DNA from: a virus
Strand: one strand, 5' to 3'
IMG/VR virus record: IMGVR_UViG_3300025030_000086
Location: 1 to 64,000 of that record
DNA: 64,000 nucleotides
Shown: one piece after another, positions 1 to 64,000 of the stretch
How positions within the stretch are numbered: the stretch's first letter is position 1
Layout of the letters: each line of letters starts with the position of its first letter
The notes under the pieces: model-generated
Told to the model about the DNA's origin: nothing
The model's database searches: none
Seen by the model: only the letters and a program-made list of their open reading frames with translations
Program-made: the position numbers and the translations under genes

Positions 1-682
1 CCTTAGTAAGAACCGAACAAGCCTCTTGATAAGTCATTTTGTTATCCTTAGCATACTGCTCTACTTCCTTATCACTCAAATATTTCTTATTAGGGTCAGT
101 ATTCTTCTCAATATGTGACTTCTCTTCAAGATTTACCCTAACCTCTGTAGGAATAGCCTCAAATATGTCTACAAGAACCTCCGTCATAGACATTTCCTTC
201 TCATCCAACTTAATTGAAGCAAACTTCCCAGCAGAATCCTCTAACATTACCTTCTTTGCCTTTTCAACAACCGCTGGCCAAAAACCCTTAGAAACAAGAT
301 CATCACAAATCTTAGTGACTTTCTCCTTCTTGAGGTCTACTTCCTTCTCAGACAACTTTTTCTCTGCATCTTCCAATTTCTTGTTAATAGCCTCCGTCTC
401 CTTAGCATGAGCATCGGTAAGTTTCTTCTCAACCTCAGCTATTGAAGCTTTATGAGAATCCTCCATAGTCTTCTTATCCTTTGTAAAAGAATCCGAAAGC
501 TCTTGGAGTCTCCTCTCCATATCTTCTAATTTCTTTTCATCTGCCATATCCCTATCACCCCCCTCTTTTTTTAGTTCACCTTCTTTTTTAGTGTCTTCCA
601 ATAAAGTTTCTGTGGAATTCTGTTTTAAAATAGAATCCAAAAAACTAAAAAATTTCTTTTTTTCCTCTTCCAAAATAGGCAT
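1..682 (-). CDS. Prohead scaffold-like coiled-coil protein (partial)
   Basis: This reading frame is open from an ATG at 682 to the left edge, so the C-terminus is missing. The start is supported by a GGGGGTGG ribosome site just upstream; a second ATG at 547 would give a shorter form. The visible roughly 227 residues are Lys/Glu-rich coiled coil (residues 45-110) followed by a globular part ending DKEVEQYAKDNKMTYQEACS. That ending resembles the C-terminal region of Mu gene I-type protease/scaffold proteins. It is transcribed in the same direction as the protease (4756-5670) but separated from it by fibre and lysis genes. Its role as an internal scaffold is inferred from composition and neighbourhood. 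The major capsid gene would be expected further left. Confidence 0.6.
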   Translation of the reverse strand, partial: MPILEEEKKKFFSFLDSILKQNSTETLLEDTKKEGELKKEGGDRDMADEKKLEDMERRLQELSDSFTKDKKTMEDSHKASIAEVEKKLTDAHAKETEAINKKLEDAEKKLSEKEVDLKKEKVTKICDDLVSKGFWPAVVEKAKKVMLEDSAGKFASIKLDEKEMSMTEVLVDIFEAIPTEVRVNLEEKSHIEKNTDPNKKYLSDKEVEQYAKDNKMTYQEACSVLTK

Positions 683-713
683 TATTCCACCCCCTTTTAT
701 AACCTATAAATAT

Positions 714-743
714 ATTTTACTACAAAAAATCAAAAAAAATAAA
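714..743 (-). promoter_or_regulatory. Late-type promoter motif (copy 1)
   Basis: Read on the minus strand this 30-mer starts TTTATTTTTTTT and ends in a TAAAAT -10-like hexamer. It lies 32 bp upstream of the scaffold gene start at 682. The same 30-nt layout occurs at 9392-9421, 10971-11000 and, on the plus strand, 11093-11122, always upstream of late genes. There is no TTGACA-like -35. Confidence 0.5.
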
Positions 744-778
744 GGATTTCTTTACAGAATCAAGTATTTATGGTATAT

Positions 779-1261
779 TTAATTTTCAAACCATGAAAAT
801 GTCACCCAAGGAAGATAGGAATTACCAGCAGATTCAGATTCATGGCCTACAAATAAACCATTCCCAGGCAATAATTCAAATTCTTGAATAAAATCAATAC
901 CATATGGGGGCATCCCATTAGAAAAATTAATTGTTCTTCTATCAACAATTTTATCTACTGTCAAAGAACCCCCTGCATAAATTTTAGCAATTGTATCTGG
1001 ACTATTTGGATTATATTTTACTATGTTAGTTGTCAAGTCTGTTGCACCGGAAACTCCTGTAAATAATGTTACATTGGAAATTACAGAAATAGAACCTGAA
1101 GCAGAAGCACCTGAATTAATTTGAAGGACTTTAAGGATTTTGCCACTCCCAATAGGGTTCCACAATGCCAAAATATTTGTAAATAAAGGCACATCCGAAC
1201 CCCATCGGTAACTGGCACTATATACATTCTCTTTCCAAAAAGTACGACGTAGGTTTAACAT
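779..1261 (-). CDS. Putative virion/fibre protein
   Basis: This 160-residue protein is rich in Gly, Ser, Thr and Val with predicted beta character, as in phage fibre or decoration proteins. No catalytic motif is visible. The N-terminus (MLNLRRTFW) resembles the starts of the two upstream neighbours (MPINLRR, MAIILQR), suggesting a shared attachment segment. It is the last of three consecutive small structural-looking genes. Function is inferred from context only. Confidence 0.55.
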   Translation of the reverse strand: MLNLRRTFWKENVYSASYRWGSDVPLFTNILALWNPIGSGKILKVLQINSGASASGSISVISNVTLFTGVSGATDLTTNIVKYNPNSPDTIAKIYAGGSLTVDKIVDRRTINFSNGMPPYGIDFIQEFELLPGNGLFVGHESESAGNSYLPWVTFSWFEN

Positions 1262-1264
1262 GAA

Positions 1265-1753
1265 TTAAGCACGACCATGTATTTCTACTAATTTGTTATA
1301 GGCTATACCAGCATCTAAATTTCTCAAGCTCATTGTTACAGAATGAACTCCATCGGAAAGATCCCCAATGTAAGCGGTGCCCTCCAATAAGGTGAACCCA
1401 GTCCCAACAGAAATAAGTTCAATTCTTGGTGTAGTTTCTGCATTAAAGAAAATACCAATATTTGATGTTCCGGCAGAAGCCATTGCTTCGGCTTTTACAA
1501 TAATCTCCCCACTTGGCAAATCTGAAACTTTCTTTATAAATCTCATCTCTTTCTGATTAGAATAAGCTGTTCCTGTATAAGAAACAGTTGTATCATCAGC
1601 TACGATAAATCCACTTTTCAAATTACCAGAAGCTTTTGCAGCCGTTACAGCTAAATTAGCTAATTTATTTGTAGTAACTGCTCCATCAACTAATTTGTCC
1701 ACTGTGACCGAGTTGTCTGCAATTTCCCCAACACGTCTAAGATTAATAGGCAT
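1265..1753 (-). CDS. Putative fibre protein, paralogue of the upstream gene
   Basis: The start at 1753 (MPINLRRVGE) is chosen because it follows an AAGGGGGTGA ribosome site. Residues 10-45 carry short repeats of the type NSVTVDKLVDGAVT/NKLANLAVT, a repeat style common in trimeric phage fibres. The C-terminal roughly 110 residues (FIVADDTTVS through KLVEIHGRA) are clearly paralogous to the 1775-2203 product, including shared motifs GTSNIGIFF and YIGDLSDGV. It is probably an adhesion or decoration domain. Identity is inferred. Confidence 0.6.
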   Translation of the reverse strand: MPINLRRVGEIADNSVTVDKLVDGAVTTNKLANLAVTAAKASGNLKSGFIVADDTTVSYTGTAYSNQKEMRFIKKVSDLPSGEIIVKAEAMASAGTSNIGIFFNAETTPRIELISVGTGFTLLEGTAYIGDLSDGVHSVTMSLRNLDAGIAYNKLVEIHGRA

Positions 1754-1774
1754 ATAAATCACCCCCTTTCATTA

Positions 1775-2203
1775 CTAAACTTTCTCCCAAAGCTCTACTA
1801 ATCTTTGATAAGAAGTTCCATTATCTAAATTTCTATGTCCTATTTTTATCAAATTAACTCCATCTAATAAGTCACCTATATAAGTTGTTCCTTGTAATAA
1901 TTCAAAACTTGTCCCGACAGAGGATAAAACTTTTCTTGGCAAAGATTCTAAATTAAAAAATATCCCTACATTTGATGTCCCTTGTAAAGACATTATTTCA
2001 GTTTTTATAAGCAATGTATTACTGTTAAAATCTTCCATATTTCTAACAAATCTTAACTCTTTCAAAATATCCCAAGAAGTCCCTGTGGAAGAAACTAAAT
2101 TATCATCAGCTACAATAAAACGTGTCGTCACACTTTTGGCTGTTGCAGATGTTAAAAATGAAGCATTTATTGCAGTAGAAATTCTTTGAAGAATTATTGC
2201 CAT
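1775..2203 (-). CDS. Putative fibre/decoration protein
   Basis: The start at 2203 (MAIILQRIST) is favoured because GGAG lies just upstream; a longer reading from 2221 lacks a ribosome site. The product is 142 residues. Its C-terminal domain is paralogous to that of the 1265-1753 gene (FIVADD..., GTSNVGIFF, YIGDLLDGV), so the two arose by tandem duplication and diverged. It begins at the stop of the frameshifted gene at 2203-2624. Virion role is inferred from composition and position. Confidence 0.6.
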   Translation of the reverse strand: MAIILQRISTAINASFLTSATAKSVTTRFIVADDNLVSSTGTSWDILKELRFVRNMEDFNSNTLLIKTEIMSLQGTSNVGIFFNLESLPRKVLSSVGTSFELLQGTTYIGDLLDGVNLIKIGHRNLDNGTSYQRLVELWEKV

Positions 2204-2624
2204 TAAATAATCTTTCTCCAAATCATCTTAATTCTGCAATCACATTCTTGCTCACCAACATTACCTAATCTTTTTATCCTCAAACCATCTAATGAAAACC
2301 CTGTCTCGTACAAATACAATAAATCAGCATCACGATTGTACAAATTCTCATCAACACGCCGGAAATCTGCAAATATATGACTTCCAATAAAGCGCATGGA
2401 TTCTATTGGTTTTTCTGGTATTGGAAATATGTCAAATAACTGAAGTGAAAAAGTTGTTTTAATATTTGAAAAAATCTGAATCCATCCTTGGTCTACATCC
2501 CAATCCGTATATATACCAAAAAGCTCATGCAGATTTATGTCTTTAGCTGTGTTATAACTAAATTTTGTATCAAAAAAAAATCAAAATAATAAAATCCAGA
2601 TCGCTCTTCAAATCTTGTAATCAT
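2203..2624 (-). pseudogene. Structural protein gene with a homopolymer frameshift
   Basis: An ATG at 2624, just beyond the lysozyme stop, opens a frame (MITRFEERSGFYYFDFF...) that ends after 29 codons. A second frame then continues without a start (FDTKFSYNTAKDINLHELF...) to the stop at 2203. The frames join at a run of nine A on the plus strand (2572-2580, T9 in the mRNA). Ten T would give one 140-residue protein. This is therefore a sequencing error, a phase-variable gene or a true frameshift. The joined protein has no motif I recognise. It sits between the endolysin and the fibre genes, so a tail or adsorption role is plausible. Confidence 0.6.
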
Positions 2625-2625
2625 T

Positions 2626-3141
2626 TTATGCCTTGTTTAATTCCTCTATCTTTTTTCTTAAATTATTAATCCTGTTATACCAACCCTTTTTGAACACACC
2701 CAGTTTTACATTTTTAGTAATAATTAAATCATAATATTCTTTTCTTCTATCAAGCATCCTATTACACATATCTAAATCTTTGTATAGTTTTAATCCATTT
2801 ACTGTTTGTTTACCAATCATACCATCTGCTTCTACTCCTATAGCTTTTTGTAATAAAATTTTTGAAGTTTTACACCCACAATTAATTCCAGTATCAAATA
2901 AAACTATTGATGTTAATGGGAAATTTAAAGTGATCAGTTCTTGGCAATAGGAAGATAACCAATAGTTTTTATAATATATTTCTTTTGCTCTATCTATTGT
3001 AAGATTTTTAATATCCTCTTTTGGGTAGTCTCGTTTGCAAATTCCAAACTTGGTCTCCCCCCCTGGATCTGAAACATTGTTTGAATATCCCCCCTCTGCT
3101 CCAATAGTAAAATTGAAAGCCTCAAACCAATAATTAATCAT
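2626..3141 (-). CDS. Endolysin, GH108-type muramidase
   Basis: The protein has 171 residues. Near the N-terminus IGAEGGYSNNVSDPGG matches the catalytic region of glycoside hydrolase family 108, with Glu about residue 16 as the expected acid and the following DPGG...T..GI motif intact. The C-terminal half (LLQKAIGVEADGMIGKQTV) matches the peptidoglycan-binding part usual in this family. It would cut the glycan strands of the cell wall at lysis or on entry. No signal peptide is seen, so export would need a holin or placement in the virion. Its position inside the structural genes allows either use. Confidence 0.85.
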   Translation of the reverse strand: MINYWFEAFNFTIGAEGGYSNNVSDPGGETKFGICKRDYPKEDIKNLTIDRAKEIYYKNYWLSSYCQELITLNFPLTSIVLFDTGINCGCKTSKILLQKAIGVEADGMIGKQTVNGLKLYKDLDMCNRMLDRRKEYYDLIITKNVKLGVFKKGWYNRINNLRKKIEELNKA

Positions 3142-3150
3142 ATATCTTCC

Positions 3151-3948
3151 TTATTCATTCGTTTCCAAACAACCACTATAAGATGCAGCAGCAAAACCAC
3201 CAACAGCATTAGACCAAGCTGTAACTTTTATAACAGCTAATTGCGGGATTTTCTTAGGCACGCTGAAATGTTTTGTATAAACAGAATTATTAAGATGTGC
3301 AGTATCATTAAATAAAAATACCCCATTAACTCTTGTTCCATGTGCTTCTGTAGCCCTTAATCTAAGTCTGGTAATTGTAGAAGTATTTGGTGCTATACAA
3401 CTTGCCGTCCATTCATGTAAATAAAATGTTTTATTGTAAGGAACCATACGTGATGTACTTAATGACATATTCCCACCTACAGAAATCATATTGTATACTG
3501 TAATAAGTGTACCATTAGCACATATTGATATATCACCACTTGCTACCGTACCGGAACCTACCAGTGTTGCATGAATAGCATTCACAAATCTAATATTGGT
3601 TCCAACTGTTCTAACAAAAGCCGTACCATTTAAATTAACAGTTTCATATTGTTCATTCCCAATAGCATCCAAATAATCAATTTCTACTTTTTGAATACCC
3701 GTACCATTTAATCTATCATCAAAATCAGATGATATAACCATCATCTGTTCTCCCCCGAATTGGTCAGGCCAAGGCTGTGCAACAGAAGTACCTCTCCAAA
3801 TATCTGACCCTACTACTACTATTTGTATATTATCTCTTTCACCAAATCCTAAAAATTCAGTCATCCCATCAATAACACCACGTGCAATCTCGGACTCCAT
3901 GCTATTTGATAAAACCCAATTTTCCGTTCTACGATGCAGATGGGGCAT
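3151..3948 (-). CDS. Phage virion structural protein
   Basis: The 265-residue protein has a layout I associate with a widespread class of virion proteins: an N-terminal SDIW...PWP segment, then SSDFDDRLNGTGIQKVEIDYL, VNLNGTAFVRT and a beta-rich C-terminal half. These are usually attached to the head, neck or fibre. It follows a canonical GGAG site (AAGGAGATGATTTA before the ATG). It is downstream of the HNH gene at 3978 and is probably cotranscribed with the protease. No enzymatic residues are visible. Confidence 0.6.
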   Translation of the reverse strand: MPHLHRRTENWVLSNSMESEIARGVIDGMTEFLGFGERDNIQIVVVGSDIWRGTSVAQPWPDQFGGEQMMVISSDFDDRLNGTGIQKVEIDYLDAIGNEQYETVNLNGTAFVRTVGTNIRFVNAIHATLVGSGTVASGDISICANGTLITVYNMISVGGNMSLSTSRMVPYNKTFYLHEWTASCIAPNTSTITRLRLRATEAHGTRVNGVFLFNDTAHLNNSVYTKHFSVPKKIPQLAVIKVTAWSNAVGGFAAASYSGCLETNE

Positions 3949-3977
3949 TAAATCATCTCCTTAATAATTAGATTTTG

Positions 3978-4769
3978 TTAAAGTAAACATTCTATAATCC
4001 TATTTATCATTATATTTTGATAAAATTCTGTAAAATAAAGTCTTTTTTTCTTACCATTTGTTTTCATATGACAAGAATCACAAAGAGTTATTAGGTTTTC
4101 TGAGTTACTATTCTTTTTGTTGTAATCAATATGATACACATGCAGTATATCATGTATTTCAGTGCATTCAGGATTTTGACACTCATAATTATCTCTTTCT
4201 AAAATAGATTGTTTTAAGGGTTTATTAAATTCTATTGGGTAGGGATTCTTTGAAATACCCTCCTGCCAATTAGGATTATTGCACCCTTTAGTTGTTCCAT
4301 TTTTTAACATTGTTTCGGATATTTTTTGTCTTTGTTCTTCTAAGATAACTCTACCTTTAAATGCTTTAGAATAATTTTCCTTTTGTTTTTCTGTTCTTTT
4401 TTTATCCGTGTTACCCAATTTTATTTTATTTTTAGTTTCCTCAGAAACAGTTCCCCCTTTATTCCACGAGATTAATCCAATGTGCCCTTTTGAAATATTT
4501 TGTCTGTGTTCTTCTGTTATTACTTTTCCTTTTTGAGATTCAGAATTTTTCTTATTAGATACTTCTGTATGCTTTTTACCATACATAGGGTGATTTTCCC
4601 CTTGATTATATTTAGGTCTACATTCTTTTTTTCCACAAGATTTTGCTACTAAACCACTGCCCAACTGTTTTTCAACTTCTTGTAAACAAACAGGGCATTC
4701 ATATAGAGAATGACTTGTATAATTACCATTTTTATTTTTTCTTGTTGGTAATTTTCTAATTAGTTTCAT
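3978..4769 (-). CDS. HNH homing endonuclease with NUMOD3 repeats
   Basis: The 263 residues comprise: an N-terminal zinc-ribbon-like module (residues 1-50, CPVC...KSCG) shared with other mobile genes in this window; two or three NUMOD3-type DNA-binding motifs (GENHPMYGKKHTE, SQKGKVITEEHRQNISKG); and a C-terminal HNH nuclease (about 190-245) with RDNYECQNPEC, HVYHIDYNK and NLITLCDSCH. The reaction expected is site-specific DNA cleavage that promotes copying of the gene. The start codon lies inside the 3' end of the protease gene, and the same bases encode that protein's last residues and stop. It separates the protease from the next structural gene. Confidence 0.88.
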   Translation of the reverse strand: MKLIRKLPTRKNKNGNYTSHSLYECPVCLQEVEKQLGSGLVAKSCGKKECRPKYNQGENHPMYGKKHTEVSNKKNSESQKGKVITEEHRQNISKGHIGLISWNKGGTVSEETKNKIKLGNTDKKRTEKQKENYSKAFKGRVILEEQRQKISETMLKNGTTKGCNNPNWQEGISKNPYPIEFNKPLKQSILERDNYECQNPECTEIHDILHVYHIDYNKKNSNSENLITLCDSCHMKTNGKKKRLYFTEFYQNIMINRIIECLL

Positions 4770-5670
4770 TAAAATACTCTTCCAATAAAGTTAGTATTTC
4801 TTTTTTAAATTCTTCACTCATTTGTAATTGGTCAAAATTTACTTTTTCTAAATGATTTAATGTAAAATCCTTCAACTCCGATTGAGAAATATATCCCCCG
4901 TAACAAAGTTGTCTAATAATATCAATAAAACTATTTGAAAAGTCCATATAATAAGAGTTATACGGTACAGATGTAGCTATAGCTTCTTGATGTAAAGAAA
5001 AAGAATCTAAACAATTTTCTGACAAAACAATGGGGGACAAATTTGTTAAAAAAGGGCGTAAAGTTAAGGCCCCACCTATTAAAACATTTTCAACAACAGC
5101 TCCGGTTTCTTTATTTGTATACTTAGAAGTATACTCTGGGGAAAAATAACGAAATCCAAAATTTTTAATTAAGTCAATTCCAAAATTAGTCAATTCCACT
5201 TTTGCTTTTAATTTATCACCATCAATAAAAAGGTCTTTTATTAAACCAGTTCCCCCATCTTCAGGTTTGTGATTTTTATCTATCATGATATCTCTTCCAA
5301 TTATGTTTTCTTTCCAATTTTTTATAAAATCATTAAACAATTTTTTCGTTCCTTGTATAATCCCGTGAGAAGGGTGATGCCATTTTCCTTCTCTAAACAT
5401 ATCTATTATAATTGTTGTTTTATCCTCTAATTCTTTTAATATAGAATCATCTATCTCTGTTAAATAATAAAAAGATTGTGAAGGGTCTTCTAAATTCTTT
5501 TTTACAACAGAGGAAGCTTGCCTAATAGCCGAAACTTCACATTCTTTAACATCTCCACCTTTATCCATACAACTTTTTAATGCTGAGTTGGCAACTTCCA
5601 CCCACATTTTTTTGTGTTTAGTATCAAGGCCACCATAATGTTTATCAACCGATTCCACAGTCCAGGGCAT
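4756..5670 (-). CDS. Prohead protease, Mu gpI-like
   Basis: The 304-residue protein begins MPWTVESVDKHYGGLD with a ChaB-like N-terminal segment (about 1-60, cation-rich, ending CEVSAIRQASSVV). A protease-like domain follows, with WHHPSHGIIQG, GRDIMIDKNHKP, GLIKDL, ELTNFGIDLIKNFGFRYFSPEY and LRPFLTNLSPI, matching the Mu I-type prohead protease family that matures the capsid. It lies downstream of portal, MuF and the Com-like gene, the usual Mu order. The extreme C-terminus (...FNETN) is specified by DNA that also encodes the start of the homing endonuclease at 4769, so the tail may have been altered by that insertion. Confidence 0.82.
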   Translation of the reverse strand: MPWTVESVDKHYGGLDTKHKKMWVEVANSALKSCMDKGGDVKECEVSAIRQASSVVKKNLEDPSQSFYYLTEIDDSILKELEDKTTIIIDMFREGKWHHPSHGIIQGTKKLFNDFIKNWKENIIGRDIMIDKNHKPEDGGTGLIKDLFIDGDKLKAKVELTNFGIDLIKNFGFRYFSPEYTSKYTNKETGAVVENVLIGGALTLRPFLTNLSPIVLSENCLDSFSLHQEAIATSVPYNSYYMDFSNSFIDIIRQLCYGGYISQSELKDFTLNHLEKVNFDQLQMSEEFKKEILTLLEEYFNETN

Positions 5671-5672
5671 TT

Positions 5673-5861
5673 TTACTCATCTCCTTTAAAGTAATTGTTA
5701 GTATCTTTGTTTAATCCTATATTAATAATTACACCTTTATCAAATACAGAAAAATTCTTACATTTCCTACACTTAACTTCTATCACAGAAGTAATATCCG
5801 TTTTACAAAACAAAGTATTACATTTTGGGCAACGATAGTCTATTATTTTAGTATCTTCCAT
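5673..5861 (-). CDS. Com-like zinc-ribbon protein
   Basis: These 62 residues have a CPKC...CRKC four-cysteine ribbon (YRCPKCNTLFCK, VIEVKCRKCKNF), the hallmark of Mu Com-like proteins. In Mu, Com binds the leader of the mom mRNA and allows its translation. In other phages such genes sit in the head module, as here between MuF and protease. Overlapping gene junctions suggest one transcript. Whether it regulates anything here is unknown. Confidence 0.75.
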   Translation of the reverse strand: MEDTKIIDYRCPKCNTLFCKTDITSVIEVKCRKCKNFSVFDKGVIINIGLNKDTNNYFKGDE

Positions 5862-5863
5862 AT

Positions 5864-6547
5864 TTATCTCTTCTTAATATTAAACATATTCTCTATTTGA
5901 TTTTCAACAAGGTCGTTGCTCTCACTTATTAAATAAGATATAGCTTCCTTCCTAATTTGGGCTTCCTCTCTATTAGTAAAATCAATTTCTGTGTCTTTTT
6001 CAGTTTCTTTCATTAAAATTGTTTGTCCCAATTTGTTTAAAAAGAATACTATATAGAATATTCTCATATTTTCTTTCTCCATAATAGACATTCTCTGTTT
6101 AGCATTTTCAATATTTCTTAACTCTGTTTCTCTAATATATTCTTCTATGCTTAGAACGTCTTTAATATTGAACACAAGTTCGGGTGCTTCGGGTGCGTAA
6201 GGAGATATTTCAATAGGCCCCCCTTTTTTACCTTTAAATGGGATAATAAAAAGAAAAGGTGCATATTTTTTTATCCATTCCTCTTTTGGTCTTTCCCAAT
6301 CTACTTTTGGGATTTTCTCTGCGTCAGAAGTTATAAATCCCCAAGTACATTTGCAATTCGGATGTAGGGGTTGTTGGTAAATAGAATAATCAGGGTCAGT
6401 TGCATCCATAACTTTACCATCTAATGAAGCACATAAAGGACATATATTAGGTTCATGTGTTTTCCATACAAATCTGGTGATTTTTGGGCTTAAAATATCA
6501 GCCAATTTTATATTTTGTAATCTTTCTAAAGATAAAATATTTTTCAT
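5864..6547 (-). CDS. MuF-type head morphogenesis protein
   Basis: The start is taken at 6547 (MKNILSLERL), because this ATG overlaps the TGA of the upstream endonuclease gene. The product is 227 residues. The segment TRFVWKTHEPNICPLCASLDGKVM...HPNCKCTWGF (about 27-75) is the conserved core of the SPP1 gp7/Mu gpF minor head family (CxxC then HPxCxC). These proteins sit on the inner portal side and help capsid assembly or DNA ejection. The second half is charged and helical. It directly follows the portal except for the inserted HNH gene. Confidence 0.82.
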   Translation of the reverse strand: MKNILSLERLQNIKLADILSPKITRFVWKTHEPNICPLCASLDGKVMDATDPDYSIYQQPLHPNCKCTWGFITSDAEKIPKVDWERPKEEWIKKYAPFLFIIPFKGKKGGPIEISPYAPEAPELVFNIKDVLSIEEYIRETELRNIENAKQRMSIMEKENMRIFYIVFFLNKLGQTILMKETEKDTEIDFTNREEAQIRKEAISYLISESNDLVENQIENMFNIKKR

Positions 6548-7335
6548 AGTAAGCACTCAACTATTTTGCTCATCAGGATGTTCTGGTAAAATTCTGTCCA
6601 ATATTGTCTATTTTTCTTCCCATTAGTTTTTGAATGACATGAATCACAAAGAGTTGTAAGATTATCTAAACTATTATTTTGTTTATCATAATCAATATGA
6701 TGAACATCCAATCCTTCGGATAAATGTTCACAGTTAGGATTTTGACAAGTATAATTATCACGTTCTAAAACTTGTGTTTTCTTTTCTTTGTTGAATTCAG
6801 GACTGTATGGTTCAAAACTTGAACCATTGTTCCAATTTGGTGATAATTCACCATATCTATGAACCCCATACATGGGATTATTTATTCCTCTTATTTTATC
6901 TCCATTACCATAATTAGGATTACTTTTTCCTGAAAGCAAAAAACCCTTCCCATACCAATAGTTATTTTCTCCCTTGCTTATCCCTTTTTCTATCCTTGTT
7001 TTAGACATTTTATCTAACGTCTCTTGTGAATAAACATTTATTTTTCCTTTATTCCAAGGTTCTTTGCCTAAGTGAAATTCTCTATTTTTTTGTTTAGATT
7101 CTTCTGTATGATTTTTATCATAAAAAGGGTTGTTTTCCCCTGAAAAATCCTTCCCCTTATTCAATTTGGAAATGAATTCTGACTTATTGCAACCACAAGA
7201 TTTTGCTTTCAACCCATTACTTAATTTTCTTTCTACTATTTTTCCACAATTAGAAATTTTACATAGAAATTCAGCCCAACTTCTTTTATATCCATTTTTA
7301 TCTGTCCTTGTTCCTAATTTTCTAAGTAATTTCAT
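6544..7335 (-). CDS. HNH homing endonuclease with NUMOD3 repeats
   Basis: A 263-residue paralogue of the 3978-4769 product, with the same zinc-ribbon N-terminus (MKLLRKLGTR...KAKSCGC), NUMOD3-like repeats (GENNPFYDKNHTEESKQKN, GKSNPNYGNG) and C-terminal HNH motif (RDNYTCQNPNC, DVHHIDYDK, NLTTLCDSCH). It is placed exactly between portal and MuF: its ATG overlaps the portal stop (TAATG) and its TGA overlaps the MuF start (ATGA). This is the arrangement of a homing gene inserted at an operon junction without breaking either neighbour. Expected activity is a double-strand cut at the empty junction in a related phage. Confidence 0.88.
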   Translation of the reverse strand: MKLLRKLGTRTDKNGYKRSWAEFLCKISNCGKIVERKLSNGLKAKSCGCNKSEFISKLNKGKDFSGENNPFYDKNHTEESKQKNREFHLGKEPWNKGKINVYSQETLDKMSKTRIEKGISKGENNYWYGKGFLLSGKSNPNYGNGDKIRGINNPMYGVHRYGELSPNWNNGSSFEPYSPEFNKEKKTQVLERDNYTCQNPNCEHLSEGLDVHHIDYDKQNNSLDNLTTLCDSCHSKTNGKKNRQYWTEFYQNILMSKIVECLL

Positions 7336-9383
7336 TATATATTTTCTTGGGCTATTTTAGCTCTACCTTTATTTAAGAATAGCATAGATTCTGAGCTTAC
7401 AATGTCTACTAAATTTTTATTCTTTATAGTCTCAAATTGAGATTTAATGTCATTTATAGTATCTTCAGAAGTTTTATTTTCATTAGTAAATGAGGTAAGG
7501 ACAAGTTCTACCCTATATTTTACATTATTAAAAAATTGATCCGTAAGAATTCTACTTCTGTCTTTTATTGAAGATTTGCCTTCTTTATCCACAACAGAAG
7601 CCTCCTCTATTTTAAGTTCCTCTAAAGCTGTCTCCTGTCCAAAAAGGTAACTTTCTTGCATTAATTTAGAAATAGTAGATAACACTTTTGACCTTAAAGG
7701 TTGCCACAAAAGAATATTTTCATTCTCTCCATCTGAAACTTTGGAATAAAATAAGTCTTCAATAGATAATTTATCCGATAATATTTTCTTAACTTTAGTT
7801 AAAATTTGTTCCCCCTGTTTATCAAAAATATTAACTAAATCAGCATAATAATTTTTTTCTAAACTATTCATTTTAGATTCAATTTCAGACAAGGAAGCAT
7901 TTTCCGTCAGATTTACGTCAGAAAATTTCTTTCCTTCGTCTTTTTTGACAACCTTATCCTTTTTATTGTCAATCTCATTATCCTTATTGTCAACCTTAAT
8001 TGAATTGTCAAGTTTTCCTTTACTGTTGTCTCTATTCCTTAATTGATCAGCTACAGTGGTTTCTTGCTCATCTGTGAGAGGTACGCCAACAACATCGGCG
8101 ATTTCTCTTGCAGCAGGAATAGCTGTTCCTTTTTTAATCATTTCCATAAATACATCTTTAAGAAATCCTTTTCTTGCCTCTGTGATACGCTCAATCTTTA
8201 TATAGCATTGTGGTGCTTTAGCACCAAAATTGTATTCAATTAAACGTCTAACAACATATTTATTTAATTGATTCTCAATATCTACTAATAGAGCTTCCTC
8301 ACCTAAAAGGAACATATCGGCGTGAGTTTGAGATAATGAATAAGAACCTGCCTTAGAAGAAGAGTCTTGCGTAATTGTCCTCTCAGGAACAAACATACCA
8401 CGCAACATCTTATTTTCAAAAAAAGTGAGAGCGGAAAGAAACATCTCCCCACGTTTATCATCTAATAAATAGTTTAAATCCCATTTGGGTGGGGTGTTTT
8501 CATATGTAGTAGAAGGTATTGCTATAACAGATTCACCAATAAGAGCTTTACCCATCTCCAATGCTATATCGGCGTGGTCAGTCCCATCCTTAGTTTGTCC
8601 AAGTGGGAATTTTACAATAACAGGTGGTGTCCCCTTGCGTTCAAAATACCTCATCATAAACTGAACTAATGAAATCCACCAATACCAACAATCGTAGGCA
8701 GGTTTTAATCTACTAACACCAAACAAATTACCAAAACTATCGCCTTTATCATGTGTAAAAATAAAGGATTTTTCAACAGGAATATGAATATCTTGCCCTA
8801 CCCACTTTTGAACAATCCCATCAAAGTTTTCCATCTCATCAAGTTTTATATTAACTGTATCTGGGTATAAGGATTTGAATTTTTTCCATACAACAGCTTT
8901 TTTGTCAAAGAAAGATTTTTTCTCATACTTGCGATTAAGAGTTGTATCTTGTACATCATAAACAATCTCATGTGCAGCAAATCCAAAGTCTACAGCAGTA
9001 AGTGTGGAAGTCAATAAGTTGTACCACATAGGTCTTAGTAATTGGTCAATAAATTCACCAATATCTTTATCATCACAAACAGTTGTCCATTGCTGACCAA
9101 TTATAGGTAGTTTTATAACCTTTAACCCAGCGGCTATTTGGGCGTTCATCCGTAGTTTATTATATGTATCTACCGAAATATCGTCTGGATTATATTGGCC
9201 CGCATAGGATTGAATAGCACCTGCTATTTGAGATAAAGGCCCACCATGCTTGGATAATTCACCTTTTTCTACTTTTTTAGAAATAGAATTGGTGAAATCC
9301 TCCAGCAACTTTGCATCTTTTTCAAAGATTTTCTGTACTTGCTTTAGATTTGGTGATTTTTTTAAAGACTTAGTTTTTGGCAT
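7335..9383 (-). CDS. Portal protein, Mu gp29/DUF935-like
   Basis: The 682-residue protein carries the DUF935 signature region (IAAGLKVIKLPIIGQQWTTV, LTAVDFGFAAHEIVYDV, FSFGNLFGVSRLKPAYDCWYWW-type segment, LRGMFVPERTITQDSSSKAGSYS). Such proteins form the dodecameric portal through which DNA is packed. The C-terminal roughly 220 residues add a charged linker (DNSIKVDNKDNEIDNKKDK) and a long helical part. This makes it longer than the usual portal of about 500 residues and could represent a fused MuF-like or internal segment. It is the first gene of the minus-strand head operon, behind the late promoter motif at 9392-9421. Confidence 0.87.
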   Translation of the reverse strand: MPKTKSLKKSPNLKQVQKIFEKDAKLLEDFTNSISKKVEKGELSKHGGPLSQIAGAIQSYAGQYNPDDISVDTYNKLRMNAQIAAGLKVIKLPIIGQQWTTVCDDKDIGEFIDQLLRPMWYNLLTSTLTAVDFGFAAHEIVYDVQDTTLNRKYEKKSFFDKKAVVWKKFKSLYPDTVNIKLDEMENFDGIVQKWVGQDIHIPVEKSFIFTHDKGDSFGNLFGVSRLKPAYDCWYWWISLVQFMMRYFERKGTPPVIVKFPLGQTKDGTDHADIALEMGKALIGESVIAIPSTTYENTPPKWDLNYLLDDKRGEMFLSALTFFENKMLRGMFVPERTITQDSSSKAGSYSLSQTHADMFLLGEEALLVDIENQLNKYVVRRLIEYNFGAKAPQCYIKIERITEARKGFLKDVFMEMIKKGTAIPAAREIADVVGVPLTDEQETTVADQLRNRDNSKGKLDNSIKVDNKDNEIDNKKDKVVKKDEGKKFSDVNLTENASLSEIESKMNSLEKNYYADLVNIFDKQGEQILTKVKKILSDKLSIEDLFYSKVSDGENENILLWQPLRSKVLSTISKLMQESYLFGQETALEELKIEEASVVDKEGKSSIKDRSRILTDQFFNNVKYRVELVLTSFTNENKTSEDTINDIKSQFETIKNKNLVDIVSSESMLFLNKGRAKIAQENI

Positions 9384-9391
9384 ATAAGAAT

Positions 9392-9421
9392 ATTATACAC
9401 CATAAAACCTAAAAAAATAAA
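9392..9421 (-). promoter_or_regulatory. Late-type promoter motif (copy 2)
   Basis: On the minus strand the motif runs from TTTATTTTTTTAGG to a perfect TATAAT, nine bases before the portal ATG at 9383. The transcript would therefore have almost no leader. The layout is identical to copies at 714-743, 10971-11000 and 11093-11122. Confidence 0.6.
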
Positions 9422-9986
9422 CGGATTTTAGACAGAGTTTGGCTAAAAGTATATTTTATATGAGGAAAACACCTATAATAGATAAATTTTTACATATGGA
9501 GTGTATTAATACAAATTTTTCATATTCTAAGAGTCCTTTCAGGACTGATGTTTAATATTTAAAATCCTTTCAGGATAATTCCTTCAGTGGTTTTGACTTT
9601 GAATTAAAAGTTTTTAGAAAGACGAACGAAACTGTAAGAAACAGCAAAGCTGTTTAGAAACAGTGTAGTTGAGTCAATAACAGAAAGTGTGTGAAACACA
9701 CTTGAAGGCGTTAGTCCGAATAAATTATATAAATAAAGTAAAGTATAGTAAACATAATACGACCTGTATAATACTGCTAAATGGTTTAAAAACCATCTCC
9801 ACTATTAGAAAGATATTTTGCTTGTTCGACTATTTTATATCCTAATAGTTTTCATACTCATTCCTATCAAATTAGACATAGGAATTTTAATGGTATGTCA
9901 TTTTTGCTATCGCACCTTAGCCTAAACAGTCTCTATTTGAAACTGCCCAATAGCTTCCTATCAAATGTAACATAGGAAGTTGCAAG
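9422..9986. ncRNA. Hairpin-rich non-coding block, candidate large structured RNA
   Basis: No supported ORF occupies these about 565 bases. They hold many short perfect inverted repeats: AGTCCT/AGGACT near 9530; ATCC/GGAT near 9575; AACAGC/GCTGTT near 9640; AAGTGTGT/ACACACTT at about 9685-9703; TGGTTT/AAACCA near 9782; ACTATTAG/CTAATAGT spanning about 9801-9849; and two related hairpins, TTCCTAT/ATAGGAA at about 9861-9884 and CTTCCTAT/ATAGGAAG at about 9954-9979, with near-identical loops. Local base composition is less AT-extreme than other intergenic DNA. The strand is uncertain. Loop purines favour plus, flanking gene direction favours minus. Large phage RNAs such as ROOL or GOLLD are similar in size and often near tRNA genes, but I cannot assign this to either. 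Confidence 0.45.
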
Positions 9987-10643
9987 TCATACAGGCACTT
10001 GATATTCAGTATATCTATGTGAATTTTTATAATGATTTTCTAATTTTTTAGCATTTGTACAATAAGCATGACAAAATTTACATTGAAATTTCCTATTTTT
10101 GAGAGCTTTTTCATTCTTACAAGGATTTATTCTATTTGTAATAACTTTTATTATTTCAAAGATATTCATTTCTACTTGCTCATTAGTAAATCTTAATATT
10201 TCAACATGGAAGGCTCTTTTTAATGTTTTTTCTCTCTGGTAATCCTTCTCCTTCTGTTCTGTGCTTCTGTGATAACCACCATCAATCTCTACAACTAAAT
10301 TTTGTTTTGGAAAATAAAAATCCGTGATATAAAAAAAATTGTGTTTTTTAAAGAAAAAACCTTTTTGAAAAATAAAAGAAGCTTTGCCAAAAGATTTAGT
10401 CAATTGAATGTTCATTAATTTTTCAGTATTAGTTGGATTTTTTCTTAATATTTGTATTCTTTCTTTCATCAAAGAAACATTTTCATCTATGTAGGCTTGC
10501 TTTTTTGGCTTATTTAATTTAATTTTTGTAATATCAATTTTTTCTTTCTTTTCCTCTTTCTTAATTAAAAAAGTAGCATAATTATCATACCATCTATTTA
10601 TTTGATACACTTTTGGCAGAGTCTTACTTATCATATTTCTCAC
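9987..10643 (-). CDS. DUF559 (Vsr-fold) endonuclease with C2H2 zinc finger
   Basis: The 218-residue protein has a central nuclease domain (about 70-165). Motifs are NPTNTEKLM (catalytic Glu), FYITDFYFP (Asp), VVEIDGGYH (Glu-x-Asp...His) and a further Asp in EKDYQREKTL, matching the DUF559/Vsr-like and EDxHD homing-nuclease arrangement. Residues about 184-210 form CKFC...HYKNSH, a classical C2H2 finger for DNA binding. The N-terminal 60 residues are Lys-rich. The combination suggests a free-standing homing endonuclease. It overlaps the stop/start with the 10640-10942 gene and borders the non-coding block. Confidence 0.75.
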   Translation of the reverse strand: MRNMISKTLPKVYQINRWYDNYATFLIKKEEKKEKIDITKIKLNKPKKQAYIDENVSLMKERIQILRKNPTNTEKLMNIQLTKSFGKASFIFQKGFFFKKHNFFYITDFYFPKQNLVVEIDGGYHRSTEQKEKDYQREKTLKRAFHVEILRFTNEQVEMNIFEIIKVITNRINPCKNEKALKNRKFQCKFCHAYCTNAKKLENHYKNSHRYTEYQVPV

Positions 10644-10942
10644 TTTTTCTTATTTTTCTGTAACCATTCTCTCCAATAAGCAATTGTTCTTGTTGGTTTA
10701 ACTTCTTGACCTTTTTCTTTCAAATATTTTATTTCTTCACTTGTTAAAAGTGGTATGTCATGCAAAGCTTCTACATATTTGCATTTATCACATCTATAAA
10801 ATGTATGGAGATGTGGCTGAGGTAAATCTTCTAAGACTTCCATAGGAATATCAGATATATCTATACCAGCTTTTAAAATATCAATATGTGGATAGATACT
10901 TATCTCCTCTATCTCTATATTGCATTTCTTACAATGTGTCAT
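10640..10942 (-). CDS. Zinc-ribbon protein of unknown function
   Basis: The 100 residues include two CxxC pairs (CKKC at residues 4-7 and CDKC near 52) that can bind one zinc, then an acidic segment and a basic C-terminus (WREWLQKNKKK). I do not recognise a named family. The gene is first after the late promoter motif 10971-11000 and is coupled to the DUF559 nuclease by a 4-base overlap. Confidence 0.6.
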   Translation of the reverse strand: MTHCKKCNIEIEEISIYPHIDILKAGIDISDIPMEVLEDLPQPHLHTFYRCDKCKYVEALHDIPLLTSEEIKYLKEKGQEVKPTRTIAYWREWLQKNKKK

Positions 10943-10970
10943 ACATTTCCTATTTTGAGATTACTTTTAT

Positions 10971-11000
10971 AGTATACTACAAAAATCTAAAAAAAATAAG
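10971..11000 (-). promoter_or_regulatory. Late-type promoter motif (copy 3)
   Basis: On the minus strand CTTATTTTTTTTAG is followed, at the same spacing as in the other copies, by TATACT as the -10. It lies 29 bp upstream of the 10942 start and just downstream of the tRNA gene. Confidence 0.55.
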
Positions 11001-11013
11001 CGTATTTATTTGG

Positions 11014-11085
11014 TTCACAGAATAGGGATCGAACCTATAACCTTTGATCCAAAGTCAAATATTTTACCAATTAAACTATCTGTGA
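11014..11085 (-). tRNA. tRNA-Gln (anticodon UUG)
   Basis: The minus strand folds into a full cloverleaf. It has a 7-bp acceptor stem (TCACAGA/TCTGTGA), T8-A9, a D-stem GTTT/AAAT with AATTGGTA loop, an anticodon stem TTTGA/TCAAA with loop CTTTGGA, and a T-arm ATAGG-TTCGATC-CCTAT, with discriminator A at 11014. The anticodon TTG reads CAA, a codon favoured in AT-rich genes. No CCA is encoded. It stands alone between two late-type promoter motifs. Confidence 0.93.
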
Positions 11086-11092
11086 TAAATCG

Positions 11093-11122
11093 TTTATTTT
11101 TTTAGGTTATATACTATATACT
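11093..11122 (+). promoter_or_regulatory. Late-type promoter motif (copy 4)
   Basis: TTTATTTTTTTAGG starts at 11093 and the motif ends with TATACT at 11117-11122, same layout as the three minus-strand copies. It drives the terminase cluster and is back-to-back with the tRNA gene. Its -10 belongs to the heptamer array that follows. Confidence 0.5.
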
Positions 11123-11158
11123 ATATACTATATACTATATACTATATACTATATACTA
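11110..11158 (+). repeat. Seven tandem TATACTA heptamers
   Basis: Seven perfect head-to-tail copies of TATACTA are followed by TATAGTATA. Each unit contains the -10-like hexamer TATACT, so the array iterates the promoter's -10 element. Copy number could vary by slippage. Confidence 0.9.
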
Positions 11159-11186
11159 TATAGTATAAATGTATCAAAGTCAAGTC

Positions 11187-11214
11187 TTTACTTATTTTAG
11201 GAATGTGATATAAT
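11187..11214 (+). promoter_or_regulatory. Sigma-A-like promoter
   Basis: TTTACT (11187-11192), a 16-bp spacer and TATAAT (11209-11214) with an upstream TG. The expected start site coincides with the ATG at 11221, so an mRNA made here would be leaderless, and no ribosome site is visible. Confidence 0.55.
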
Positions 11215-11220
11215 TAACTT

Positions 11221-11790
11221 ATGATATTAATTAAAAAATTAGGCACTCGGTTAGATAAAAATGGTAAAAAACAAAGTTGGGCTATATTTAAATGTCCTAA
11301 ATGTCTACAGGAAGTTGTGAGATTATTGGGGAGTGGGGATAGTCAAAAATCCTGTGGGTGTTATACAAATGTAAAGCATAAAGGAAGTTATACAAGATTA
11401 TATAATACTTGGGCTATGATGAAACAAAGATGTTTAAATCCAAATGTAAAACAATTTAAAAATTATGGTGGTAGAGGTATAACTATATGCAATGAATGGT
11501 CAAATTTCACCCCTTTCAGGGATTGGTCACTAAATAATGGATATGCAGATAATCTACAAATAAACAGAATAAATAATGATGGTAATTATGAACCAAGTAA
11601 TTGTGAGTGGATTTCTCATAAAGAAAATGCAAGACATAGAAGAGGACAGAAAATAAATATGGAAAAAGCTAATGAAATTAGGGCTTTGTGGAATACAGGA
11701 AATTACACACAGAAAGAATTAGCTGAAAAGTATAATGTAAATAGAATAACAATTTCTAAAATAATAAATAATAAAACATGGAAAAATTAA
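11221..11790 (+). CDS. Homing endonuclease-like protein (zinc ribbon, YGGRGI body, HTH)
   Basis: The 189 residues form three modules. A zinc ribbon (1-58; CPKC...KSCGC) is shared with the HNH/NUMOD3 genes. A catalytic-type body follows (about 62-142; YTRLYNTW, KNYGGRGITIC, INRINNDGNYEPSNCEW). Last is a C-terminal helix-turn-helix (about 145-189; ANEIRALWNTGNYTQKELA...). The body resembles a phage HNH-like group in which a D/N-R-I...NCxW segment stands where HNH proteins have HHID...N. It ends one base before the terminase ATG, so it is inserted immediately upstream of terL. Catalysis is inferred, not shown. Confidence 0.75.
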   Translation: MILIKKLGTRLDKNGKKQSWAIFKCPKCLQEVVRLLGSGDSQKSCGCYTNVKHKGSYTRLYNTWAMMKQRCLNPNVKQFKNYGGRGITICNEWSNFTPFRDWSLNNGYADNLQINRINNDGNYEPSNCEWISHKENARHRRGQKINMEKANEIRALWNTGNYTQKELAEKYNVNRITISKIINNKTWKN

Positions 11791-13371
11791 ATGCTTATTA
11801 AAAAGAAAAAAATACTTCCTCCTGAATTAAATGAAGATAATCTTAGACGTTACGTAAAGAACCGGATGGATTTTAGACGGGAGCAGTTTGTATTAGAACC
11901 ATCTCTTGATTTTCCAGAAGGGGGTTTATTTGGAGACTTGTGTCAGCAATGGCAGATAGACTATATATTTAAGCCAATTGATTTGAGAGATGAAAAAGGA
12001 TTTCCATCTTACAGATTGCTTTATATTGGTTTACCTAAGAAATTTGGGAAAACAGCTCTTTTGGGGGGTGAGTGTCTTGTTCAACTATTACTTTCACCCA
12101 GACCAACAGAGGAGAATTATATTTTATCAGGAGACAAGTTTCAAGCCGCTTATTTATTACAAAAAATTAAGGATTTTATAGCTCGTAATCCTAATTTTGT
12201 TGATTTATTCACAATATATAAAAATGAAATAATCGTACCAAGCACGGGTGCAATGATTCAAGTAATGAGTTCAGAAGCCTCATCCAAGCAGGGGCGTAAC
12301 CCAGACTTCTACATTTTTGATGAATTTTGGAATCAGCCAAATAGAGATTTATTTGATACTATGTTCTTGGGGCAAGCAGCCAAACCCTCGTCTCAAGGGA
12401 TTATAATTACAAATACGGGTTACGACAAAAAGTCAATTTGTTGGGAAACACATGAATTATGTCGAAGTGGCGATTTTAAAAACTTTTATTTCTTTGAACC
12501 AACTGGGGTGTTGCTTGAATCTTTAAAAACTCCTTGGATTTCAGAACAATGGTTTGAAATAGAACGTAAATCCATGCCCCCAAAAGTATTTAACCGATTT
12601 CGTAAAAACCTCTGGGTTGATGAGGGAGAACATCCTTTTATGCCAGATGAAGGATGGAAATGTTTTAAATCATATCTTTCAGAAAAATCCATATGTTATA
12701 AAGGCCCTCATTATGTAGGAATAGACCTTGGATTAAAAAAGGATGCAGCTTCTTTAACAGTTCTCCATAGAGCAGGAAGAAAATTGGAAGGGGACATGTT
12801 TAGGAGATGGTTAGGTAGTTCAGAAAATCCTGTAAAGATAAGTGAAATAGAAGATGAATTGATAATGATATTAAGAAATTTCCATGACTGTGTTTTAGTT
12901 TGTGATCCCTGGCAATTAATGGGAACTATACAAAGATTCAGGAGTGTTGGCATTGAGGTCATTGAATTTTATTTAACAGCAGAGAATATTGGAAAATTAA
13001 GTCGTAACTTATTTTACCTATTTAAAAATCAATCCTTAGATTTGCCAAAATATTCAAAACTTGAAGATGAATTGAAAGGACTACAAGTAGTTGAGAAAAG
13101 TTATGGATGGAGGATTGACCATAGTGAGGATACAAGTAGTGATATTACAATGGGTTTAGGTATGGCTGCGGTCGTTGCAATGGAACGTGGGATTGATACC
13201 TATAGCGGAAAAGATTTAGCGGATTTGGGTTTCTTGAATCAAAAATCTATTTTTAAATCAGGTGAAAAAAGAGATTTTATGGAAAAAATTGAAATTATAG
13301 AAAATAAAGTAGATGTGGATAAAACTAATGCAGGCCCAAAAGTGTTTAGCTTTTCTAAGAGGCAATTTTAA
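11791..13371 (+). CDS. terL: Terminase large subunit
   Basis: The 526-residue packaging motor has an N-terminal ATPase with Walker A GLPKKFGKTAL (about residues 80-90) and Walker B FYIFDEFW (about 170-178), then a coupling motif region (IIITNTGYD). The C-terminal RNase H-like nuclease starts YVGIDLGLKKDAASLTVL with its catalytic Asp, and further acids occur in VLVCDPW and near HSEDTSSD. It cuts concatemers and pumps DNA through the portal. The gene lies on the plus strand, opposite to the portal, and is bracketed on both sides by homing-type endonuclease genes with zero or one-base gaps, a typical sign of a homing hot spot. Confidence 0.93.
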   Translation: MLIKKKKILPPELNEDNLRRYVKNRMDFRREQFVLEPSLDFPEGGLFGDLCQQWQIDYIFKPIDLRDEKGFPSYRLLYIGLPKKFGKTALLGGECLVQLLLSPRPTEENYILSGDKFQAAYLLQKIKDFIARNPNFVDLFTIYKNEIIVPSTGAMIQVMSSEASSKQGRNPDFYIFDEFWNQPNRDLFDTMFLGQAAKPSSQGIIITNTGYDKKSICWETHELCRSGDFKNFYFFEPTGVLLESLKTPWISEQWFEIERKSMPPKVFNRFRKNLWVDEGEHPFMPDEGWKCFKSYLSEKSICYKGPHYVGIDLGLKKDAASLTVLHRAGRKLEGDMFRRWLGSSENPVKISEIEDELIMILRNFHDCVLVCDPWQLMGTIQRFRSVGIEVIEFYLTAENIGKLSRNLFYLFKNQSLDLPKYSKLEDELKGLQVVEKSYGWRIDHSEDTSSDITMGLGMAAVVAMERGIDTYSGKDLADLGFLNQKSIFKSGEKRDFMEKIEIIENKVDVDKTNAGPKVFSFSKRQF

Positions 13372-13829
13372 TGAAGTTAATGAAAGACTTAGGTATAAGG
13401 TTAATTAAAGGGCATTGGTTTAGGTATGCTATATTTAAATGCTCTGAATGTTTACAAGAAGTTGAAAGACAAACAAGTGCAGGAAAAATAACAAAATCTT
13501 GTGGTTGTGTTAGATACTCAGAAAATAAAAAGAATTATAAACATGGGTTTTCAAAAACAAAATTATATATGATTTGGAATAATATGAAACAAAGAGTTTT
13601 AAATCCTAAAAGAGATAATTATAAATATTACGGTGGAAGAGGAATAACAATATGTCCAGAATGGACAGATAAGTTAAATGGATTCATTACTTTTAGAGAT
13701 TGGGCACTAAGTAATGAGTATGCAGACAACTTAGTTATTGATAGAATAAATCCAGATGGTAATTATGAGCCATCTAATTGTAGATTTTTAACTATTGAGG
13801 AAAGCAATAGAAATAAGAGAAAGAATTAA
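13371..13829 (+). CDS. Homing endonuclease-like protein (zinc ribbon, YGGRGI body)
   Basis: 152 residues: the shared zinc ribbon (MKLMKDLGIR...CSECLQEVER...KSCGC) and the YGGRGI body (KYYGGRGITICPEW, VIDRINPDGNYEPSNCRF). The C-terminal HTH present in its paralogues is absent, so the protein stops about 40 residues earlier. Its ATG overlaps the terL stop codon (TAATG). The lost HTH may mean reduced target binding or a decaying copy. Confidence 0.72.
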   Translation: MKLMKDLGIRLIKGHWFRYAIFKCSECLQEVERQTSAGKITKSCGCVRYSENKKNYKHGFSKTKLYMIWNNMKQRVLNPKRDNYKYYGGRGITICPEWTDKLNGFITFRDWALSNEYADNLVIDRINPDGNYEPSNCRFLTIEESNRNKRKN

Positions 13830-13847
13830 AAAAGAAATTATTTTATT

Positions 13848-14246
13848 ATGGATAAACAAGAATTTTTATGGCTTAGAAAAACTGATGACCAAAAAATAGA
13901 AACTATTAGAGAATACTTTTTAAAACCAAAAATATTATTAATAGAGAATCTTATTAAATTAACAAAAAAGAACATAAAACAGTGTGGAGAAAAAATTGGA
14001 TACTTACAAGAAATCTGTGACCAAGAAGAAATTGTGGTTACAAAAACAAAGATTAAAGAAATTAAGGCGAAGATTGAAGAAATACAGAGAAAAATTAAGA
14101 ATGTTAAAGCTAAAAGGGGATATAAAGATAAGAAACTTAAAAGATTATTGGCGGCTGAATGGTCAGAGAAAGAAGAGTATTTAACAGATATGGAAGTCAT
14201 GAATTATATAAGATATGGTGGGAAGAGAAAAATAAATGAATTATAA
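13848..14246 (+). CDS. Coiled-coil protein, unknown, with rewritten C-terminus
   Basis: The 132 residues are Lys/Glu-rich and form a predicted coiled coil (about 60-110). I recognise no family. The last 20 codons (YLTDMEVMNYIRYGGKRK) are repeated in diverged form 130 bp downstream (14311-14370; YLTDEEVIRYIRYGRKRK), flanking a decayed homing-gene fragment. The present C-terminus therefore seems to be a copy brought in with the mobile element, and the original end lies beyond it. Its place between terL and the next genes suggests a packaging-related role, but nothing proves it. Confidence 0.6.
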   Translation: MDKQEFLWLRKTDDQKIETIREYFLKPKILLIENLIKLTKKNIKQCGEKIGYLQEICDQEEIVVTKTKIKEIKAKIEEIQRKIKNVKAKRGYKDKKLKRLLAAEWSEKEEYLTDMEVMNYIRYGGKRKINEL

Positions 14247-14313
14247 ACATGGAGGTAAAGGAACTAAATTATATAGAACTTGGGAAAATGGGAATTAAAA
14301 ATTGGAAAATTAC
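14236..14313 (+). pseudogene. Decayed homing endonuclease fragment
   Basis: ATG AAT TAT AAA CAT begins a 20-codon frame reading NYKHGGKGTKLYRTWENGN, almost the same as YKHGGKGTKLYNVW in the 44280-44894 gene. It stops at 14298. The next bases (AAAAATTGGAAAA) match the 3' end of the same gene family (NNKNWKN-stop). The middle of the gene has been deleted. The fragment is flanked by a diverged direct repeat of about 60 bp. Confidence 0.75.
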
Positions 14314-14347
14314 TTGACAGATGAGGAAGTCATAAGGTATATTAGAT

Positions 14348-15034
14348 ATGGGAGAAAAAGAAAAAATGGATGAAGAAGAGTTTATTAATAAATTTCCTGA
14401 AGAAGAACAAACTGAAATTAGAAAAGATTTAGAAAATCTTGCAGAGGAAAATGAAAAACTTATAGAAGAATTTACAGAAGACACTGATACTACAGATAAA
14501 AAGGTTGTTGGAAGACCCCCTGGTATTCCGGCTTCATCTGCACAGAAAGAAGCAGTAAGCAAAGCTGCAAAGAAATATCAACAAGACCTAAGAGATGGTT
14601 TAATTGAGAAACCTGCGTGGGAAACTCATGGTGCATATAGTTATATGAGTGGTGGTAGAGTTCCTAAAAAGAAAAGATATTTACTTGACTTTGTTCATAA
14701 GGAAAGAGAGAAATGGTTAGATGAATTAGGTGGGGAAGACAATCTTACCTCAATAGAAATAGCAATGCTTGATGAAGCAAGCCGTTTGTTGCTGTTTTCA
14801 ACAATGGTAAATGATTACCTTTTATCTGATAAAGATACAGATGTTGTATATAAAGATAGTGAAGGTGATATTAAAATGCACACTGGGTTATCTCGTCACT
14901 ATTTATCCTTCACCAAAACATATATACAAATTTTAAAAGAATTACAAAAAATTGCTACAACAAAAACAAAGAAAAAGGGTGGTTCAAAAAAAGACAGTGC
15001 AAGTATTTTGCAAAAGTTATATAAGGAAAATTAG
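14348..15034 (+). CDS. Possible terminase small subunit-like protein
   Basis: 228 residues in one frame from 14348. An acidic N-terminus (about 1-55) is followed by VVGRPPGIPASSAQKEAVSKA and a helical core (SIEIAMLDEASRLLLFSTMVNDYLLS...LSRHYLSFTKTYIQILKEL) and a Lys-rich tail. The core recalls P27-type small terminase subunits, and the gene is near terL, but it follows rather than precedes terL and no decisive motif is visible. Another ATG lies seven codons downstream. Confidence 0.4.
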   Translation: MGEKEKMDEEEFINKFPEEEQTEIRKDLENLAEENEKLIEEFTEDTDTTDKKVVGRPPGIPASSAQKEAVSKAAKKYQQDLRDGLIEKPAWETHGAYSYMSGGRVPKKKRYLLDFVHKEREKWLDELGGEDNLTSIEIAMLDEASRLLLFSTMVNDYLLSDKDTDVVYKDSEGDIKMHTGLSRHYLSFTKTYIQILKELQKIATTKTKKKGGSKKDSASILQKLYKEN

Positions 15035-15036
15035 AA

Positions 15037-15321
15037 ATGTTTGATAGAGAAAATTTTCAAACAATTACAAAATTACATTTGGAGAGGTACAAAATTTTGA
15101 AAGAAGCCAAACAGTATGAAGAATGTATCAAAGAGCTTGAGCAGATAATAACTCTTATGAGCGAAGCCATAGTAACAATTTTTGGAAAATCCAAGGTAAA
15201 TTACACAAAACCAAATCTCATTTTATCAGAAGGTATTAAAAATATTACATTAGATGATGTTTTAAATCCCCATAATACAATAACTATTGATGCTGAAGGC
15301 AATCTAAAAATAAGGAAATAA
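15037..15321 (+). CDS. Small helical protein, unknown
   Basis: 94 residues: helical N-terminal two thirds (RYKILKEAKQYEECIKELEQIITLMSEAIV) and a short beta C-terminus (TIDAEGNLKIRK). It starts two bases after the preceding stop, so it is coupled to the possible small terminase gene. No family recognised. Confidence 0.6.
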   Translation: MFDRENFQTITKLHLERYKILKEAKQYEECIKELEQIITLMSEAIVTIFGKSKVNYTKPNLILSEGIKNITLDDVLNPHNTITIDAEGNLKIRK

Positions 15322-15338
15322 GGAAATAAGGAAAATAT

Positions 15339-15956
15339 ATGAATATAGGATTTGATTTAGACGGGGTTTTGGCTAACTTTCATTATGGATTTTCTAAAAT
15401 AGCAAATGAATTATTTGGTTCTCCTATAGTTAAGGATATTAATGAAGTTAAAGCTTATAGGTGGGAGGACTGGGGTTATCCATTGGATAAGAAACAACAT
15501 AATAAAGTATGGAGAGAAATAGATTCAAATACTAATGATTTTTGGTTAGATTTACAACCATTGGTTGAAAATACTATTTTTGAAAGAATGAAAAAGATGG
15601 AAAAAGAAAACTGTAACTTTTTCTTTATTACTTCTCGTAAAAATACAGCAGGGAAAAGTGCATTATCACAGACAAAAGATTGGATAGAGAGTTGCACAGC
15701 TTTAAAGAATTTTTCCGTAATTCCTTCTCACAGGAAGGGTGGTATATTAGATAGAGCTGAAATAGATTATTTTATTGATGATTTACCAGAAAATGTAATT
15801 GAGGCTGCTATAGAAGCCCCGAAATGTAAATCTTTCCTTTTGGTTAGACCATACAATTCATATGCTCTTGAGTTTATTAAAAAATCTCATAAATTTAAAA
15901 ATATTGGGATAGTATATAGTGTAGGTGAGTTTTTAGACATCGTGGAACAACATTAA
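15339..15956 (+). CDS. HAD-family phosphatase, 5'(3')-deoxyribonucleotidase-like
   Basis: 205 residues. Motif I is FDLDGVLANF (nucleophile Asp 6 and Asp 8), motif II is FFITSRK, a Lys follows (SHRKGG), and motif IV is YFIDDLPE. All four HAD motifs are present. The size and DxDGVL start fit phage 5'-nucleotidases that trim the nucleotide pool. It is followed by other nucleotide genes (16075, 21248). Its 3' end runs into a methyltransferase remnant read in another frame. Confidence 0.8.
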   Translation: MNIGFDLDGVLANFHYGFSKIANELFGSPIVKDINEVKAYRWEDWGYPLDKKQHNKVWREIDSNTNDFWLDLQPLVENTIFERMKKMEKENCNFFFITSRKNTAGKSALSQTKDWIESCTALKNFSVIPSHRKGGILDRAEIDYFIDDLPENVIEAAIEAPKCKSFLLVRPYNSYALEFIKKSHKFKNIGIVYSVGEFLDIVEQH

Positions 15957-16072
15957 AAGTGGCTATTCAGAATAGGAGAAAAGCTATTGGTATTGATTTA
16001 GGTTATTCAGATATTCAGGATAGGAAATTACAAAATATACAAATAAAATTGCTTAAAATTGGAGGAGGATAG
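15944..16072 (+). pseudogene. C-terminal remnant of a DNA methyltransferase
   Basis: In the +1 frame relative to the HAD gene the DNA reads GTTLKVAIQNRRKAIGIDLGY...DIQDRKLQNIQ, then a stop. GTTLKVA and RRKAIGIDLGY match motif I and the following strand of DNA methyltransferases (GSGTTL.VA...AIGID). There is no start codon and the catalytic part is missing. It is a different lineage from the intact enzyme at 17520. The end of the remnant now supplies GGAGGAGG, the ribosome site of the next gene. Confidence 0.6.
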
Positions 16073-16074
16073 AA

Positions 16075-16779
16075 ATGACACATGATGGACATCATTACAG
16101 TCAGGATTGTAATTGTACTACTTGTTTTATGAATAGAGTAAAAACAACAAGAAAGTATGTTAATAAAGCTATGGCAGGAGAAAAAACAGATATAATTAAA
16201 ATGGAAACTATAGAAGGTACTAAACTTGAGGATGATGGGGAAGACGGGTGCTACATAGATTATGAAGATTTACATAAAAAGAGGTATAATAAATCAAATT
16301 CACCAGAAGAACCTGTATTAATTAAACATCCAACATATAATAATGGATTAGCATATGATAAACACTTAGAATTAAATTCACATATAAATGAGATAGACAA
16401 TAATTCAATTCCAATATATGTGAACAATGACCAAATTAGAAAGTTTGATAGTGGGGCAACACGAGACACTTCAGAAGGTAAAATAGATTTTGAAGGTTTT
16501 ATATCACCAATAGTTTTAGAAGAATTTGGAAAATATATGCTGAAGCATCAGAAACAATCAAATGGGGAATTGAGACCCTCCGACAATTGGCAGAAGGGGA
16601 TGCCGAGAGATGTTTATATGAAATCTGCTTGGAGACACTTTCATGACTGGTGGATGGAACATAGAGGATATGATTCAAGAGAGGGGATGAAGGATGCTTT
16701 AAACGGTCTACTATTCAATTTGATGGGCTACATGCATGAATTGCTTTTAGAAGAAAGGAAAAATAATGAATCTAAATAG
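16075..16779 (+). CDS. dATP/dGTP diphosphohydrolase N-domain-like protein (PF18909/DUF5664 type)
   Basis: 234 residues. The C-terminal 115 residues contain FDSGATRDTSEGKIDFEGFI, DNWQKGMPRDVYMKSAWRHFHDWW and ALNGLLFNLMGYMHELLLEE, the pattern of the phage domain once called DUF5664 and now linked to MazZ-like dATP/dGTP pyrophosphohydrolases. Arg/Asp/Glu and His residues expected near the metal are present. The N-terminal part has a CNCTTC motif and an acidic linker. A role in altering deoxynucleotide pools is inferred. A strong GGAGGAGG precedes the ATG. Confidence 0.65.
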   Translation: MTHDGHHYSQDCNCTTCFMNRVKTTRKYVNKAMAGEKTDIIKMETIEGTKLEDDGEDGCYIDYEDLHKKRYNKSNSPEEPVLIKHPTYNNGLAYDKHLELNSHINEIDNNSIPIYVNNDQIRKFDSGATRDTSEGKIDFEGFISPIVLEEFGKYMLKHQKQSNGELRPSDNWQKGMPRDVYMKSAWRHFHDWWMEHRGYDSREGMKDALNGLLFNLMGYMHELLLEERKNNESK

Positions 16780-17518
16780 ACAACGATTAGAAGTAAAAAA
16801 AGGAAAAGAATATGCTGAATTGGTTTTTATAGGAGATGTTCACTATGGGTCTAAACAATGCAATGTTGAAAAGTTTGAAAAAATATTACAATATTGTTTA
16901 GAAAATGAGTTATATATATTTTGTATGGGTGATATGATAGAATCAAATTCAAGGCACTCTGTTGGAGCTGGTGTATATGAACAAATATCTCCACAGAAGC
17001 AAATAGAGGATATTTCAGAATATCTCAGACCATTGGCAGAAAAGAATCTTATTGTAGGTTATCTTACAGGAAATCATGAGTCCAGGGTGAATAAAGAATT
17101 GGGTATAGATATATCCAAAATTATTTGTAAAGAGTTAAAAATACCTTACTTAGGTTATGCAGGTTGGTCATTGTTCTATGTTGGCAATCAAAGTTATTCA
17201 CTTTATTCCACGCATGGAGCTTCTTCAGCTACATTAAAGCATACGAAATTAAAAGCCATACTTGATATAGCTAAATCTTTTGAAGCAGATATAGTTACTT
17301 GTGGACATGTGCATGATATAATTATAGATAGTGCAGAATATCAAAAAGTAAATAAGAAAAGAAAAATCGTAGATACAAGAAAATCCTATGTAATTGTCAC
17401 AGGGCATTATTATAACTATGGTGGATATGCTCAGGAAAAAGGTTATTCTTTGACAAAGATGGGTAGTCCCAAAGTAAAGCTTTTTGGAGACAAATTTGAC
17501 ATCCACGTTAGCGTTTAA
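16766..17518 (+). CDS. Calcineurin-like metallophosphoesterase
   Basis: 250 residues with the complete dinuclear-metal set: GDVHYGS (about 23-29), GDMIESNS (about 54), GNHESR (about 97), STHG (about 142) and GHVH (about 179). The fold is that of MPP phosphatases and nucleases. It is distinct from the SbcD-like enzyme at 51281. The substrate is unknown; it lies between a nucleotide-pool gene and a methyltransferase, overlapping the former by 14 bases. Confidence 0.82.
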   Translation: MNLNRQRLEVKKGKEYAELVFIGDVHYGSKQCNVEKFEKILQYCLENELYIFCMGDMIESNSRHSVGAGVYEQISPQKQIEDISEYLRPLAEKNLIVGYLTGNHESRVNKELGIDISKIICKELKIPYLGYAGWSLFYVGNQSYSLYSTHGASSATLKHTKLKAILDIAKSFEADIVTCGHVHDIIIDSAEYQKVNKKRKIVDTRKSYVIVTGHYYNYGGYAQEKGYSLTKMGSPKVKLFGDKFDIHVSV

Positions 17519-17519
17519 A

Positions 17520-18935
17520 ATGAATTATTTCCAAGATAAATTTTCAACTCTATATTTAGGTGATTGTTTGGAAGAATTAAAAAATATTGAGGATAATAGC
17601 ATTGATTCTATTGTTACTGATCCTCCTTATGGTTATTCCTTCATGGGAAAAGATTGGGATAAAGCCGTGCCCTCAATTAGTATTTGGAAAGAATGTTTAA
17701 GAGTTTTAAAACCCGGTTCTTTTGCTTTTATAATGTCTTCTCCAAGACAGGATATTTTATCAAGAATGATTATAAATTTGCAAGATGCTGGGTTTAGAAC
17801 AGATTTTACAAGTATCTATTGGGCCTATGCTTCTGGATTTCCTAAAGCTACAAATATAAGTAAAATTATAGATAAAAGATTGGGATGCGAAAGAGAAGTT
17901 ATAGAAAATAGGAAAGTAACAGAGAATATGTCAAAAATGAGTAAGAATAGTCCAAATAAAGATGGATATCCAAAACGACCAAGACCGAAAGACAATTATT
18001 GGACAGGAGAAATTTTAGATACTAAAGCTATAAGTGAGCAAGCTAAAGAATTTGATGGTTCTTATTCAGGATTCCAACCAAAACCAGCAGTAGAAATTAT
18101 TATTGTATGCATGAAACCTTTATCTGAAAAAACTTTTGTTGAGCAAGCATTGAATAATGGTAAGGGGATTACTTGGTTAGATAATTGCAGGATTCCTTAT
18201 GAAAATAATTGTAGATTAAACAAAGGTGATAGTTATAAAGGAAATAGGAATGGTAGTAATAAAAAGTCTTTTTATCAAAAAGGTAATGGTAATATAGATT
18301 ATAAATATGAATTACCGAATGGTAGATTTCCAGCTAATCTTTTAGTTTCTGATGATATATTAAATGACGGTATTGATAGAAAAGGTGTTTCCGGTGGAGG
18401 CCCTAAAGAGTATGGCGGTGGTGGCGGCTTTGATAATAATTTGAATAGGCAACCTGTAAAAAATTATTATAATGATTCTGGTTCTTTTAGTAGATATTTT
18501 GATATTGATAAATGGTTTGAAACTAAAATAAAAGAATTACCAATTAGTATACAAAAAGTTTTTCCTTTTTTAATAGAATCTAAAGCATCTAAATCTGAAA
18601 AGGTAAAAGGTTTAGAATTTGAAAAATACAAAATTGGTGGCGGTATAAATGGTACAGAAGATATGTCATTGAGGACAGGAAGTGGGAATGAAAGAAATAA
18701 TTTAAATAAGAACAATCACCCAACAGTTAAACCAATAAAATTAATGAGTTACTTAATAACTTTAGGAAGTAGAGAAAATGATATTATTCTTGACCCATTT
18801 ATGGGCAGTGGTTCTACAGGTATTGCTTCTAAATTATTGAATAGGAAATTTATTGGTATTGAAAAAGAAGAAGAATACATTGAAATTGCTTCAAAAAGAA
18901 TAGAAATTGTAAATAATCAACAAAAATTAATTTGA
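17520..18935 (+). CDS. DNA methyltransferase, beta-class, DPPY type
   Basis: 472 residues from an ATG at 17520 that overlaps the preceding stop; an upstream in-frame ATG at 17484 would lie inside the previous gene. Motif IV TDPPYGYSFMG is near residue 35 and motif I (LDPFMGSGSTGIASKLL, then FIGIEKEEEY) is near the C-terminus, the order of beta-class enzymes. DPPY points to N6-adenine methylation. A long insert of about 230 residues with Gly-rich stretches (GGGPKEYGGGGGF) probably holds target recognition. No cognate restriction gene is nearby, so a solitary, protective or regulatory methylase is likely. Confidence 0.9.
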   Translation: MNYFQDKFSTLYLGDCLEELKNIEDNSIDSIVTDPPYGYSFMGKDWDKAVPSISIWKECLRVLKPGSFAFIMSSPRQDILSRMIINLQDAGFRTDFTSIYWAYASGFPKATNISKIIDKRLGCEREVIENRKVTENMSKMSKNSPNKDGYPKRPRPKDNYWTGEILDTKAISEQAKEFDGSYSGFQPKPAVEIIIVCMKPLSEKTFVEQALNNGKGITWLDNCRIPYENNCRLNKGDSYKGNRNGSNKKSFYQKGNGNIDYKYELPNGRFPANLLVSDDILNDGIDRKGVSGGGPKEYGGGGGFDNNLNRQPVKNYYNDSGSFSRYFDIDKWFETKIKELPISIQKVFPFLIESKASKSEKVKGLEFEKYKIGGGINGTEDMSLRTGSGNERNNLNKNNHPTVKPIKLMSYLITLGSRENDIILDPFMGSGSTGIASKLLNRKFIGIEKEEEYIEIASKRIEIVNNQQKLI

Positions 18936-18955
18936 CATACACGTGAGTATTTAAT

Positions 18956-19867
18956 ATGAAAGTAGGATTAATAGATGTGGATTCCAAAATTCCAAATATT
19001 GCTTTGATGAAGCTATCCACATTTCATAAAGAAAGAGGAGATGCAGTAGAATTTTGGAAAGGTTCATTTTTTAATGATGAATATGATAAAATGTATGCTT
19101 CTAAAGTTTTTGATTTTTCTTCATTACCAAATGGGATGGACAAAAAGACAATTATTGGTGGAACGGGTTATGATTTAACTATTAAATTACCTGATGATAT
19201 TGAATATTTATGTCCTGATTATTCATTGTATCCTAATTGTGATTATTCTATAGGATTTATTACAAGAGGTTGCAGCAGGAATTGTTCATTTTGCAAAGTT
19301 CCTAAAAAAGAGGGTAAAATTAGATTTAATCAATCATGGGAAAATTTTAAAAATCCAAATGGAAAATATTGGGTATTCTTAGATAATAATATCCTTGCCT
19401 ATGAAAATCATTTAGATATTTTAAAAGAGATTAATGAAAGAAAAATGGTTATAGATTTTAACCAAGCAACAGATATAAGATTAGTTACAGAAGAAAATGC
19501 AAAAATATTGGCAACAATTAAATGGCATTCTTTTTACAGATTTTCTTTCGATTGGATATTTTTAGATAAACAGATTATTGAAAAGGTTAAGTTACTAAAC
19601 AATTTTGGGTTATCCTCTTATAAAATGTTTTGTTTCATTTTGATTGGTTACAACACAACTGTTGAGGAAGATTTATATAGAGTAGAATTATGTAGAGAAT
19701 TAAAAATAAATCCTTTTGTTATGCCATATAATAAATTTGATAAATACCAAAAAGACTTTTCCAGATGGGTTAATCATAAAGCTATTTTTAAATTTGTTGC
19801 TTGGGAGGATTATAAGAAAAAGAATTGGGAAATGGTTGATATGAATGGACAACAAAAATTAATTTGA
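18956..19867 (+). CDS. Radical SAM protein
   Basis: 303 residues. An N-terminal Rossmann-like part (MKVGLIDVDSKIPNIAL) precedes the cluster motif CSRNCSFC (about 106-113, CxxxCxxC), which binds a 4Fe-4S cluster and S-adenosylmethionine. Downstream are a strand LDNNILA and IDFNQATDIRL typical of the barrel. The family cleaves SAM to start radical chemistry; the substrate cannot be told. It follows the methyltransferase with the same C-terminal end bases (CAACAAAAATTAATTTGACAT), a short repeat. The stop codon overlaps the promoter at 19864. Confidence 0.8.
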   Translation: MKVGLIDVDSKIPNIALMKLSTFHKERGDAVEFWKGSFFNDEYDKMYASKVFDFSSLPNGMDKKTIIGGTGYDLTIKLPDDIEYLCPDYSLYPNCDYSIGFITRGCSRNCSFCKVPKKEGKIRFNQSWENFKNPNGKYWVFLDNNILAYENHLDILKEINERKMVIDFNQATDIRLVTEENAKILATIKWHSFYRFSFDWIFLDKQIIEKVKLLNNFGLSSYKMFCFILIGYNTTVEEDLYRVELCRELKINPFVMPYNKFDKYQKDFSRWVNHKAIFKFVAWEDYKKKNWEMVDMNGQQKLI

Positions 19868-19891
19868 CATATTCATAGATTATGATAATAT
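19864..19891 (+). promoter_or_regulatory. Sigma-A-like promoter
   Basis: TTGACA (19864-19869), 16-bp spacer, TAATAT (19886-19891), inside the radical SAM stop region. Transcription would start about 19898, just before the GC-rich structured island. Confidence 0.6.
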
Positions 19892-19908
19892 TAAATTATA
19901 AGGAAAAA

Positions 19909-19986
19909 ATGCGGTCAAAGTTTCAAGAGAGAAACACTTTTACCCAAAGAGGGGAAGGGGCAGTACCTTCTGACCGCTTCAAATAA
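19909..19986 (+). CDS. 25-residue ORF in a GC-rich island
   Basis: AAGGA is followed by an ATG and 25 codons (MRSKFQERNTFTQRGEGAVP...), ending two bases before the next start. The bases are about 50% GC in a region near 28%. The same DNA folds as a cloverleaf-like element (19911-19977), so it may be a coding leader, a structured RNA or both. Confidence 0.4.
   Translation: MRSKFQERNTFTQRGEGAVPSDRFK
19911..19977 (+). ncRNA. Cloverleaf-like structured RNA element
   Basis: A 7-bp closing stem GCGGTCA/TGACCGC encloses GTTTC/GAAAC with loop AAGAGA, a CTTT/AAAG hairpin, and a 5-bp stem GAAGG/CCTTC with a 7-base loop that abuts the closing stem directly, as T-arm and acceptor do in tRNA. It lacks the D-loop GG and TTC T-loop signature, so it is not a normal tRNA. 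It lies about 13 nt downstream of a predicted transcription start. Confidence 0.4.
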
Positions 19987-19987
19987 T

Positions 19988-20143
19988 ATGATAACAATAA
20001 CAGTTTTTTATTCAATAGCAGATGGAAAAATTGTAACAGAAAAGGATTTAGATGTTATTGATGCAGACATGAATTCTTTAATGCGGGAATGTGTCAATAA
20101 AGGATTTAAGGTAAATAATTATCAAGATAGAATTTTTCATTAA
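19988..20143 (+). CDS. Small protein, unknown
   Basis: 51 residues (MITITVFYSIADGKIV...). The ATG has no ribosome site but follows the 25-codon ORF stop by one base, so translation is probably coupled. Mixed alpha/beta composition, no motif. Confidence 0.5.
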   Translation: MITITVFYSIADGKIVTEKDLDVIDADMNSLMRECVNKGFKVNNYQDRIFH

Positions 20144-20155
20144 GGGGGACTAAAA

Positions 20156-20260
20156 ATGTCAAGAATAAATAATGCATATGTAAAGGAAGTATTAACAATA
20201 ATTTTTGTTTTCTTTGTTTTCATCGTTGTTCCTATTTTTGTAATATTGACAGTAACTTAA
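20156..20260 (+). CDS. Single-span membrane microprotein
   Basis: 34 residues with one hydrophobic helix (LTIIFVFFVFIVVPIFVIL). GGGGGA lies nine bases before the ATG. Function unknown. Confidence 0.5.
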   Translation: MSRINNAYVKEVLTIIFVFFVFIVVPIFVILTVT

Positions 20261-20278
20261 AATATAGGAGAAATAAAG

Positions 20279-20488
20279 ATGTCAAAGGATAGTAATGTAA
20301 CTTATACAAGTTTTCCAATAGCTTCAGTATTAGCAATAGTTTTTGTTGTACTAAAATTAACAAATAATATCTCTTGGTCATGGTGGTGGGTGTTATCCCC
20401 ACTATGGATACCTTTAGGTCTTATAGCTGTACTATTTGTTATTATATTTATTTTTTTGTTTGTAAAAACTTTGTTGGGGAGAACATGA
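20279..20488 (+). CDS. Two-span membrane protein, W-x-LSPLWI family
   Basis: 69 residues with two membrane helices around SWWWVLSPLWIPLGL. The same motif occurs in the 54060-54281 and 58381-58590 products, so this phage has three paralogues. The pattern is seen in phage proteins labelled transmembrane Fragile-X-F-like. Role unknown. It overlaps the next gene by an ATGA. Confidence 0.65.
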   Translation: MSKDSNVTYTSFPIASVLAIVFVVLKLTNNISWSWWWVLSPLWIPLGLIAVLFVIIFIFLFVKTLLGRT

Positions 20489-20712
20489 GTAGGATGTATA
20501 CAAAATTATCTTGTGGATGTATGGTATCCTGTGAAGGTGCTGGTAGGCTTTTAGGTACATGTCATAGGGATAATTGTCAATTTGCTATTTGGGTTCAGAA
20601 ACACAGACAATGCCAGATATGTAATGAATGTTTGTTATGTAGTAATCATGATGGACATTCTGAAAAGTTGGATGGTTTAGATTATTTAAAATCTATTTTG
20701 GGGATAAAGTAA
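20485..20712 (+). CDS. Cysteine-rich small protein
   Basis: 75 residues from the ATG at 20485, which overlaps the previous stop (ATGA); a longer frame upstream is only the shadow of the membrane gene. Ten cysteines in CGCM, CHRDNC, CQICNECLLC suggest two zinc sites. No family recognised. Confidence 0.6.
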   Translation: MSRMYTKLSCGCMVSCEGAGRLLGTCHRDNCQFAIWVQKHRQCQICNECLLCSNHDGHSEKLDGLDYLKSILGIK

Positions 20713-20909
20713 TGAATTCGCCAAATATTGCTCATGTAGCACTTAATAGAAGAGGGGCTTTGGAATTAGGGCAATCACCTTGTAATGTATGTGGCTGTGG
20801 TTATGCTTCATATTCTATAAATAAATCTGAATCTTGTCAAGATATTTGTGAAGAATTTAAAGAATATGTAAGTATATTGATAGAAAGATCTAAGAATGAG
20901 CAAAATTAA
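20712..20909 (+). CDS. Small cysteine-containing protein
   Basis: 65 residues; the start overlaps the preceding stop (TAATG). CNVCGCGY and two further Cys near the middle may bind metal. Helical C-terminus. Unknown. Confidence 0.55.
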   Translation: MNSPNIAHVALNRRGALELGQSPCNVCGCGYASYSINKSESCQDICEEFKEYVSILIERSKNEQN

Positions 20910-21171
20910 ATGTCTCAATTGTGATATGATATTAGAATCTATTTATATGCATGATTTTCGTAGTTGTGATTGTGAAAATAGAACTTATATTGATGGTGGT
21001 GATAAATATATGAGATTTGGGTGTATGGATATAACTAAAGTATTGTTTTGGAATGAAAAAATGGGAAAGTTTTTGCCATATACTACAATAGTTAAAGAAG
21101 AAAGTATTGAGGAGCAAAAGGAGGGAGTAGTATGTTCAGAAAATTGTGGCAAACATTGTTCACAAAAGTAA
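20896..21171 (+). CDS. DUF7695-like zinc-ribbon protein
   Basis: 91 residues. KCLNCDMILESIYMHDFRSC followed by CDCEN...IDGGDKYMRFG matches a small phage/bacterial family with a four-cysteine ribbon and an IDGG loop. A Cys-rich tail (CSENCGKHC) is added. Overlaps the upstream gene by 14 bases. Confidence 0.65.
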   Translation: MSKIKCLNCDMILESIYMHDFRSCDCENRTYIDGGDKYMRFGCMDITKVLFWNEKMGKFLPYTTIVKEESIEEQKEGVVCSENCGKHCSQK

Positions 21172-21248
21172 AATATAATACTTTAAATTCTTTTCAATTT
21201 TCCTTAATATGTAATATCAAATCTGGTAATATTAGGAGGATTGTTTAA
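21132..21248 (+). CDS. 38-residue ORF upstream of thyX
   Basis: A good AAGGAGGGAG ribosome site precedes ATG 21132 inside the end of the previous gene, in another frame. The stop overlaps the thyX ATG (TAATG). Basic sequence (MFRKLWQTLFTKV...). Probably real because of the coupling at both ends. Confidence 0.45.
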   Translation: MFRKLWQTLFTKVKYNTLNSFQFSLICNIKSGNIRRIV

Positions 21249-21874
21249 TGAAATTAATTGACCAAACATTTGAAATACTTACACCTATTGATAGTGATAA
21301 AATTTTAAGGAATCTTGAAAAAATAGGAAGGATCAGTTATAAAAGTGAAAATTTAATAACTGAAGATAGTGCTAAAAAGTTTATTAAAAAGATAATAGAA
21401 AACAAACATGAAGCTGTTATAGAACATGAGAATATTTCTATCAAAGTTATAACAGATAGGGGGGTTAGTCATGAGATTGTCAGACATCGCATAGCGTCTT
21501 ATATACAAGAAAGTACAAGATTTTGTAATTACAGCAAAGAGAAATTTGGAAATGAAATAGTTTATATAAAACCAGTAGATTTTGAATTATTGAAAAAAGA
21601 TATAAAATTATTACAAACCATAGAACAACACTATTTAGAACGATTGAAAGATGGATTAACACCACAGCAAGCAAGATATTTTTTACCCAATGGACTTAAA
21701 ACAGAAATTGTCATTACAATGAATTTGAGAGAATGGAGACATTTTTTTAAACTTAGAACTGCCAAAGCAGCACATCCTCAAATGAGATATATGGCAAAAA
21801 ATATTTTATGCAAATTGAATGAATTAGTAATGGTGATTTTTGAGGATTTGGGGGATTTGCATGAAATATCTTAA
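21248..21874 (+). CDS. thyX: Flavin-dependent thymidylate synthase
   Basis: 208 residues with the ThyX signature RHRIASYIQESTR (RHRx7S type, about 78-90), EHENISIKV before it, QQARYFLPNGLKTEIVITMNLREW and the C-terminal FKLRTAKAAHPQMR. The tetrameric FAD enzyme makes dTMP from dUMP using methylene-THF and NAD(P)H. This supplies thymine for an AT-rich genome independent of host ThyA. All key Arg/Ser/His residues are present. It sits with other pool-modifying genes. A decayed homing-gene tail follows it directly. Confidence 0.95.
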   Translation: MKLIDQTFEILTPIDSDKILRNLEKIGRISYKSENLITEDSAKKFIKKIIENKHEAVIEHENISIKVITDRGVSHEIVRHRIASYIQESTRFCNYSKEKFGNEIVYIKPVDFELLKKDIKLLQTIEQHYLERLKDGLTPQQARYFLPNGLKTEIVITMNLREWRHFFKLRTAKAAHPQMRYMAKNILCKLNELVMVIFEDLGDLHEIS

Positions 21875-21876
21875 AT

Positions 21877-22005
21877 TTGATAAAAATTTTAGAACTGAAA
21901 GACAATGGAAATTACACACAACAACAATTAGCTGGAATATTTGAAATAAAGCAACAAATGATTTCTTTTATTATAAATAATAAAAGTTGGAAAGGGATTA
22001 AATAA
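21877..22005 (+). pseudogene. C-terminal HTH remnant of a homing endonuclease
   Basis: The frame LIKILELKDNGNYTQQQLAG...QQMISFIINNKSWKGIK-stop matches the C-terminal HTH of the YGGRGI family (IRDLYKTKNFTQQEIAD...LIINNKQW). There is no ribosome site and the zinc ribbon and catalytic body are gone. Its stop overlaps the next ATG by one base, the same junction style as intact copies. Confidence 0.75.
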
Positions 22006-23111
22006 TGTCAATTCTTAAAATAGAAATTTGTAGAATAGAAAAGGTAGAAAATCATCCCAACGCTGATAGACTTGAAATAATTCAAGTTAAGGGTTGGAAT
22101 TGTGTAGTTTCTAAAGGTTCATTTTTAGAAGGAGATTTATGTCTCTTTTTTCCAATAGACAGTATATTACCAGAAGAATTGGAAAAAAGAATATTTGGAG
22201 AAGACTCTAAAGTTAAATTGAATAAACATAGAGTTCGTACTATAAAATTGAGGGGAATAATATCTCAGGGGTTGGTTATTAAACCCGAAGTGGCTGATAT
22301 ATTTGGTGCAAAAGAAGGTCAGGATTTTATATCACAACTTGGGATAATAAAGTATGAACCCCCAGAAGAATTACCAAGTGTTTATGGGACTTGCAATAAG
22401 ATTAAAAAAAGATATATTAATAGTAATTTCCATAAATATACATGTATAGAAAATATAAAGAACCATCCAAAGGTATTTGAGGATGGGGAAAGTGTGTATA
22501 TAAGTGAAAAATTGCACGGGAGCAGTTTTAGATCGGGATGGGTAAAGAATGAAGCAAATACTATATGGAAAAAGATTAAGAAATTATTTGGTTTATTACC
22601 AACACATGAATTTATTGTAGGGTCACGCAATGTTCAATTATCTTATAGAAATAAGAATAAATACTTTTATGATAATAATGTATATGCGAGAATAGCAGAA
22701 AAGTATGATTTAAAAAATAAGTTAAAATTGGGCGAAGTAATTTATGGTGAAATCGTAGGAGATGGTATTCAACATGGATATGGTTATGGATGCAGACCAA
22801 ATGAAACAGACTTTTATGCCTATGACCTCATGGTAAATGATAAATGGTTAAATGTTGTGGATTTTATAGATAGTTGTAAAATAAAAAGAATATCAACAGT
22901 ACCTTTTCTGTACATAGGCCCATATAGTAAACAAATTGTGGATACATTTACAATAGGGGCATCTTTGCTATGCCCAACAGGACAGCCAATCAGAGAGGGC
23001 TGTGTGATTAAACCACTTGAGGAAAAGAATAATCCTTATGTTGGTAGAAAAGTTTTAAAATCTATAAATTCAGAGTATCTTTTGTTAAAAAATAACTCAG
23101 ATTTCCATTAA
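22005..23111 (+). CDS. RNA ligase, Rnl5/DraRnl-like, with N-terminal OB domain
   Basis: 368 residues. Residues 1-100 form an OB-like domain (EICRIEKVENHPNADRLEII resembles tRNA-binding-type folds; HRVRTIKLRGIISQGLVI). The ligase core has motif I YISEKLHGSSF with the adenylated Lys (about 165), VGSRN, motif IV IYGEIVGDG and motif V REGCVIKP. This domain order is that of Rnl5-type ATP-dependent RNA ligases. A likely role is repair of host-cleaved tRNA or other RNA. The single tRNA and the nucleotidyltransferase at 25514 fit an RNA-repair theme. Confidence 0.82.
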   Translation: MSILKIEICRIEKVENHPNADRLEIIQVKGWNCVVSKGSFLEGDLCLFFPIDSILPEELEKRIFGEDSKVKLNKHRVRTIKLRGIISQGLVIKPEVADIFGAKEGQDFISQLGIIKYEPPEELPSVYGTCNKIKKRYINSNFHKYTCIENIKNHPKVFEDGESVYISEKLHGSSFRSGWVKNEANTIWKKIKKLFGLLPTHEFIVGSRNVQLSYRNKNKYFYDNNVYARIAEKYDLKNKLKLGEVIYGEIVGDGIQHGYGYGCRPNETDFYAYDLMVNDKWLNVVDFIDSCKIKRISTVPFLYIGPYSKQIVDTFTIGASLLCPTGQPIREGCVIKPLEEKNNPYVGRKVLKSINSEYLLLKNNSDFH

Positions 23112-23124
23112 TTAGGAGGTTCTT

Positions 23125-23451
23125 ATGTCAGTACATATATGCCCTATCTGTCAAGGGAGAGGTAAAGTAATTAAAGGTTTTTATGATTATGAAAATGAGT
23201 TAATGACATCAACACCTTTATCAGAAACCGAAGAATGCAGGACATGCAAAGGATTGGGGATTGTTTGGAATAATGTTCCTACTTATTCATACTACTCATT
23301 ACCTAATTTACCTATGAGAGAAGATAATTTACCAATAAGAGATATTCCGTATAATCCATGTGATACTTGTCCTGTTAGGAGGAATACGAATTGGAATGGT
23401 GTTTGTCATTGTACATTACCTCATATATATAATAGTAATATAAGATATTAA
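23125..23451 (+). CDS. DnaJ-type zinc-finger protein
   Basis: 108 residues with CPICQGRGKV and CRTCKGLGIV, the CxxCxGxG repeat pair of DnaJ central domains, and a second Cys cluster near the C-terminus (CDTCPVRR...VCHC). There is no J domain. A strong AGGAGG precedes the ATG. May act as a zinc scaffold. Confidence 0.65.
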   Translation: MSVHICPICQGRGKVIKGFYDYENELMTSTPLSETEECRTCKGLGIVWNNVPTYSYYSLPNLPMREDNLPIRDIPYNPCDTCPVRRNTNWNGVCHCTLPHIYNSNIRY

Positions 23452-23452
23452 A

Positions 23453-23647
23453 ATGAAGAAATTAATTATATCACCAATGGAAATAGCAATAGCTACGCCA
23501 CCATTTCCTTATATATATTTTTGTGAAGAAGCATGGAACAAGTGGTTTACGAATAAGCTAATATTAGCTGGTTTTGATTTAACTAAAGAATTTAAACAAA
23601 TAGAATTTAAAGCTGTTGGTGGAGTTATTTTTACACAAGATGAATAA
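23453..23647 (+). CDS. Small protein, unknown
   Basis: 64 residues (MKKLIISPMEIAIATPPF...), starting one base after the previous stop and overlapping the next start. Aromatic-rich middle. No family recognised. Confidence 0.5.
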   Translation: MKKLIISPMEIAIATPPFPYIYFCEEAWNKWFTNKLILAGFDLTKEFKQIEFKAVGGVIFTQDE

Positions 23648-24407
23648 TAGAATCCTGCATGGGCTTGAATTTGAGCTTCAATTAATGGTTGAAACAGAAG
23701 AAGGTCTAAAAGTTGTTTCAGCAGAGAATTATTTAAATAGACATTATAATTTATTGCCTCAATGCACAACTTTTGATTATGGAAATTTGGAGATTTCTAC
23801 CCCACCAAGAGAGAGTTATAAAGAAGCTGTAGATATAGCAAACTATATTTTAACAGATAAATTAGTACCTGCACTTATTAATGATTTTAAACTTGAAAAG
23901 TTTGCCTTATTTTTACCAACTCCTATGTGTAGATTTTTTTATAATGAGGAGCCTGTTTATCATATACGAAATAAAAAAAGAATTTATACAGGTAAAAAGA
24001 TTCAAATAATTAGACCAAATGAGGAGGTTTGTTGTTTAAAACATTGGAATATATCTATTAATATTGACCCAGATGTATGTGAACGAGAGGGTGGCATGAA
24101 AGCTTTTTTGGAAATTCCTAATTACCATAATTTTAAAGATTATCTTGATAAATTTATGAAAAAATACTGGCCATATAATTATGAATTACTCTTGTCTAAA
24201 GGTTATCAAGTAGTAGTAAAAGATTTAGAAATACCTTATGATGGTAGAGTTCATATAAAAATACCGTATCATTATACACCAATTAATAGTAATCCTAACC
24301 TGTTGCCTAGATTTGAAGATATACTTTTACCACCGGATAGGGGATGGAAAAACTTAGTTTGTTACTATAAAGATAATAGTTTTACAAAAGTGAGGGATTT
24401 GATATGA
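23640..24407 (+). CDS. Possible amidoligase-like (ATP-grasp relative) protein
   Basis: 255 residues from ATG 23640, which overlaps the previous stop. HGLEFELQL near the start, FDYGNLEISTPP (about 46-57) and HWNISINIDP (about 133) recall the GxEhE...DxSxxxEhxSP...H pattern of amidoligase/GCS2-like enzymes that form amide bonds. The match is loose and the identification tentative. It could modify peptides or proteins. It follows the DnaJ-type zinc-finger gene and precedes two tiny membrane proteins. Confidence 0.35.
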   Translation: MNNRILHGLEFELQLMVETEEGLKVVSAENYLNRHYNLLPQCTTFDYGNLEISTPPRESYKEAVDIANYILTDKLVPALINDFKLEKFALFLPTPMCRFFYNEEPVYHIRNKKRIYTGKKIQIIRPNEEVCCLKHWNISINIDPDVCEREGGMKAFLEIPNYHNFKDYLDKFMKKYWPYNYELLLSKGYQVVVKDLEIPYDGRVHIKIPYHYTPINSNPNLLPRFEDILLPPDRGWKNLVCYYKDNSFTKVRDLI

Positions 24408-24496
24408 TAAATTGGCTTATACATACTCCACATATGATAATAAGTATGTTCATAATTATACTTTTAGTAAAGACTTTGCTTGATATTAGGAGATGA
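24404..24496 (+). CDS. 30-residue membrane microprotein (copy A)
   Basis: MINWLIHTPHMIISMFIIILL then VKTLLDIRR. One membrane helix and a basic end. Start overlaps the previous stop. It is a paralogue of the next ORF, sharing the ending K-x-LLD-x-R. Confidence 0.5.
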   Translation: MINWLIHTPHMIISMFIIILLVKTLLDIRR

Positions 24497-24497
24497 T

Positions 24498-24587
24498 ATG
24501 ACAACTTGGATTCTTAATAATCAAGACGTTATATTGGGTATATTCATAGGACTTTGCTTAGGAAAGATACTACTTGACAATAGGTAA
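24498..24587 (+). CDS. 29-residue membrane microprotein (copy B)
   Basis: MTTWILNNQDVILGIFIGLC then LGKILLDNR. Tandem paralogue of the preceding ORF, two bases downstream, with AGGAGA as the ribosome site. Confidence 0.5.
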   Translation: MTTWILNNQDVILGIFIGLCLGKILLDNR

Positions 24588-24879
24588 TATATTAGTTAAT
24601 ATTATATATGACACTGATTATGATGTTTATGTTGGACGGGGAAGCAAATGGGGTAATCCTTTCTATATAGAAAAAGATAGTTATGGATGTGAAATAGAAG
24701 GTAGTAGAGAAGGCATAATAAAATTATATGAACAATGGATAAGAAAACAAAAATATTTAATTGATTCTTTACATGAATTAAGAGATAAAAAGTTGGGTTG
24801 TTTTTGCTATCCATTGCCTTGTCATGGAGATGTATTAATAAAATTAATTGGAGAGATATATGAAAATAGTAATATGTGA
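24574..24879 (+). CDS. DUF4326 protein
   Basis: About 101 residues, with a TTG start at 24574 that overlaps the previous gene; no better start is visible, so the N-terminus is uncertain. VYVGRGSKWGNPFYIEKD, then LRDKKLGCFCYPLPCHGDVLIKLI matches the DUF4326 family (RGSKWGNPF...L.GKxLGCWCxPxxCHGDxL). The conserved Cys/His residues suggest metal or nucleic-acid binding. Function unknown. Confidence 0.75.
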   Translation: MTIGNILVNIIYDTDYDVYVGRGSKWGNPFYIEKDSYGCEIEGSREGIIKLYEQWIRKQKYLIDSLHELRDKKLGCFCYPLPCHGDVLIKLIGEIYENSNM

Positions 24880-25009
24880 TAATAAGCATGAAATTGACTG
24901 TTACGAAGTGCATTGTACAATATGTGCATTACTTCATGAAATTAAAAGATTAAAAAAAGAAGTAGAAAGAACAAAAGAGATTTATTCAACTTATGTAAAT
25001 AGATATTAA
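24860..25009 (+). CDS. Small CxxC-containing coiled-coil protein
   Basis: 49 residues (MKIVICDNKHEIDCYEVHC...). Two to four Cys, then a Lys/Glu coiled coil (IKRLKKEVERTKEI). Ribosome site GAGA before the ATG, inside the end of the DUF4326 gene. Confidence 0.5.
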   Translation: MKIVICDNKHEIDCYEVHCTICALLHEIKRLKKEVERTKEIYSTYVNRY

Positions 25010-25022
25010 TTTAGGAAATGAT

Positions 25023-25295
25023 ATTGGTTCTCTATTAAATACTACGAAAGAACCAAAAGAAAGAAAAATAGAGGATTGTGGTTTATGTGGCACTTGCAAA
25101 TTTTTTCATTTAACAAAAACAAAATTTGAAGTAATTAAATCTAAATGTACGTTACAGAATTTTAATATTTCAGTAAAAGACCCTATAATATTTTGTAATA
25201 CTTATCAAAAAATGGGTGAAATGTCATTATATGAGATGTCTCAAATAGCATTTTTTATTGAGATTGAGGAAGAAGAAGAGAAGGTGGGATTCTGA
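25023..25295 (+). CDS. Small cysteine-rich protein with unclear start
   Basis: A frame with good coding character (CGLCGTCKFFHLT...SKCTLQNFNISVKDPIIFCNTY) runs to a TGA overlapping the next ATG, but no ATG, GTG or TTG lies between it and the upstream stop at 24996. An ATT at 25023 follows AGGA at useful spacing and could serve. Alternatively a base is missing near 25020, where an out-of-frame ATG lies. The four-Cys layout suggests zinc. Confidence 0.45.
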   Translation: MGSLLNTTKEPKERKIEDCGLCGTCKFFHLTKTKFEVIKSKCTLQNFNISVKDPIIFCNTYQKMGEMSLYEMSQIAFFIEIEEEEEKVGF

Positions 25296-25498
25296 TGGCT
25301 GATTTTTGCAAACAATGTGCGGATGAATTAGGTTTACCAAATAAAGATTTAGTGGGGATTACTACAGAAAAGGATATGTTAGATAAAAAATCTCAATTAG
25401 TTATATGTGAAGGTTGTGGATATACACAAGTAGATACACAAGGTATTTGTTTAACTAAGTGTTTATTAAGGCATGGTACTTTTGGTGGTTGGAATTAA
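25295..25498 (+). CDS. Zinc-ribbon protein
   Basis: 67 residues: FCKQCADELG and VICEGCGYTQVD form a two-pair ribbon, as in small phage zinc proteins. C-terminus CLTKCLLRHGTFGGWN. Start overlaps the preceding stop. Role unknown. Confidence 0.65.
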   Translation: MADFCKQCADELGLPNKDLVGITTEKDMLDKKSQLVICEGCGYTQVDTQGICLTKCLLRHGTFGGWN

Positions 25499-25513
25499 TA
25501 AAAGGAGATAAAT

Positions 25514-26434
25514 ATGCAAATTAAGACAATTGAAAAAAATTTAAGAGGTAAGATGAATGAATGGTTATTGACTATAACTGATGAGGAACTTCGTGGAAAA
25601 GTGAAGAATAATTTATTAGTTAGTGGTGGTAGTATAGTTTCTTTGCTATTGAGAGAAGATGTGAATGATTATGATGTCTATATTAAAGATATGGATGTAT
25701 TAATAGAATTGGTAAAATATTATACCAATAATTATCAAAATATAACAATTTTAGATGGTAGAAAAAAAGCAGATTATGTCTCCTTTTTAAAGCTTGACCA
25801 AATAGGCATATATAAAATTACTGTAGAAAATTTGAAACCTGATCAAGTTAAACTATATTTTGAAAACAAAACAGGAGGACATAGGACTCTTGAGGAAGTT
25901 GGGAATCTAAAATATGTTCCGTTATTCTTTAGTCCGAATGCAATATCATTATCAAATAATGTGCAAATTGTTACACGTTTTCATGGAAATAATGAGGATA
26001 TACATAAAACTTTTGACTTTATACATGCAACTAATTATTTTACATTTAAAGAAGGTCTTGTTACAAATAAAGAAGCCTTGGAATCTATTATTTGCAAACA
26101 ACTAAAATATCAAGGTAGCTTATATCCATTAACTTCTATTATACGAATGAAGAAATTTATAAAAAGAGGTTGGAATATCAATGCAGGTGAAATACTAAAG
26201 ATTATGTTCCAGATATCGGAACTTAACTTGCATGACCTAAATGTTTTAGAGGAGCAACTGATTGGCATAGACGTGGCTTATTTTGCAGAACTTATTCAAA
26301 TATTAAGAACTGTGGATGCTTCTAAAATTACAAGCTCTTATATAAATGAGATTATTGATAGAGTATTTAATACCGCTGATGAAGATATTGAGACAAATAC
26401 TAAATTAATAAATGATGTAGGGGATGCTTTATGA
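25514..26434 (+). CDS. Nucleotidyltransferase-fold protein
   Basis: 306 residues. VSGGSIVSLLLREDVNDYDVYIKD (about 34-57) is the GGS...DxD core of polymerase-beta-type nucleotidyltransferases, of the tRNA-nucleotidyltransferase or poly(A)-polymerase kind. A helical C-terminal half (STRIIRMKKFIKRGW-type segment) resembles the substrate-binding part. It may add nucleotides to RNA 3' ends or be a toxin-like transferase; the target cannot be read from sequence. It lies two kb downstream of the RNA ligase in the same direction, suggesting RNA repair. Confidence 0.65.
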   Translation: MQIKTIEKNLRGKMNEWLLTITDEELRGKVKNNLLVSGGSIVSLLLREDVNDYDVYIKDMDVLIELVKYYTNNYQNITILDGRKKADYVSFLKLDQIGIYKITVENLKPDQVKLYFENKTGGHRTLEEVGNLKYVPLFFSPNAISLSNNVQIVTRFHGNNEDIHKTFDFIHATNYFTFKEGLVTNKEALESIICKQLKYQGSLYPLTSIIRMKKFIKRGWNINAGEILKIMFQISELNLHDLNVLEEQLIGIDVAYFAELIQILRTVDASKITSSYINEIIDRVFNTADEDIETNTKLINDVGDAL

Positions 26435-26670
26435 AAAAAGATTATTCATCTGAATATGATAAGAATTATCTAAGTTTTGAAAAGATAAGTGGTAAAAAAA
26501 TAAAAGATATTATTGGTTATACCTGTGAAGGATTTGATGGAGACCATTGTTTTAAAATTCATGCTATTATTTTTGAGGATAAAACTAAATTTTTTGTAGA
26601 AGGGGAACATGATCTTCCTTATATAACAGTTGATGAGAAAACTGATGCAACTATAAAGAGTGTTTCATAA
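26431..26670 (+). CDS. Small protein, unknown
   Basis: 79 residues with an alternating beta pattern (YTCEGFDGDHCFKIHAIIFED). Start overlaps the nucleotidyltransferase stop by four bases; end overlaps the next start. No family recognised. Confidence 0.55.
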   Translation: MKKDYSSEYDKNYLSFEKISGKKIKDIIGYTCEGFDGDHCFKIHAIIFEDKTKFFVEGEHDLPYITVDEKTDATIKSVS

Positions 26671-26915
26671 TGATTGATGGATTATTGGGCAAAATAGATA
26701 GTATAAGAATTTTACAAAATCTGTTAATCCCTAATTATACAAATAAACAAACTTTTATTCCAAAAAGTAAAAAGAAAAGAATTATTAATAAGTGCAGGAA
26801 AAAATATACTATATCAGTTTCAAATAATTTCACATTTTGGTTAGATAATACAAGTGTTGTTTGTTCAAATTTAATGTATAATACATTTCTTAAATTGAAG
26901 ATTTGGGGGAAATAA
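26670..26915 (+). CDS. Small basic protein, unknown
   Basis: 81 residues with a Lys/Arg cluster in the middle (SKKKRIINKCRKKYT). Overlaps at both ends (TAATG type). Could contact nucleic acid. Unknown. Confidence 0.5.
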   Translation: MIDGLLGKIDSIRILQNLLIPNYTNKQTFIPKSKKKRIINKCRKKYTISVSNNFTFWLDNTSVVCSNLMYNTFLKLKIWGK

Positions 26916-27160
26916 TGAAAAGATTTAGCTTGTTATTTAGTGATGGTAAGGATTTCGTCTTTATTCCAAATAAAGAAATATGCAAGAAATTATTTGGTAA
27001 TAAGAAAAATGCTGTAATATATATTAAAAAATCTAAAAATGTGTATGCAACAGAAGGCAGGTCTATTAGTTTGTATGATTTAGAACAATGTGGGTTCAAG
27101 AAAATTAAAGCAAATGAGGAACCACAAGAAGTTCTTACTTTGTTAGATGAATTTATATGA
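26915..27160 (+). CDS. Small protein, unknown
   Basis: 81 residues from ATG 26915 (MKRFSLLFSDGKDF...), which overlaps the previous stop; the alternative TTG upstream is less likely. The frame ends in an ATGA overlap with the nuclease gene, suggesting a functional pair. No family recognised. Confidence 0.55.
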   Translation: MKRFSLLFSDGKDFVFIPNKEICKKLFGNKKNAVIYIKKSKNVYATEGRSISLYDLEQCGFKKIKANEEPQEVLTLLDEFI

Positions 27161-27807
27161 AAAAATTAACCGAAGTAGACCTTGCAAAACCTGTAATCTC
27201 CTATCTTGAAGAAAGAGGGTGGGATGTTTACCAAGAAGTATTAATATATGGTAAAATAGCTGATATTGTAGCTACTTTTGGTAAATTAACATGGATTCTT
27301 GAGTGTAAGACCTCATTATCTTTAAAATTATTGGAACAAATCTATGCTTGGAGAGGCAGGGCAAATTATTTATCTATAGTTATTCCAATTGCAGTAAGTA
27401 ATGGTTTTACAAAGGATTTATTAATAAAGAATAAAATAGGAGTTTTAACTATTAGAAATTCAGAGGTATTTGAAAATATTCACCCACAATTGAATAGGAA
27501 AGTAATAAATATACAAAAATTCATTAAACCGGAACATAAAACTTGGGCTGAAGCTGGTTCTCAACACGGTTATTATACACCTTTTCAACAAACAAAAACA
27601 AATATAGAATATAGGATTAAAAATTACCCAAATGGTATACTATTTAAAGATTTTATGAAATTGACTGAACATCACTATGCTTCTGAAGCAACGGCTAGGT
27701 CTTGTTTACAAAAATGGATAGAATCTGGTATTATAAAAGGTGCTAAAATTGTTAATCAAGACAATAAATTATTCATCTACCCAGTAATTATTGACAAGTC
27801 TAAATAA
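27157..27807 (+). CDS. PD-(D/E)xK nuclease with C-terminal winged helix
   Basis: 216 residues. The N-terminal 110 residues hold a restriction-endonuclease-like core: Glu near residue 5, GKIADIVATFG (Asp) and WILECKTS (Glu-x-Lys), the order of VRR-NUC/Holliday-resolvase-like enzymes. Residues about 145-210 (GILFKDFMKLTEHHYASEATARSCLQKWI) look like a winged helix. A structure-specific DNA nuclease in recombination, or an attack on host DNA, would fit. Ends just before a promoter. Confidence 0.7.
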   Translation: MKKLTEVDLAKPVISYLEERGWDVYQEVLIYGKIADIVATFGKLTWILECKTSLSLKLLEQIYAWRGRANYLSIVIPIAVSNGFTKDLLIKNKIGVLTIRNSEVFENIHPQLNRKVINIQKFIKPEHKTWAEAGSQHGYYTPFQQTKTNIEYRIKNYPNGILFKDFMKLTEHHYASEATARSCLQKWIESGIIKGAKIVNQDNKLFIYPVIIDKSK

Positions 27808-27818
27808 TATGGTATATT
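27791..27818 (+). promoter_or_regulatory. Sigma-A-like promoter
   Basis: TTGACA (27791-27796), 16-bp spacer, TATATT (27813-27818), within the last codons of the nuclease gene. The start site would coincide with the ATG at 27825. Confidence 0.55.
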
Positions 27819-27824
27819 AAAGAT

Positions 27825-28010
27825 ATGAAAACAATAGCAAATATATTAATAAGTTGTACAATATCGGTATGGGTATATATTTTATTTTTTGAGTCTTTGG
27901 TAAATACTTTTTTATATCAACCATTATTGGCATTAGGTCTTATATTCATAATTTATTATATTATATTTTATTTATTGGAGACATATGACAAAATACAAAA
28001 AGGGTTATAA
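27825..28010 (+). CDS. Two-span membrane protein
   Basis: 61 residues with two hydrophobic helices (NILISCTISVWVYILFF; LLALGLIFIIYYIIFYLL). Possible leaderless mRNA from the promoter at 27791. Unknown role. Confidence 0.55.
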   Translation: MKTIANILISCTISVWVYILFFESLVNTFLYQPLLALGLIFIIYYIIFYLLETYDKIQKGL

Positions 28011-28263
28011 AGTTGTTCAAAAAAGCACTTTAATTTCTTGTTCTATTCTGAATAAAGGTATTAAATACAAAGTAAATGATTGGGTTAAACCTAGGAAAGA
28101 TTGTGGGCCTTTGTGTGTATTTGATTCTTTATCATGTATTAAAAAATATTAATCCCATAACACAGATACTATTTATGAATGTTTATATGAACCAGATTTA
28201 GAAGAAAATTTTGTATATTTACAAACTTCATCAGTATTTTTGAATTTGCCATATTTAACATGA
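27985..28263 (+). pseudogene. Phage hypothetical gene interrupted by an in-frame TAA
   Basis: ATG 27985 opens 55 codons (MTKYKKGYKVVQKSTLISCS...CGPLCVFDSL) to TAA 28150-28152. The same frame continues for 36 sense codons (SHNTDTIYECLYEPDLEENFV...) to TGA 28261-28263, which overlaps the next ATG. The whole resembles a known phage family (YKVV...CGPL.VF...FECEYEP). The stop therefore seems to be a recent nonsense change or a read-through site. Confidence 0.6.
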
Positions 28264-28499
28264 GGTACGGTATTGGCAAAAAAGGTAAAACTTATAAAAA
28301 GGATCCGCTAAAAAGGAGATTCATGGATTGGGAAGAGGCTTGTAAAATATCAGATTCTTCTATAGCTGTAAGAATAGATGAAAATGGTACAAAAATTCAT
28401 AGAAATTCCTTTGGAGTATGGTATTTCAATTCTGAATTTACTGGAATATATCTTGAAGAGAAAACAGCAGAAGGTTTTCTTGATTGGAAACCATTCTAA
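28260..28499 (+). CDS. Small W-EACK domain protein
   Basis: 79 residues. MDWEEACKISDSSIAVRIDENG...GFLDWKPF matches the 29668-29868 product (MHWTEACKKSPIGIAERRD...GYLDWTPC), so these are paralogues. The start overlaps the previous frame's stop. Function unknown. Confidence 0.6.
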   Translation: MRYGIGKKGKTYKKDPLKRRFMDWEEACKISDSSIAVRIDENGTKIHRNSFGVWYFNSEFTGIYLEEKTAEGFLDWKPF

Positions 28500-28526
28500 A
28501 TATATGAAATGATTGAGGAATATTAG

Positions 28527-28679
28527 ATGAATTGTTCTCTATGTAATACAGAATGTATTAGGGATGTTGTTGATAATGGTGTTGGTGAAGAATATTCTCC
28601 TTGGTCTTGTCCCAATTGTGGGTGGTATCAAGGAGATGAAGTAGATGAATTATTTAAGGAGGAATACAAGATATGTTAA
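28527..28679 (+). CDS. Zinc-ribbon microprotein
   Basis: 50 residues: MNCSLCNTECIRD and WSCPNCGWYQGDE form a CxxC/CxxC ribbon with an acidic tail. Stop overlaps the following start. Confidence 0.6.
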   Translation: MNCSLCNTECIRDVVDNGVGEEYSPWSCPNCGWYQGDEVDELFKEEYKIC

Positions 28680-28879
28680 CAAAATTAGCGGTTAGATACT
28701 TAACATATAAGTTGAGAAAAGATAAGGGTTTTTGGATAAGTTATCAATCCAATATAGCAATGACTTTTTTTGATAATTATTATAAATTTTTTCCTAAAAC
28801 AAGGCATTCAAGATTATCTATATCTAAATTTTGTAATACAAGTGCTGAAGATTTTTTAAATCTATGGACAAGGAGATAG
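28673..28879 (+). CDS. Small basic protein, unknown
   Basis: 68 residues, basic and aromatic (RYLTYKLRKDKGFWISY). AAGGAGG lies ten bases before the ATG. No family recognised. Confidence 0.5.
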   Translation: MLTKLAVRYLTYKLRKDKGFWISYQSNIAMTFFDNYYKFFPKTRHSRLSISKFCNTSAEDFLNLWTRR

Positions 28880-28881
28880 AA

Positions 28882-29145
28882 ATGATACGAAAAAATCCTT
28901 ACCAAATGCTTTTGGATAAAATTGTTACTTTTTGTAATAATGATATTATTTATAGACATCAAAAATTAATGTTTATATATCCGATAGATAAATTAACTAA
29001 TACTTGGACTATGAATCAATTATATGAAAGAGTGGTGGCAGCGGATCAATTAAGATATGATGTAGTATTGAAATCTACAAATAATGGCTTAGAAGTTCAT
29101 TATATTAAACAGATAGAAATACCTATTGAATGGAGAAATTATTAA
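28882..29145 (+). CDS. Small protein, unknown
   Basis: 87 residues from ATG 28882, preceded by AAGGAGATAG; an in-frame ATG at 28864 lacks a ribosome site. Mixed helical sequence with a short beta C-terminus. Unknown. Confidence 0.55.
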   Translation: MIRKNPYQMLLDKIVTFCNNDIIYRHQKLMFIYPIDKLTNTWTMNQLYERVVAADQLRYDVVLKSTNNGLEVHYIKQIEIPIEWRNY

Positions 29146-29339
29146 TGGCTGATTATTATTTAGATACGATGGATTATGGAGATGAAGAGAACTACCCCTA
29201 TCCTTATAAAATGGATAGGGGGCCTGGGAAATGTCCCATATGTGGTGATTTTACATTTAAAAGAAAGGGGAAATTTGGTTCTTTTTATGGCTGTAGTAAA
29301 TATCCTATATGCAAAGGGAGTAGATGTTTTGATGAATAA
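29145..29339 (+). CDS. Topoisomerase-type zinc-ribbon protein
   Basis: 64 residues from ATG 29145 (TAATG overlap); a start at 29130 is possible. CPICGDFTFKRKGKFGSFYG followed by CSKYPICKGSR is the four-Cys zinc finger of bacterial topoisomerase I C-terminal domains, which bind single-stranded DNA. Here it is a stand-alone unit. Confidence 0.7.
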   Translation: MADYYLDTMDYGDEENYPYPYKMDRGPGKCPICGDFTFKRKGKFGSFYGCSKYPICKGSRCFDE

Positions 29340-29538
29340 AATGGTAAAAAAGAAGTGTGTTTGGTATTGTTATGTATGTGGAAAAGCGTTAGGTAAGATT
29401 TTCTCACTGGCTTCGATGAGGAATAGTACGGATAGAGTATTTTTAGCACATATAAAATGTTCGGTTCAAATAGGTGATTCTTTTATAATGGATGTAGAAA
29501 AGAAAAGCATTAAATATTCAGAAGAAGAAAGGATATAA
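29332..29538 (+). CDS. Small zinc-binding protein
   Basis: 68 residues from ATG 29332 overlapping the previous stop; the frame is open further upstream only as a shadow. CYVCGKALG plus a later HIKC gives one ribbon. Unknown. Confidence 0.5.
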   Translation: MNKMVKKKCVWYCYVCGKALGKIFSLASMRNSTDRVFLAHIKCSVQIGDSFIMDVEKKSIKYSEEERI

Positions 29539-29546
29539 TTTATGCT

Positions 29547-29666
29547 ATGTTAGGTAAATTCTTACTTTATCTATTAAATGAAATAATATTTTTTATCTGT
29601 ATGTTTATAGGATTTAGATATAGGAACACTAAGCTATATAATAAAGTTTCTAAATTGGTTATATAA
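29547..29666 (+). CDS. Membrane microprotein
   Basis: 39 residues with a hydrophobic helix (FLLYLLNEIIFFICMFIG) and a basic C-terminus. The ribosome site (AAGGATAT) is weak. Unknown. Confidence 0.4.
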   Translation: MLGKFLLYLLNEIIFFICMFIGFRYRNTKLYNKVSKLVI

Positions 29667-29667
29667 A

Positions 29668-29868
29668 ATGCATTGGACAGAGGCTTGTAAAAAATCCCCA
29701 ATAGGAATAGCGGAAAGAAGAGATTTAGATACAGAAGTAGAATCAATCTATTATAAATATAAAGAAGGACATGTAGTAGGTAAGAAAAATGGTATATACT
29801 ATTATAATAATATTCCTATGTTTAAAATAGAGGGTTATTTAGATTGGACACCTTGTTATAAAATATAA
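29668..29868 (+). CDS. Small W-EACK domain protein
   Basis: 66 residues, paralogue of 28260-28499: MHWTEACKKSPIGIAERRDL, a GIYYYNN turn and C-terminal GYLDWTPC. Last gene before the large non-coding block. Unknown. Confidence 0.6.
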   Translation: MHWTEACKKSPIGIAERRDLDTEVESIYYKYKEGHVVGKKNGIYYYNNIPMFKIEGYLDWTPCYKI

Positions 29869-29892
29869 TTTTTCCCAATTTTTTCAATAGTT

Positions 29893-30613
29893 TAGACATA
29901 CCCCCTAACATAAATAATTTATATCTATTGGCAATCCTGAAAAATATGGTCGGTATTTTTATACCCCATCCGGCTTATTTCTCGCTTGCAATTAAAAATA
30001 ATCACTAAAGTATTGATTTTATTGATATTTTTGGTGATGGTCTGTTAATAACTTTTGTGAATAATAAGACATTCTTTTACATATTAGTTGCATAAAAGCG
30101 TAAACTATTGATTTTATTAATGTTTATTTATGGTTTACACTTCTGATATACTGTAAACCTCATATAGGAATGTTTCACTTTGAAACATTATAGACAATAA
30201 ACTGAACATCATAATTAGTGAATAAATGTCTATTAGTTGATATACTATACCTCATATACACTATATATTGTATAATAAGTAATAAAATACTATAGATTAT
30301 CAGATATATGAGTAATGATATGTTATATCTATAAGACTAAAGAAATAGAATAAAGCATTATACTATAGATTGCTATACATGATAGATGTTATTAAAATAA
30401 TAATAGAAGCTGATCATATACATGTTAATCATAAATCCGGTTAATGGTAGTAAATATATAAAATAGACATTAATAACTATATATGCTATAGATATATAAT
30501 TTAACACTTAATAGGGGGTTATATATGCAGTCTGTTTAATAGCAGACTTACATACATAAATAATCATTAATCTTTTAATAGGATATTGCTTATATAGGAT
30601 ATCCTATTTTTTT
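29893..30613 (+). ncRNA. Large structured non-coding block, candidate RNA gene
   Basis: About 720 bases without a supported ORF. A promoter-like TAGACA-N16-TAATTT sits at the left end and a terminator (30577-30613) at the right. Between them are strong inverted repeats: GGTTTACA/TGTAAACC (30132-30139/30152-30159), AATGTTTCA/TGAAACATT (30169-30177/30181-30189), TAGACA/TGTCTA near 30190-30230, AGTCTG/CAGACT near 30530. Repeats include ATTGATTTTATT twice and ATACTATAGATT twice. The pattern suggests a long structured transcript. An AT-rich replication-origin segment is the main alternative. Confidence 0.45.
30577..30613 (+). terminator. Intrinsic terminator
   Basis: AATAGGATAT (30577-30586) pairs perfectly with ATATCCTATT (30599-30608), loop of 12, and the stem runs into seven T. 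It ends any transcript from the left. Confidence 0.8.
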
Positions 30614-30795
30614 ATCTCTACACTGCCATATCCTTGTTTTAATCCACTTTTTATTACTCCACTTATATCTTAGTATTGTTTATCTGTATAACCTGCTATA
30701 CAGGCGGATAAGCGTTATAATTAGTATTTATTAATTATTGACAAAAACAAAAAAAGTATTATTATAATAATAGAACATCATTTCAGGGGATTAAA
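30614..30795 (+). promoter_or_regulatory. Promoter region of the small-gene cluster
   Basis: No gene. It contains CCTG/CAGG hairpin bases near 30700 and a promoter TTGACA (30738-30743), 16-bp spacer, TATTAT (30760-30765; TATAAT three bases further). An AGGGG site precedes the ATG at 30796. Confidence 0.5.
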
Positions 30796-31059
30796 ATGAG
30801 TATATTATTAAAAATGGATAGCAAAAAAAGAGTAAATAGTCTCAAGGGTAAAATAGTAATAATTGAGACTAATAAAATAGATTTATTAAATTCTACATTC
30901 CAGACTACTGTATATGTAACAGAAATAAGAAAATTTATATCTGAAAAAGCCTCTTTAGAATTTGTTAAATCATTAAATTGTAAGGATGTAAAAAATGTCT
31001 TTATATCAGATAATAGAAATATAATAAAAACAAACGTAACGCATTTGACAAAAAAATAG
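30796..31059 (+). CDS. Small protein, unknown
   Basis: 87 residues, first gene of the cluster. Lys-rich, alternating beta/helix (GKIVIIETNKIDLLN...). SD AGGGG. No family recognised. Confidence 0.55.
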   Translation: MSILLKMDSKKRVNSLKGKIVIIETNKIDLLNSTFQTTVYVTEIRKFISEKASLEFVKSLNCKDVKNVFISDNRNIIKTNVTHLTKK

Positions 31060-31068
31060 GGGGTTGAA

Positions 31069-31182
31069 ATGAAAACTTTATCTTTTAAAATAGCAGTAAA
31101 GGGGGTAATCTACACGGTCTCTTTACTGGAGTTGCAAACATTACAGATAAAACATATTACTTTTAGATATGTTATAGGATAG
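31069..31182 (+). CDS. 37-residue ORF
   Basis: MKTLSFKIAVKGVIYTVSLL...; preceded by AGGGGGTTGA at ideal spacing, which is the reason to accept it. The peptide VKGVIYTVSLLELQ recalls the 31295 ORF. Unknown. Confidence 0.45.
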   Translation: MKTLSFKIAVKGVIYTVSLLELQTLQIKHITFRYVIG

Positions 31183-31230
31183 GGGGTTGAAATGGATATA
31201 TCTGAAATATGAGATAGAAAATATTTTAAA

Positions 31231-31289
31231 TAATAATTAATGTATAGGAATATATATCCGATAAAGTATATGGAACATAAATAGGGGGT
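31231..31289 (+). repeat. Leader repeat copy 1
   Basis: About 60 bp containing the inverted repeat GGAATATATATCC followed by GATAAAGTATATGGAACATAA and the SD AGGGGGT. Near-identical copies lie at 32206-32266 and 33292-33349, each directly before a gene. Confidence 0.8.
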
Positions 31290-31294
31290 GTAAA

Positions 31295-31417
31295 ATGGAA
31301 AAGAAAATCATATACAAAGTCAAGATAGAAAACAGGTTTTTCACCTTAACAGAAGTTGAATACAAGGCTTTAGTTGCGAAAGGTAAAATAATTAATGTGC
31401 TTTACAAGGGGGTATAA
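31295..31417 (+). CDS. 40-residue ORF
   Basis: MEKKIIYKVKIENRFFTLTE...; SD AGGGGGT eight bases upstream. The end overlaps the region of the next SD. Unknown. Confidence 0.5.
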   Translation: MEKKIIYKVKIENRFFTLTEVEYKALVAKGKIINVLYKGV

Positions 31418-31418
31418 A

Positions 31419-31637
31419 ATGACTAAAAAAGATTATATAAAGATAGCAGATACATTAATTGACAGTTTTAAGGATTGTTGCGGATTGGAGTCGAATGACA
31501 TACGTTATATCCATAGATTATATCTCAATAAGTTTTGTGACATGTTAACAGTAGATAATAGTAAGTTTGATGTTAATAAATTTAAAGAGTATATTGAGAA
31601 AAGAATAAGGATTGATTCTACAATGGAGTTAAAATAA
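31419..31637 (+). CDS. Small helical protein, unknown
   Basis: 72 residues from ATG 31419 (MTKKDYIKIADTLIDSFKDC...), supported by AAGGGGGT. The longer frame from 31395 lacks a site. Helical throughout. Unknown. Confidence 0.55.
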   Translation: MTKKDYIKIADTLIDSFKDCCGLESNDIRYIHRLYLNKFCDMLTVDNSKFDVNKFKEYIEKRIRIDSTMELK

Positions 31638-31732
31638 TGGAACTAATAACAGGTATAATATTATTGATCAATTTGGTTGCCGTTGTTTTGGTTGCAGTAA
31701 TATCAATAATAATGTATTTATTGAAAGGATAA
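31637..31732 (+). CDS. Membrane microprotein
   Basis: 31 residues, almost all one membrane helix (GIILLINLVAVVLVAVIS). TAATG overlap with the previous gene. Unknown. Confidence 0.5.
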   Translation: MELITGIILLINLVAVVLVAVISIIMYLLKG

Positions 31733-31738
31733 TAAAAA

Positions 31739-31873
31739 ATGATAATAGTAGGAGTATTGAACATTAAAACTAATATAATAGAAAATAAGTTTTTGAGTAG
31801 AAATGAAATAAAAGATTTACTGTCTAAAGGGGTATCAGTTTACTATCGTTTGAATGATTTTTGGATATTATAA
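31739..31873 (+). CDS. 44-residue ORF
   Basis: MIIVGVLNIKTNIIENKFLS...; resembles the 31295 ORF in layout (short beta strand, then FLSRNEIKDLLSKG). SD is weak (GGATAATAAA). Unknown. Confidence 0.45.
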   Translation: MIIVGVLNIKTNIIENKFLSRNEIKDLLSKGVSVYYRLNDFWIL

Positions 31874-31883
31874 AGGGGGTAAT

Positions 31884-32054
31884 ATGGAAAATATTATGCA
31901 AGAAATTAAAAAGGACTATGATAATGCTGAAAATTTCTTTTTTTCATATGATAGAAGTATCGTAACATTTACTTGTATAAAGGACGGGGTGTTACATAGA
32001 ATGATGTATAACAGAAGATTAAAATTATATACTATTACAGAAATAGGGGGGTAA
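31884..32054 (+). CDS. Small protein, unknown
   Basis: 56 residues from ATG 31884 (MENIMQEIKKDYDNAENF...) with AGGGGGT six bases upstream. The segment SIVTFTCIKDGVLHRMMY is beta-like. Unknown. Confidence 0.5.
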   Translation: MENIMQEIKKDYDNAENFFFSYDRSIVTFTCIKDGVLHRMMYNRRLKLYTITEIGG

Positions 32055-32055
32055 T

Positions 32056-32208
32056 ATGGAAAGCGTAGTTATAAAAGAGGAAAATATGAAAAATGGATCT
32101 TTAACTCTATTCAATCCTGTTAATAAATTAATAAATAATAGGATTATAGTAAATGGGATTGCTATGACTATACAGGAGTTTAGGGTAATGAAAGAGGGGG
32201 TTAAATAA
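32056..32208 (+). CDS. Small protein, unknown
   Basis: 50 residues. NNRIIVNGIAMTIQEFRVMKEG resembles the 48020-48229 product (VKINGKTMTVDEFKKGK), indicating a small shared domain. SD AGGGGGGT. Unknown. Confidence 0.5.
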   Translation: MESVVIKEENMKNGSLTLFNPVNKLINNRIIVNGIAMTIQEFRVMKEGVK

Positions 32209-32266
32209 TAATTAATGTATAGGAATATATATCCGATAAAGTATGTAGACATAAATCAGGGGGGTT
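32206..32266 (+). repeat. Leader repeat copy 2
   Basis: Same element as at 31231, with GGAATATATATCCGATAAAGTATG, ending in AGGGGGGT before the gene at 32270. Confidence 0.8.
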
Positions 32267-32269
32267 AAA

Positions 32270-32458
32270 ATGATTATAACAATTACGAATAAAGAACATA
32301 AAGAGTACATAAAGGGTAAATATGTTAGTGCTCATAATTTTGTAACTTGTATAGAAAATAATATATTATTTATTGATTTTACTTATTTTACTAACACTTT
32401 GACAAGAAAATACTGTCGGTATTATCCATCAACAAAACTCTTTATATTAGTAAAATAA
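32270..32458 (+). CDS. Small protein, unknown
   Basis: 62 residues (MIITITNKEHKEYIKGKYVS...), beta-rich, aromatic C-terminus. Directly behind leader repeat 2. Unknown. Confidence 0.5.
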   Translation: MIITITNKEHKEYIKGKYVSAHNFVTCIENNILFIDFTYFTNTLTRKYCRYYPSTKLFILVK

Positions 32459-32480
32459 CAATTATATATAGGGGGTTGAA

Positions 32481-32699
32481 ATGACAAAAATAATTAGAAT
32501 AGAAAGAATGGCAGCAAAAAAAGGATATATCATTAATATTGCTCCTGCTAATAGCTGGATAGGAAGCAAGGGTAAGGGAAAATGGGCATACAGCCTTTAT
32601 ATTAAGGGGCAGGGCATATATGAGCCTATTAAAGCTTATGGATCATTGATAAAATTGGAAGAGTCATTAAAACAAATTTTTTTATCTTTATCTTATTAA
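32481..32699 (+). CDS. Small basic protein, unknown
   Basis: 72 residues with GSKGKGKWAYSLYIKG in the middle; SD AGGGGGTTGA. Unknown. Confidence 0.5.
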   Translation: MTKIIRIERMAAKKGYIINIAPANSWIGSKGKGKWAYSLYIKGQGIYEPIKAYGSLIKLEESLKQIFLSLSY

Positions 32700-32712
32700 A
32701 GGGGGTTAAATA

Positions 32713-32841
32713 ATGGAAAATATGGAAAGGGCATTAAATCCGGTTGCGTTAAAAATATTGATAGAAAATAAGCAAAAATATGTATCGGATACACTTAGTA
32801 TATTAGCAGAATTGTTAAAAAAATTAAAGGGGGTAAAATGA
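32713..32841 (+). CDS. 42-residue ORF
   Basis: MENMERALNPVALKILIENK...; helical. SD AGGGGGT; stop overlaps the next start (ATGA). Unknown. Confidence 0.5.
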   Translation: MENMERALNPVALKILIENKQKYVSDTLSILAELLKKLKGVK

Positions 32842-33308
32842 TAAATATACAAGTATATCAAGAAATTGCACGGGTTTTGAATGCTATGGAAAATTGCAGG
32901 AAAATAAAAAAAGATAGTAATGAAACACTATATAATGAAACATACTGGTATGATAGACATGCTGAAAAGGTAGATTATATTATTAAAAACTATTTACCCC
33001 ACGGATCAGGGATTGACAGCAAAACTGAAATAGACTTTGCAAAAAGTAATGATGATAAGATAGTAATTAATAGTGGATATCATTGTATGAATTCAAATGG
33101 TTATTATGATGGATGGGTCAATTTTAGAATATTAATAATTCCTTGTTTACTTTTTGGTTTTAAACTAAAGATAATAGGTAATTTTGGGAAGTATAAACAT
33201 GTAAAGGATTATTTATATGATTTATATCATTATAATCTTGATCAAAATTTTGATACTGAAAAGTATAATAGATTTTATGATGATAACAATAAAATTAATG
33301 TATCCTGA
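32838..33308 (+). CDS. Conserved phage hypothetical protein
   Basis: 156 residues. NYLPHGSGIDSKTEIDFAKS, YHCMNSNGYYDGWVNFRILI and KDYLYDLYHYNL follow a pattern I have met in uncharacterised phage and plasmid proteins (PHGSGxD...YDGW...). No catalytic motif is obvious. The gene is the largest in this small-gene cluster. Confidence 0.55.
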   Translation: MINIQVYQEIARVLNAMENCRKIKKDSNETLYNETYWYDRHAEKVDYIIKNYLPHGSGIDSKTEIDFAKSNDDKIVINSGYHCMNSNGYYDGWVNFRILIIPCLLFGFKLKIIGNFGKYKHVKDYLYDLYHYNLDQNFDTEKYNRFYDDNNKINVS

Positions 33309-33349
33309 AATATATCCGATAAAGTATATAGAACATAAATGAGGGGGTT
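33292..33349 (+). repeat. Leader repeat copy 3
   Basis: Diverged copy of the 31231 element (AATATATCCGATAAAGTATA), ending GAGGGGGTTG before the gene at 33353. Confidence 0.75.
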
Positions 33350-33352
33350 GAA

Positions 33353-33634
33353 ATGAAAATTATTACAAAAATAATGGAAGTTTATGAATTTTCGGAACTG
33401 AATGAGGATGCAAAAAAGAAGGTAATAAATAATTATATTAATTTTTTATTGGAAGCTTTACCATATGAGGATATGTCGGAAAATATGAAAAAAGCTTGTG
33501 ATAAAGCTGAACATATGAGAACCCCTTGGTTTACGGGTAGTTACATTTTTGATTATTGTATAGATGAGTTGCAGGAGACATTACAAAACTGTTATGAATT
33601 TTTGGCCGATGGTAGCATTTATAGTGATAATTAA
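33353..33634 (+). CDS. Conserved phage hypothetical protein
   Basis: 93 residues. VYEFSELNEDAKKKVINNYI is the start of a small family found in phages and mobile DNA (Y.F.EL...AK.KA...), followed by an acidic helix and FTGSYIFDYCIDE. Function unknown. SD GAGGGGGTTG. Confidence 0.55.
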   Translation: MKIITKIMEVYEFSELNEDAKKKVINNYINFLLEALPYEDMSENMKKACDKAEHMRTPWFTGSYIFDYCIDELQETLQNCYEFLADGSIYSDN

Positions 33635-33646
33635 GGGGGTGGAGTA

Positions 33647-33916
33647 ATGAAAATTCCTAAAAAATATACTGGATACAAGTTTAAGAGAAAATTATTAAAT
33701 AAAATACTTAAATATGCATATCCGCCAACATATAATGCACGCAATGCAATTGGTTATTCATTCTCCATTACCCTGGAAAATGATATATATAATTGGGTGG
33801 GTGGGTGGGATTTTGATACGCATGATATAAAAGAGGATTTTTTCCTGGATTTTAAAGATTTTGTAGTATATTATATAGAGTCTGGGGAAGCAGTTGCAAG
33901 AGGGGGGTTGAAATGA
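33647..33916 (+). CDS. Small protein, unknown
   Basis: 89 residues. Basic N-terminus, Trp-rich middle (DIYNWVGGWDFDTHD). SD AAGGGGGTGG. Overlaps the next gene by four bases. Unknown. Confidence 0.5.
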   Translation: MKIPKKYTGYKFKRKLLNKILKYAYPPTYNARNAIGYSFSITLENDIYNWVGGWDFDTHDIKEDFFLDFKDFVVYYIESGEAVARGGLK

Positions 33917-34116
33917 AAAATGAGAATGAAAAGTTAGGGTTACGTTTATCAAGTTACATTTGTAATGAAATGTTGCTAATTTGTGGGATGACATATCAAG
34001 AGTGTTTAGAATTTACAAAAAAACTTGAAATTATGGTTAAACAGTCAGATTTTTTAGAATTATACGATGGAACTACTTATTATAAAACATTTACACCGAT
34101 AGAAAAGAGGGGGTAA
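33913..34116 (+). CDS. Small protein, unknown
   Basis: 67 residues, helical with two Cys (ICNEMLLICGM). ATGA overlap with the previous gene. Unknown. Confidence 0.5.
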   Translation: MKNENEKLGLRLSSYICNEMLLICGMTYQECLEFTKKLEIMVKQSDFLELYDGTTYYKTFTPIEKRG

Positions 34117-34120
34117 AATT

Positions 34121-34300
34121 ATGCTTTATAAAGTAATTACTGTAAAAAATAAAAAAGAGAAAATTTTTACTGATAATACTTGCAATGGAGTTATTTTCAA
34201 TTTTTGTGATAATTTTTTAAAGTTTTGGAATGTATCATATGAGATATATGAGTATAGCAATAAAAAATGGGTGTTAATTGGATATAGTAATAATCCGTAA
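34121..34300 (+). CDS. Small protein, unknown
   Basis: 59 residues (MLYKVITVKNKKEKIFTDN...), beta-rich. SD GAGGGGGT. Unknown. Confidence 0.5.
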   Translation: MLYKVITVKNKKEKIFTDNTCNGVIFNFCDNFLKFWNVSYEIYEYSNKKWVLIGYSNNP

Positions 34301-34312
34301 AGGGGGTTATAA

Positions 34313-34678
34313 ATGAAAAATTTTAGATATAAGATTATGCAAAAAGGTGACAATTATGTAGAAGCGAATGAGGTCAATTTTTTTGGCATTTTTGGCACAA
34401 AATATCATATTGAAAGCATTTTATTAAGCCTTGACTGTTATGATACAAACTTTTATAAAAATACAATAATTAATTTACAAGAGAATGAGCATCTTTTCAG
34501 ATATACAAATGATAGATGCAAAACTGGGAAAGTAACCCCTTTAGTAAAGATCAATATTGATAAAGGATTAATCTATTTTTTGGCAGATAATGAGTATAAT
34601 AAAAGCTTTGATAATTTTCCAATTTTTGATAGCAGGGGCGAACAATTAACATTTTTAGTGTTAAAAAATAAGCTATAA
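34313..34678 (+). CDS. Small protein, unknown
   Basis: 121 residues, last gene of the cluster before the terminator. Mixed alpha/beta with FFGIFGTKYHIESILLSLDC. SD AAGGGGGT. No family recognised. Confidence 0.55.
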   Translation: MKNFRYKIMQKGDNYVEANEVNFFGIFGTKYHIESILLSLDCYDTNFYKNTIINLQENEHLFRYTNDRCKTGKVTPLVKINIDKGLIYFLADNEYNKSFDNFPIFDSRGEQLTFLVLKNKL

Positions 34679-34684
34679 TTTTAT

Positions 34685-34729
34685 AAAAAATAAGGGGTTG
34701 ATCCTATAGGGTTAATCCCTTATTTTTTT
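34685..34729 (+). terminator. Strong intrinsic terminator
   Basis: A long stem, AAAAAATAAGGG (34685-34696) with CCCTTATTTTTT (34717-34728), extended inward by TTGATCC/GGGTTAA, ends in T7. The A-tract makes it potentially bidirectional. Confidence 0.9.
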
Positions 34730-34734
34730 ATATT

Positions 34735-34828
34735 AATACAGTGGTATGATTTACAAATTTTTTTTGATACAGTGGATTGATTTACAAATTTTTTTTGATA
34801 CAGTGGTATGATTTACAAATTTTTTTTG
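34735..34828 (+). repeat. Three 31-bp tandem repeats
   Basis: Three copies of a unit beginning GATACAGTGG(T)ATGATTTAC and ending in a T8 tract. The middle copy has one changed position. The repeats abut the 42-bp array. Confidence 0.9.
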
Positions 34829-34970
34829 ATATGGCGGTAAAGGTCTTCAGGATTGCCATTATATGGCAGGATATGGCGGTAAAGGTCTTCAGGATTGCCA
34901 TTATATGGCAGGATATGGCGGTAAAGGTCTTCAGGATTGCCATTATATGGCAGGATATGGCGGTAAAGGT
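34829..34970 (+). repeat. Three and a half 42-bp tandem repeats
   Basis: The unit starts GATATGGCGGTAAAGGTCTT and ends TTGCCATTATATGGCAG. TGCCAT-TAT-ATGGCA is a perfect hairpin, and ATGGC/GCCAT can also pair across the unit. Because 42 is divisible by three the array gives a spurious repetitive frame. Iteron-like; no spacers of CRISPR type. Confidence 0.92.
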
Positions 34971-35280
34971 ATAAAAAATGTTACAAATTGAAACAAAAAC
35001 AATATATTGTGTTGCAAAAATGATACATACAAGATATAGTCATACCATATATAGTATGTTACGAAAAAGTAACACAACATATAGTCATACCATATATAGT
35101 GTTGTAAAAATGATACACCACAAATGGATATATGAGGAAGTCTCAAAACTGCAAAAATGAGCTACCTACTTCAGATACCAAAATTGAGATACCAATTTAG
35201 GATGAGCTACCTACTTCAGATACCAATTTTAATAAAAATATTTGACAATTAATAAAATTAAGATATACTGATAATTAGAA
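34971..35280. other. Repeat-rich intergenic region, candidate replication origin
   Basis: Non-coding apart from short chance frames. It holds a duplicated segment (ATAGTCATACCATATATAGT at about 35037 and 35080), a TGTTAC/GTAACA hairpin, and two GAGCTACCTACTTCAGATAC blocks (35159, 35204) with AGATACCAATTT. Together with the upstream arrays this makes about 540 bp of direct and inverted repeats between a terminator and a promoter. Confidence 0.45.
35242..35269 (+). promoter_or_regulatory. TTGACA-N16-TATACT promoter
   Basis: TTGACA 35242-35247, TATACT 35264-35269, followed by GATAATTAG. First member of the uniform promoter family of the 35-46 kb region. Confidence 0.75.
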
Positions 35281-35305
35281 TATAATAATAATAGGAGATA
35301 TCAGC

Positions 35306-35632
35306 ATGAAAAATCTTACAAAGAAAACCACAAAAGAACATTATGAAAAGTTTAGAGATATGGCAATTGGAGCAGAGATAACATTAAAAAGATTGCCAAA
35401 ACCTTTGGGTTATTCTGTAGAAGAGTTGAGAAAACTATATATAGAAGATAATAATCTAAACAATATACCATTAATTGAATTGGACAGTTTTTACTTGTGT
35501 TTACCATCATATACAAGGAAAATTATAACTAATATGGCAGATAATTGTTGCGTATACAAACATTTATTAATTTATGAAGTTTTAGGAGCTACACCTATTT
35601 TTACAGATATCCCCCTTAATTTGAGGGATTAA
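35306..35632 (+). CDS. Protein of unknown function
   Basis: 108 residues, first gene after the repeat region and its promoter; AGGAGATATC precedes the ATG. Basic N-terminus (KNLTKKTTKEHYEKF) and helical body. A gene in this place might act on the origin or be an early regulator, but no DNA-binding motif is visible. Confidence 0.5.
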   Translation: MKNLTKKTTKEHYEKFRDMAIGAEITLKRLPKPLGYSVEELRKLYIEDNNLNNIPLIELDSFYLCLPSYTRKIITNMADNCCVYKHLLIYEVLGATPIFTDIPLNLRD

Positions 35633-35637
35633 AATAT

Positions 35638-35665
35638 TTGACAATTAATAAAATTCATATATACT
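35638..35665 (+). promoter_or_regulatory. TTGACA-N16-TATACT promoter
   Basis: TTGACA 35638-35643, TATACT 35660-35665, then AATAATAAAGGAG, which includes the SD for the next gene. Confidence 0.75.
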
Positions 35666-35686
35666 AATAATAAAGGAGAACATAAA

Positions 35687-36253
35687 ATGGAAACAATAAG
35701 AGAAGAGATTTATAAAAATTATACTATAAAGATTGTAGTAGATGATAGGCCCCTTGATCCTATAGAAGAGTTTGATAGTTTTGGAAAGATGGTATGTTTC
35801 CATAAGTGGTATAGTTTAGGTCATAAGCATAATCTTAGAAGTGGTGATTTTGATTCTTTGGAAGATGTTAAAAATTATTTAATAAAAGAGGAGAAAGCCT
35901 ATATTATCCTTCCCCTTTATTTATACGATCATTCAGGAATTACAATAAGCACAACCCCCTTTAATTGTATGTTTGACAGTGGACAGATAGGTTTTATTTA
36001 TGCCACAAAAGAACAGATATTAAAGGAATATGGGGTTAAAAGGATAACCCCTAAAATCAGAAAGAAAGTGGAAAAACTTCTCATAGCTGAAGTTGACACT
36101 TATGACAAATATTTAACAGGGGAAGTCTACGGTTTCCAGATATTGAAGGATGGGGATATTGAAGATAGTTGTTACGGATATTATGACACCCCTAAAAATA
36201 TTATGTCTGAATGTAAGTTGAGAATAGATGAATATGAGGAACAATTTATTTAA
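35687..36253 (+). CDS. Conserved hypothetical protein of phages and plasmids
   Basis: 188 residues. DDRPLDPIEEFDSFGKMVCFHKWYSLG, YIILPLYLYDHSGITISTTPF, DSGQIGFIYATKEQILKEYG and YDKYLTGEVYGF form a conserved pattern seen in many mobile-element proteins of unknown function. Conserved acidic and aromatic residues suggest an enzyme or binding protein. Good SD (AAAGGAGAACA). Confidence 0.6.
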   Translation: METIREEIYKNYTIKIVVDDRPLDPIEEFDSFGKMVCFHKWYSLGHKHNLRSGDFDSLEDVKNYLIKEEKAYIILPLYLYDHSGITISTTPFNCMFDSGQIGFIYATKEQILKEYGVKRITPKIRKKVEKLLIAEVDTYDKYLTGEVYGFQILKDGDIEDSCYGYYDTPKNIMSECKLRIDEYEEQFI

Positions 36254-36269
36254 AAAAGGAGAACTATAA

Positions 36270-36452
36270 ATGAAAACATTTTCTATCGAAAAGCAAAATG
36301 AGTTAGGTAAAGAGATTGCTTTAATTCTCTGCTTGAAGAAAAATAAAAATGAAAAATATGTCACAATGTGGGGAGAGAAAACGGCAATTGGTTTATTAAA
36401 TTTAGTTTGCAGAATTGTTAAAAGTATAGAAATTATGGGGGGAGAACTATAA
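36270..36452 (+). CDS. Small conserved hypothetical protein
   Basis: 60 residues with KYVTMWGEKTAIGLLNLVCRIV, a pattern (Y.T.WG.KT..GL) found in small phage proteins. SD AAAAGGAGAAC. It directly precedes the ComM-like gene, and its last codons carry that gene's SD, so they may function together. Confidence 0.55.
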   Translation: MKTFSIEKQNELGKEIALILCLKKNKNEKYVTMWGEKTAIGLLNLVCRIVKSIEIMGGEL

Positions 36453-37076
36453 ATGAAAACAAGTCTATATGAAAGGAAAATTGCATATAATAATATAAAA
36501 GGCAATGAACTTTTAAAAAGGGCCATAGAAGTATCTTTAACTGGACAGCATACCATAACTGTTATTGGCAATGTTGATAATGGAAAAGAATATTTAGATA
36601 TTGTATTTAAGTCAAGAACAGAATATTGTGGAGAAGACCCCATATTTAATGAAAATTTATTTACTTTTGTACAACCTTGTTTTTGCGGTAATTTTGGTGA
36701 TGAGGGTTGTGGTTGTTCAGTAGAAGAGATTATATTACATAAAAGATCAAAGGAATATATAAATGCTATGAAAAGTCAAATAATTGTTAAATTAGAAAGA
36801 CCCCTATTTAATGAGATTGTTAGTGTATTAACAGGAGAATCTTTCCAAAACGTTGTGGACAGGATATATACATTTAATAGGTTAAAAACAATTGAAGGAA
36901 CTGATCAAGACGCAATGGAATTTTTAAAAACTGCATATAATAAATTGTTGTTTACAGGTAATCAAATAAATAGAGTTTTGGCAGTTTCAAGAACAATTGC
37001 AATAATGGATAATTCTGGTAGAGTTAAAGCTCATCATATAGCAGAAGCTATACAATATCAAGCATTAGATTATTAA
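36453..37076 (+). CDS. Miniature ComM/YifB-like (Mg-chelatase family) protein with altered Walker A
   Basis: 207 residues against about 500 in ComM/YifB. The N-terminus IKGNELLKRAIEVSLTGQHT is the family's VKGQ..AKRA.EIAA.G.H segment, but the P-loop reads GNVDNGKEY rather than GPPGxGKT. The region carrying Walker B is deleted. It rejoins at CFCGNFGDEGCGCSVEEI (the family's CPCG..GD....C.C) and ends with the C-terminal domain (NRVLAVSRTIAIMDNSGRVK, then HHIAEAIQYQALDY). ComM is a branch-migration helicase in transformation. This form likely cannot hydrolyse ATP and could bind or poison a host homologue. Recombination role is inferred. Confidence 0.75.
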   Translation: MKTSLYERKIAYNNIKGNELLKRAIEVSLTGQHTITVIGNVDNGKEYLDIVFKSRTEYCGEDPIFNENLFTFVQPCFCGNFGDEGCGCSVEEIILHKRSKEYINAMKSQIIVKLERPLFNEIVSVLTGESFQNVVDRIYTFNRLKTIEGTDQDAMEFLKTAYNKLLFTGNQINRVLAVSRTIAIMDNSGRVKAHHIAEAIQYQALDY

Positions 37077-37093
37077 GAGGAGGTTAACTAAAA

Positions 37094-37258
37094 ATGAATA
37101 TTTGTACAAATAATAAACATGGTGAAATAGTTTACGATAGTGGTTATAGGTATTGCCCCGCTTGTGAAAGAATAGAAAAATTGTTAAGTGATATAAAGGA
37201 TGCAGAAATGGAACTAAAAAATTTAATAGAAAAAGAGGGGGGGTTTGAAAATGAATAA
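37094..37258 (+). CDS. Small zinc-hook-like protein
   Basis: 54 residues: CTNNKHGE...YCPACERIEKLLSDIKDAEM. A CxxC pair followed by a coiled coil. The end overlaps the next start. SD GAGGAGG. Unknown. Confidence 0.5.
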   Translation: MNICTNNKHGEIVYDSGYRYCPACERIEKLLSDIKDAEMELKNLIEKEGGFENE

Positions 37259-37784
37259 GAAATTAAGTGATGCAGTAATAACAGAATTGTCATTTTTAAC
37301 AAGTAAAGAAATGAGAAATATTTTACAGAAGTTTGCTGATAATTTTGACAATTCTCATTTTGAAATGTTACGACACATTGCAAAGACCTACACTGATGAA
37401 CAAATAACCCCCTTGCTACCTACACCCCAAAAAGTTAAATCAAAGGATAAACGGACAAGGGAAGAAAAATTGGAAGAGTTAAAGGGGTATTATGTCAAAG
37501 AAAATATAGATGAAACAAGAGTAACTACAAATGATATACCTATTTTAAAAAGAGGTAGATCAAAAAGCAAGGATGGTACTTTGAAAGATAGAGTATTTGA
37601 ATTATTGGATATGAATTTGAGAACGGAGGAGCATGCTGATAATGTAGATACTAATTTAACTTATGATAATATTCTAAAGTCCGGTATACTGAATATTGCA
37701 GAAAATACTTATAAGGTAATTTTATCAGCATGGAGGAAAGAAAAAGGGATTAAGGTAAGAAGAGGAAGACCTTCTAAAAATTAA
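37251..37784 (+). CDS. DNA-binding-like protein with AT-hook
   Basis: 177 residues from ATG 37251, supported by GAGGGGGGG. A helical N-terminus, a basic linker (KSKDKRTREEKLEEL), a helical domain (LTYDNILKSGILNIAENTYKV) that could be HTH-like, and a C-terminal VRRGRPSKN, an AT-hook-type RGRP motif. Suits minor-groove binding in AT-rich DNA. Possibly a regulator; a promoter follows it. Confidence 0.5.
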   Translation: MNKKLSDAVITELSFLTSKEMRNILQKFADNFDNSHFEMLRHIAKTYTDEQITPLLPTPQKVKSKDKRTREEKLEELKGYYVKENIDETRVTTNDIPILKRGRSKSKDGTLKDRVFELLDMNLRTEEHADNVDTNLTYDNILKSGILNIAENTYKVILSAWRKEKGIKVRRGRPSKN

Positions 37785-37797
37785 TATACTTTAATTA

Positions 37798-37825
37798 TTG
37801 ACATTACTCAAAATAGTAGTATACT
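37798..37825 (+). promoter_or_regulatory. TTGACA-N16-TATACT promoter
   Basis: TTGACA 37798-37803, TATACT 37820-37825, then AATAATTAAAGGGGG. Spacer AATAGTAG immediately before the -10 is shared with the 42537 and 45831 promoters. Confidence 0.8.
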
Positions 37826-37848
37826 AATAATTAAAGGGGGATTATAAA

Positions 37849-38010
37849 ATGGAAAGATACTTAGAAAATGGAGATATGGTATTTGCAACAGGTGTTTTTT
37901 TGAGATACTTTAATGGAAAATTTGAAGTGTCAAGTTTTAAAGATGATACTTATTTTGACGGTAACATTGTTGAAGATATTGAAAATAAACCTTATACAGA
38001 AGAGGAATAA
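37849..38010 (+). CDS. Small acidic protein, unknown
   Basis: 53 residues (MERYLENGDMVFATGVFLRY...), beta-rich with an acidic tail. First gene behind the 37798 promoter. Unknown. Confidence 0.5.
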   Translation: MERYLENGDMVFATGVFLRYFNGKFEVSSFKDDTYFDGNIVEDIENKPYTEEE

Positions 38011-38021
38011 AGGGGGATTAT

Positions 38022-38171
38022 ATGCTTTATTATGGTATTATAATTGGTTCATTTATCATTTTTTATGCAGTTTTTATTTATAGTTTATGCAAAATTTCAA
38101 AAGATTGTGATATGAGGGCAGATAAATTATTTAAAGAAATGAGGATGAATGAAAACAAAAGTGATTTATAG
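38022..38171 (+). CDS. Membrane microprotein
   Basis: 49 residues with one N-terminal membrane helix (YYGIIIGSFIIFYAVFIY) and a charged tail. SD AGGGGGA. Overlaps the next gene. Confidence 0.5.
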   Translation: MLYYGIIIGSFIIFYAVFIYSLCKISKDCDMRADKLFKEMRMNENKSDL

Positions 38172-38427
38172 GAAATTTAAAACAACTGAAAGTATTGTTG
38201 CAATTTTTCCAGAATTGGGATACCCTGGATTTACTTCTAAAAAAGGTCTTATAATGGATTATATGTATTTTGGCCAACACGGAGAATGTATTTATGACAC
38301 CATTATAAAAATGACTATAAAAGCGTCTCCTAAAAATTATGAGGTATTGGAAGCACAATTGAGAGATTTAGGATATGATTTAGAAATTACTACACATAAG
38401 GGGTATCAAAAATTATTGACAAAGTAA
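38149..38427 (+). CDS. Conserved phage/plasmid hypothetical protein
   Basis: 92 residues. VIYRKFKTTESIVAIFPELG, MDYMYFGQHGECIYD and YEVLEAQLRDLGYDLEI match a widespread small family of mobile elements (RKFK..I.A.FPE...HVGQHG). Function unknown. Confidence 0.65.
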   Translation: MKTKVIYRKFKTTESIVAIFPELGYPGFTSKKGLIMDYMYFGQHGECIYDTIIKMTIKASPKNYEVLEAQLRDLGYDLEITTHKGYQKLLTK

Positions 38428-38447
38428 TAATCATAGGAGATTATGAA

Positions 38448-38591
38448 ATGTTTTATAAAAGTATAGGATTGTCAAAAGTCTTATTAAGACATAATGAAAA
38501 CTATATTACCCCATTTCAGTCCATTGCAGAAGAGGAGATACTTGATAGATATTGGTTCAATAGGTTTAGTTATGAAAGTTTCAAGGCATGA
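38448..38591 (+). CDS. 47-residue ORF
   Basis: MFYKSIGLSKVLLRHNENYI...; SD TAGGAGA; stop overlaps the next ATG. Unknown. Confidence 0.45.
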   Translation: MFYKSIGLSKVLLRHNENYITPFQSIAEEEILDRYWFNRFSYESFKA

Positions 38592-38740
38592 AAACATGGT
38601 TTGGTGTAGAGTTTAAAGGTTTTTATGTTGGTAAAGTCTATTGTAATAAGCAAGACCTTATTAATGAATTCAATAAACAATTCATGTATGAGATACAAGG
38701 GAATTTGTTTAAGGTTTTTGGAAAAATTGGAAAAAGATGA
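38588..38740 (+). CDS. 50-residue ORF
   Basis: MKTWFGVEFKGFYVGKVYCN...; basic, beta-like. Coupled to both neighbours by ATGA overlaps, including the helicase gene. Unknown. Confidence 0.5.
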   Translation: MKTWFGVEFKGFYVGKVYCNKQDLINEFNKQFMYEIQGNLFKVFGKIGKR

Positions 38741-40425
38741 AAACAATCCATATTAAAGATAATGTATTAATAATAAAGATACCGTATGATATTAATCTTG
38801 TATCATTAATCAAGACTTTCTTTTCCGGTAGGTCATGGGATAGCAATTTAAAAGTCTGGAAGTGCCCTGTAAATGAAAAGAATTTAATAGCTACCTACTC
38901 CATGATAGAAAATCATGACTTTACTGTATTTCCTGAAATGATGATTGAACTCGAAAAATATAAAGGACAATTTGAAATACAGAAGGTTGAAAATGAAAAG
39001 AAGATAGCAGCCTCAAAAGCTATAGATGCAAATATTGAGATACCTAATTTGAAGGGAGAACTCTTCCCGTTTCAAAAAGCAGGAGTGCAATTCATAGAAA
39101 ATACCAATGGTAAAACCTTAATAGCTGATGAAATGGGGTTAGGGAAGACCTTGCAATCAATAGCTTATTGCCAATTACATGCAGAAAAAAGACCTATTTT
39201 AGTTATTTGTCCAGCAACATTAAAGTTGAATTGGCAAAGAGAATTTAGAAAATGGACAAATATAAAAAGCTATGTTATAAATTCGCAAGATCTCAAATAT
39301 CAGCTACCTATCTATGAAGCATACATTATTAATTATGATATAGTGGGGAAAATGGAAACATTGCTGAATAAGATGAAATTTCAAGTAATGATATTGGATG
39401 AAGCACATTATTTGAAAAACCCAAAAGCATTACGGTCAAAAGCAATAAATGGATTAAATAAGAATATACCCCATATTTTGGCATTAACTGGTACACCAAT
39501 ACTTAATAGACCTGTTGAAATATTTAATATTTTAAAGATGTTAAGTCCTCAAAATTTTGGCAATTATTTTGATTTTGTGAAAAGATATTGTGGAGCTACC
39601 TATGGAAAATGGGGTCTGGATGTATCAGGAGCTACCAATATTCAAGAATTAAGTGATAAATTACGAGCAACAGTAATGATCAGAAGGGAAAAAAAGGATG
39701 TATTGGCAGAATTACCAGACAAGACAAGGGTAGTAGTCCCTCAAATATGTGATTTAAAAGCATACAAAAAAGTAGAGGATGATTTAATAAATTACTTAAT
39801 TGAATCAAAGAATAAGTCAAAACTTGCAGCGGAAAAAATTAGTCAAGTAGAACAATTGGCAAAAGTTGAATATGCAAAACAGGAAGCGGTTAAAGCAAAA
39901 CTCCCCCTATTTATTGAATGGAGTAAAGATTTTATTGAGGAAAATGGTAAATTAGTAATTTTTGCTCATCATAAAGAATTTGTTGAAAAGTTAATGTTTG
40001 AACTGAAGGACTATAATCCGGTTAAAATAGTGGGTGGTATGGAAATTGAGGATAAACAATCCTCAATAGATGCTTTCCAAAATAATAAAGAATGTAAAGT
40101 AATTATTTGTAGTCTAAAAGCCGCTGGTGTTGGGATAACTTTAGTTGCAAGTAGTTATGTAGCATTTTTAGAGTTAGGATGGACACCCGGTGAACATGAT
40201 CAGGCTGAAGATAGACTACACCGGATAGGGCAGAAAGATAATGTTACTTGTTATTATTTTTTGGCAGAAAATACTATTGAGGAAACAATTTACGATCTAC
40301 TTCAGAAAAAAAGAGATATTTTTCAAAAACTAATGCAAGATCAACATACAATTATAGGAACTCTTGATAATAATATTCTGAATGATTTAACAAATAAAAT
40401 AGTAAATAAAAATGAAGTTAATTAG
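38737..40425 (+). CDS. SNF2-family DNA helicase/translocase
   Basis: 562 residues. A small N-terminal domain (1-100) with FFSGRSWDSNLKVWKCPV precedes the helicase core: motif I ADEMGLGKTLQS (about 129), II ILDEAHYLKN (about 220), III LALTGTPILN, and in the second lobe VIICSLKAAGVGITL and motif VI QAEDRLHRIGQ. The N-terminal wrap resembles HARP/SMARCAL1-like proteins. It should translocate on duplex or forked DNA, aiding replication restart. The C-terminal residues (KNEVN) overlap the start of a homing endonuclease gene. Confidence 0.92.
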   Translation: MKTIHIKDNVLIIKIPYDINLVSLIKTFFSGRSWDSNLKVWKCPVNEKNLIATYSMIENHDFTVFPEMMIELEKYKGQFEIQKVENEKKIAASKAIDANIEIPNLKGELFPFQKAGVQFIENTNGKTLIADEMGLGKTLQSIAYCQLHAEKRPILVICPATLKLNWQREFRKWTNIKSYVINSQDLKYQLPIYEAYIINYDIVGKMETLLNKMKFQVMILDEAHYLKNPKALRSKAINGLNKNIPHILALTGTPILNRPVEIFNILKMLSPQNFGNYFDFVKRYCGATYGKWGLDVSGATNIQELSDKLRATVMIRREKKDVLAELPDKTRVVVPQICDLKAYKKVEDDLINYLIESKNKSKLAAEKISQVEQLAKVEYAKQEAVKAKLPLFIEWSKDFIEENGKLVIFAHHKEFVEKLMFELKDYNPVKIVGGMEIEDKQSSIDAFQNNKECKVIICSLKAAGVGITLVASSYVAFLELGWTPGEHDQAEDRLHRIGQKDNVTCYYFLAENTIEETIYDLLQKKRDIFQKLMQDQHTIIGTLDNNILNDLTNKIVNKNEVN

Positions 40426-40981
40426 AAAATTGGGGACAAGAATAAGTAAAAGTGGTCGGTTAGTAAGTTATGGTATATATCTTTGTCCATTTCCAGAATG
40501 TTTAGCAGAAGTTGAAAGACCTTTGGGTAATGGGGAAAGAAAAAAGTCTTGTGGGTGTAGAAGAAAAAAGGGGAATAGCTATACAAGATTATATAAAATT
40601 TGGACAGGTGTTAAAAATAGATGTTTTAATTCCAACAATCAAGCATATTTAGACTATGGTGGAAGAGGAATAACAATATGTCCAGAATGGACAAATGATT
40701 ATACTACTTTCAGAGATTGGGCATTAAATAATGGTTATCAAGAAAACTTAGTTATTGATAGGATTAATCCTGATGGTAATTATGAACCCTCTAATTGTAG
40801 ATGGTTAACAATATTAGAAAGTTTGAGAAATAAGACAAATACAATAACTATGGAAATAGCTAATGAAATTAGAGATTTGTATAAAACAAAAAATTTTACT
40901 CAACAAGAAATAGCTGATAAATTTAATGTAAGTCAAGAAACAGTGTCTTTAATTATAAATAATAAGCAATGGATAAAATAA
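40412..40981 (+). CDS. Homing endonuclease-like protein (zinc ribbon, YGGRGI body, HTH)
   Basis: 189 residues with all three modules: zinc ribbon (CPFPECLAEVER...KKSCGC), YGGRGITICPEW...VIDRINPDGNYEPSNCRW body, and HTH (NEIRDLYKTKNFTQQEIAD). The ATG lies 14 bases inside the SNF2 gene, and the shared bases AATGAAGTTAATTAG end that protein. It is followed directly by ATG of the next gene (TAAATG). Best-preserved member of the family. Confidence 0.77.
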   Translation: MKLIRKLGTRISKSGRLVSYGIYLCPFPECLAEVERPLGNGERKKSCGCRRKKGNSYTRLYKIWTGVKNRCFNSNNQAYLDYGGRGITICPEWTNDYTTFRDWALNNGYQENLVIDRINPDGNYEPSNCRWLTILESLRNKTNTITMEIANEIRDLYKTKNFTQQEIADKFNVSQETVSLIINNKQWIK

Positions 40982-41476
40982 ATGACAATTAATAAATTAA
41001 TAAATAATATATTCAGGGATAGGAAAAGGGTAGCAAAGAAGATTAAAAATCACAAAAGTGAGCTACCTATTTTTGAAAAAAATGTGAAGAGGATGTTCAA
41101 AACTATAAAATACACAAAGTCAATTGATACTATGATAAAAAACTTCGATAATATTAAGCAAGAATTTCAAAACGTGATGAGCTACCTACCCCCTGATATA
41201 GAATTGGAATTGAATGGGCAGGTAATAAAAGATATTAATAGTATTGATACTATTAGAGATACCTATATTAAAGATTTTATAAATGAAAGAATAGACATGG
41301 AGTTAGAAAAGGAAAAAATAGTAACTTCCATATTTTTAAAAGAAAATTTAATAAAACGTGCTTTAAATAGAGCATTGATAGCATTTACATATTTTCCAAA
41401 TGATGCAGAATTTGTTTGTAAAATTGCGGAGTTAGAGGAAATGTTATTAAATTGTTATAATAAGGAGAACAAATAA
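40982..41476 (+). CDS. Helical protein, unknown
   Basis: 164 residues, Lys/Ile/Glu-rich and mostly helical. Two GAGCTACCTA motifs lie inside the gene in different reading frames (SELPIF at 41060; MSYLPP at 41179), so they are not conserved for their protein meaning. Sits directly downstream of an inserted endonuclease gene and presumably belonged to the SNF2 operon. Confidence 0.5.
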   Translation: MTINKLINNIFRDRKRVAKKIKNHKSELPIFEKNVKRMFKTIKYTKSIDTMIKNFDNIKQEFQNVMSYLPPDIELELNGQVIKDINSIDTIRDTYIKDFINERIDMELEKEKIVTSIFLKENLIKRALNRALIAFTYFPNDAEFVCKIAELEEMLLNCYNKENK

Positions 41477-41697
41477 TGAAGAAAAAAGGAAAAATATTTT
41501 TAAAGATATTTGATACAACAATTGATTTGTACAAAGAAATTGAGTTAGATGCAGATTATATAAGATTTTATACACATGAAAATGATTATATAGATATTAA
41601 ATTTAAAGGTTTTGATTTATCTCTTAGAGGAATAGGGCAATTAAAAGTATTCCCCAATTCCTCAAATTCTATCATCATAGAACAGGAAGAACCATAA
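41476..41697 (+). CDS. Small beta-rich protein, unknown
   Basis: 73 residues; TAATG overlaps at both ends. Regular strand pattern (IFLKIFDTTIDLYKEIELD, FKGFDLSLRGIGQ). Unknown. Confidence 0.5.
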   Translation: MKKKGKIFLKIFDTTIDLYKEIELDADYIRFYTHENDYIDIKFKGFDLSLRGIGQLKVFPNSSNSIIIEQEEP

Positions 41698-41861
41698 TGA
41701 GTAAAGAATTAGAACAAGCCATTGAATTACATACAAAACTGGATAAAAATTGGGGATTAGAATCACCCAATAATTCCTGGCCCCTTGATTTAATTATTTA
41801 TTATAATAATAGAAAGGAGAAAGAAAATGAAAATTCATGTGGATCTGAAAAAGGGGATTGA
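41697..41861 (+). CDS. Small protein, paralogue of the 47455 ORF
   Basis: 54 residues. ELEQAIELHTKLDKNWG...SWPLDLIIYY matches ELKQAIEFHLKMDKQSG...AWPPWLLGIY at 47455, both followed by a GAAAGGAGA-type site for the next gene. Unknown domain. Confidence 0.55.
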   Translation: MSKELEQAIELHTKLDKNWGLESPNNSWPLDLIIYYNNRKEKENENSCGSEKGD

Positions 41862-42081
41862 GAATATTTCAATAATTATAATGATACTTGATACAGAGGA
41901 TAAAACATTAGCAAATAAATTATTTAGATCCCCTTTAGATTATCCCTCAAATAAAGATTATGTCTATGTAGAAAATGTGGGTAATTGTGATTATATAGAA
42001 AACATTTTTAGAACTGAAGAAGGGGCTAAGAGTTGGGCAGAATTTGAAATAAAATGTTTAAAAAATAAATTATGCATATAA
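41827..42081 (+). CDS. Small protein, unknown
   Basis: 84 residues; SD AAAGGAGAAAGA. Contains DYVYVENVGNCDYIENIFRT. Unknown. Confidence 0.5.
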   Translation: MKIHVDLKKGIENISIIIMILDTEDKTLANKLFRSPLDYPSNKDYVYVENVGNCDYIENIFRTEEGAKSWAEFEIKCLKNKLCI

Positions 42082-42105
42082 CAATTAATTAAAGGGGTTT
42101 CAATA

Positions 42106-42540
42106 ATGAACAAAAGAAATTACAAACATGGGGAATCCTATGTAAGGTTACATAATATATGGGGATTAATGAAACAAAGAATTTTAAATCCTAATAGTAA
42201 AAATTATAAATATTATGGTGGTAGAGGAATAACAATATGTCCAGAATGGACAAATGATTATATTGTTTTCAGAGATTGGGCACTAAATAATGGTTATAAA
42301 GAAGGATTACAAATACACAGAGAAAATGATGGGAATTACGAACCAGATAGTTGTAGATGGGTAACAAGAACTGAAAATTTAAGACACACAAGAAAAACTA
42401 TAACTATGGAAATTGCTGATGAAATTAGAGATTTGTACAAAACAGGGAATTTTTCCATGCAAGAGTTAGGAAATAAATATAGCATAAGTAAACAAATGGT
42501 ATCTTACATTTTGAATAATAAAAATTGGAAAAATGTTTGA
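42106..42540 (+). CDS. Homing endonuclease-like protein lacking the zinc ribbon
   Basis: 144 residues. It starts directly at the body (MNKRNYKHGESYVRLHNIW, KYYGGRGITICPEW, IHRENDGNYEPDSCRWVT) and keeps the C-terminal HTH (DEIRDLYKTGNFSMQELG). The N-terminal ribbon of its paralogues is missing and an AGGGG site has been acquired instead. The D-R-I core reads H-R-E, so activity may be changed. The promoter at 42537 overlaps its stop. Confidence 0.7.
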   Translation: MNKRNYKHGESYVRLHNIWGLMKQRILNPNSKNYKYYGGRGITICPEWTNDYIVFRDWALNNGYKEGLQIHRENDGNYEPDSCRWVTRTENLRHTRKTITMEIADEIRDLYKTGNFSMQELGNKYSISKQMVSYILNNKNWKNV

Positions 42541-42564
42541 CATTACCAAAAATAGTAGTATACT
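42537..42564 (+). promoter_or_regulatory. TTGACA-N16-TATACT promoter
   Basis: TTGACA 42537-42542 overlaps the stop of the preceding gene; TATACT 42559-42564 is followed by AATAATTAAAGGAG. Nearly identical to those at 37798 and 45831. Confidence 0.8.
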
Positions 42565-42582
42565 AATAATTAAAGGAGATAT

Positions 42583-42714
42583 ATGACTAAGGAAAGTATA
42601 AAGGTTCAATGCCAAGAATGTGAAAAGGTTTTTAGAACAAAAAAATTAGTTCCTGAATGCCCGGAATGTAATGGATTAGATATTGATTTATATTATGGAA
42701 AGGAGAACAAGTAA
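42583..42714 (+). CDS. Zinc-ribbon microprotein
   Basis: 43 residues: VQCQECEKVFRT and PECPECNGLD form a ribbon. Strong SD and promoter directly upstream; TAATG overlap with the DUF932 gene. Confidence 0.6.
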   Translation: MTKESIKVQCQECEKVFRTKKLVPECPECNGLDIDLYYGKENK

Positions 42715-43685
42715 TGTCACATAATCTTAACATGAATGAAGAAGGCAAGGCAGATATGATGTATACAGGGGAGACCCCTTGGCACAAATTAGGTACATAT
42801 TTGGGGGAAAATGCGGTAACGGCAGAAGAAGCAATTAAGGCTGCAAATATGGAATGGGAAGTATCTCTTCATCCAATTTATTCCGGCTTTGCAGAAATGA
42901 AGGAAGTTGATGATTTTAAAGCAGTTATTAGACAAGATACAGGAGAAGTTTTGGGTATAAGGAAGCAAAAATATACACCGTATCAGAATAAAGATGCTTT
43001 CAAGGTATTAGATCCATTTATAGGAGAAGGAAAAGCGGTTTGGCATACAGCAGGAGTTTTAGGAAAAGGTGAAAGAATATGGATATTGGCAAAACTACCC
43101 GGACAATTAGAAGTAACAAAAAATGATATAATAGACAAGTATTTTCTATTAACAAATTCCCATGATGGTTCAACAGGAATAAAGTTAATGTTTACCCCTA
43201 TAAGGGTTGTTTGTCAAAATACGTTACAAATGGCATTAATAAGTGGACAATCTTCAATTATGAATATAAAGCATACCAAAAACCATGAAATAAAGATAAA
43301 ACAAGCATTGAAGGTTTTAGGTCTTGTTGAGCAAATAGCTACAGATTTTGAAATTGATGCTAAGAAAATGTATGAATTTAAGATGACTGATGCAGATATT
43401 GATAATTATTTAGCAGAAATTATTAATATAACAGGAGAAGCAAAGGAAAAGACTAAACTATATGCAGATAAATCTTATATTAGATACAGAGATTATTTGG
43501 AAGGTGGGATAGGGACAGACATAGCAGGTGTAAAAGGCAGTCTATGGGGGGCTTATAATGCGGTAACAGAAGCTATTGATCATACTGATAGAAAGATTAA
43601 AAATCATTTGCAGTATAGTCAATTTGGTGCTGGTGCTGTTATCAAGGACAAGGCTTGGAAGAGTGCAAAAAAATTGATAAGATAG
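42714..43685 (+). CDS. DUF932 phage/plasmid-like protein
   Basis: 323 residues, full length for the family. Diagnostic start (AHN/SHNL...MYTGETPWHKLGTYL), then FKAVIRQDTGEVLGIRKQKY, LLTNSHDGSTGIKLMFTPIRVVCQNTL and a helical C-terminus. DUF932 proteins are common in plasmids and phages, often near replication genes; the biochemical role is not established. It is transcribed from the 42537 promoter together with a zinc-ribbon microprotein. Confidence 0.88.
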   Translation: MSHNLNMNEEGKADMMYTGETPWHKLGTYLGENAVTAEEAIKAANMEWEVSLHPIYSGFAEMKEVDDFKAVIRQDTGEVLGIRKQKYTPYQNKDAFKVLDPFIGEGKAVWHTAGVLGKGERIWILAKLPGQLEVTKNDIIDKYFLLTNSHDGSTGIKLMFTPIRVVCQNTLQMALISGQSSIMNIKHTKNHEIKIKQALKVLGLVEQIATDFEIDAKKMYEFKMTDADIDNYLAEIINITGEAKEKTKLYADKSYIRYRDYLEGGIGTDIAGVKGSLWGAYNAVTEAIDHTDRKIKNHLQYSQFGAGAVIKDKAWKSAKKLIR

Positions 43686-43693
43686 GGGGTTTA

Positions 43694-44062
43694 ATGAAAA
43701 AGATAACACTTAAAAGATCGCTTGAATTATGTGCAGAATTATGGTCATGGCTTAGAGATAATCCTGATGAAACATACAAGAATAATTGGCCTAAATGGAA
43801 TAGATACAAGAATGTAGATAATAATTGTTTTGCATGTCATTATGATGAGTTAGAAGGCAGGAAACGAGGAGGAGTTAAGATTTGTTCTTTTTGTCCATTA
43901 AAAGAATTATGGAGTTTGCAGGGATATTGCATGGAAAAAAGTAGCCCTTTCAATAAATGGTTGATAGCCAAAACAAATAAAAGTAGACAGAAATATGCAG
44001 GAATTATAGTAAATTTTTGTGAAAAAGAATTAGAAAAATTAAAAAACAAAAAGGGAGTTTAA
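43694..44062 (+). CDS. Cysteine-rich protein, unknown
   Basis: 122 residues from ATG 43694, supported by AGGGGGTTTA. Central CFACHYDELEGRKRGGVKIC followed by SFCPLKELW and a later Cys suggest a zinc or iron-sulfur site. Rich in Trp. No family recognised. Confidence 0.55.
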   Translation: MKKITLKRSLELCAELWSWLRDNPDETYKNNWPKWNRYKNVDNNCFACHYDELEGRKRGGVKICSFCPLKELWSLQGYCMEKSSPFNKWLIAKTNKSRQKYAGIIVNFCEKELEKLKNKKGV

Positions 44063-44063
44063 A

Positions 44064-44276
44064 ATGACTATTCTATGTGGCAAAAGAAGTGGTAAAGATT
44101 TAAAAATTTATGCAATTGCAAGAACAGAGAAGTCTCCAAAGAAGTATCTATATGGTATTGTTTGTCTTGACAAAGAAGGAGGAGATCCAAAAGTAGTAAC
44201 TGATATTAAATATGATAGATTGTCAACTATAAGAAGGAAGTTTAGAAATATACCAGCAGAGTTTAAAAAGGGATAA
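44064..44276 (+). CDS. Small basic protein, unknown
   Basis: 70 residues (MTILCGKRSGKDLKIYAIAR...), basic C-terminus (STIRRKFRNI). One base after the previous stop. Unknown. Confidence 0.5.
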   Translation: MTILCGKRSGKDLKIYAIARTEKSPKKYLYGIVCLDKEGGDPKVVTDIKYDRLSTIRRKFRNIPAEFKKG

Positions 44277-44279
44277 AAA

Positions 44280-44894
44280 ATGCGATTAATTAGAAAATTA
44301 GGAACAAGGAAAAATAAAACAGGTAATAATTATACGAGTTGGGGTGTATTTTGGTGTAACTTTTGTAAACAAGAGGTAGAAAAAGAATTATCTGTTGGTA
44401 GAAGGTATAAATCTTGTGGTTGTGTAAGATATTCAGAAAATAAGGGTGATTATAAACATGGTGGAAAAGGGACAAAATTATATAATGTATGGCAATCTAT
44501 AAAACAAAGAATTTTAAATCCAAATAATGAAGCATATAAAGATTATGGTGGTAGAGGAATAACAATATGTCCAGAATGGACAAATAAAGAAAATGGATTT
44601 ATAAATTTCAGAGATTGGTCACTAAGTAATGGTTACAAAGAAGGATTACAAATAAATAGAATAAATAATGATGGTAATTATGAACCATCTAATTGTAATT
44701 TTATCCCAGCTAAAGAAAATAATAAAAATCAAAGATTGAGAAAAGATAGTAAAATAAAAAATATTGAAATAGCTAATGAAATTAGAGCTTTATATGCTAT
44801 AGGAAATTATATACAAAAAGAGTTAGCAAGTAGATTTAATATAAGTCAAGCAACAATTTCTTTAATTATTAATAACAAACAATGGGTGAAATAA
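44280..44894 (+). CDS. Homing endonuclease-like protein (zinc ribbon, YGGRGI body, HTH)
   Basis: 204 residues, longest of this subtype. Ribbon (CNFCKQEVEKELSVGRRYKSCGC), linker with YKHGGKGTKLYNVW, body (YGGRGITICPEW, INRINNDGNYEPSNCNF) and HTH (NEIRALYAIGNYIQKELAS). The YKHGGKGTKLY segment is the closest match to the fragment at 14236. Placed between two small unknown genes with three-base and zero-base gaps. Confidence 0.76.
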   Translation: MRLIRKLGTRKNKTGNNYTSWGVFWCNFCKQEVEKELSVGRRYKSCGCVRYSENKGDYKHGGKGTKLYNVWQSIKQRILNPNNEAYKDYGGRGITICPEWTNKENGFINFRDWSLSNGYKEGLQINRINNDGNYEPSNCNFIPAKENNKNQRLRKDSKIKNIEIANEIRALYAIGNYIQKELASRFNISQATISLIINNKQWVK

Positions 44895-45107
44895 ATGTTA
44901 ACTATAAAACAAAATATACAATTAATAAATGAGTTACTTAATACTTCTTATGGTAATTTACAGAAATTAGCCTATGAAGAAGAAATTGAGCGATATGTGA
45001 GAGTTAGATTATTAGATATTACACAAATAGCAAAGGATATTTTAGAGTTTACTCATAATCAGGAAGTTAAGCAACACAAGAATAAGAATAGAGTAAAGAA
45101 AGGATAG
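44895..45107 (+). CDS. Small helical protein, unknown
   Basis: 70 residues, helical with a basic tail (KQHKNKNRVKKG). Adjoins the endonuclease stop. Unknown. Confidence 0.5.
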   Translation: MLTIKQNIQLINELLNTSYGNLQKLAYEEEIERYVRVRLLDITQIAKDILEFTHNQEVKQHKNKNRVKKG

Positions 45108-45111
45108 ATAT

Positions 45112-45231
45112 ATGATACAGTTTAACCCAGGTGATGGAGAATTGTTTGGACATATATTTACAACTGGAATACTGATATTTCTTATTGTATGTATTATTGT
45201 TGTTTGTTACTCTTCAAAAGGGAGACGGTAG
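45112..45231 (+). CDS. Membrane microprotein
   Basis: 39 residues with one helix (TTGILIFLIVCIIVVCY) and basic end SSKGRR. SD AAAGGATAG. Unknown, could be holin-like in size only. Confidence 0.45.
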   Translation: MIQFNPGDGELFGHIFTTGILIFLIVCIIVVCYSSKGRR

Positions 45232-45459
45232 ATGGGGCACGCAAAAATTTGGGCTTTATTCTCTACATTTGATGATTTAGAAGGTAATATTGAGAATACT
45301 CTTTTGTTAAGGGGGTGGTGGTATGAAAAACCTGCTATTTCAGAATTGAGAAAATATTGTGGATGGGGTGGTGCAATTGTTCTTAGAAAACACGGAAAAA
45401 CTTTGCATCGTCCATATACTTACTATCTAAAAAGATTATCAGAGGGGGTTCAGGTATGA
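45232..45459 (+). CDS. Small protein, unknown
   Basis: 75 residues, aromatic and basic (LLLRGWWYEKPAISELRKYC). SD GGGAGACGGTAG, no gap to previous stop; ATGA overlap with the next gene. Unknown. Confidence 0.5.
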   Translation: MGHAKIWALFSTFDDLEGNIENTLLLRGWWYEKPAISELRKYCGWGGAIVLRKHGKTLHRPYTYYLKRLSEGVQV

Positions 45460-45830
45460 AATTAACTATTAGAAGTTTCATATTTTTAGCATACCTTATA
45501 TTATTATTTCCTTACCAAACTTCGAGTGCTTCAATAACTTTGAATTATGAAAAGGAGATGTCAAAAATAAAGATTATTGCTAATAAGGTTATCCAATGTG
45601 AATCGGAAGGAAAACATAACGTGTGGGGCGATTTAACTCTACAATATCCGGTGTATGGCATAGCACAGTTTCAAAAAGGGACTTTTTATTGGCTGTCCAA
45701 TATATCAGGAAATAAGAATTTTAGATGGAAAAATAAAGAACACCAAATAAAACTGTTACATTGGGCTTTGTTGAATGGACATGGTAGATTGTGGACATGC
45801 TATAGATGGTATAAAAAGGGTATAATTTAG
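45456..45830 (+). CDS. Exported lytic transglycosylase-like protein
   Basis: 124 residues. The N-terminus is a signal peptide or signal anchor (MKLTIRSFIFLAYLILLF, then SSA). The mature part has VIQCESEGKHNVWGDLTLQYPVYGIAQFQKGTF, in which Glu follows Cys as in soluble-lytic-transglycosylase-like folds (E-S-G...YGIAQF), and ends with HQIKLLHWALLNGHGRLWTC. It should act on peptidoglycan outside the membrane. It differs from the GH108 endolysin in fold and in carrying its own export signal. Confidence 0.7.
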   Translation: MKLTIRSFIFLAYLILLFPYQTSSASITLNYEKEMSKIKIIANKVIQCESEGKHNVWGDLTLQYPVYGIAQFQKGTFYWLSNISGNKNFRWKNKEHQIKLLHWALLNGHGRLWTCYRWYKKGII

Positions 45831-45858
45831 TTGACATATCCAAAAATAGTAGTATACT
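45831..45858 (+). promoter_or_regulatory. TTGACA-N16-TATACT promoter
   Basis: TTGACA 45831-45836, TATACT 45853-45858, followed by AATAATTAAATG. The 100 bases before the next gene hold no good ORF; a start-less frame (FCGSPGSGSELVFNLKG...) may be a gene remnant. Confidence 0.75.
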
Positions 45859-45964
45859 AATAATTAAATGAATTTTTCAAATTTTGTGGTTCCCCAGGTT
45901 CAGGTAGTGAGCTTGTTTTTAATTTAAAAGGTAAATTTTTAAGTCAATCATTTTATGAATAATT

Positions 45965-46414
45965 ATGAAAACAATAACTTATCATAATTTATCTCAAAAC
46001 ACTAACGGTAGATTGGTTTATTTCAGGTCAACAGATATTGAACAAATGAATTGGCATAGACTATTATGGTCTATTCCTGATGAAATGTTATATCATTTAT
46101 CTCAGGGAAAACAGATAAGAATTATTGATAAAACGTCTTCTAAAAAGGGGGGTAAAATTAAAAGGATTTTTATTCCTATAATGAATGATTTATTAAATAA
46201 TTTATATTTTGATATACCTGCTAAGAATAAAAATTTAGTAAATCATTATCTATATGCTTTGGAGACTATGAAGAAGGATAAAAGTTTATTAACAAAATTT
46301 TTGTATTGGAGAGGGATAATATTTAATCTTGTTAATATAATAGGAGAAGATATTATTGTTGATAAAGAACCTAATCCGTTAAGGCCAAAGAAGTATTTGA
46401 AACTTCTGGAGTAA
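45965..46414 (+). CDS. Protein of unknown function
   Basis: 149 residues (MKTITYHNLSQNTNGRLVYF...). Basic middle (SSKKGGKIKRIFIPIM) and helical C-terminal half. No SD is evident. First gene after the 45831 promoter. Not recognised. Confidence 0.5.
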   Translation: MKTITYHNLSQNTNGRLVYFRSTDIEQMNWHRLLWSIPDEMLYHLSQGKQIRIIDKTSSKKGGKIKRIFIPIMNDLLNNLYFDIPAKNKNLVNHYLYALETMKKDKSLLTKFLYWRGIIFNLVNIIGEDIIVDKEPNPLRPKKYLKLLE

Positions 46415-46424
46415 GGAGAAATAG

Positions 46425-46685
46425 ATGTCATTTGAAATGGAAAAAATTAGAGGCTTAAAAGTTATAGCTTTGAAAGGTGGGGGATACAGGGATAAAAGGT
46501 TTAAAGATATTGAAGTTAAATATATTTTGTTTTCAGATAAAAGAACTTATATTGAATTAGAAGAACAGGATTATTATACATTTCATGATTTTTCATCTTA
46601 TGCAAGATATGTTAATATTCATAGTAATGAAGAGGAATGGAAAAGAATTTTTAAACTTGATGATGCTAATGAGGATATTTGTTAG
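46425..46685 (+). CDS. Small protein, unknown
   Basis: 86 residues; SD AAGGAGAAATAG. Strand-rich N-terminal half with GGGYRDKRFKDIEVKYILF. Unknown. Confidence 0.5.
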   Translation: MSFEMEKIRGLKVIALKGGGYRDKRFKDIEVKYILFSDKRTYIELEEQDYYTFHDFSSYARYVNIHSNEEEWKRIFKLDDANEDIC

Positions 46686-46697
46686 GGGGTTACTTAA

Positions 46698-46892
46698 ATG
46701 AAAAATGTAAATCTTGTATTAAGTGTTATTTTAAATTATGAAACTAAAAAAGGTAATAAAGAAGTATGCCATGAGATAGAGGTCTATCTTGGTAATGTAC
46801 CTGAAACATACATAGATGTGGAAGAAGTGGTAAAACTTATTAAACAAAATATAAAAATAAATGTAAAGGAAGTTGAAATTTATGGAGATTAA
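46698..46892 (+). CDS. Small protein, unknown
   Basis: 64 residues; SD AGGGGGTTAC. Beta/alpha pattern ending VEEVVKLIKQNIKINVKEVE. Unknown. Confidence 0.5.
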   Translation: MKNVNLVLSVILNYETKKGNKEVCHEIEVYLGNVPETYIDVEEVVKLIKQNIKINVKEVEIYGD

Positions 46893-46894
46893 AG

Positions 46895-47458
46895 ATGTCA
46901 AAGAATGAGCGGGACAAATATTTATTGAAAGAGGAGTATAAGAAATTTATTGAAAATACTCCTGAACAATATAAACTATTTTGGAAAATTGTGTTTCATT
47001 CTGGTCTTAGGATATCTGAAGGATTGAATCTAACAGTTAATGACATATTATGGAATGAGAATAAATTATTAATTGCTACATTGAAGCGTAAAGGTCATCC
47101 CATCATTCCTATAATAATTTCAAAAGACTTAATAGATGAATTGAAAATATATATAAAAGAATCTGGAAGAATGTGGAAGAATCCGGCAATTAATGGAAGA
47201 ATCTGGAAGTATAGTAGACAATATGCATGGAGAATATTCAAGTCTATTTGCATAAAAGCGGAATTAAACCCAAAGTATAGCCCTCATGCTCTACGTCATT
47301 CTCATGGTGTTATGATAGCAGATATAACAAACGGTAATATGGTTGAGATTAAAAATAGATTAAGACATTCATCTATAAAATCAACTGAATTCTATGTTCA
47401 TTGTTCTGAAGCCAAACAAAAGGAATTATCCAATAAAATAGAGGAGTATATGAAATGA
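46895..47458 (+). CDS. Minimal tyrosine recombinase
   Basis: 187 residues, essentially only the catalytic domain. HSGLRISEGLNL carries Arg I, LKRKGHPI the beta-hairpin Lys, HALRHSHGV the His-x-x-Arg box, RLRHSSIKST the second His region, and EFYVH the nucleophilic Tyr. The N-terminal core-binding domain of typical integrases is largely absent. It may resolve genome multimers, invert DNA or be a relic integrase. No attachment site or repressor is seen beside it. Confidence 0.83.
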   Translation: MSKNERDKYLLKEEYKKFIENTPEQYKLFWKIVFHSGLRISEGLNLTVNDILWNENKLLIATLKRKGHPIIPIIISKDLIDELKIYIKESGRMWKNPAINGRIWKYSRQYAWRIFKSICIKAELNPKYSPHALRHSHGVMIADITNGNMVEIKNRLRHSSIKSTEFYVHCSEAKQKELSNKIEEYMK

Positions 47459-47625
47459 AAAATCAATATAAAGCTGAATTAAAACAAGCTATAGAATTTC
47501 ACTTAAAAATGGATAAACAATCGGGAAGAGCAGATAAAAAAGCATGGCCCCCTTGGTTATTAGGAATTTATGAAGAAGGGAATTATAATGAAGATAATAT
47601 AAATAATAAAAAGGAGATATTATAA
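47455..47625 (+). CDS. Small protein, paralogue of the 41697 ORF
   Basis: 56 residues: ELKQAIEFHLKMDKQSGRAD followed by WPPWLLGIYEEG. ATGA overlap with the recombinase gene; its end contains AAAGGAGATA for the next gene. Unknown. Confidence 0.55.
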   Translation: MKNQYKAELKQAIEFHLKMDKQSGRADKKAWPPWLLGIYEEGNYNEDNINNKKEIL

Positions 47626-48023
47626 TGTGTTTGTATAATGTGGATAATTCAATAAAGGACAAAGATTTTGGTTACAAAATAATAAGCAAAGATGGTAGAG
47701 CAAGGTTTTTAAAGAGTAAAAAGTTAACTGAAGGAAAATGGTTAAATGAATATAATTATAGACAAGATTATTATAAAAAAGAAAACTACTTGTTTTTAGA
47801 ATCAGAGTCATATTATGATAAATTAGCATATTTGATGGGGTGGCATGTTTTTTACACCAAAAAAGAGGCAATGAGTTATAATAAATATATATTACGTGAC
47901 CCTACTATTAAAATTGTAAAAGTTGGGATTAAAAATATAGTGGCAAAGGGTTATCAATGTACGCAACATTCATATAGGACAATTGTTTGTAAATACATAA
48001 AAATAGAAAAGGAGATGAAATGA
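47625..48023 (+). CDS. Conserved phage hypothetical protein
   Basis: 132 residues. MCLYNVDNSIKDKDFGYKII, KWLNEYNYRQDYY, GWHVFYTKKEAMSY and a VKVGIKNIVAKGYQ strand match a small phage family (CLYNV...GYKV...GFHIF.TK.DA...V.VRYR.VVA.G.Q). Its role is unknown; it sits at the end of the plus-strand block. Confidence 0.6.
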   Translation: MCLYNVDNSIKDKDFGYKIISKDGRARFLKSKKLTEGKWLNEYNYRQDYYKKENYLFLESESYYDKLAYLMGWHVFYTKKEAMSYNKYILRDPTIKIVKVGIKNIVAKGYQCTQHSYRTIVCKYIKIEKEMK

Positions 48024-48229
48024 TAATAAGAACAGATGAAGGTGACAGGATAATATTAAATGAGGAAGTAAATCTTTACAGTTTAGATGAACGTATTAAA
48101 ACGACAAACAGTGTAAAAATTAATGGTAAAACCATGACCGTTGATGAGTTTAAGAAAGGAAAAATAGATCCAAAAAAAGGTCATTGGGGTCGAAAAGCTA
48201 TGAATGAGATGGATAATGATTTAATCTAA
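48020..48229 (+). CDS. Small protein, unknown
   Basis: 69 residues; VKINGKTMTVDEFKKGKI shares a motif with the 32056 ORF. SD AAAGGAGATG. Last plus-strand gene; converges on the minus-strand block with an 9-base overlap. Confidence 0.5.
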   Translation: MIIRTDEGDRIILNEEVNLYSLDERIKTTNSVKINGKTMTVDEFKKGKIDPKKGHWGRKAMNEMDNDLI

Positions 48230-48418
48230 ATCAGCATCTATCACAAGATTTGCCCATAAGCAAAGGTCTTTTATTAATCTATTTCTTTTATCATATGGTA
48301 TTTCGTAGTCATTAAATATCAATATTAATTCTTCCTGAAGTACATCATTTATTTTAGATTTTATGGCTTGTTTAATTTCATTTCTTTTTATATTATCCAT
48401 TTTATCTCCATTTACCAC
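48221..48418 (-). CDS. Small helical protein, unknown
   Basis: 65 residues, helical (IKRNEIKQAIKSKINDVLQE). Ribosome site GGAGATAAA. It is the last minus-strand gene and overlaps the plus-strand gene end to end. Confidence 0.5.
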   Translation of the reverse strand: MVNGDKMDNIKRNEIKQAIKSKINDVLQEELILIFNDYEIPYDKRNRLIKDLCLWANLVIDADLD

Positions 48419-48558
48419 AATATATGGTATGTTACAATATGAAACACAAGATGTTGTGTACTTTACTATTTATATGATTATAAGTAAATATTTTAAAACC
48501 ACAAAAGTGAGCTACCTATTTCAATATAAAAATCCAGATACCAATTTAATGATGGAAT
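48419..48558. promoter_or_regulatory. Intergenic region with GAGCTACCTA motif
   Basis: No gene. It has an ACACAA/TTGTGT hairpin near 48443-48460 and the block CACAAAAGTGAGCTACCTAT (48500-48519), of which 20 bases are also found inside the coding sequence at 41051. AGATACCAATTT follows, as in the 35.2 kb repeats. Confidence 0.5.
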
Positions 48559-48933
48559 TTAACCCTTACTCTTATTAACTGGAAAATTTAACCATCCATT
48601 TTTACTAAATATATTAAATAATGCCAATGCTAATATATTGATTGATTTCTCCTCATCATCACCCATAGATGAGAAAAGCCCCATTTCCAATTCACCATCA
48701 ACAGCATGTAAAATTTCATGGAGTAATGTAATAAAAACATCCTCCAATGGCTTATTTTTATAATATATTCTTATAGTCCTGTCCCAAGGATCGTGTTGAC
48801 CAACCAAACTTGCCCTTTTCTCCGCATCTACATCATTTGGTAGTTCATGATATGCAATTGTGTAAGGAATACCAAGAAGCTCAAAATTTGTTGGCAGTTC
48901 AGAAACTTTGTAATTTTTTCCACTTTTAAACAT
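48559..48933 (-). CDS. HExxH zinc metallopeptidase
   Basis: 124 residues. ITLLHEILHAVDGELE carries the HEILH zinc site with a downstream Glu; LPTNFELLGIPYTIAYHELP and DRTIRIYYK precede it, the layout of small phage/ICE metallopeptidases related to the ImmA/WLM group. A host or phage repressor is a conceivable substrate, but this is inference. No signal peptide, so cytoplasmic. Confidence 0.75.
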   Translation of the reverse strand: MFKSGKNYKVSELPTNFELLGIPYTIAYHELPNDVDAEKRASLVGQHDPWDRTIRIYYKNKPLEDVFITLLHEILHAVDGELEMGLFSSMGDDEEKSINILALALFNIFSKNGWLNFPVNKSKG

Positions 48934-49161
48934 TTAGATACCCCCCTTATTTTTTAAATTAGAGAATATTCCCCATAGAGAAAAAATAAAAAATATGAAG
49001 AAGAGAAAACTTTGTTGAATTTCCCCTATTTTATAATTATATATCATAAGAAATAAATCGGTAAATGACCATAGATAAAATCCCCATAATAATTTATTTT
49101 TAATAATACATATTTTACCAATTAAGGAAAGAACGATTATACCCCATAAGAAATATCCCAT
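48934..49161 (-). CDS. Small membrane protein, PnuC-like repeat
   Basis: 75 residues with three hydrophobic helices. The pattern LSLIGKICIIKNKLLWGFYLW...IYNYKIGEIQQSFLFFIFFIFSLWGIF resembles half-size PnuC-like proteins in phages. PnuC carries nicotinamide riboside; transport here is only a possibility. Confidence 0.45.
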   Translation of the reverse strand: MGYFLWGIIVLSLIGKICIIKNKLLWGFYLWSFTDLFLMIYNYKIGEIQQSFLFFIFFIFSLWGIFSNLKNKGGI

Positions 49162-49314
49162 TTAAATATCCCAATAAAAAGTTATATCAAAAAATAACCA
49201 TCCTAAATTATATACTCTGGAACAATCATGGTAAAAGGGAATTAAATACCATTTATGTAGTGGGAAAAATCCTATATTTAAAACAGGTCTGTAATATATT
49301 ACATTTTTTTTCAT
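49162..49314 (-). CDS. 50-residue ORF, unknown
   Basis: MKKNVIYYRPVLNIGFFPLH..., aromatic-rich (YNLGWLFFDITFYWDI). Start overlaps the SbcC C-terminal gene's stop (TAATG). Coupling supports it as real. Confidence 0.5.
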   Translation of the reverse strand: MKKNVIYYRPVLNIGFFPLHKWYLIPFYHDCSRVYNLGWLFFDITFYWDI

Positions 49315-49925
49315 TATGCTATCTCCTTTGTTTCTGAAAACTTCCCATTATGGGTAACAAAAAACACCTTATCAGCTTGTTCTGCTATTTCTGGTATTTG
49401 AGAAACTATTATAAATTGTATATTTAATTTTTTACTTAAATCTTTAATCATTTTCATAGCATTTTCTGTTTTACCATGCAAAAACCGCATGGGTTCATCC
49501 AAAATCAATGTGTTTGTTGATTTAGGATTTTCTATGCTCCAAAGGACTACTCGTAATGCAAAGGAGGCAACATCCAGTATACCACCCCCACAACTATCTT
49601 TTGGATCGGCTTCTTCCCCCCTTAATTTAAGACTAATTTTAGCTTCGGGTTTGTTACGTTTAATGTCAAAATCTATAATAAATTGGTAGTCCTCCTCAAA
49701 AACTGCTTGTAATGCAGTAGTAACCATAGATTCTATGTAATCTTTTAAATAGGATTGGGTATGCTTTCCAGCTTCGGCTACTATAGCTCTTGCTTTTTGC
49801 AAATTTTCATTATATTCTTTTAATGAAACTTGCTCTTTTTCTTTTATTTCTAAAGAAGCAAGAGTTAGTTGACATTCAGTTTTGAAAGCAATAAACTTTG
49901 TTTTAAGTTGCTCTACTTTTTCCAT
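49314..49925 (-). CDS. SbcC/Rad50-like ATPase, C-terminal half
   Basis: 203 residues. A coiled coil (1-65) leads into the C-terminal ATPase lobe: signature DSCGGGILDVASFALRVVLW (about 110-129), Walker B with D-loop TLILDEPMRFLHG and the switch region FIIVSQIPEIAEQADKVFFVTH. There is no Walker A, which lies in the separate gene 52413-53471. The two halves plus the coiled-coil ORF at 50476 would make one gp46-like subunit. It is separated from the rest by an inserted HNH-repeat gene and small ORFs. Confidence 0.82.
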   Translation of the reverse strand: MEKVEQLKTKFIAFKTECQLTLASLEIKEKEQVSLKEYNENLQKARAIVAEAGKHTQSYLKDYIESMVTTALQAVFEEDYQFIIDFDIKRNKPEAKISLKLRGEEADPKDSCGGGILDVASFALRVVLWSIENPKSTNTLILDEPMRFLHGKTENAMKMIKDLSKKLNIQFIIVSQIPEIAEQADKVFFVTHNGKFSETKEIA

Positions 49926-50294
49926 TCACCAACTCCAATCATCTTCTTGATTTTTAAGATTTTTACATTTCTTACATATTCTGTTGATTTTTGGATCTAT
50001 GCTTTCAAATTTTTTTAAACAACATAAACATATAACAACTGTTAATAATATCTTATCTTTTGATTTTCTTCCCTGTGTTATTGGAAAAGATACTTTTTTC
50101 TTTATATTTAATCCAGCTTGCTCCAAGCAAGCATTCCAACTTAAATTAAAATTTTTGTTTATATGACTATAACTACAAACTTTATTACAATTATAGTCAA
50201 ATTCATTTCTTGTCAAAAAGCAAGTTCCTGCAATATCTCTCAAATTTTCTATAAAATCTGAAAATTTGATTACTGATGTACCATGCAGTTTCAT
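49926..50294 (-). CDS. Homing-endonuclease-associated repeat protein
   Basis: 122 residues from ATG 50294 (MKLHGTSVIKF). A longer frame to 50339 overlaps the previous gene without a site. FIENLRDIAGTCFLTRNEFD, then SHINKNFNLSWNACLEQAGL matches the homing-endonuclease-associated (HNH) repeat, a DNA-binding unit. The C-terminus CLCCLKKFES...NRICKKCKN is a zinc finger. No nuclease motif is clear, so this may be a DNA-binding relic or a compact enzyme. It splits the SbcC region. Confidence 0.68.
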   Translation of the reverse strand: MKLHGTSVIKFSDFIENLRDIAGTCFLTRNEFDYNCNKVCSYSHINKNFNLSWNACLEQAGLNIKKKVSFPITQGRKSKDKILLTVVICLCCLKKFESIDPKINRICKKCKNLKNQEDDWSW

Positions 50295-50296
50295 AT

Positions 50297-50467
50297 TTAT
50301 TTTGATACTTCCCAATAAACTAAATAACAATTTTGGCACATATGAACTTCTACCAAATCAGAGCTATACCAAGTATCTGTGATAGTGATGAGTGGTCTTT
50401 TGTATAATGCTTCCAATAACAAAGGCTTGTGTCTATTAAATAGAATACATAATAATTTTTTAAACAT
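50297..50467 (-). CDS. Small CxxC protein, unknown
   Basis: 56 residues: basic N-terminus (MFKKLLCILFNRHKPLLLEA) and C-terminal VHMCQNCYLVYWE. SD GGAGG before the ATG. Stop lies three bases before the next gene's start. Confidence 0.5.
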   Translation of the reverse strand: MFKKLLCILFNRHKPLLLEALYKRPLITITDTWYSSDLVEVHMCQNCYLVYWEVSK

Positions 50468-50475
50468 AAAACCTC

Positions 50476-50730
50476 CTATATAAATCCAAATTTTTCTTTT
50501 AATTCTGTGTATTTACTTTCTATTGCAATTCCCAATGTTTCAACTTCCTTAGTTAATTTTTGAACCGTCTGTTCAGCTTCTATAAAATTATCTAAATTAT
50601 AATCTTTTTTTAGCGTGGATAATAAAGCCTTTTTTTGCCCCTTACTTTCAGCCAAATCTTCTCGTGCCTTCTCAATCTTTAATTTAATCGCTTTAAGAGT
50701 TTTTTCCACTTCTTTTGTGTCTATAGGCAT
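50476..50730 (-). CDS. Coiled-coil protein, probable SbcC middle segment
   Basis: 84 residues, an uninterrupted coiled coil (EVEKTLKAIKLKIEKAREDL...). Its place between the N- and C-terminal SbcC halves suggests it is a detached coiled-coil arm, or an independent partner. SD GAAAGGATATGTAAC. Confidence 0.55.
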   Translation of the reverse strand: MPIDTKEVEKTLKAIKLKIEKAREDLAESKGQKKALLSTLKKDYNLDNFIEAEQTVQKLTKEVETLGIAIESKYTELKEKFGFI

Positions 50731-50731
50731 G

Positions 50732-50827
50732 TTACATATCCTTTCTGAAGAAAAATAATGTTGTAAATATTATCAAAAATATAAAGACGTATGTGATTAT
50801 AATAGCAATTAATTCATTATCTGTCAT
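50732..50827 (-). CDS. Membrane microprotein
   Basis: 31 residues with one helix (LIAIIITYVFIFLIIFTTLFF) and a basic end. Overlaps the upstream gene. Unknown. Confidence 0.5.
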   Translation of the reverse strand: MTDNELIAIIITYVFIFLIIFTTLFFFRKDM

Positions 50828-51281
50828 CATCTCTATTCCTTTCCATATATTCTTGTGGGATAATAATCATAGATTTTTTATTTATTATTTTTACAGATTC
50901 TCTATGACCCAAAAAACAACTAAGGAATAAACCTATTTTTAATTTTGTATCTTCAATATCTATATTCAAGCAATACTTTGTATTCAATTCTTCTAAAAAA
51001 TGTTCAATTTTTCTTGCAGTATTTGTCACTGTGTCAAGCAACTGTGGGTTATAATATATAGAAAAACCAAACATTTTTTCATCCATATGGTAAGTTTCCA
51101 TAAATGTTGGATTTTGCACAGAATGAATAAAAATATGAGGCATTACTATATAATATTTAATAAGAATAGGAAATACTACTTTATTGGGATTAAATTCTTC
51201 TTCTTGTGAATAATCATTTTCTATAGTTATTTTTTCTTTATAATCTACAAGATATGGTTGATTGGTTATTGATGAATTCAT
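50817..51281 (-). CDS. Protein of unknown function between SbcD and SbcC parts
   Basis: 154 residues: acidic N-terminus, beta-like middle (VVFPILIKYYIVMPHIFIHS) and helix/strand C-terminal part. Start overlaps the SbcD-like stop by one base. No family recognised. Confidence 0.5.
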   Translation of the reverse strand: MNSSITNQPYLVDYKEKITIENDYSQEEEFNPNKVVFPILIKYYIVMPHIFIHSVQNPTFMETYHMDEKMFGFSIYYNPQLLDTVTNTARKIEHFLEELNTKYCLNIDIEDTKLKIGLFLSCFLGHRESVKIINKKSMIIIPQEYMERNRDDDR

Positions 51282-52210
51282 TATTTTTCAATCTCCTCAA
51301 ATGCCTTAATTATAATATTTTTAATATCATTTTCAGTTGATTTCATCATTAATTCAAGATTTTTTCTAAAATTTAAACTCTGTCCTATCTCATTGTTTTT
51401 TATACTATTTATAAATTCTTGCAATTTTTGATTCTCTTTTTTATCCACTCTTTCCAATGCCTCCGGCTTAAATACCTCATCAGCGGGTTTATGAATTATT
51501 GGTAAATTAATTAATTCATATGTTAAATCTTCATCATTTATTTCTAACATATATATATGAGGAATTAAATCAGATTCATTTAAGGTTTTTCTAACCAAAC
51601 AACCACAATTCACAATTGTTTGGTTTTTATATTTATAAAATACTGGATGATGCCAATCTCCACTTATAATTATATCATATGGATACTTTTTAGCAAGTTT
51701 ATCTGATTGCAGAAAGTCCTCCATTCCTTTCCATACAGGCTTATCCAATATAGTTTTATGAATTAATAATATATTGAAATTGTCTACATCTTCTATTATA
51801 GGAATTTCATCTCCATAATCACATCCATAAAGATCAATATTTCTACCAAAAGTTATACGTTTGAAGGTCTGCATATAGCCTAAAGATTCCATTAATTTCA
51901 AGGCTGTTCTATCTTTAGTCCTAAATCTTTGATCATGCTGTCCCCAAACGGTTAAGAATTGAATCTCATTATTATTGCCATTATTAATACTATATTTATT
52001 AAATAATTTTATATAATATTCCAATACGTCAAAAGACGGGCGGGGGTTATCGAAAACGTCCCCTGGGCACAGGATATATTCACATCTATTTTTTGAAGCT
52101 ATTTGAAATATCTGCTCAACCTTATTCAACTGAGTTTCAAAGAAATTATCTATCCTGTTTTCTGGATTAGAAGCTCTCAAATGTAAATCTCCGGTAATTA
52201 AAAATTTCAT
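51281..52210 (-). CDS. SbcD/Mre11-like nuclease (gp47-like)
   Basis: 309 residues. Metallophosphoesterase motifs in order: GDLHLRAS (about 7), PGDVFDNPRP (about 49), WGQHDQR (about 89), LLIHKT (about 148), SGDWHHP (about 184) and NCGCLVR. This is the nuclease subunit that, with the SbcC/Rad50-like ATPase encoded by 52413-53471 and 49314-49925, processes DNA ends for recombination-dependent replication. All metal ligands are present. Confidence 0.9.
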   Translation of the reverse strand: MKFLITGDLHLRASNPENRIDNFFETQLNKVEQIFQIASKNRCEYILCPGDVFDNPRPSFDVLEYYIKLFNKYSINNGNNNEIQFLTVWGQHDQRFRTKDRTALKLMESLGYMQTFKRITFGRNIDLYGCDYGDEIPIIEDVDNFNILLIHKTILDKPVWKGMEDFLQSDKLAKKYPYDIIISGDWHHPVFYKYKNQTIVNCGCLVRKTLNESDLIPHIYMLEINDEDLTYELINLPIIHKPADEVFKPEALERVDKKENQKLQEFINSIKNNEIGQSLNFRKNLELMMKSTENDIKNIIIKAFEEIEK

Positions 52211-52408
52211 TTATCTCATCCCCACATCAAAAGCTTGTATGGCCTTTTCCCAATCTAACTCACATTTTATTTCAGTCCATCCATTTGCTATTTTATAATC
52301 TTCAGCTATTTTGTTAGCCTCTTCTTTATTTTGAGCTATAATTTTAATAGTATTAATAAAATAAGTATTAATATAACCATCTGCTTTATAATATTTATAC
52401 TTCTCCAT
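52211..52408 (-). CDS. Small protein, unknown
   Basis: 65 residues from ATG 52408 with GAGGGGGGT upstream; the alternative GTG at 52429 lies in the preceding gene. YKYYKADGYINTYFINTIKIIAQNKEEA is a strand-helix pattern. Unknown. Confidence 0.5.
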   Translation of the reverse strand: MEKYKYYKADGYINTYFINTIKIIAQNKEEANKIAEDYKIANGWTEIKCELDWEKAIQAFDVGMR

Positions 52409-52412
52409 ATTG

Positions 52413-53471
52413 TTATACCCCCCTCTCACACAAAGGACATATACCTGCTTCTTCTAAGGTCTTCTTAAACTCTTTTTCCTCTTTTTCAATAAGTTTTTCC
52501 ATCTTTTTTATAGTTTCAAAATATACATCCCAACTCTGTTTTAAATTATTTATTTTATTTAGCACATCAGAAGTGGCTAAGTATTTTATAACATTACTCT
52601 CAAGCTCTGGCAAGCCCTCCCCCTGTTTTAAAATAGCCTCAGTTGCTTCAATATCAACATCCAATATGGATAAACTTATTAATATTTTTTCTAAATCTCT
52701 TATTAAAGCTAAATTCGTGTTATAATCCAACCATAAATACTCCAATACTTTAATTTCATCTTCAAGACCAACATATTTATTTTCTATGCTCTTTATAATA
52801 TTTTCTGTCCTAATTCCTTCCGATACTATGTAGGTTAATAATTTAACTTTATTTTCTAATATTTTAACTTTAGTATCATATTCTACTATTTTATTTACTA
52901 AATTCTCAATTAAATCATAATCTTTGAACTTTTCAAGGCTTGTATTCAATTTATCTAAATCTTGTTTTTTTATCTCAAGTTCTTTATTTGTAGATGTTAT
53001 TTTTGAAGATATGTTAGAAATCAAAGCGTCTATATCATCCAGCTTGACTATTTTATTAATTGTTCTGCCAACTTCTCCTGCACTATCCATCAAAAGGAAG
53101 TGTCTTTCAAACTGTGAGGCACAATTTATATCAGATATATTAATTGCAGAACTGATCTCTGAAGGAACATCATTGCCTATGGTATTAAATAATGAGCTAC
53201 CTATTTGATATGAATTTATAGAATTGTTTCTTTCTCTTACAATTTCAGTATCATTAATAATCAATGATACCTTGCAAGTTTCCTTTTTGTCACTAAAAGT
53301 GGATTTGAAAGCTAACCCTTGTGGTCTGTTAGTAATAATCCAATTCAAAGCTCTGAGAATAGCAGTTTTCCCATTATTGCTTTGACCAGATATTATATTT
53401 ATTCCAGAGGAAAATTTTAAATAGGAATCTTTATGGCTCTGAAAATTTTGGAGTTTAATGGATTGTATCAT
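52413..53471 (-). CDS. SbcC/Rad50-like ATPase, N-terminal half
   Basis: 352 residues. Starts MIQSIKLQNFQSHKDSYLKF, Walker A ISGQSNNGKTAILRALNW (about 28-45), then a Q-loop region and a long coiled coil (150-340). It ends with EEAGICPLCERGV, a CPLC half zinc hook exactly at the C-terminus. Walker B and the signature are encoded separately at 49314. The protein is therefore split at the hook, where the two arms of a normal SbcC meet. Confidence 0.87.
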   Translation of the reverse strand: MIQSIKLQNFQSHKDSYLKFSSGINIISGQSNNGKTAILRALNWIITNRPQGLAFKSTFSDKKETCKVSLIINDTEIVRERNNSINSYQIGSSLFNTIGNDVPSEISSAINISDINCASQFERHFLLMDSAGEVGRTINKIVKLDDIDALISNISSKITSTNKELEIKKQDLDKLNTSLEKFKDYDLIENLVNKIVEYDTKVKILENKVKLLTYIVSEGIRTENIIKSIENKYVGLEDEIKVLEYLWLDYNTNLALIRDLEKILISLSILDVDIEATEAILKQGEGLPELESNVIKYLATSDVLNKINNLKQSWDVYFETIKKMEKLIEKEEKEFKKTLEEAGICPLCERGV

Positions 53472-53475
53472 TTAT

Positions 53476-54063
53476 TTACCAATTATGTTCAGTATTATAA
53501 AAATTTTCTTCATAAAATAATCCATTTTTGAAATAAGCAGGATTGACATAATCAAAAAAATCTGTTAATAACATAATTACAACTTCAGTTTCATTAATGT
53601 ATCCGCTTGTATATCTCTTATTGCCAATACTACCAAAATAGCTTTGGAACGTATTATATAAATTATCCTCAAAAATAATTATTTCCTTTTTATTGTTCTT
53701 TTTGATTATTAATAATGGAGTTTTATCATCTCTTTCAGCATCCCCAACACATTGCTCCCACCAATCATGGATTAAACTTTTGTTTTTGTATACTAAAAAA
53801 TCAAGAGAAAAATCTTTGTAACTTTTTAATTCAATACTAAATTTATTAATAAATTTTATACCTTCTAAATCTGTTGAAGTGGTATCCCCTTGTTGACCAG
53901 AAGTTTTTTTACCTTTTTTAAATCTTTGTGTAGCCATTGCCCCACTTGAAGCAGATCTAAAAAATACATCATCTCTTTCATTTTCTGTATACCAAAGAGA
54001 CAGCAATTTACAAATTTTCCGTTCAAACTCCCCACCTTTTAATTTTCCACCACCAGGTCTCAT
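53476..54063 (-). CDS. PD-(D/E)xK nuclease, Holliday-junction-resolvase-like
   Basis: 195 residues. GGEFERKICKLLSLWYTENERDDVFFRS (Glu), QQGDTTSTDLEGI (Asp) and FSIELKSYKD (Glu-x-Lys) form the restriction-like core of a phage family with FERx...RSxxSGA...GD...ExK. Such genes cluster with recombination enzymes, as here beside SbcCD. A resolvase or end-processing role is inferred. Confidence 0.72.
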   Translation of the reverse strand: MRPGGGKLKGGEFERKICKLLSLWYTENERDDVFFRSASSGAMATQRFKKGKKTSGQQGDTTSTDLEGIKFINKFSIELKSYKDFSLDFLVYKNKSLIHDWWEQCVGDAERDDKTPLLIIKKNNKKEIIIFEDNLYNTFQSYFGSIGNKRYTSGYINETEVVIMLLTDFFDYVNPAYFKNGLFYEENFYNTEHNW

Positions 54064-54281
54064 TTTTTCTCCTCAAAAAATTCGGATAATACACCGCCGA
54101 GTAAAAACTGGAATGCTCCTCCTAACCATATCCATAGTGGGCTTAATAACCAAAACCAAGGTAAATTTATCCACTTAGTAAGTTGAAGCCATTCTAAAAA
54201 TATAGTCAATATTACAGGAATAAATATAGCATATTTGAAAAAGGATTTCATCTCTTCACTATCTGTTTTATTTATTGACAT
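54060..54281 (-). CDS. Membrane protein, W-x-LSPLWI family
   Basis: 73 residues with two helices around LPWFWLLSPLWIWLGGAF, paralogous to 20279-20488 and 58381-58590. Overlaps both neighbours by ATGA/one base. Role unknown. Confidence 0.65.
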   Translation of the reverse strand: MSINKTDSEEMKSFFKYAIFIPVILTIFLEWLQLTKWINLPWFWLLSPLWIWLGGAFQFLLGGVLSEFFEEKK

Positions 54282-54529
54282 TAAAACTTCTCCTTAAATG
54301 GGAAACTCACAAAAACAGTTGCAATATATCCAAGAGACATTTTACCCGTTTCAATAGCTTTAACTTCTTCATCATAAATACCTGAGTTTGATTGCAGAAA
54401 TCCACCCACATCAAAAATATTAATATAACCTCTTTTTTCATTAATTTCAGACTTTTTACTTGAACAACCCTTACAATCATTTCCACAACATAAATTATTA
54501 TATTCTTCACCATATCTACGTGTATCCAT
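54281..54529 (-). CDS. Small Cys-rich protein, unknown
   Basis: 82 residues with LCCGNDCKGCSSKK near the N-terminus, a possible metal site, then GFLQSNSGIYDEEVKAIETG. SD GGAGG. Unknown. Confidence 0.5.
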   Translation of the reverse strand: MDTRRYGEEYNNLCCGNDCKGCSSKKSEINEKRGYINIFDVGGFLQSNSGIYDEEVKAIETGKMSLGYIATVFVSFPFKEKF

Positions 54530-54537
54530 AAAACCTC

Positions 54538-54837
54538 CTATTTTCTTTTAATTATTGTAGCTACACCATCAGCAGAATCTATTGAAAAGGATATAACATT
54601 TCTTATCTCAATAATCTCTTCTTCATGTTCTTTCACAATTTCCCAATCATTAGCAACTATATCTAAAATAGTCAATGTGAGATAAATTTCAGCATTATTA
54701 ATGGAATATGAAATACCCTCATGGTTAAACCAAATCGGTTTTGTATGCTCAGGCCAACACCTTCTTCTAAATAATAATTTAATTTTAGAATTAGATAAAC
54801 AATTACTCCATATTCTATATACTTCAGTAATATACAT
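54538..54837 (-). CDS. DUF2829/Tad2-like protein, candidate anti-Thoeris
   Basis: 99 residues. SKIKLLFRRRCWPEHTKPIWFN, then ISYSINNAEIYLTLTILDIVANDWEIV follows the DUF2829 pattern (basic-R-x-x-W...F, then LT..D..A.DWE.V). Members of this fold include Tad2, a sponge for the gcADPR signal of the Thoeris defence system. The match is at pattern level, with a C-terminal extension of about 30 residues. Ligand-binding residues cannot be verified. SD GGAGG. Confidence 0.5.
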   Translation of the reverse strand: MYITEVYRIWSNCLSNSKIKLLFRRRCWPEHTKPIWFNHEGISYSINNAEIYLTLTILDIVANDWEIVKEHEEEIIEIRNVISFSIDSADGVATIIKRK

Positions 54838-54848
54838 AAAAACCTCCT

Positions 54849-55160
54849 TTAATAACCATCATTATCTTCCATACATTCATAATCACCATCATTATGCCAA
54901 TCCCCCAATGGAATCATATTATCTGATTCTGTTCTATAATTATTAATATCTTCATAATCATTTATATCTATAAGTGAAGAACCCTTTAAAATATATTTTG
55001 GATATAAATAATCATTAGAAATATCTTCAAGTTCTTTTATAATCGCAAGCACCCTTTCTTTAGGAATATCTTCTCCGTAAACTTCTCTTAAAACTTTTGA
55101 AGCAGATGATATAGCTAAAAATTTACCCAATGTTCTAAATGTATGGTCTAATTTAGTCAC
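54849..55160 (-). CDS. Protein of unknown function
   Basis: 103 residues: helical N-terminal half (FRTLGKFLAISSASKVLREV, IPKERVLAIIKELEDI) and a very acidic tail (DWHNDGDYECMEDNDGY). Unknown. Confidence 0.5.
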   Translation of the reverse strand: MTKLDHTFRTLGKFLAISSASKVLREVYGEDIPKERVLAIIKELEDISNDYLYPKYILKGSSLIDINDYEDINNYRTESDNMIPLGDWHNDGDYECMEDNDGY

Positions 55161-55438
55161 TGATTCTCCTCTACTTCATATAATAATTTTAATGCTTCAT
55201 TTAGTATTATATTAAATTGTTCCTCTGTTGCTTGATTTAAACATGTTTCATTCCCACATAAATGTTTGGTAGCTTTCTCATACTTTTCTCTACACAATAA
55301 TTTATTATTGTTCATATATTCATTAGTCACTATTTTATGAGCAATAATGAATAGCTTATCTGTGTCTTCTTTACAAGAAATCAAAGATCTTTCGGTTAAA
55401 GAATTTAAACTATCTAATTCTGGTTGTATGTATAACAT
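55157..55438 (-). CDS. Protein of unknown function
   Basis: 93 residues from ATG 55438, which follows GAGGGA; an upstream frame overlaps another gene. Helical, with CREKYEKATKHLCGNETC in the middle. Unknown. Confidence 0.5.
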   Translation of the reverse strand: MLYIQPELDSLNSLTERSLISCKEDTDKLFIIAHKIVTNEYMNNNKLLCREKYEKATKHLCGNETCLNQATEEQFNIILNEALKLLYEVEENQ

Positions 55439-55439
55439 T

Positions 55440-55589
55440 TTATCCCTCATCGTCACAATCATGATCACCTATACAAGATTCACATAAATTATCTATAGAA
55501 CAAATATCACAATATGCACCATCATTAATTATTTCTGCACTGCACATACTACATTCTTTTATTACAAAAGCTGGTTCATTCTTTTCCAT
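55440..55589 (-). CDS. Acidic zinc-finger microprotein
   Basis: 49 residues: KECSMCSAEI, CDICSIDNLCESC and an acidic end DHDCDDEG, two metal sites likely. Start overlaps the UvsX stop. Confidence 0.55.
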   Translation of the reverse strand: MEKNEPAFVIKECSMCSAEIINDGAYCDICSIDNLCESCIGDHDCDDEG

Positions 55590-56631
55590 TCTCTTCCTCT
55601 AAATATTTAGGCTTCCTAATAATTTTTGCCTTTTCCTCAATTGTGTCCCATACTTGTTTTACAGCATCCTTAACTTCTTGTTCCTTATTATTACTACTTA
55701 TAAATTGTATAAAATCCTCTCTTGCATAAGCATTTTCACCATAAGCTATCCTACCATTACCGGATTTAAGATAAAATTTATTATCTACAAGATAGTCTAC
55801 CATACTACCTAAATCGTCTATCCCATATTCAAATAATATATTAAAATTACACTCTCTAAAAGGTTTCCATACTCTATTCTTTTTAGCCTTTGCTTTTATT
55901 TCTATACCAGTTGTTATATCACCATTTTTCATCAATCCTTTATTATATAACCACACTATTTGATAAGCATAGAAATCTAATGCTTTACCACCGGAACGTC
56001 TTTTAGTTTCTCCAAAAATTACACCGATAGCATCTCTTATTTGAGATACAACTATCAAAAGCATGTTCTTTTTATTAATCTTCTGTGTCAATCTTCTAAA
56101 CAATTCACCCAATTTCTTTTGTTTAATCATATTATAACTTTTTTGATTAAAATCTTGTTCCAATTCCTCTTCTGTAGAAATAGCATCTAAACTATCCAAT
56201 ACATATATTACTAAATCATAATTATCTGAAGACTTTATTTCTTTATTTACATCTTCATACCAGTGTTCTATAGTAGATGATTGTCTCCATTCAATATTAT
56301 CTGTTGGAACACCTATTTGTTTAGCATTCTCCAAATTTATAGCTGATTCTGTATCATTATATATCATTTTGACATCATACTTCTTCCGTAATACATGAAA
56401 GACATATGACATTGCTTCTAAACAAAGCAATGATTTTCCTATTTGCTTATCCCCGACAAGATTTATAATTTTACCCACTGGGTAGCCATTTTCTGTACTA
56501 TTGGTTAATACCAAATTTAGATTTGTGCTACCAGAGGAAACATACTTTAATTCTCTGGTAACTATTCCATTATCTTCCACAGTATCTTCAACTTCATCAT
56601 CTACTATTTTTTTCTTTCTACCTCTACCCAT
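55576..56631 (-). CDS. UvsX/RecA-like recombinase
   Basis: 351 residues. Walker A LVGDKQIGKSLLCLE (about 56-70), a conserved acidic region (IYNDTESAIN), Walker B DLVIYVLDSLDAIS (about 141) and the L1/L2 region with ITQ-like LLIVVSQIRDAIGVIFGE and RRSGGKALDFYA. The basic N-terminus (GRGRKKKI) and Gly-Ser rich loop fit UvsX-type proteins. It forms the strand-exchange filament for recombination-dependent replication, with SSB (57170) and SbcCD in the same gene block. Confidence 0.92.
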   Translation of the reverse strand: MGRGRKKKIVDDEVEDTVEDNGIVTRELKYVSSGSTNLNLVLTNSTENGYPVGKIINLVGDKQIGKSLLCLEAMSYVFHVLRKKYDVKMIYNDTESAINLENAKQIGVPTDNIEWRQSSTIEHWYEDVNKEIKSSDNYDLVIYVLDSLDAISTEEELEQDFNQKSYNMIKQKKLGELFRRLTQKINKKNMLLIVVSQIRDAIGVIFGETKRRSGGKALDFYAYQIVWLYNKGLMKNGDITTGIEIKAKAKKNRVWKPFRECNFNILFEYGIDDLGSMVDYLVDNKFYLKSGNGRIAYGENAYAREDFIQFISSNNKEQEVKDAVKQVWDTIEEKAKIIRKPKYLEEENGKE

Positions 56632-56815
56632 TGTCTTTCTCCCATCTCTTCAATACTGTTACTGCCCTAACTGAAGTTACATTTGTATGATTATAATCAC
56701 CAGAAGTACCACAATCTATTAATCTTATAGTTGCATAGTATACCAACTTTTTAGGTAATCTCCAAGCTAACCAGTTATAAAAATCTTCTTTTAAGTATTC
56801 TATTTTATAAATCAT
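56624..56815 (-). CDS. Small conserved phage protein
   Basis: 63 residues. LAWRLPKKLVYYATIRLIDC...TSVRAVTVLKRWE follows a pattern common in phage proteins of unknown role (LP..LVY.A.IR...L.RWE). Overlaps the recombinase start by eight bases. Confidence 0.6.
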   Translation of the reverse strand: MIYKIEYLKEDFYNWLAWRLPKKLVYYATIRLIDCGTSGDYNHTNVTSVRAVTVLKRWEKDNG

Positions 56816-56823
56816 AATATCTC

Positions 56824-57027
56824 CTATATTATTTTGTAAAAAAGATCTAACTTATCAAACAAAGATTCATCAAATATTTCGTGATGACTTACTAAACTAT
56901 TCAATTTTCGTATATTATTAACTTTTCCACTAATTCTAACCATAGAGTAAGACACCCTTTTGGTGGGCCTATCTAAAGAATAATCAGACCCACCATTAAG
57001 TTTATAAGCTATTAATACTTCTTTCAT
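56824..57027 (-). CDS. Small protein, unknown
   Basis: 67 residues (MKEVLIAYKLNGGSDYSLDR...), basic. Start overlaps the upstream ORF stop (TAATG). Unknown. Confidence 0.5.
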   Translation of the reverse strand: MKEVLIAYKLNGGSDYSLDRPTKRVSYSMVRISGKVNNIRKLNSLVSHHEIFDESLFDKLDLFYKII

Positions 57028-57170
57028 TAATCCTCACCCAATATAAAATGTCTCCAACCTTCTGTTCCAAAAAAATCTTCTTCATCAAGTTTATCTAAAG
57101 CTATTATTAAATCTATTAAATAATCTTTTACAAATTCAGCAGACATTCCTTTTATATTTCCAATTTTCAT
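57027..57170 (-). CDS. 47-residue ORF
   Basis: MKIGNIKGMSAEFVKDYLID..., helical then EDFFGTEGWRHFILGED. TAATG overlaps at both ends with the SSB gene and the next gene, which supports it. Confidence 0.5.
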   Translation of the reverse strand: MKIGNIKGMSAEFVKDYLIDLIIALDKLDEEDFFGTEGWRHFILGED

Positions 57171-58204
57171 TAACTATTAACCCTCTCACGTAACTTCCTC
57201 TTTAAGGCTTCCTTTGGGTCTTCTGGTTGAGCTTCCTCTTCAATAATTGCCTTTGTTACATTTTTTCCCACCGCCTCTTTAACAAGCCTCTTCAGCTTCT
57301 TAGTTCCCATTTCTTCAATCTCAGATTCTTCAAAATCATCACTAAGGGCTGTAATTGCCAAAGCCTCAAGTTGATCTCTATCCATATCATCAATTGATGT
57401 TGTTTTTGTTTCAGTAATAGAAGATGCCTCTTCTACAGCCCTTACTACAGTTTCACTCCTTGTAGCAGTTTCATCAATTGGTGAAACATCCTTTTTGGGT
57501 GAAACTTCCCCACCAAGACCTAAAAAGGTATCCTTTACTTCTTCATAACTTGCATATTCTATTACTTCAGTAAATGGTAGAATTCCTTCAAGCCATTCAT
57601 CTTTTGCCACTGTAGGACTATCATCCAATTGAAAATTCTTGTATACTGAAAAAGTAGTATTTGGCTTCTTCTCTCTATCAAAATAAATAGCAATACCATC
57701 ATCTATATTGGCAAGATTCAATATTTCATCCGTAGCCTTCTTATAACTAACACCCAATATATCATCCATTGCTGTACGAGGACATGACCAAACTTGAGCA
57801 ACTTGCTTATCCACAGAAAGACTTAAATCTACTACCCATACAAGATATCTTGTCTGTGGATATAGATCTTTAGCCATTTCCGGCTCTGTATCCCACAACT
57901 CAGCTTGTTGTTCACATATAGGACATAGGCTACTTTTCATCCGTTTAAGACATAGATATTGATCATTATTAACACCAACATTCTGATGAATATGGACAGT
58001 AAGACCATAAAAGTTAAGATTATCATCAGGATGTGCTGGTAAAAGTCTTACCTTATGTGCCTTATCAGTTACCTTCCAAAAAGCTCCATCTCCTGTTGCA
58101 GAAAAAATAGTTTTACTATTATTCTTATCAGGGTACTTTCCACGAGAATCATAAGCAGCTTTTAATGATTCCTTTGACGGGGACTTCCAATTCTTTTTAT
58201 CCAT
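57170..58204 (-). CDS. Single-stranded DNA-binding protein, T4 gp32-like
   Basis: 344 residues. Basic N-terminus (WKSPSKESLKAAYDSRGKYP), an OB-type core starting VRLLPAHPDDNLNFYGLTVH and a zinc site of the gp32 type (CLKRMKSSLCPICEQQ), then YLVWVVDLS, SCPRTAMDDIL and an acidic C-terminal region (LSDDFEESEIEEMG). The C-terminal tail is basic rather than acidic (EALKRKLRERVNS). It coats single-stranded DNA for replication and loads UvsX. Co-encoded with the clamp loader and recombinase. Confidence 0.85.
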   Translation of the reverse strand: MDKKNWKSPSKESLKAAYDSRGKYPDKNNSKTIFSATGDGAFWKVTDKAHKVRLLPAHPDDNLNFYGLTVHIHQNVGVNNDQYLCLKRMKSSLCPICEQQAELWDTEPEMAKDLYPQTRYLVWVVDLSLSVDKQVAQVWSCPRTAMDDILGVSYKKATDEILNLANIDDGIAIYFDREKKPNTTFSVYKNFQLDDSPTVAKDEWLEGILPFTEVIEYASYEEVKDTFLGLGGEVSPKKDVSPIDETATRSETVVRAVEEASSITETKTTSIDDMDRDQLEALAITALSDDFEESEIEEMGTKKLKRLVKEAVGKNVTKAIIEEEAQPEDPKEALKRKLRERVNS

Positions 58205-58221
58205 TGTTTGCTTCCTCCTTG

Positions 58222-58371
58222 TTATTTATAATATTGACAAATTATTCCTAAAATTACAAATGGTGAAACTATTAAAAATGAGCCTACTATATGTACTACA
58301 AGGAATTTTAAATCCGCATCTTTTTCTGTATCCTCTTTTTGATAATTAAACCAATCCCAATTTTTATGCAT
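58222..58371 (-). CDS. Membrane microprotein
   Basis: 49 residues: charged N-terminus (HKNWDWFNYQKEDTEKD) and one helix (VVHIVGSFLIVSPFVILGII). Unknown. Confidence 0.5.
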   Translation of the reverse strand: MHKNWDWFNYQKEDTEKDADLKFLVVHIVGSFLIVSPFVILGIICQYYK

Positions 58372-58380
58372 AAAAATCTC

Positions 58381-58590
58381 TCAAAATATTATTACTAATA
58401 ATAACATTGCTATAGCTATTAAAATAGCTAAAATTGGTAATATCCATAGTGGACTCAATAACCAAAACCATGACACATTTAATATATCAAAGAAATTTAA
58501 AGAAAGCAAGAATAAATATATCATCCATATTAATAAAGCAACTGCATTTATTAATGCTTTATCATATTTCAATTGTTTAATTATTCTCAT
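58381..58590 (-). CDS. Membrane protein, W-x-LSPLWI family
   Basis: 69 residues, third paralogue with VSWFWLLSPLWILPILAIL between two helices. Overlaps the next gene upstream by 14 bases. Confidence 0.65.
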   Translation of the reverse strand: MRIIKQLKYDKALINAVALLIWMIYLFLLSLNFFDILNVSWFWLLSPLWILPILAILIAIAMLLLVIIF

Positions 58591-58816
58591 TGCTGTTCCC
58601 TATTATAGCAGGATTTACTTTTTCATATAGATGCATGAATTGGGCTTGTTCCCCAACTCTTTCAGTATCTTTTCTAAATCGTCTTTGCCAATAAGATGAT
58701 AAATGAATACCTTTACTAACATTTATATCATATCCCCAATCTATGCCACCGTGCCCTGGTAAATCAGAAACATAAAGTATCTTATTAAAACTTGATTTAT
58801 AACCAATAGTTTTCAT
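58577..58816 (-). CDS. Conserved phage hypothetical protein
   Basis: 79 residues. DWGYDINVSKGIHLSSYWQRRFRKDTERVGEQAQF follows a pattern (WGY....KAI.L..YWQRRF..D..RVG..A.F) that I have met in phage proteins of unknown role. Located between SSB and the 58819 gene. Confidence 0.6.
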   Translation of the reverse strand: MKTIGYKSSFNKILYVSDLPGHGGIDWGYDINVSKGIHLSSYWQRRFRKDTERVGEQAQFMHLYEKVNPAIIGNSNENN

Positions 58817-58818
58817 CT

Positions 58819-59286
58819 CTATTCCTTATCTTCAGCCATCTTCTTTTGCAATCTTTCCTTTATACTCTCAGTTCCTTGCCTCTTAACTATTTTTGTTTCC
58901 ACACTGGCCCAATATCCTGATATGTAAAGCTCTACAAGAAGCTTCAACATATCACGTCTTTGCTGAAATGCATCTCTTATTACTTCCGCTTCTTTAGCAT
59001 CGGAACAACTATTTATATATTTCTGTTGCAAGTCAGCGTATTGTAAATTTCTTGTAATTTCATTTTGTACCATAGCTTCTGTCAATTTCTTACCCTCAGC
59101 ACTTGCAGCTTCTCTTATAATACCATCTAAACGTGCTGACATTTGCTCAACTGCTAATTTAATCTCATCCCTTTTCTTATATAATGAGGCTAAATTTTGT
59201 GTATAATTATCAAATAGAACTGGTTGCCTTAGACAGCATTCATCTAGTTCACTCTGATCAATTTTTAAATCTTCTCTATATCCCAT
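58819..59286 (-). CDS. Helical protein, possible UvsY-like mediator
   Basis: 155 residues, helical. DQSELDECCLRQPVLFDNYT, EIKLAVEQMSARLDGIIREAASAEGKKLTEAMVQ and RRDMLKLLVELYISGYW follow a layout seen in phage proteins encoded beside SSB and RecA genes and sometimes called recombination mediators. A role in loading UvsX on SSB-coated DNA is inferred from context. First gene of the transcript starting at 59366. Confidence 0.45.
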   Translation of the reverse strand: MGYREDLKIDQSELDECCLRQPVLFDNYTQNLASLYKKRDEIKLAVEQMSARLDGIIREAASAEGKKLTEAMVQNEITRNLQYADLQQKYINSCSDAKEAEVIRDAFQQRRDMLKLLVELYISGYWASVETKIVKRQGTESIKERLQKKMAEDKE

Positions 59287-59394
59287 TTATTTCTCCTTTA
59301 TAGGGGATTTTTGCGGGTGAGTTCATCCCCAAACTCTTGATGCTTATGAACAATCCATCAATATTAATATATCATAACTTTTTCAAAATGTAAA
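59287..59394 (-). promoter_or_regulatory. Promoter and structured leader of the SSB-recombination operon
   Basis: Minus-strand TTTACA (59389-59394), 17-bp spacer, TATATT (59366-59371). The roughly 70-nt leader can form GGGGAT/ATCCCC around ACTCACCCGC and, alternatively, GTTCAT/ATGAAC, ending with SD AAAGGAGAAA. The two stems share GGGGATGAAC bases, so they are mutually exclusive, as in an attenuator or riboswitch-like leader. Confidence 0.5.
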
Positions 59395-59403
59395 GATTAA
59401 TTT

Positions 59404-60318
59404 TTATAAAACCCAAGCCTTATATATTAGAAGCAAAAGTTCTGATTTTTGACTTCCAAAAGTAAGTGGGCTAAGAAATAATTCCAATTTTTCTGCATAA
59501 ATACTTGGACTATCAGCCTTTTTTAAACATGCTGCTAAGTATCCAGCAATAACTATCCTCATCTGCTCCGACTCAATATTTATATTCTCATATGTTTTTA
59601 CTACATTTTTCCAATCAGTTCTTGGTCTTTTAATTATTAATCTACATAATTCAATAATGTCTTGTTCCTGTTCCAATTCATCTGCCAATAAGGTACATAT
59701 TTTATCAAAATCTTTAATATCCTTTACTTGATTCAGCATTACTAATGCTTTGCGTGGACATCCCGATGACTTATATACTAAAAGATTCAAAACATCTTCT
59801 GATATTACTAATTTTTCTAACGTGGTAACATATACTAAAATTGACTCAATATCTTTATTAGATAAAGCTTTTAAGGTATAGGACAAACATCTATTTTTAA
59901 TAGTTGGTAATAGCTTCTGTTGGTCTGTTGTACATAATATAAAATATGAATATTTAGGAGAATCCTCCAACAATTTTAAGAGGCAATTCTGACCCTCTTT
60001 GGTTAATTGTTGAACCTCATCTAATATAAATACTTTATTATTGCCCAATAGTGGAGATCTCCTTGCAACTTCATTTAATTCTCTTATGAAGTCTACCCCA
60101 TTCGTATTTGCAATATTAATTTCAATTATGTCACTACTGGCATTTAGCATGTTTGCCATAATTCTTGCAAATGTGGTTTTTCCTGTTCCTGAAGGGCCTG
60201 AGAATAGAAAAGCATGTGGGAAAGCCTTTTCTTTAAACAAAGATTTTAGGCTTTCTTTAATCTCCTTATGTCCAAAGACTTCTTCTAATGTTTTTGGCCT
60301 GTAATCATTATATAGCAT
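59404..60318 (-). CDS. Clamp loader ATPase, DnaX/gp44-like
   Basis: 304 residues from ATG 60318, preceded by GGGGGGTTTA; upstream in-frame ATGs at 60339 and 60330 overlap the previous gene. MLYNDYRPKTLEEVFGH is the classic start, with Walker A LFSGPSGTGKTTFAR (about 44), Walker B KVFILDEVQQLTKEG and sensor region FILCTTDQQKL, RCLSYTLKAL. SRC-type Arg finger region is CPRKAL/NRCLS. It loads the sliding clamp (63056). No separate small clamp-loader subunit is seen in the window. Confidence 0.9.
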   Translation of the reverse strand: MLYNDYRPKTLEEVFGHKEIKESLKSLFKEKAFPHAFLFSGPSGTGKTTFARIMANMLNASSDIIEINIANTNGVDFIRELNEVARRSPLLGNNKVFILDEVQQLTKEGQNCLLKLLEDSPKYSYFILCTTDQQKLLPTIKNRCLSYTLKALSNKDIESILVYVTTLEKLVISEDVLNLLVYKSSGCPRKALVMLNQVKDIKDFDKICTLLADELEQEQDIIELCRLIIKRPRTDWKNVVKTYENINIESEQMRIVIAGYLAACLKKADSPSIYAEKLELFLSPLTFGSQKSELLLLIYKAWVL

Positions 60319-60575
60319 TAAACCCCCCATTTGTAGCATTTAGCATATACTTCAATAAGGTCTTCATTCTCATTATTTTCATTAAATTCAATAAAGGCTC
60401 CTTGACAATGAGGATGTATTCCTTTTATATTCTCAATCCATTTCTCAATTATAAATTGTCTAACAAAGGGTTCTGGATTTTCTTTAAGAAAATTTAAAGA
60501 AACCACACTGATAAGCTCCCAACCAACTCCGTTAAGAAACATTAATAATATTAAAGATGTTATAATATTTTTCAT
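60318..60575 (-). CDS. Small protein with N-terminal hydrophobic helix
   Basis: 85 residues: MKNIITSLILLMFLNGVGWE looks like a signal anchor, then a polar region with two His/Cys (IHPHCQGAF, YAKCYKW). One-base overlap with the clamp-loader start. Membrane or export role possible, unknown. Confidence 0.5.
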   Translation of the reverse strand: MKNIITSLILLMFLNGVGWELISVVSLNFLKENPEPFVRQFIIEKWIENIKGIHPHCQGAFIEFNENNENEDLIEVYAKCYKWGV

Positions 60576-60583
60576 TATACTTA

Positions 60584-60612
60584 AATATATACTTATTATT
60601 TTAAATTGTCAA
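60584..60612 (-). promoter_or_regulatory. Sigma-A-like promoter
   Basis: Minus-strand TTGACA (60607-60612), 17-bp spacer, TATATT (60584-60589), squeezed between the polymerase stop and the 60575 start. It can drive the clamp-loader gene apart from the polymerase. Confidence 0.7.
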
Positions 60613-60618
60613 TATGAA

Positions 60619-63054
60619 TCAAATATCAAAAATTTCCTTTATTGAAAAAATGTCAAACCAATTATTCCCAATACTTCCTTCTACTACTAAAGGCACATCA
60701 ATCATAAAATCATATTGTTTCATTTCCATTATTCCTTGAATTTCCTCAATAGCATCTTTGGCATCTTGCTCTTTTACACACATGATCAATTCATCATGGC
60801 AGTTTAAATAGATCCAATAACCTCTTCTTGATATTTTATTCATTACTTTACTTACAATAGAAGAGGCTCCTCCCTGAACAGGTGTATTTAGAATTTCATT
60901 AGTTGTTAATGGGGCATATCTTCTACGCCCAGGGGGGATCTCAACATATCTCTTTTTTTCATAAATTTTAAGTATTCCTTGTTGCCACTCCAAAATCTCT
61001 GGAAAATCAAACCAAAGTTTCTCAAGCAACATCTCTGCTTTTGATTCTGAAATACCTAATCTTTTAGCCGTAGATTTTGGTTTAGACCCATAAAATGAGG
61101 GAAACACAAATTCGTTTTTAGCTCTGTATCTCATCATTTTAACAGATTTTTGTGTAGCATTTTTAATAACTTCTTCACCCCAAATCTCTACAGCCTTAGC
61201 CATATGAATATCATATCCTGAAATGATGGCGTCTATTAATTTTCTACAATTACTTAGAGCAGCTAAAACCCTTGCTTCTAATTGAGCATAATCAAATATA
61301 ATTAATACATATCCGTCAGGAGCCACAATTATTTGTCTAATTTCGGGATGTTTCCTCTTATCCAAATTTTGTAAATTTATATCTGAACTTCCTAAGCGTC
61401 CAGTTTCTATTGGATAAAAATTTGTATGATATTTCCCATCTGGGAATATACAATCCTTATACCCCTTTAATATCTTACCTTCTATACCTGAGTATTCCCT
61501 AAATTTTAATAATAATTCACAAAATCTGCTCTGTCCTACATAAGTTGCCAAAACTTCTTTATCAACCGCTGGTTTACCAGCTTTTTTGGTCTTTTTGAAA
61601 GATTCTAAATTTTCTATTTGAAATAATATTATAGGAATATCTTTACTATTAGATTTCAAAGCTGGCATTTTGCCATATTTGCTTTTAAATGTTGTTATAC
61701 TATCTAAATTAAATAATTCTTTTTCTATATTCTCTCTTTCAATCACATAATCTTTTAATAATTTATCTCTACTCTCCTCATTTGTACAAGCACCATCGTA
61801 TTGAATCTGTGCTATAGTTATTGCAGTTTCTAATTGCTCTCTATAACAATTATTTAATTTTTCATCCTTATCTAATAATTTTTCCTGCTTTTTAAAAATT
61901 CTGTATTCCCAAATAGAATCTTTAGCATTATAATCAAGTAACTCTTCAATTGGTAATTGTGTCAAATCCTCCATTATAGAATTTGGATAAGTTTTCCAAC
62001 TAACACCATAATTCACAAATGCTAAAAAATCTAAACTGCGTGTTCCATTACGACAATCCAATATATATTTCTGTAGCATTGAATCTTCAATATTAGTTAT
62101 ATCAATATTTAAAATAGCTTTGACCCATTCCATTTCAAATACAGAATTATGTATACCTTTTCTACTTCTTGGATTTGTTAATAGGTCTGAAAATCTACTC
62201 TTTATCTGTTTTTCCTGTTCATCTGTCCAATATTTTTTCTTATCTATAAATGTATGATAACTTATAGGAAAGGCATAAACTGTTTCACCATCAAAGGTAA
62301 TGGCACTTGTTAATATTTTAGATTTTTCAAAATATGGTTTTAATCCAAGAGTTTCTATATCAAATACAAAAAAATCCTTATTATCAGCCATATCAAAAAA
62401 GCTTGTAACTGCTTGATATGTAAGCAATTTGATAATTTTAAAAGGTTTTGGTTGTGGAAGAGGGACAGTAATTAAATCTTTAACAATTGATAAATCTTCT
62501 CTTAATACTTTTAAAGAATCGGTGTAATTTGTACCTTTAGTCCATTGTATTTTGTTATCTGAAACTCCATCTTTCAAGATTTTAGACATTGGAAATACTG
62601 GAACTACCCAGCAATTCAAATCATGTAATGGTACAATATTGCCTCTCCATCCATGAATCCCAGGCTCAGATCTATTAAGTAAAGATTTAATAGCAGCATT
62701 GCCCATTGCTATTATTACTTTAGGTTTTGCTTTTTTAATATCGGCAAATACTTTTGGTCTACAAGCATTTATCTGAATATCCGTTGCTCCATCTTTATCC
62801 GCTTTGCAAGAAACCGCATTATTATATCTTACTTTTTCAGGATTGATTTTTAAATGTTCTAAAATTGTATTAAGGACTTCACCGGATTCCCCCTTAAAAG
62901 GTTTCCCCATTAAATCATCTCTTTCAGAAGGCCATTCACCAAGTATATATATATCAACATTCTCAGGCCCAATGGGGGTCATTTCGGGGGATTTGCACTT
63001 TTTGGACAAGTCACAATTGGAGCAAAAAGGAGATTTTAATTCGTCAAATGCCAT
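60619..63054 (-). CDS. UDG-DNA polymerase I fusion (family A)
   Basis: 811 residues in three parts. Residues 1-165 are a family-4-like uracil-DNA glycosylase with four Fe-S cysteines (CSNC...C and CKADKDGATDIQINAC), ILGEWPSERDDLMGKPFKGESG and AMGNAAIKSLL. Residues about 215-400 are a DEDDy 3'-5' exonuclease (FVFDIETLGLK, HNSVFEMEW, YNAKDSIWEY). The polymerase follows: motif A IFDYAQLEARVLAAL, motif B RYRAKNEFVFPSFYG, motif C LNCHDELIM. It replicates the phage genome; the glycosylase part may sense uracil. N-terminal UDG-like domains are known in some phage polymerases such as that of SPO1. The GE-P-ED motif is altered (SERDD), so activity is open. Confidence 0.92.
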   Translation of the reverse strand: MAFDELKSPFCSNCDLSKKCKSPEMTPIGPENVDIYILGEWPSERDDLMGKPFKGESGEVLNTILEHLKINPEKVRYNNAVSCKADKDGATDIQINACRPKVFADIKKAKPKVIIAMGNAAIKSLLNRSEPGIHGWRGNIVPLHDLNCWVVPVFPMSKILKDGVSDNKIQWTKGTNYTDSLKVLREDLSIVKDLITVPLPQPKPFKIIKLLTYQAVTSFFDMADNKDFFVFDIETLGLKPYFEKSKILTSAITFDGETVYAFPISYHTFIDKKKYWTDEQEKQIKSRFSDLLTNPRSRKGIHNSVFEMEWVKAILNIDITNIEDSMLQKYILDCRNGTRSLDFLAFVNYGVSWKTYPNSIMEDLTQLPIEELLDYNAKDSIWEYRIFKKQEKLLDKDEKLNNCYREQLETAITIAQIQYDGACTNEESRDKLLKDYVIERENIEKELFNLDSITTFKSKYGKMPALKSNSKDIPIILFQIENLESFKKTKKAGKPAVDKEVLATYVGQSRFCELLLKFREYSGIEGKILKGYKDCIFPDGKYHTNFYPIETGRLGSSDINLQNLDKRKHPEIRQIIVAPDGYVLIIFDYAQLEARVLAALSNCRKLIDAIISGYDIHMAKAVEIWGEEVIKNATQKSVKMMRYRAKNEFVFPSFYGSKPKSTAKRLGISESKAEMLLEKLWFDFPEILEWQQGILKIYEKKRYVEIPPGRRRYAPLTTNEILNTPVQGGASSIVSKVMNKISRRGYWIYLNCHDELIMCVKEQDAKDAIEEIQGIMEMKQYDFMIDVPLVVEGSIGNNWFDIFSIKEIFDI

Positions 63055-63055
63055 A

Positions 63056-64000
63056 TTAGTCTATTAAAGTTGAAAGGATTGTTATTGTTTCTGACCGTCC
63101 CTGGATTGCTTTAATTTCATTCTCCTTATTCAATACTGAAAAAGTATCTAATGTAAGAATTTTCTTTAAATAATCAGTTGTGATTCTGAAATTTATTTCT
63201 TCTGCTTTATTAGGAATCTCTATATCAAAGGTTTCACTAATATTTGGTGTGTGCATGGTTATAGCATTATCTTTTATAGTAACATTCATTACTTCATCAA
63301 AAAGACTAATTCTATCAACTACTTGTCTGATTTCTTCTGTTGGATTAATTTCAAAAGCAGGACTGTACTTTTTCATCAAATTCTCAAAATCTGGACATTC
63401 TTGTTGCTCATAGTTTGCAACATATAGTATTGTATTATCTCCTATAGCCTTAAATCCACAGGAGTAAACTTCCAATGTTTTGAATATACCTTTAAATTTT
63501 AATAATAGTTTTACAAAATTAGATGGTATAAATATAGAATTTTCATAATCTATACCTGTTTCATCTACAAAAACTATTTCTCTATTACTACTATATATTT
63601 TCTTATTTTTTAAGTATACGCCACAAAAAGCTGTATCATTTTTGGATGAAAATTGTAATGCCTCATTTAATGCATTCATAAAATTCAAAGATACATTTAT
63701 TCTACATAAAAAGTCTTTCGCAGAATATTTCAAAGATGGTGAATCTGGAAAATCATTTAAAGATTCTGTTGGAATAACAAATTTATTCTTTTTACCATAA
63801 TTTATAGTAAGTGTATTTTCATTTGTTGTAAATGTTAAATCTGTTTCCTTATTCATAGATGATAAAAATTTTGACATCTTTTCCGTCAATACACATCCAT
63901 TAAAAGGTAGTTTATTATCCAGACACATCTCTAAGTAAACTTCCATATTTGTCGCTTTTATTATATTATCTTTTACATAAGTGTACTCTGTTATTGGAGA
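63056..64000 (-). CDS. Sliding clamp, DnaN-like (partial)
   Basis: The frame is open beyond the right edge: upstream of MEVYLEMCLD (ATG 63946) the codons SPITEYTYVKDNIIKATN continue without stop and look like the first strand of the beta-clamp fold (a site where ...IKATN precedes MEVYL). The true start is therefore outside the window. Later segments fit the clamp repeats: CGVYLKNKKIYSSNREIVFV, SIFIPSNFVKLLLKF, FRITTDYLKKILTL. The clamp tethers the polymerase encoded two bases away and is loaded by the 59404 product. Confidence 0.8.
   Translation of the reverse strand, partial: SPITEYTYVKDNIIKATNMEVYLEMCLDNKLPFNGCVLTEKMSKFLSSMNKETDLTFTTNENTLTINYGKKNKFVIPTESLNDFPDSPSLKYSAKDFLCRINVSLNFMNALNEALQFSSKNDTAFCGVYLKNKKIYSSNREIVFVDETGIDYENSIFIPSNFVKLLLKFKGIFKTLEVYSCGFKAIGDNTILYVANYEQQECPDFENLMKKYSPAFEINPTEEIRQVVDRISLFDEVMNVTIKDNAITMHTPNISETFDIEIPNKAEEINFRITTDYLKKILTLDTFSVLNKENEIKAIQGRSETITILSTLID

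Follow-up and report, generated by a model that had tools for sequence, protein, structure and literature searches.

A roughly 600-base gene-free stretch beside a phage portal gene probably makes a previously undescribed structured RNA

A gene-free stretch of ~600 bases bordering the portal gene of an uncultivated bacterial virus probably makes a structured RNA that has not been described previously. The stretch (here referred to as the block) lies in the first 64,000 bases (positions 1 to 64000) of a 73,157-base virus record, and we refer to these 64,000 bases as the window. Judging from its sequence and that of its relatives, the block most likely specifies a lineage-specific, late-expressed structured noncoding RNA. 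For the left half (~9486 to 9716, + strand), we rate as slightly better than even the reading that it is a phage-encoded structured noncoding RNA gene, restricted, as far as we found, to one clade of uncultivated phages. An RNA gene is supported because the position is conserved, the hairpins covary, and relatives carry stacked tandem-GA helices. The first-pass annotation had suggested both an RNA gene and a kinship with the phage RNAs ROOL and GOLLD; the former is supported, but the latter is not. At the level of titles and opening portions of abstracts, the papers listed in literature searches contained no description of this RNA; PMC12286853 and PMC2864571 were also consulted.

Up to 11 kb, the genes of the window are transcribed leftward; between 11.2 and 48 kb, they are transcribed rightward, and GC skew tracks gene direction. 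The block, delimited as a gap free of ORFs of at least 60 aa, had been placed at the divide between terminase and portal and next to a tRNA gene. Both the portal gene and terL were confirmed with Pfam and PHROGs, yet two leftward genes, the tRNA gene, and an HNH gene separate the block from terL (Table 1). The tRNA-Gln is real but ~1 kb away. ARAGORN found a tRNA in the related loci L003 and L004 and none in L005 to L008 or L056, so the closeness of the tRNA is incidental. The DUF559 nuclease gene flanks the block in the window and L003 and is absent from L004; L008 has DNA resembling part of it.

Table 1. Positions in the window of the block, its predicted elements, and the neighboring genes and promoters
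Feature	Position	Strand	Remarks
Further site of the promoter class	714-744	-	GTTTATTTTTTW with TATAAT at the fixed 25 nt
Portal gene	7335-9383	-	Portal_Mu (Pfam), PHROG 113
ORF-free block	9384-9986	.	603 nt; portal start to 3' end of DUF559 nuclease gene
Portal promoter	9392-9422	-	GTTTATTTTTTW plus TATAAT at 25 nt, 0 mismatches; at block border
Candidate promoter for + strand RNA (start ~9486)	9449-9479	+	Same layout, 2 mismatches; inside block
Left unit, predicted structured RNA	9486-9716	+	From fold z; 5' and 3' ends inferred
Hairpin A	9522-9558	+	Outer helix 9522-9526/9554-9558, inner stem 9532-9536/9542-9546, loop UUUCA
Hairpin B	9564-9576	+	AUCC-UUUCA-GGAU
Composite helix C	9621-9675	+	Purine internal loops; inner stem AACAGC-AAA-GCUGUU
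Hairpin D	9683-9705	+	Loop GAA on a stem of 8 bp with basal tandem GA
AT-rich middle linker	9720-9745	.	AATTATATAAATA in common with L003
Right unit	9745-9986	.	Two near-identical hairpins, about 9860-9887 and 9954-9981
DUF559 nuclease-like gene	9987-10643	-	3' end borders block
100-aa gene	10640-10942	-	No family match
Promoter-layout site before 100-aa gene	10971-11001	-	Same layout, 1 mismatch
tRNA-Gln	11011-11085	-	~1 kb from block
terL-side promoter	11092-11122	+	Same layout, 0 mismatches
HNH gene	11221-11790	+	Between tRNA-Gln and terL
terL	11791-13371	+	Pfam and PHROGs

The description of the block as hairpin dense and noncoding was borne out by the ORF-free gap and by an excess of stems over shuffled sequence. 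Counting perfect, non-overlapping stems of at least 6 bp with loops of 3 to 12 nt, we found 8 in positions 9422 to 9986, where at least seven had been claimed; 500 dinucleotide shuffles gave an expectation of 2.15 (sd, 1.36) and reached 8 once. When the window was cut into 635 segments (565 nt, step 100), 4 held 8 stems, three of them at 30.3 to 30.5 kb and one overlapping the block. The two near-identical hairpins noticed earlier are indeed present, with a spacing of 94 nt and 85% identity, as is a pair of hairpins with a common core (TCCTTTCAGGA at 9534 and 9565). The statement that the genome has almost no intergenic DNA did not hold, as the window contains 11 gaps of at least 200 nt, among which the block is the second largest. 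The largest, at 29869-30795 (927 nt), is AT-rich, equals the block in stem density, and is perhaps an origin or regulatory region. Folded as a whole, the block gave z scores of -3.22 (+ strand) and -3.62 (- strand) against 150 shuffles; an earlier calculation with 20 shuffles of a slightly longer stretch had given -5.35 and -3.77.

Scanning viral sequences for relatives of TerL and of the portal protein gave five distinct blocks that adjoin a portal gene, namely, those of the window, L003, L004, L008, and L056. L008 stands for L005 to L007 as well, the 720 bases from the promoter motif onward being identical, and the L009 sequence stops short of the block. The position beside the portal gene is maintained in all five, down to the 60% identity between the L056 and window portals. 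The first 200 nt of the block can be aligned at ~83% among the window, L004, and L003, and beyond this point the window and L003 have only short collinear words in common, such as AATTATATAAATA and TTTTGYTTGTTCGAC. In L056, the portal promoter is separated from the RNA by a 570-aa ORF (723-2435) that reads as homing nuclease-like, an insertion that we saw in none of the other four, and the portal frame is broken into two overlapping ORFs (2493-4195) by a frameshift or an assembly error. Two genome scans returned no further homologs. A pattern search for hairpins A and B gave nothing besides L003 and L004, and one for the promoter motif plus hairpin gave 24 stretches, all judged by inspection to be chance save the known relatives. 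Distant portal relatives (L064 to L068; 32 to 36%) have no gap of at least 150 nt at the portal gene. Against phage records, the L008 and L056 blocks had no match, and the best 20 of 53 matches to the window block all had E values of at least 2; a match in Enterococcus phage EF1 was rejected as a homolog, its neighboring genes being unrelated.

Conserved secondary structure with compensatory changes, the feature generally looked for in phage noncoding RNAs, was found in hairpins A, B, and C, albeit in few sequences, the covariation resting on the five distinct ones. The UUUCA loop of hairpin A is invariant in all five. Its inner stem is AGUCC/GGACU with GUUCC/GGAAC in L056 as the sole variant, and its outer helix differs in L003 and L056. 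Double changes affect 5 of the 10 pairs of hairpin A in alignment A6, a count equalled in 1 of 500 shuffles and including one doubtful case, the L008 change at columns 11-43, which is probably in the wrong register. In the same alignment, 94.0% of cells are paired, compared to 81.9% after shuffling and 26 to 46% in slid versions. A model of hairpin A recovered its five training sites alone in 77 sources (850,027 bases; E ≤ 10), a result that speaks to specificity only. The stem of hairpin B is AUCC/GGAU in the window and L003 and GUCC/GGAC in L004 and L056; this hairpin was not seen in L008.

Farther into the left unit, composite helix C was stable (z of -5.00 on 9618-9680; 0 of 200 shuffles). 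Its hairpin reads AACGCC-AAA-GGCGUU in L003, with two double changes relative to the window in a comparison of two sequences whose shuffle control was weak (138 of 500). The counterparts of hairpin D in L003 and L056 are arms of 2- to 3-bp segments split by tandem GA. These stacked arms comprise 7 bp and 2 GA in L003 and 10 bp and 3 GA in L056 (0 of 400 shuffles each), and RNAfold draws both unprompted. Two or more stacked tandem GA were found nowhere else in 8 loci, both strands included; L008 has one tandem GA (reached in 56 of 400 shuffles), the window has one, below the 8-bp stem of hairpin D, and L004 has none. Tandem G·A pairs and GNRA-type loops make sense on one strand only, which here is the + strand.

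The same features can be set against a DNA-level site, such as an origin or the pac site raised in the first-pass annotation, at which the inverted repeats would act as DNA. Such a site would suit a place between portal and terL, near the switch in transcription direction, and inverted repeats that share an invariant core. However, the arms of hairpin A change jointly around a fixed asymmetric spacer, TTTCA, the reverse of what DNA operators usually show; little sequence conservation was detected in the right half; and the tandem-GA helices are strand-specific. We therefore regard a DNA site as improbable.

Thermodynamic folding separates the strands poorly. The z scores of the left unit on the + strand were -2.77 (window), -3.03 (L004), -2.61 (L003), -6.89 (L008), and -1.93 (L056), and those on the - strand were -2.06, -4.16, -1.75, -4.57, and -2.20, respectively. 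Across 128 control windows, the mean was -0.4 (sd, 1.36), with 5 at or below -3; the strongest fold among these controls lies at 40001-40230 of the window (-4.87 on the + strand and -4.85 on the - strand). Isolated hairpins were not unusually stable (z of -0.68 for A, -0.60 for B, and 0.08 for the L056 GA arm).

A tandem-GA hairpin also occurs in other phages. The 15-mer of this hairpin that L008 and L056 have in common (GTGAGTGAAACGAAC) matches 101 IMG/VR stretches and occurs 99 times in 96 new loci (L070 to L165), in 78 distinct contexts on unrelated contigs. Fifty-six of the 78 contexts lie outside ORFs of at least 100 aa, compared to 20.6% of bases. The helix extends by at least 2 pairs in 17 of 77 usable contexts (partner-shuffled mean, 7.8; top of 1,000, 15), and a further GA/GA step is present in 10 of the 77 (shuffled mean, 3.2; highest, 8). 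Across the 14 loci checked, Rfam at cut-off matched nothing but two tRNAs, both in L123. The hairpin thus resembles that of L008 and L056 in its core and in lying mostly outside ORFs, but it differs in its many unrelated contigs and in having no match to the hairpin A model in those scanned. As far as we found, this hairpin of phage intergenic regions has no name.

Promoters in this region share a layout in which TATANT follows 25 nt from the first base of GTTTATTTTTTW. With up to 2 mismatches, the layout matches 8 times in the window, compared to 1.19 expected (0 of 100 shuffles); chance probably accounts for some of the sites with two mismatches. An identical layout lies upstream of the portal gene in L003, L004, L008, and L056. 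By alignment reading, the spacing of the candidate RNA promoter inside the block is preserved in L003 and L004, whereas L008 and L056 show no clear counterpart of this promoter. Because the portal ATG follows TATAAT by 8 nt, the portal mRNA should be near-leaderless. An A-rich motif at 9403-9422, which recurs before the tRNA, was considered and rejected as a promoter driving the RNA: read on the reverse complement, it has TATAAT at the fixed 25 nt in the direction of portal and of terL, so it serves those genes. A long helix drawn by RNAalifold (columns 46-65/85-105), which overlaps the inner promoter, was dropped together with that promoter model. A short ORF at 9460 was likewise rejected, since every codon difference between the window and L004 is nonsynonymous and none is silent.

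The right unit shows little detectable sequence conservation (short motifs only), and its fold z scores (-2.54 on the + strand and -3.52 on the - strand) follow no pattern across relatives. All five sequences have a positive GC skew in the left unit, which is the sense-strand sign of rightward genes in the window, and a negative one in the right unit, with the flip at mid-block. The two halves may therefore be transcribed towards each other, in which case the right half would be part of a leftward transcript.

This skew switch also fits a cis-acting buffer, in which a short rightward transcript and the leftward operon of the nuclease and 100-aa genes would converge and end in the block, the hairpins stopping or processing them before the portal promoter, with no trans-acting RNA. 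The leftward genes do adjoin the block, the - strand folds about equally well, and there are 3 terminator-like stems compared to 0.2 expected. Those stems, however, have poor U-tracts and tails that read as unconserved. Tandem-GA arms and a loop that stays invariant while its stem covaries moreover exceed what a terminator would need. We consider the buffer unlikely, although it is the alternative to which we give most weight.

We also weighed whether the block is the remains of a protein gene or the scar of a mobile element, with hairpins arising by chance, as genes for HNH and DUF559 nucleases are common nearby and the L008 block adjoins DNA that resembles part of the nuclease gene in the window. 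When open frames of the window, L003, L004, L008, L009, and L023 were compared with four blocks, self or trivial matches and one further frame were obtained. That frame corresponds to the conserved first 170 nt and is open in L003 and broken by stops in the window and L004. Protein similarity inside the blocks being limited to this stop-broken frame, and given the stem excess and covariation, a decayed gene appears highly improbable.

Under the preferred reading of a structured RNA gene, the + strand RNA would start near 9486 and probably be transcribed rightward from a promoter laid out like the portal and terL-side ones, hence probably late in infection, a timing that we infer from the genes these promoters serve. 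Counting against this reading, no clear terminator was found on the + strand. Sequence comparison shows its fixed parts to be the two UUUCA-loop hairpins and, in several members, a rigid arm in which tandem G·A pairs separate short Watson-Crick segments. Invariant loops on covarying stems would probably be functional contacts, either with a protein or with GAAA-type loops, whether in the same copy or in a second one. In 4 of the 5 sequences, a hairpin carries UGAAA, the complement of UUUCA, in or at its loop. Because 49 to 106 of 500 shuffles per sequence also have such a hairpin, this complementarity, which would allow the loops to kiss, is only suggestive. The right half would be the 3' part of this RNA or, as the skew suggests, the end of a leftward transcript that converges with it. 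A far more specific proposal, that the whole block is a new ~500-nt RNA with copies joined by kissing of UUUCA/UGAAA-type loops into an assembly like those of ROOL and GOLLD but unrelated to them, expressed late next to the packaging genes and with a possible part in head assembly or packaging, seems very improbable to us. Known structured phage RNAs are few and their roles mostly obscure, and a small, defined RNA beside packaging genes would offer concrete, testable parts in its invariant loop and structural-gene-type promoter.

The proposed resemblance to ROOL and GOLLD found no support in Rfam, which gave no meaningful match in the block or its four relatives. At gathering scores, the tRNA alone was found; at E values up to 10 or 5, the window, L003, L004, and L008 blocks gave short rows far below the cut-offs, and at E ≤ 1 the L056 block gave none. 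At E ≤ 10, the ROOL covariance model matched nowhere in the complete record, and it was also silent on control genomes. The GOLLD model gave one 27-nt row at 28006-28032, 18 kb away, which scores 5.3 bits where the cut-off is 150 and is chance. Similar length, the phage context, and a tRNA ~1 kb away would favor a divergent ROOL or GOLLD RNA, but with no match to the covariance models, we hold this to be extremely unlikely. Like ROOL (RF03087), which spans ~570 positions, the block is phage encoded, has many hairpins and an obscure function, and ROOL too is sometimes found near tRNAs. It differs in that its conserved parts are short hairpins, most of its length not being alignable, and in its setting, a single tRNA ~1 kb off in place of the phage tRNA island expected of ROOL. 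ROOL also forms a homo-oligomeric cage by way of kissing loops; the block offers in this respect the UUUCA/UGAAA loop complementarity described above, which is only suggestive. GOLLD (RF02032) is likewise a large phage-encoded RNA with one half conserved and the other variable. According to PMC12286853, its conserved region is the 3' one, universally so, whereas here the conserved half is the 5' (left) one.

Follow-up and report, generated by a model that had tools for sequence, protein, structure and literature searches.

The virus record studied here (73,157 bp), of which bases 1-64000 form the analysed window, encodes portal, terminase, DNA polymerase, clamp, clamp loader, UvsX-like recombinase, SSB, primase and DnaB-like helicase proteins, and therefore belongs to a tailed phage that brings a replisome of its own. 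Besides these, HNH endonuclease genes are numerous (40412-40981 and 44280-44894, as well as record positions 66091, 67989, 70348 and 72493 onward), several of them alike at DNA level. The protein of L040:576-1406 (record 64075-64905) matches the beta-glucosyl-HMC-alpha-glucosyltransferase family, so the phage DNA may be modified.

Eight gaps of at least 250 bp without an ORF of at least 60 aa occur in the 73,157-bp record. The biggest spans 29869-30795, between plus-strand genes on both sides (upstream ORF end 29868, next ORF start 30796), and is followed in size by a gap of 603 bp (9384-9986). This gap is real and uncommon; the gene-free region reported by the first-pass annotation is thus borne out, with no ORF of at least 60 aa and abundant stops in all six frames (17 to 34 per frame). 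Over 900 bp, GC is nowhere in the record lower than in windows that begin inside this gap (29991-30201). The features of the block and its right-hand border are as follows.

29869-30795, no strand: ORF-less block, 927 bp, GC 0.244 (record 0.292)
29893-29920, plus: TAGACA-N16-TAATTT, promoter of the first-pass annotation; chance-level and outside the promoter class of the phage
29900-29907, plus: predicted 5' arm of the closing helix P1, ACCCCCTA, mean pair probability 0.94
29920-29933, plus: predicted 5' arm of P2 (8 + 4 bp), pairing with 30484-30496
29983-30100, plus: predicted arm, a 13-bp helix (29983-29995/30084-30100) enclosing a hairpin at 30001-30038
30006-30030, plus: direct repeat copy 1, 22/25 identical to 30101-30125, 95 nt apart
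30101-30125, plus: direct repeat copy 2, partner of 30006-30030
30114-30128, plus: predicted 5' arm of a long-range 15-bp helix, partner 30462-30476
30132-30159, plus: hairpin GGTTTACA/TGTAAACC with a 12-nt loop
30144-30258, plus: second repeated motif, TGATATACTGTAAACCTCATATA at 30144 and TGATATACTATACCTCATATA at 30238
30169-30189, no strand: palindrome AATGTTTCA-CTT-TGAAACATT, candidate hairpin or protein-binding site
30462-30476, plus: predicted 3' arm of the long-range 15-bp helix, partner 30114-30128
30484-30496, plus: predicted 3' arm of P2
30512-30519, plus: predicted 3' arm of P1, TAGGGGGT, doubling as Shine-Dalgarno-like sequence of a 4-codon ORF
30512-30539, plus: TAGGGGGTTATATATG followed by the 4-codon ORF (MQSV), candidate gene fossil or leader
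30529-30548, plus: hairpin AGTCTGTT/AGCAGACT, spanning the 4-codon ORF
30577-30613, plus: intrinsic-terminator-like hairpin with T7, arms AATAGGATAT/ATATCCTATT at 30577-30586/30599-30608
30738-30765, plus: promoter TTGACA-N16-TATTAT of the next operon, of the phage class
30796-31059, plus: 87-aa ORF that opens the next operon

The right end of the block carries the 10-bp stem with T7 described by the first-pass annotation. The stem and T-run (from 30577, stem end 30608) are the sole match of the record to a perfect stem of at least 9 bp with a loop of 3-14 and T6, against 0.45 such matches expected in a shuffled genome on both strands. The promoter of the next operon, of the phage class, comes only after this terminator, at 30738-30765, and shares its 16-nt spacing with the class members at 35242, 35638, 37798, 42537 and 45831; the hairpin at 30577 and the subsequent promoter at 30738 mark a junction between two operons. 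The class members read TTGACA-N16-TATACT-(A/G)ATAAT, with an ATAAT box after the -10, and three copies are alike in much of their spacer and downstream sequence. The 30796 ORF has no match in PHROGs. It contains a perfect 9-bp hairpin, TAGTCTCAA/TTGAGACTA, at 30837-30871 (z -3.82).

The left end differs from its earlier description. The promoter proposed at 29893 is at chance level: its -10, TAATTT, matches in 3/6 positions only, sites as good occur 0.76 times per kb per strand with a spacer of 16 and 2.4 times per kb with spacers of 16-18, and a weight matrix derived from the phage's own promoters ranks 29893 at 14,717 of 146,238 positions. Its 16-nt spacer is that of the phage class, as had been claimed (TTGACA-N16-TATNNT counts 7 sites at spacer 16 vs 4, 1 and 3 at spacers 15, 17 and 18), but its sequence is not. 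A transcript start near 29925 is wrong for this reason, and also because the closing helix P1, predicted from 29900 on, needs upstream sequence and would place the start of an RNA upstream of that position. TATAAT is present in full slightly upstream of 29893, at 29864-29869, without a good -35, and a 10/12 promoter match ends at 29642 within the upstream ORF; both are putative only. No promoter for a block RNA was found, which counts against transcription as an RNA gene.

Inside the block, the stems GGTTTACA/TGTAAACC (30132/30152) and AATGTTTCA/TGAAACATT (30169/30181) named by the first-pass annotation are present exactly, but the excess of stems over shuffles is modest, with 5 perfect 8-bp stems vs 3.1 +/- 1.8 and 17 perfect 7-bp stems vs 8.9 +/- 3.1. 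The palindrome at 30169 has one weak further copy, with 3 mismatches, at 34977. The 25-nt direct repeat is equalled by none of 200 shuffles and is nevertheless a weak signal, since 7 of 38 coding segments carry a direct repeat as good. It sits within an imperfect duplication of about 95 nt, whose units 1-2 align better than 500/500 shuffles and units 2-3 weakly (P 0.05), while other units do not align. Both 25-nt copies can be folded as hairpins, and their flanks differ yet pair (flank-shuffle P 0.008 and 0.023). Tandem Repeats Finder detects no tandem array of about 95 nt in the block, and direct repeats are not in excess in a gapped self-BLAST of it.

The plus strand of 29869-30618 folds lower than all of 110 dinucleotide shuffles (z -2.83; z -3.50 with 20 shuffles), values that are partly post hoc, as a first fold had used narrower bounds. 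These bounds take in the C5 stretch at 29900, which lies outside 29920-30618; the latter reaches z -2.96 with 20 shuffles or -2.33 with 60. The minus strand of 29869-30618 is weaker (z -2.18, 4/110 shuffles as low), and among control folds 1/21 reaches z -2.21. Only 1/72 shuffles has an ensemble diversity as low as that of the block, but one of 12 coding controls (segment 25600) folds at least as definitely. Pair probabilities exceed 0.6 in P1, P2, 29983-29995/30084-30100, 30001-30038, 30114-30128/30462-30476, 30169-30189, 30190-30233 and others. P1 comprises 8 bp and is GC-rich within a block of 24% GC; among 2000 shuffled blocks, 1% contain its ACCCCCT. The hairpin at 30001-30038 is predicted with at least 15 bp, G-U pairs included. 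Long-range pairs are ordinary, as 7/72 shuffles reach 31. In a scan of 501 tiles of 120 nt, which extended short of the far end of the record, the plus-strand block mean of -0.87 ranks 47 of 495 runs and is unremarkable; tile structure on the plus strand is higher from 30469 onward, in a stretch running past the block, than in the block itself. The fold is accordingly a hypothesis with moderate support, in view of its excess over shuffles on one side and the equal coding control, the unremarkable tiles and the partly post hoc bounds on the other.

The next-biggest gap, 9384-9986, is probably the other structured block of the first-pass annotation. It is ORF-less over 603 bp, with the portal gene on one side and a DUF559-type nuclease gene on the other, and its plus strand folds at z -3.82 (0/30 shuffles as low), its minus strand at z -2.06. 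With the relative L045 only the 206 nt adjoining the portal gene are in common (83%), the rest is not. Tandem TATACTA-like heptamers lie at 11104-11165 by tRNA-Gln, ahead of the terminase operon, where they coincide with the cumulative GC-skew minimum and the point of divergent transcription. An exact 18-nt repeat, CGTTTATTTTTTTAGGTT, is located at 9423 (minus) and 11091 (plus), ahead of both divergent operons, and is possibly a late-promoter element.

None of the fetched relatives covers 29869-30795. Protein scans of viral_contigs were performed with the terminase and the 27157, 30796, 25514, 38737, 22005 and 35687 ORFs. The terminase yields 7 loci of 81-83% identity on contigs of at most 29.6 kb, the nearest relatives fetched; their similarity in aligned stretches stops near window 23,600, the best match to the block being 45 nt at 78%, and the 7 records, compared over their full length with window 27000-33000, give two short matches (49 and 35 query bases), both off the block. 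The RNA ligase (22005) is found at 2 loci. The 25514 gene occurs at 10 loci, with no neighbouring genes common with the window in the same place, save a distant helicase match in 6. Scans with 27157 and 35687 reveal 17 and 2 distant loci, respectively (28-49% identity), the 17 of 27157 alone being compared with the block by word-7 BLAST; those with the 30796 and 38737 ORFs gave nothing confirmed in viral_contigs. One locus only (L043) contains the DNA pattern of the block repeat, judged a chance match. In genome_contigs neither the terminase nor the promoter pattern has a match, and the phage collection gives no DNA match. Named phages provide distant protein matches only, with polymerase and terminase below 30% identity among the matches listed. 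A search of the 4227 Rfam families, with hits admitted to E 5, gave no real match to the block; rli37 (E 2.3), the sole hit, was judged chance.

The block thus contains no gene, ends in a terminator-like hairpin above chance and folds moderately above chance. It is most likely, though tentatively so, an orphan large structured non-coding RNA or an RNA tail, similar to that of phage ICP1. Transcription of the block, its 5' end, its fold and any function are inferred. The plus strand would give rise to a large structured non-coding RNA, which would be free-standing or else the processed tail of the upstream operon. It would begin upstream of 29900 rather than at 29925 and finish at the terminator near 30613, and the helices P1 (29900-29907/30512-30519) and P2 (29920-29933/30484-30496) would bring the RNA ends together around several arms. 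Points for such an RNA are the size of the gap, the unique terminator-like hairpin, the plus-strand fold, the ensemble, the fold z of ICP1 and the GC-rich P1; points against it are a GC content below that of the genome, unlike ICP1, the tile rank of 47/495 and a coding control that folds as definitely. The large non-coding RNA of the first-pass annotation therefore gains from the terminator above chance, the fold beyond 110/110 shuffles and the ICP1 precedent, and loses its start. As to the observation overall, gap, named stems and terminator-like hairpin stand, the promoter falls, and the stem excess is modest.

That the block is a plain inter-operon spacer with decayed genes is less likely, though a serious rival. 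The operon of 24-29.9 kb would end at the 30577 terminator and the operon of cassette genes would begin from the promoter at 30738; the 4-codon ORF and its strong ribosome-binding site would be what is left of a cassette gene that was lost. Such a spacer agrees with the order of terminator-like hairpin and phage-class promoter, with the moderate fold excess, and with the Shine-Dalgarno sequences ahead of the 4-codon ORF at 30512 and of a 6-codon frame at 31181-31212, the latter also strong; moreover, 15 of the 20 plus-strand AGGGGGT copies lie within 30513-34301, mostly ahead of cassette genes. However, the other ORF-less gaps of this phage measure at most 603 bp, against which some 700 bp from the last gene to the terminator are long, and no gene remnant is recognisable in the block, as a comparison with 523 own ORFs gave no convincing protein match (a pseudogene was rejected on this ground, best E 0.002 over 15 aa). 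Cis-acting DNA, e.g. a replication origin or protein-binding region with AT-rich unwinding, degenerate repeats of about 95 nt and palindromes to which a phage protein would bind, is likewise a less likely but serious rival. The first-pass annotation had offered an origin as alternative, and AT-richness and degenerate repeat indeed fit: the block holds the lowest 900-bp GC of the record, a 25-nt repeat and alignable units 1-2 above all shuffles, and perfect palindromes, in a phage with its own polymerase, clamp, clamp loader, primase and DnaB-like helicase, and the PLE satellite origin (see below) is a precedent. On the other hand, regular iterons are absent, units beyond 1-2 aligning weakly or not, coding segments carry direct repeats as good, only one DnaA-box-like site, TTATNCACA, is found in the block, with no cluster, and no initiator gene is recognised adjacent to it. 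The GC-skew check proposed for an origin shows no switch of third-position skew at the block (bootstrap difference -0.10 to 0.06, with 0.37 left vs 0.40 right); cumulative skew reaches its minimum near 11 kb by the TATACTA tandem array, but tracks gene direction. Recombination-dependent phage replication need not leave skew, so an origin is still compatible with the absent switch.

An extension of the preferred RNA concerns the AGGGGGT array. Most of the 15 copies in 30513-34301 serve as Shine-Dalgarno sequences of small ORFs. The small-ORF array with AGGGGGT covers 31058-34301; genes at 24-29.5 kb possess mostly GGAGAT-like Shine-Dalgarno sequences. The block itself has one AGGGGGT (before the 4-codon ORF) and one ACCCCCT, paired in the predicted fold. 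It is conceivable, but highly improbable, that a block RNA acts as a C5 switch, whose 5' ACCCCCU would either close on its own 3' UAGGGGGU or pair with the downstream AGGGGGU Shine-Dalgarno sequences; if true, one phage RNA would turn down a whole array of cassette genes. A 40-nt piece has a mean duplex energy of -17.6 kcal/mol with the 20 copies, vs -9.3 for 86 control pieces (1/86 as low). CCCCC is counted 31 times on the plus strand, and pairing with the array leaders, although possible, would be expected of any C5.

If transcribed, the block would add one more large orphan RNA, from a phage lineage that has no close named relatives, and its named closing helix would predict which pairs should covary. 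Among known systems, the origin of the PLE satellite lies in 2.7 kb of non-coding DNA that holds four repeat sequences (PMC7145576). The block resembles it as a long non-coding region bearing repeats and differs in that no RepA-like neighbour is recognised and no regular repeat array is present. GOLLD and ROOL are large phage RNAs of comparable size range, described as of unknown function and as having models in Rfam (PMC12286853). The block differs from them by having no covariance-model match in Rfam at E up to 5; a GOLLD search of the record likewise gave no match, in a search that detected 0/14 controls. Neither is the block near a tRNA island, a proximity that is frequent there, not obligatory: the only tRNA of the 64-kb window, over which the tRNA search extended short of the last 9 kb of the record, is located at 11011-11085. 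Phages rarely keep a kilobase gene-free. For ICP1, PMC7567579 describes an ORF-less space of about 1 kb with a verified non-coding RNA of about 800 nt between gp139 and gp140, the most abundant ICP1 transcript by RNA-seq. GC is raised in ICP1 (0.396 vs 0.376 in the surroundings) and lowered here (0.244 vs 0.292). Both are ORF-less spaces of about 1 kb in dense genomes, not beside tRNAs, with similar length and fold z. The annotated ICP1 gap (80097-81107 of HQ641347, 801 nt folded) reaches z -3.48 on the minus strand, on which its flanking genes lie as well, against -2.12 on the plus strand (20 shuffles each); with -3.48 vs -3.50 by the same tool and shuffle number, the block resembles the known case by this fold measure.

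What the first reader, a model, noticed from the sequence alone, without database searches (positions are those of the whole stretch)
35159..53203. Strand-biased GAGCTACCTA motif, independent of reading frame
The exact 10-mer occurs at 35159, 35204, 39593, 41060, 41179, 48509 and 53194, always on the plus strand, and the shorter GCTACCTA also at about 37411, 38889 and 39301. I saw no copy in the first 35 kb and none inverted. At about 30% GC fewer than one copy would be expected. It lies in intergenic DNA, in different frames of plus-strand genes and antisense in the minus-strand SbcC gene, so it is kept as DNA. The 41.05 and 48.50 kb copies share about 20 bases. It resembles an oriented Chi/KOPS-like or regulatory signal.
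Basis: seen in the sequence. Interest (0 to 1): 0.7.

Follow-up and report, generated by a model that had tools for sequence, protein, structure and literature searches.

The report
One-strand DNA motif in large phage
An uncultured, low-GC phage carries a ten-letter DNA word only on one strand, in and outside genes, far more often than chance, which points to a directional signal read by an unidentified phage or host protein.

Summary
GAGCTACCTA occurs exactly 7 times in the 73,157-bp phage record, all on + between 35.16 and 53.20 kb; 0.01-0.04 are expected, and it is the most over-represented dispersed 10-mer. Shuffling synonymous codons gives 0.03 copies in coding DNA against 4 real ones, so it is kept as DNA. 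At 35.16-35.23 kb it belongs to a head-to-tail array with a sister word, [CG]AGATACCAA, directly upstream of the first of five strong rightward promoters. A second A-B pair at 48.5 kb is conserved in a relative with the same 26-bp spacing. The relative has another exact copy inside sbcD, made by about 11 base changes in 15 nt between identical flanks, with the protein almost unchanged. Orientation follows the genome strand, not transcription: no flip past the convergent point near 48.2 kb. As yardsticks, Bxb1 stoperators flip with transcription, while single-strand-nick sites of phage tf do not. Chi/KOPS is unlikely: the motif is confined to about 18 kb and absent from about 100 kb of related contigs. 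I favour the site of a strand-directed phage protein, nick-site-like (0.35), over an operator/stoperator (0.3) or replication iteron (0.2). The protein is unidentified.

The parts
35159..35168 (+). site A (GAGCTACCTA), first unit of the intergenic array
35172..35181 (+). site B (CAGATACCAA), array unit, 13 bp after the first
35186..35195 (+). site B (GAGATACCAA), array unit
35204..35213 (+). site A (GAGCTACCTA), array unit
35217..35226 (+). site B (CAGATACCAA), last array unit
35242..35269 (+). sigma-70/A-type promoter TTGACA-16-TATACT directly downstream of the array, first of five near-identical rightward promoters (35242, 35638, 37798, 42537, 45831)
   Evidence: consensus match only
37415..37422 (+). 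8-mer core GCTACCTA inside gene 37251-37784
38888..38897 (+). TAGCTACCTA, one mismatch, inside SNF2 helicase gene
39037..39046 (+). GAGATACCTA, one mismatch, inside SNF2 helicase gene
39301..39310 (+). CAGCTACCTA, one mismatch, inside SNF2 helicase gene
39593..39602 (+). exact site A inside SNF2 helicase gene, codon position 2
39629..39638 (+). GAGCTACCAA, one mismatch, inside SNF2 helicase gene
41060..41069 (+). exact site A inside gene 40982-41476, codon position 1
41179..41188 (+). exact site A inside gene 40982-41476, codon position 3
41256..41265 (+). GAGATACCTA, one mismatch, inside gene 40982-41476
48509..48518 (+). exact site A, intergenic within the minus operon, upstream of minus gene 48221-48400; conserved as CAGCTACCTA in relative G009
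48535..48544 (+). site B (CAGATACCAA), 26 bp after the A site; same spacing in G009
53194..53203 (+). exact site A, antisense in the minus-strand sbcC-like gene; not kept in G009

Best explanation
The motif is the recognition site of a sequence-specific protein, probably phage-encoded, that reads an asymmetric site of about 10-13 bp and acts with fixed polarity on the phage DNA molecule. Shown by sequence: selection on DNA rather than protein, one-strand orientation that ignores transcription, an A/B array beside an early promoter, and a conserved A-B pair at 48.5 kb. Inferred: single copies scattered in genes are sites where the protein acts on one particular strand, most likely site-specific single-strand interruption (nicking) or a related strand-directed processing step, as at the top-strand nick sites of phages T5, phiKMV and tf; the array would be its main loading or autoregulation site. 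The protein is not identified. That it is a DNA recognition site under selection I hold at about 0.85; the strand-processing role at about 0.35.
For: Over-representation and strand exclusivity. Synonymous-codon null: 0.03 exact copies expected in + coding DNA, 4 in real genes (one search counts 5, one being in a spurious ORF). All PWM hits of score 12 or more in the record are on +. Orientation does not flip past the convergent point: window 48509 and 53194, and G009 1931/1957 and 5008, all +. In G009 sbcD the motif differs from the window sequence by about 11 changes in 5 codons (GGA CAG AGT TTA AAT versus GGT AGC TCA CTT GAC) between identical flanking codons, with only Q to S and N to D. 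Yardstick by the same script: tf nick sites 14 of 14 on the top strand, including 2 antisense in the leftward operon, and also the top 9/10-mer of that genome; Bxb1 stoperators 30 of 32 follow transcription.
Against: No nick can be seen from assembled sequence. Known nick sites do not form tandem arrays, and the A/B array beside a promoter looks more like an operator. The motif covers only about 18 kb. No nicking enzyme is tied to it, although the phage has many HNH genes. Solitary sites are not conserved in position in the one relative that covers them. Independent loci that break co-orientation with transcription are few (48.5 kb, 53.2 kb, G009 sbcD).
Confidence: 0.35

Rival explanations
1. 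Operator plus polar roadblock (stoperator-like): a phage regulator binds the array to control the first early promoter, and the solitary sites stop or slow rightward transcription, including read-through into the minus operon after 48.2 kb.
For: Array ends about 15 bp upstream of TTGACA at 35242; A-B pair beside the putative promoter of minus gene 48221-48400, conserved with 26-bp spacing; sites start at the first of five early promoters and lie mostly in the region they transcribe; no clear terminator was found at the convergent point; 13-bp head-to-tail spacing.
Against: Cluster A stoperators are oriented by transcription and flip at the switch (30 of 32 in Bxb1) and mostly lie between genes; here there is no flip and solitary sites are inside genes. 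No repressor gene found: HTH_3 hits are mostly tails of HNH endonucleases.
Confidence: 0.3
2. Replication (or partition) iterons: an initiator binds the array at 35.2 kb as origin, with a second cluster at 48.5 kb and satellite sites.
For: Direct repeats with 13-18 bp spacing in an AT-rich, repeat-rich 600-bp non-coding region; all sites lie to one side and point away from the array; the phage encodes PolA, DnaB-like helicase, primase, clamp and clamp loader.
Against: GC skew switches at about 10.7 and 48 kb with gene direction, not at 35.2 kb; no ParA in the record; no initiator recognised; solitary copies inside genes are unusual for iterons.
Confidence: 0.2
3. Chi- or KOPS-like octamer read by a translocating recombinase or motor.
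For: Short, asymmetric, oriented, frame-independent.
Against: Confined to 18 kb; absent from the other 55 kb of the record and from about 100 kb of related contigs; tandem array with a sister word.
Confidence: 0.05
4. Chance or coding artefact.
For: Sites at 39593 and 39629 both encode Gly-Ala-Thr.
Against: Dinucleotide, Markov and synonymous-codon nulls; antisense and intergenic copies; conserved 48.5 kb pair.
Confidence: 0.03

Closest known systems
Localized single-chain interruption (nick) sites of phages T5, phiKMV group and tf
   Same: Short asymmetric word over-represented and found on one strand only, also antisense in the convergent gene block; one-mismatch variants on the same strand; uneven distribution; mostly inside genes (PMC3517423).
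   Different: Nicks not testable here; different word; tandem A/B array beside a promoter; confined to 18 kb.
Stoperators of cluster A mycobacteriophages (L5, Bxb1, Trixie)
   Same: About 13-bp asymmetric dispersed sites plus sites at an early promoter (PMC6550527).
   Different: Stoperators flip with transcription and mostly lie between genes; here no flip, solitary sites inside genes, no repressor recognised.
Replication initiator iterons
   Same: Head-to-tail direct repeats in AT-rich non-coding DNA.
   Different: Many solitary copies in genes; no initiator recognised.
Chi and KOPS
   Same: Oriented, frame-independent octamer-like word.
   Different: Regional instead of genome-wide; tandem array.

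Membership tests
Phage single-chain interruption sites (T5/phiKMV/tf type) | Asymmetric consensus, all copies on one strand regardless of gene direction | tested here: met
   7 of 7 exact, 12 of 13 with one mismatch
Phage single-chain interruption sites (T5/phiKMV/tf type) | Ligatable single-strand break at the site in virion DNA | not testable with these tools
   needs virion DNA
Phage single-chain interruption sites (T5/phiKMV/tf type) | Solitary sites, not tandem arrays (a usual trait, not a strict definition) | tested here: not met
   five-unit array at 35.2 kb, pair at 48.5 kb; tf consensus sites have no neighbour within 60 bp
Cluster A stoperators | Orientation follows direction of transcription | tested here: not met
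   48509, 53194 and G009 5008 keep + orientation in minus operon; Bxb1 control flips
Cluster A stoperators | Cognate repressor gene | tested here: inconclusive
   none recognised by Pfam/PHROGs; record is a fragment
Chi / KOPS | Enriched and oriented genome-wide | tested here: not met
Replication iterons | Tandem direct repeats bound by an initiator at an origin | tested here: inconclusive
   repeats present, initiator and origin not shown; no skew switch at 35 kb

The most novel reading that the evidence does not exclude
A phage system in which one protein uses a promoter-side A/B array and strand-exclusive single sites embedded in coding DNA, coupling early gene control to polar or strand-specific processing of the genome.
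Probability: 0.2. Interest if true: 0.7.

Novelty: new variant of a known kind. Interest (0 to 1): 0.45.

Why it matters
The role of strand-exclusive phage sites (nicks of T5, phiKMV, tf) has been open for decades. A motif of that pattern, gained or lost inside a gene with the protein kept almost unchanged and tied to an early-promoter array, would give a natural comparison set and a way to find the protein. If it turns out to be an operator system, it is a non-mycobacterial relative in style of stoperators.

Tried and rejected
Array pattern scans of IMG/VR gave none or only chance hits in unrelated contigs. Queries for helicase, DUF932 and the gene next to the array found no close relative covering 35 kb; a PolA alignment found no close relative in bacterial genomes, only a 26% match. 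RNA structure of the array: no better than shuffles; no Rfam family there. No complementary word on the minus strand, so no base-pairing partner in the record. Single-sequence structure predictions of 35306-35632 and 37251-37784 were too poor to use (pLDDT about 40). The weak G009 site at 3391 was rejected as chance because the window ortholog lacks it. The word is not reported as a phage motif in the papers listed by the search (10 of 25 hits were listed).

Full report
What it is in. The window is 64 kb of a 73,157-bp IMG/VR phage record, 29% GC. It has terminase, portal, PolA, UvsX-like, SbcC/D-like, DnaB-like helicase, primase, clamp and clamp-loader genes. Related contigs run past both ends of the record, about 16 kb to the left (G004) and 13.6 kb to the right (G009), so the real genome is probably above 100 kb. 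Genes run right from about 11 to 48.2 kb and left on either side.

Observation. All seven exact copies were confirmed on + only, with none in the rest of the record. It is the strongest dispersed 10-mer; competing words come from paralogous HNH genes, tandem repeats or ribosome-binding sites. With one mismatch, 12 of 13 sites are on +. A synonymous-codon shuffle of the genes gives 0.03 exact copies on + against four in real genes (39593, 41060, 41179, 53194), and 0.17 copies of the 8-mer against about seven. The looser PWM set is weaker evidence: 10 seen against 2.6 expected on + coding DNA.

Anatomy. A sister word, [CG]AGATACCAA, accompanies the motif. At 35159-35226 the order is A-B-B-A-B with starts 13, 14, 18 and 13 bp apart, ending about 15 bp before TTGACA-16-TATACT, the first of five near-identical rightward promoters. 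At 48509/48535 an A-B pair is 26 bp apart. Exact B words occur nowhere else. Solitary A copies lie in gene bodies in all three frames, and at 53194 antisense in the sbcC-like gene. The 35.0-35.3 and 48.4-48.55 kb regions also share an ATACCATATAT-type element.

Comparison. Relative G009 is collinear from 47 to 72.5 kb at about 70-80% identity. Its orthologous 48.5 kb locus has CAGCTACCTA and CAACTACCAA, again 26 bp apart, although the DNA between has changed. The 53194 copy is absent there. An exact copy occurs at G009:5008 in sbcD, where the window has none: five consecutive codons differ at about 11 bases, flanked by identical codons, with two residues changed. This suggests that the word is gained or lost as a unit under DNA-level selection; one example cannot separate selection from a block replacement.

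Orientation. In both genomes every good site is on the same strand, also past the convergent point near 48.2 kb. With the same script, Bxb1 stoperators (consensus recalled from memory; 32 matches with up to one mismatch) flip with transcription in 30 of 32 cases, while the 14 tf nick sites do not flip; two of those lie antisense in the leftward operon. The k-mer statistic recovers the known motif as top word in both tf and Bxb1. It did not recover the phiKMV consensus, which has only three copies there. This favours a genome-polar function over a transcription-polar one, but only three independent loci carry that distinction.

Mechanism. Shown: a DNA-level, one-strand word with a promoter-side array and a conserved pair. 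Inferred: a polar DNA-binding protein. I rank strand-specific processing of the nick type first (0.35), regulator or roadblock second (0.30), replication or partition iterons third (0.20). Against the nick reading stand the arrays, the 18-kb confinement and the lack of any physical evidence. Against the roadblock reading stand the missing flip and missing repressor. Against iterons stand solitary intragenic sites and no skew switch at 35 kb.

Limits. No relative covering 34-47 kb was found, so conservation of the main array is untested. The binding protein is unknown. The host is unknown; a Firmicute-like host is only suggested by low GC and purine-rich ribosome-binding sites.

Noticed in passing
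window 34736-34970: Non-coding block with three 31-bp and three perfect 42-bp tandem repeats just upstream of the array; dyads at 35.04-35.12 kb partly resemble those at 48.42 kb.
   Followed up: partly
window 11112-11165: Tandem 7-bp repeat (TACTATA) next to a tRNA-Gln gene on the minus strand (11011-11085).
   Followed up: no
window 11221, 13371, 40412, 42106, 44280, 66.1 kb: Many paralogous HNH endonuclease genes, several with a C-terminal HTH, plus a second repeated family at about 3.99, 6.55, 68.0, 70.4 and 72.5 kb (NUMOD3/HNH at the last): heavily colonised by homing-type endonucleases.
   Followed up: partly
record 64075-64905 (L008:4075-4905) and window 9987-10643: A TET-associated glycosyltransferase (TAGT) and a DUF559/PvuRts1I-like nuclease domain suggest hypermodified DNA in this phage.
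   Followed up: no
window 17484-18935: DNA methyltransferase whose match to the family profile is much shorter than the protein span, as if it holds an insertion.
   Followed up: no
window 22005-23111: RNA ligase with PHA02142 OB-fold domain.
   Followed up: no
window 46895-47458: Tyrosine recombinase with only a catalytic domain (187 aa) in a phage that is probably over 100 kb; lysogeny unclear.
   Followed up: no
window 53194 and L037:5008: Both antisense copies are read in the same frame and encode Ile-Gly-Ser-Ser-Leu in SbcC-like and SbcD-like proteins.
   Followed up: partly
L050 (Bacillus phage vB_BcoS-136, 0-20 kb): TTGTCAACAG occurs 16 times on + only, in a region where annotated genes run on minus; may be its own promoter or control motif.
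   Followed up: no
L062 (phiKMV) 6314, 13986, 24128: The published phiKMV nick consensus coincides with the annotated phage-specific promoters.
   Followed up: no
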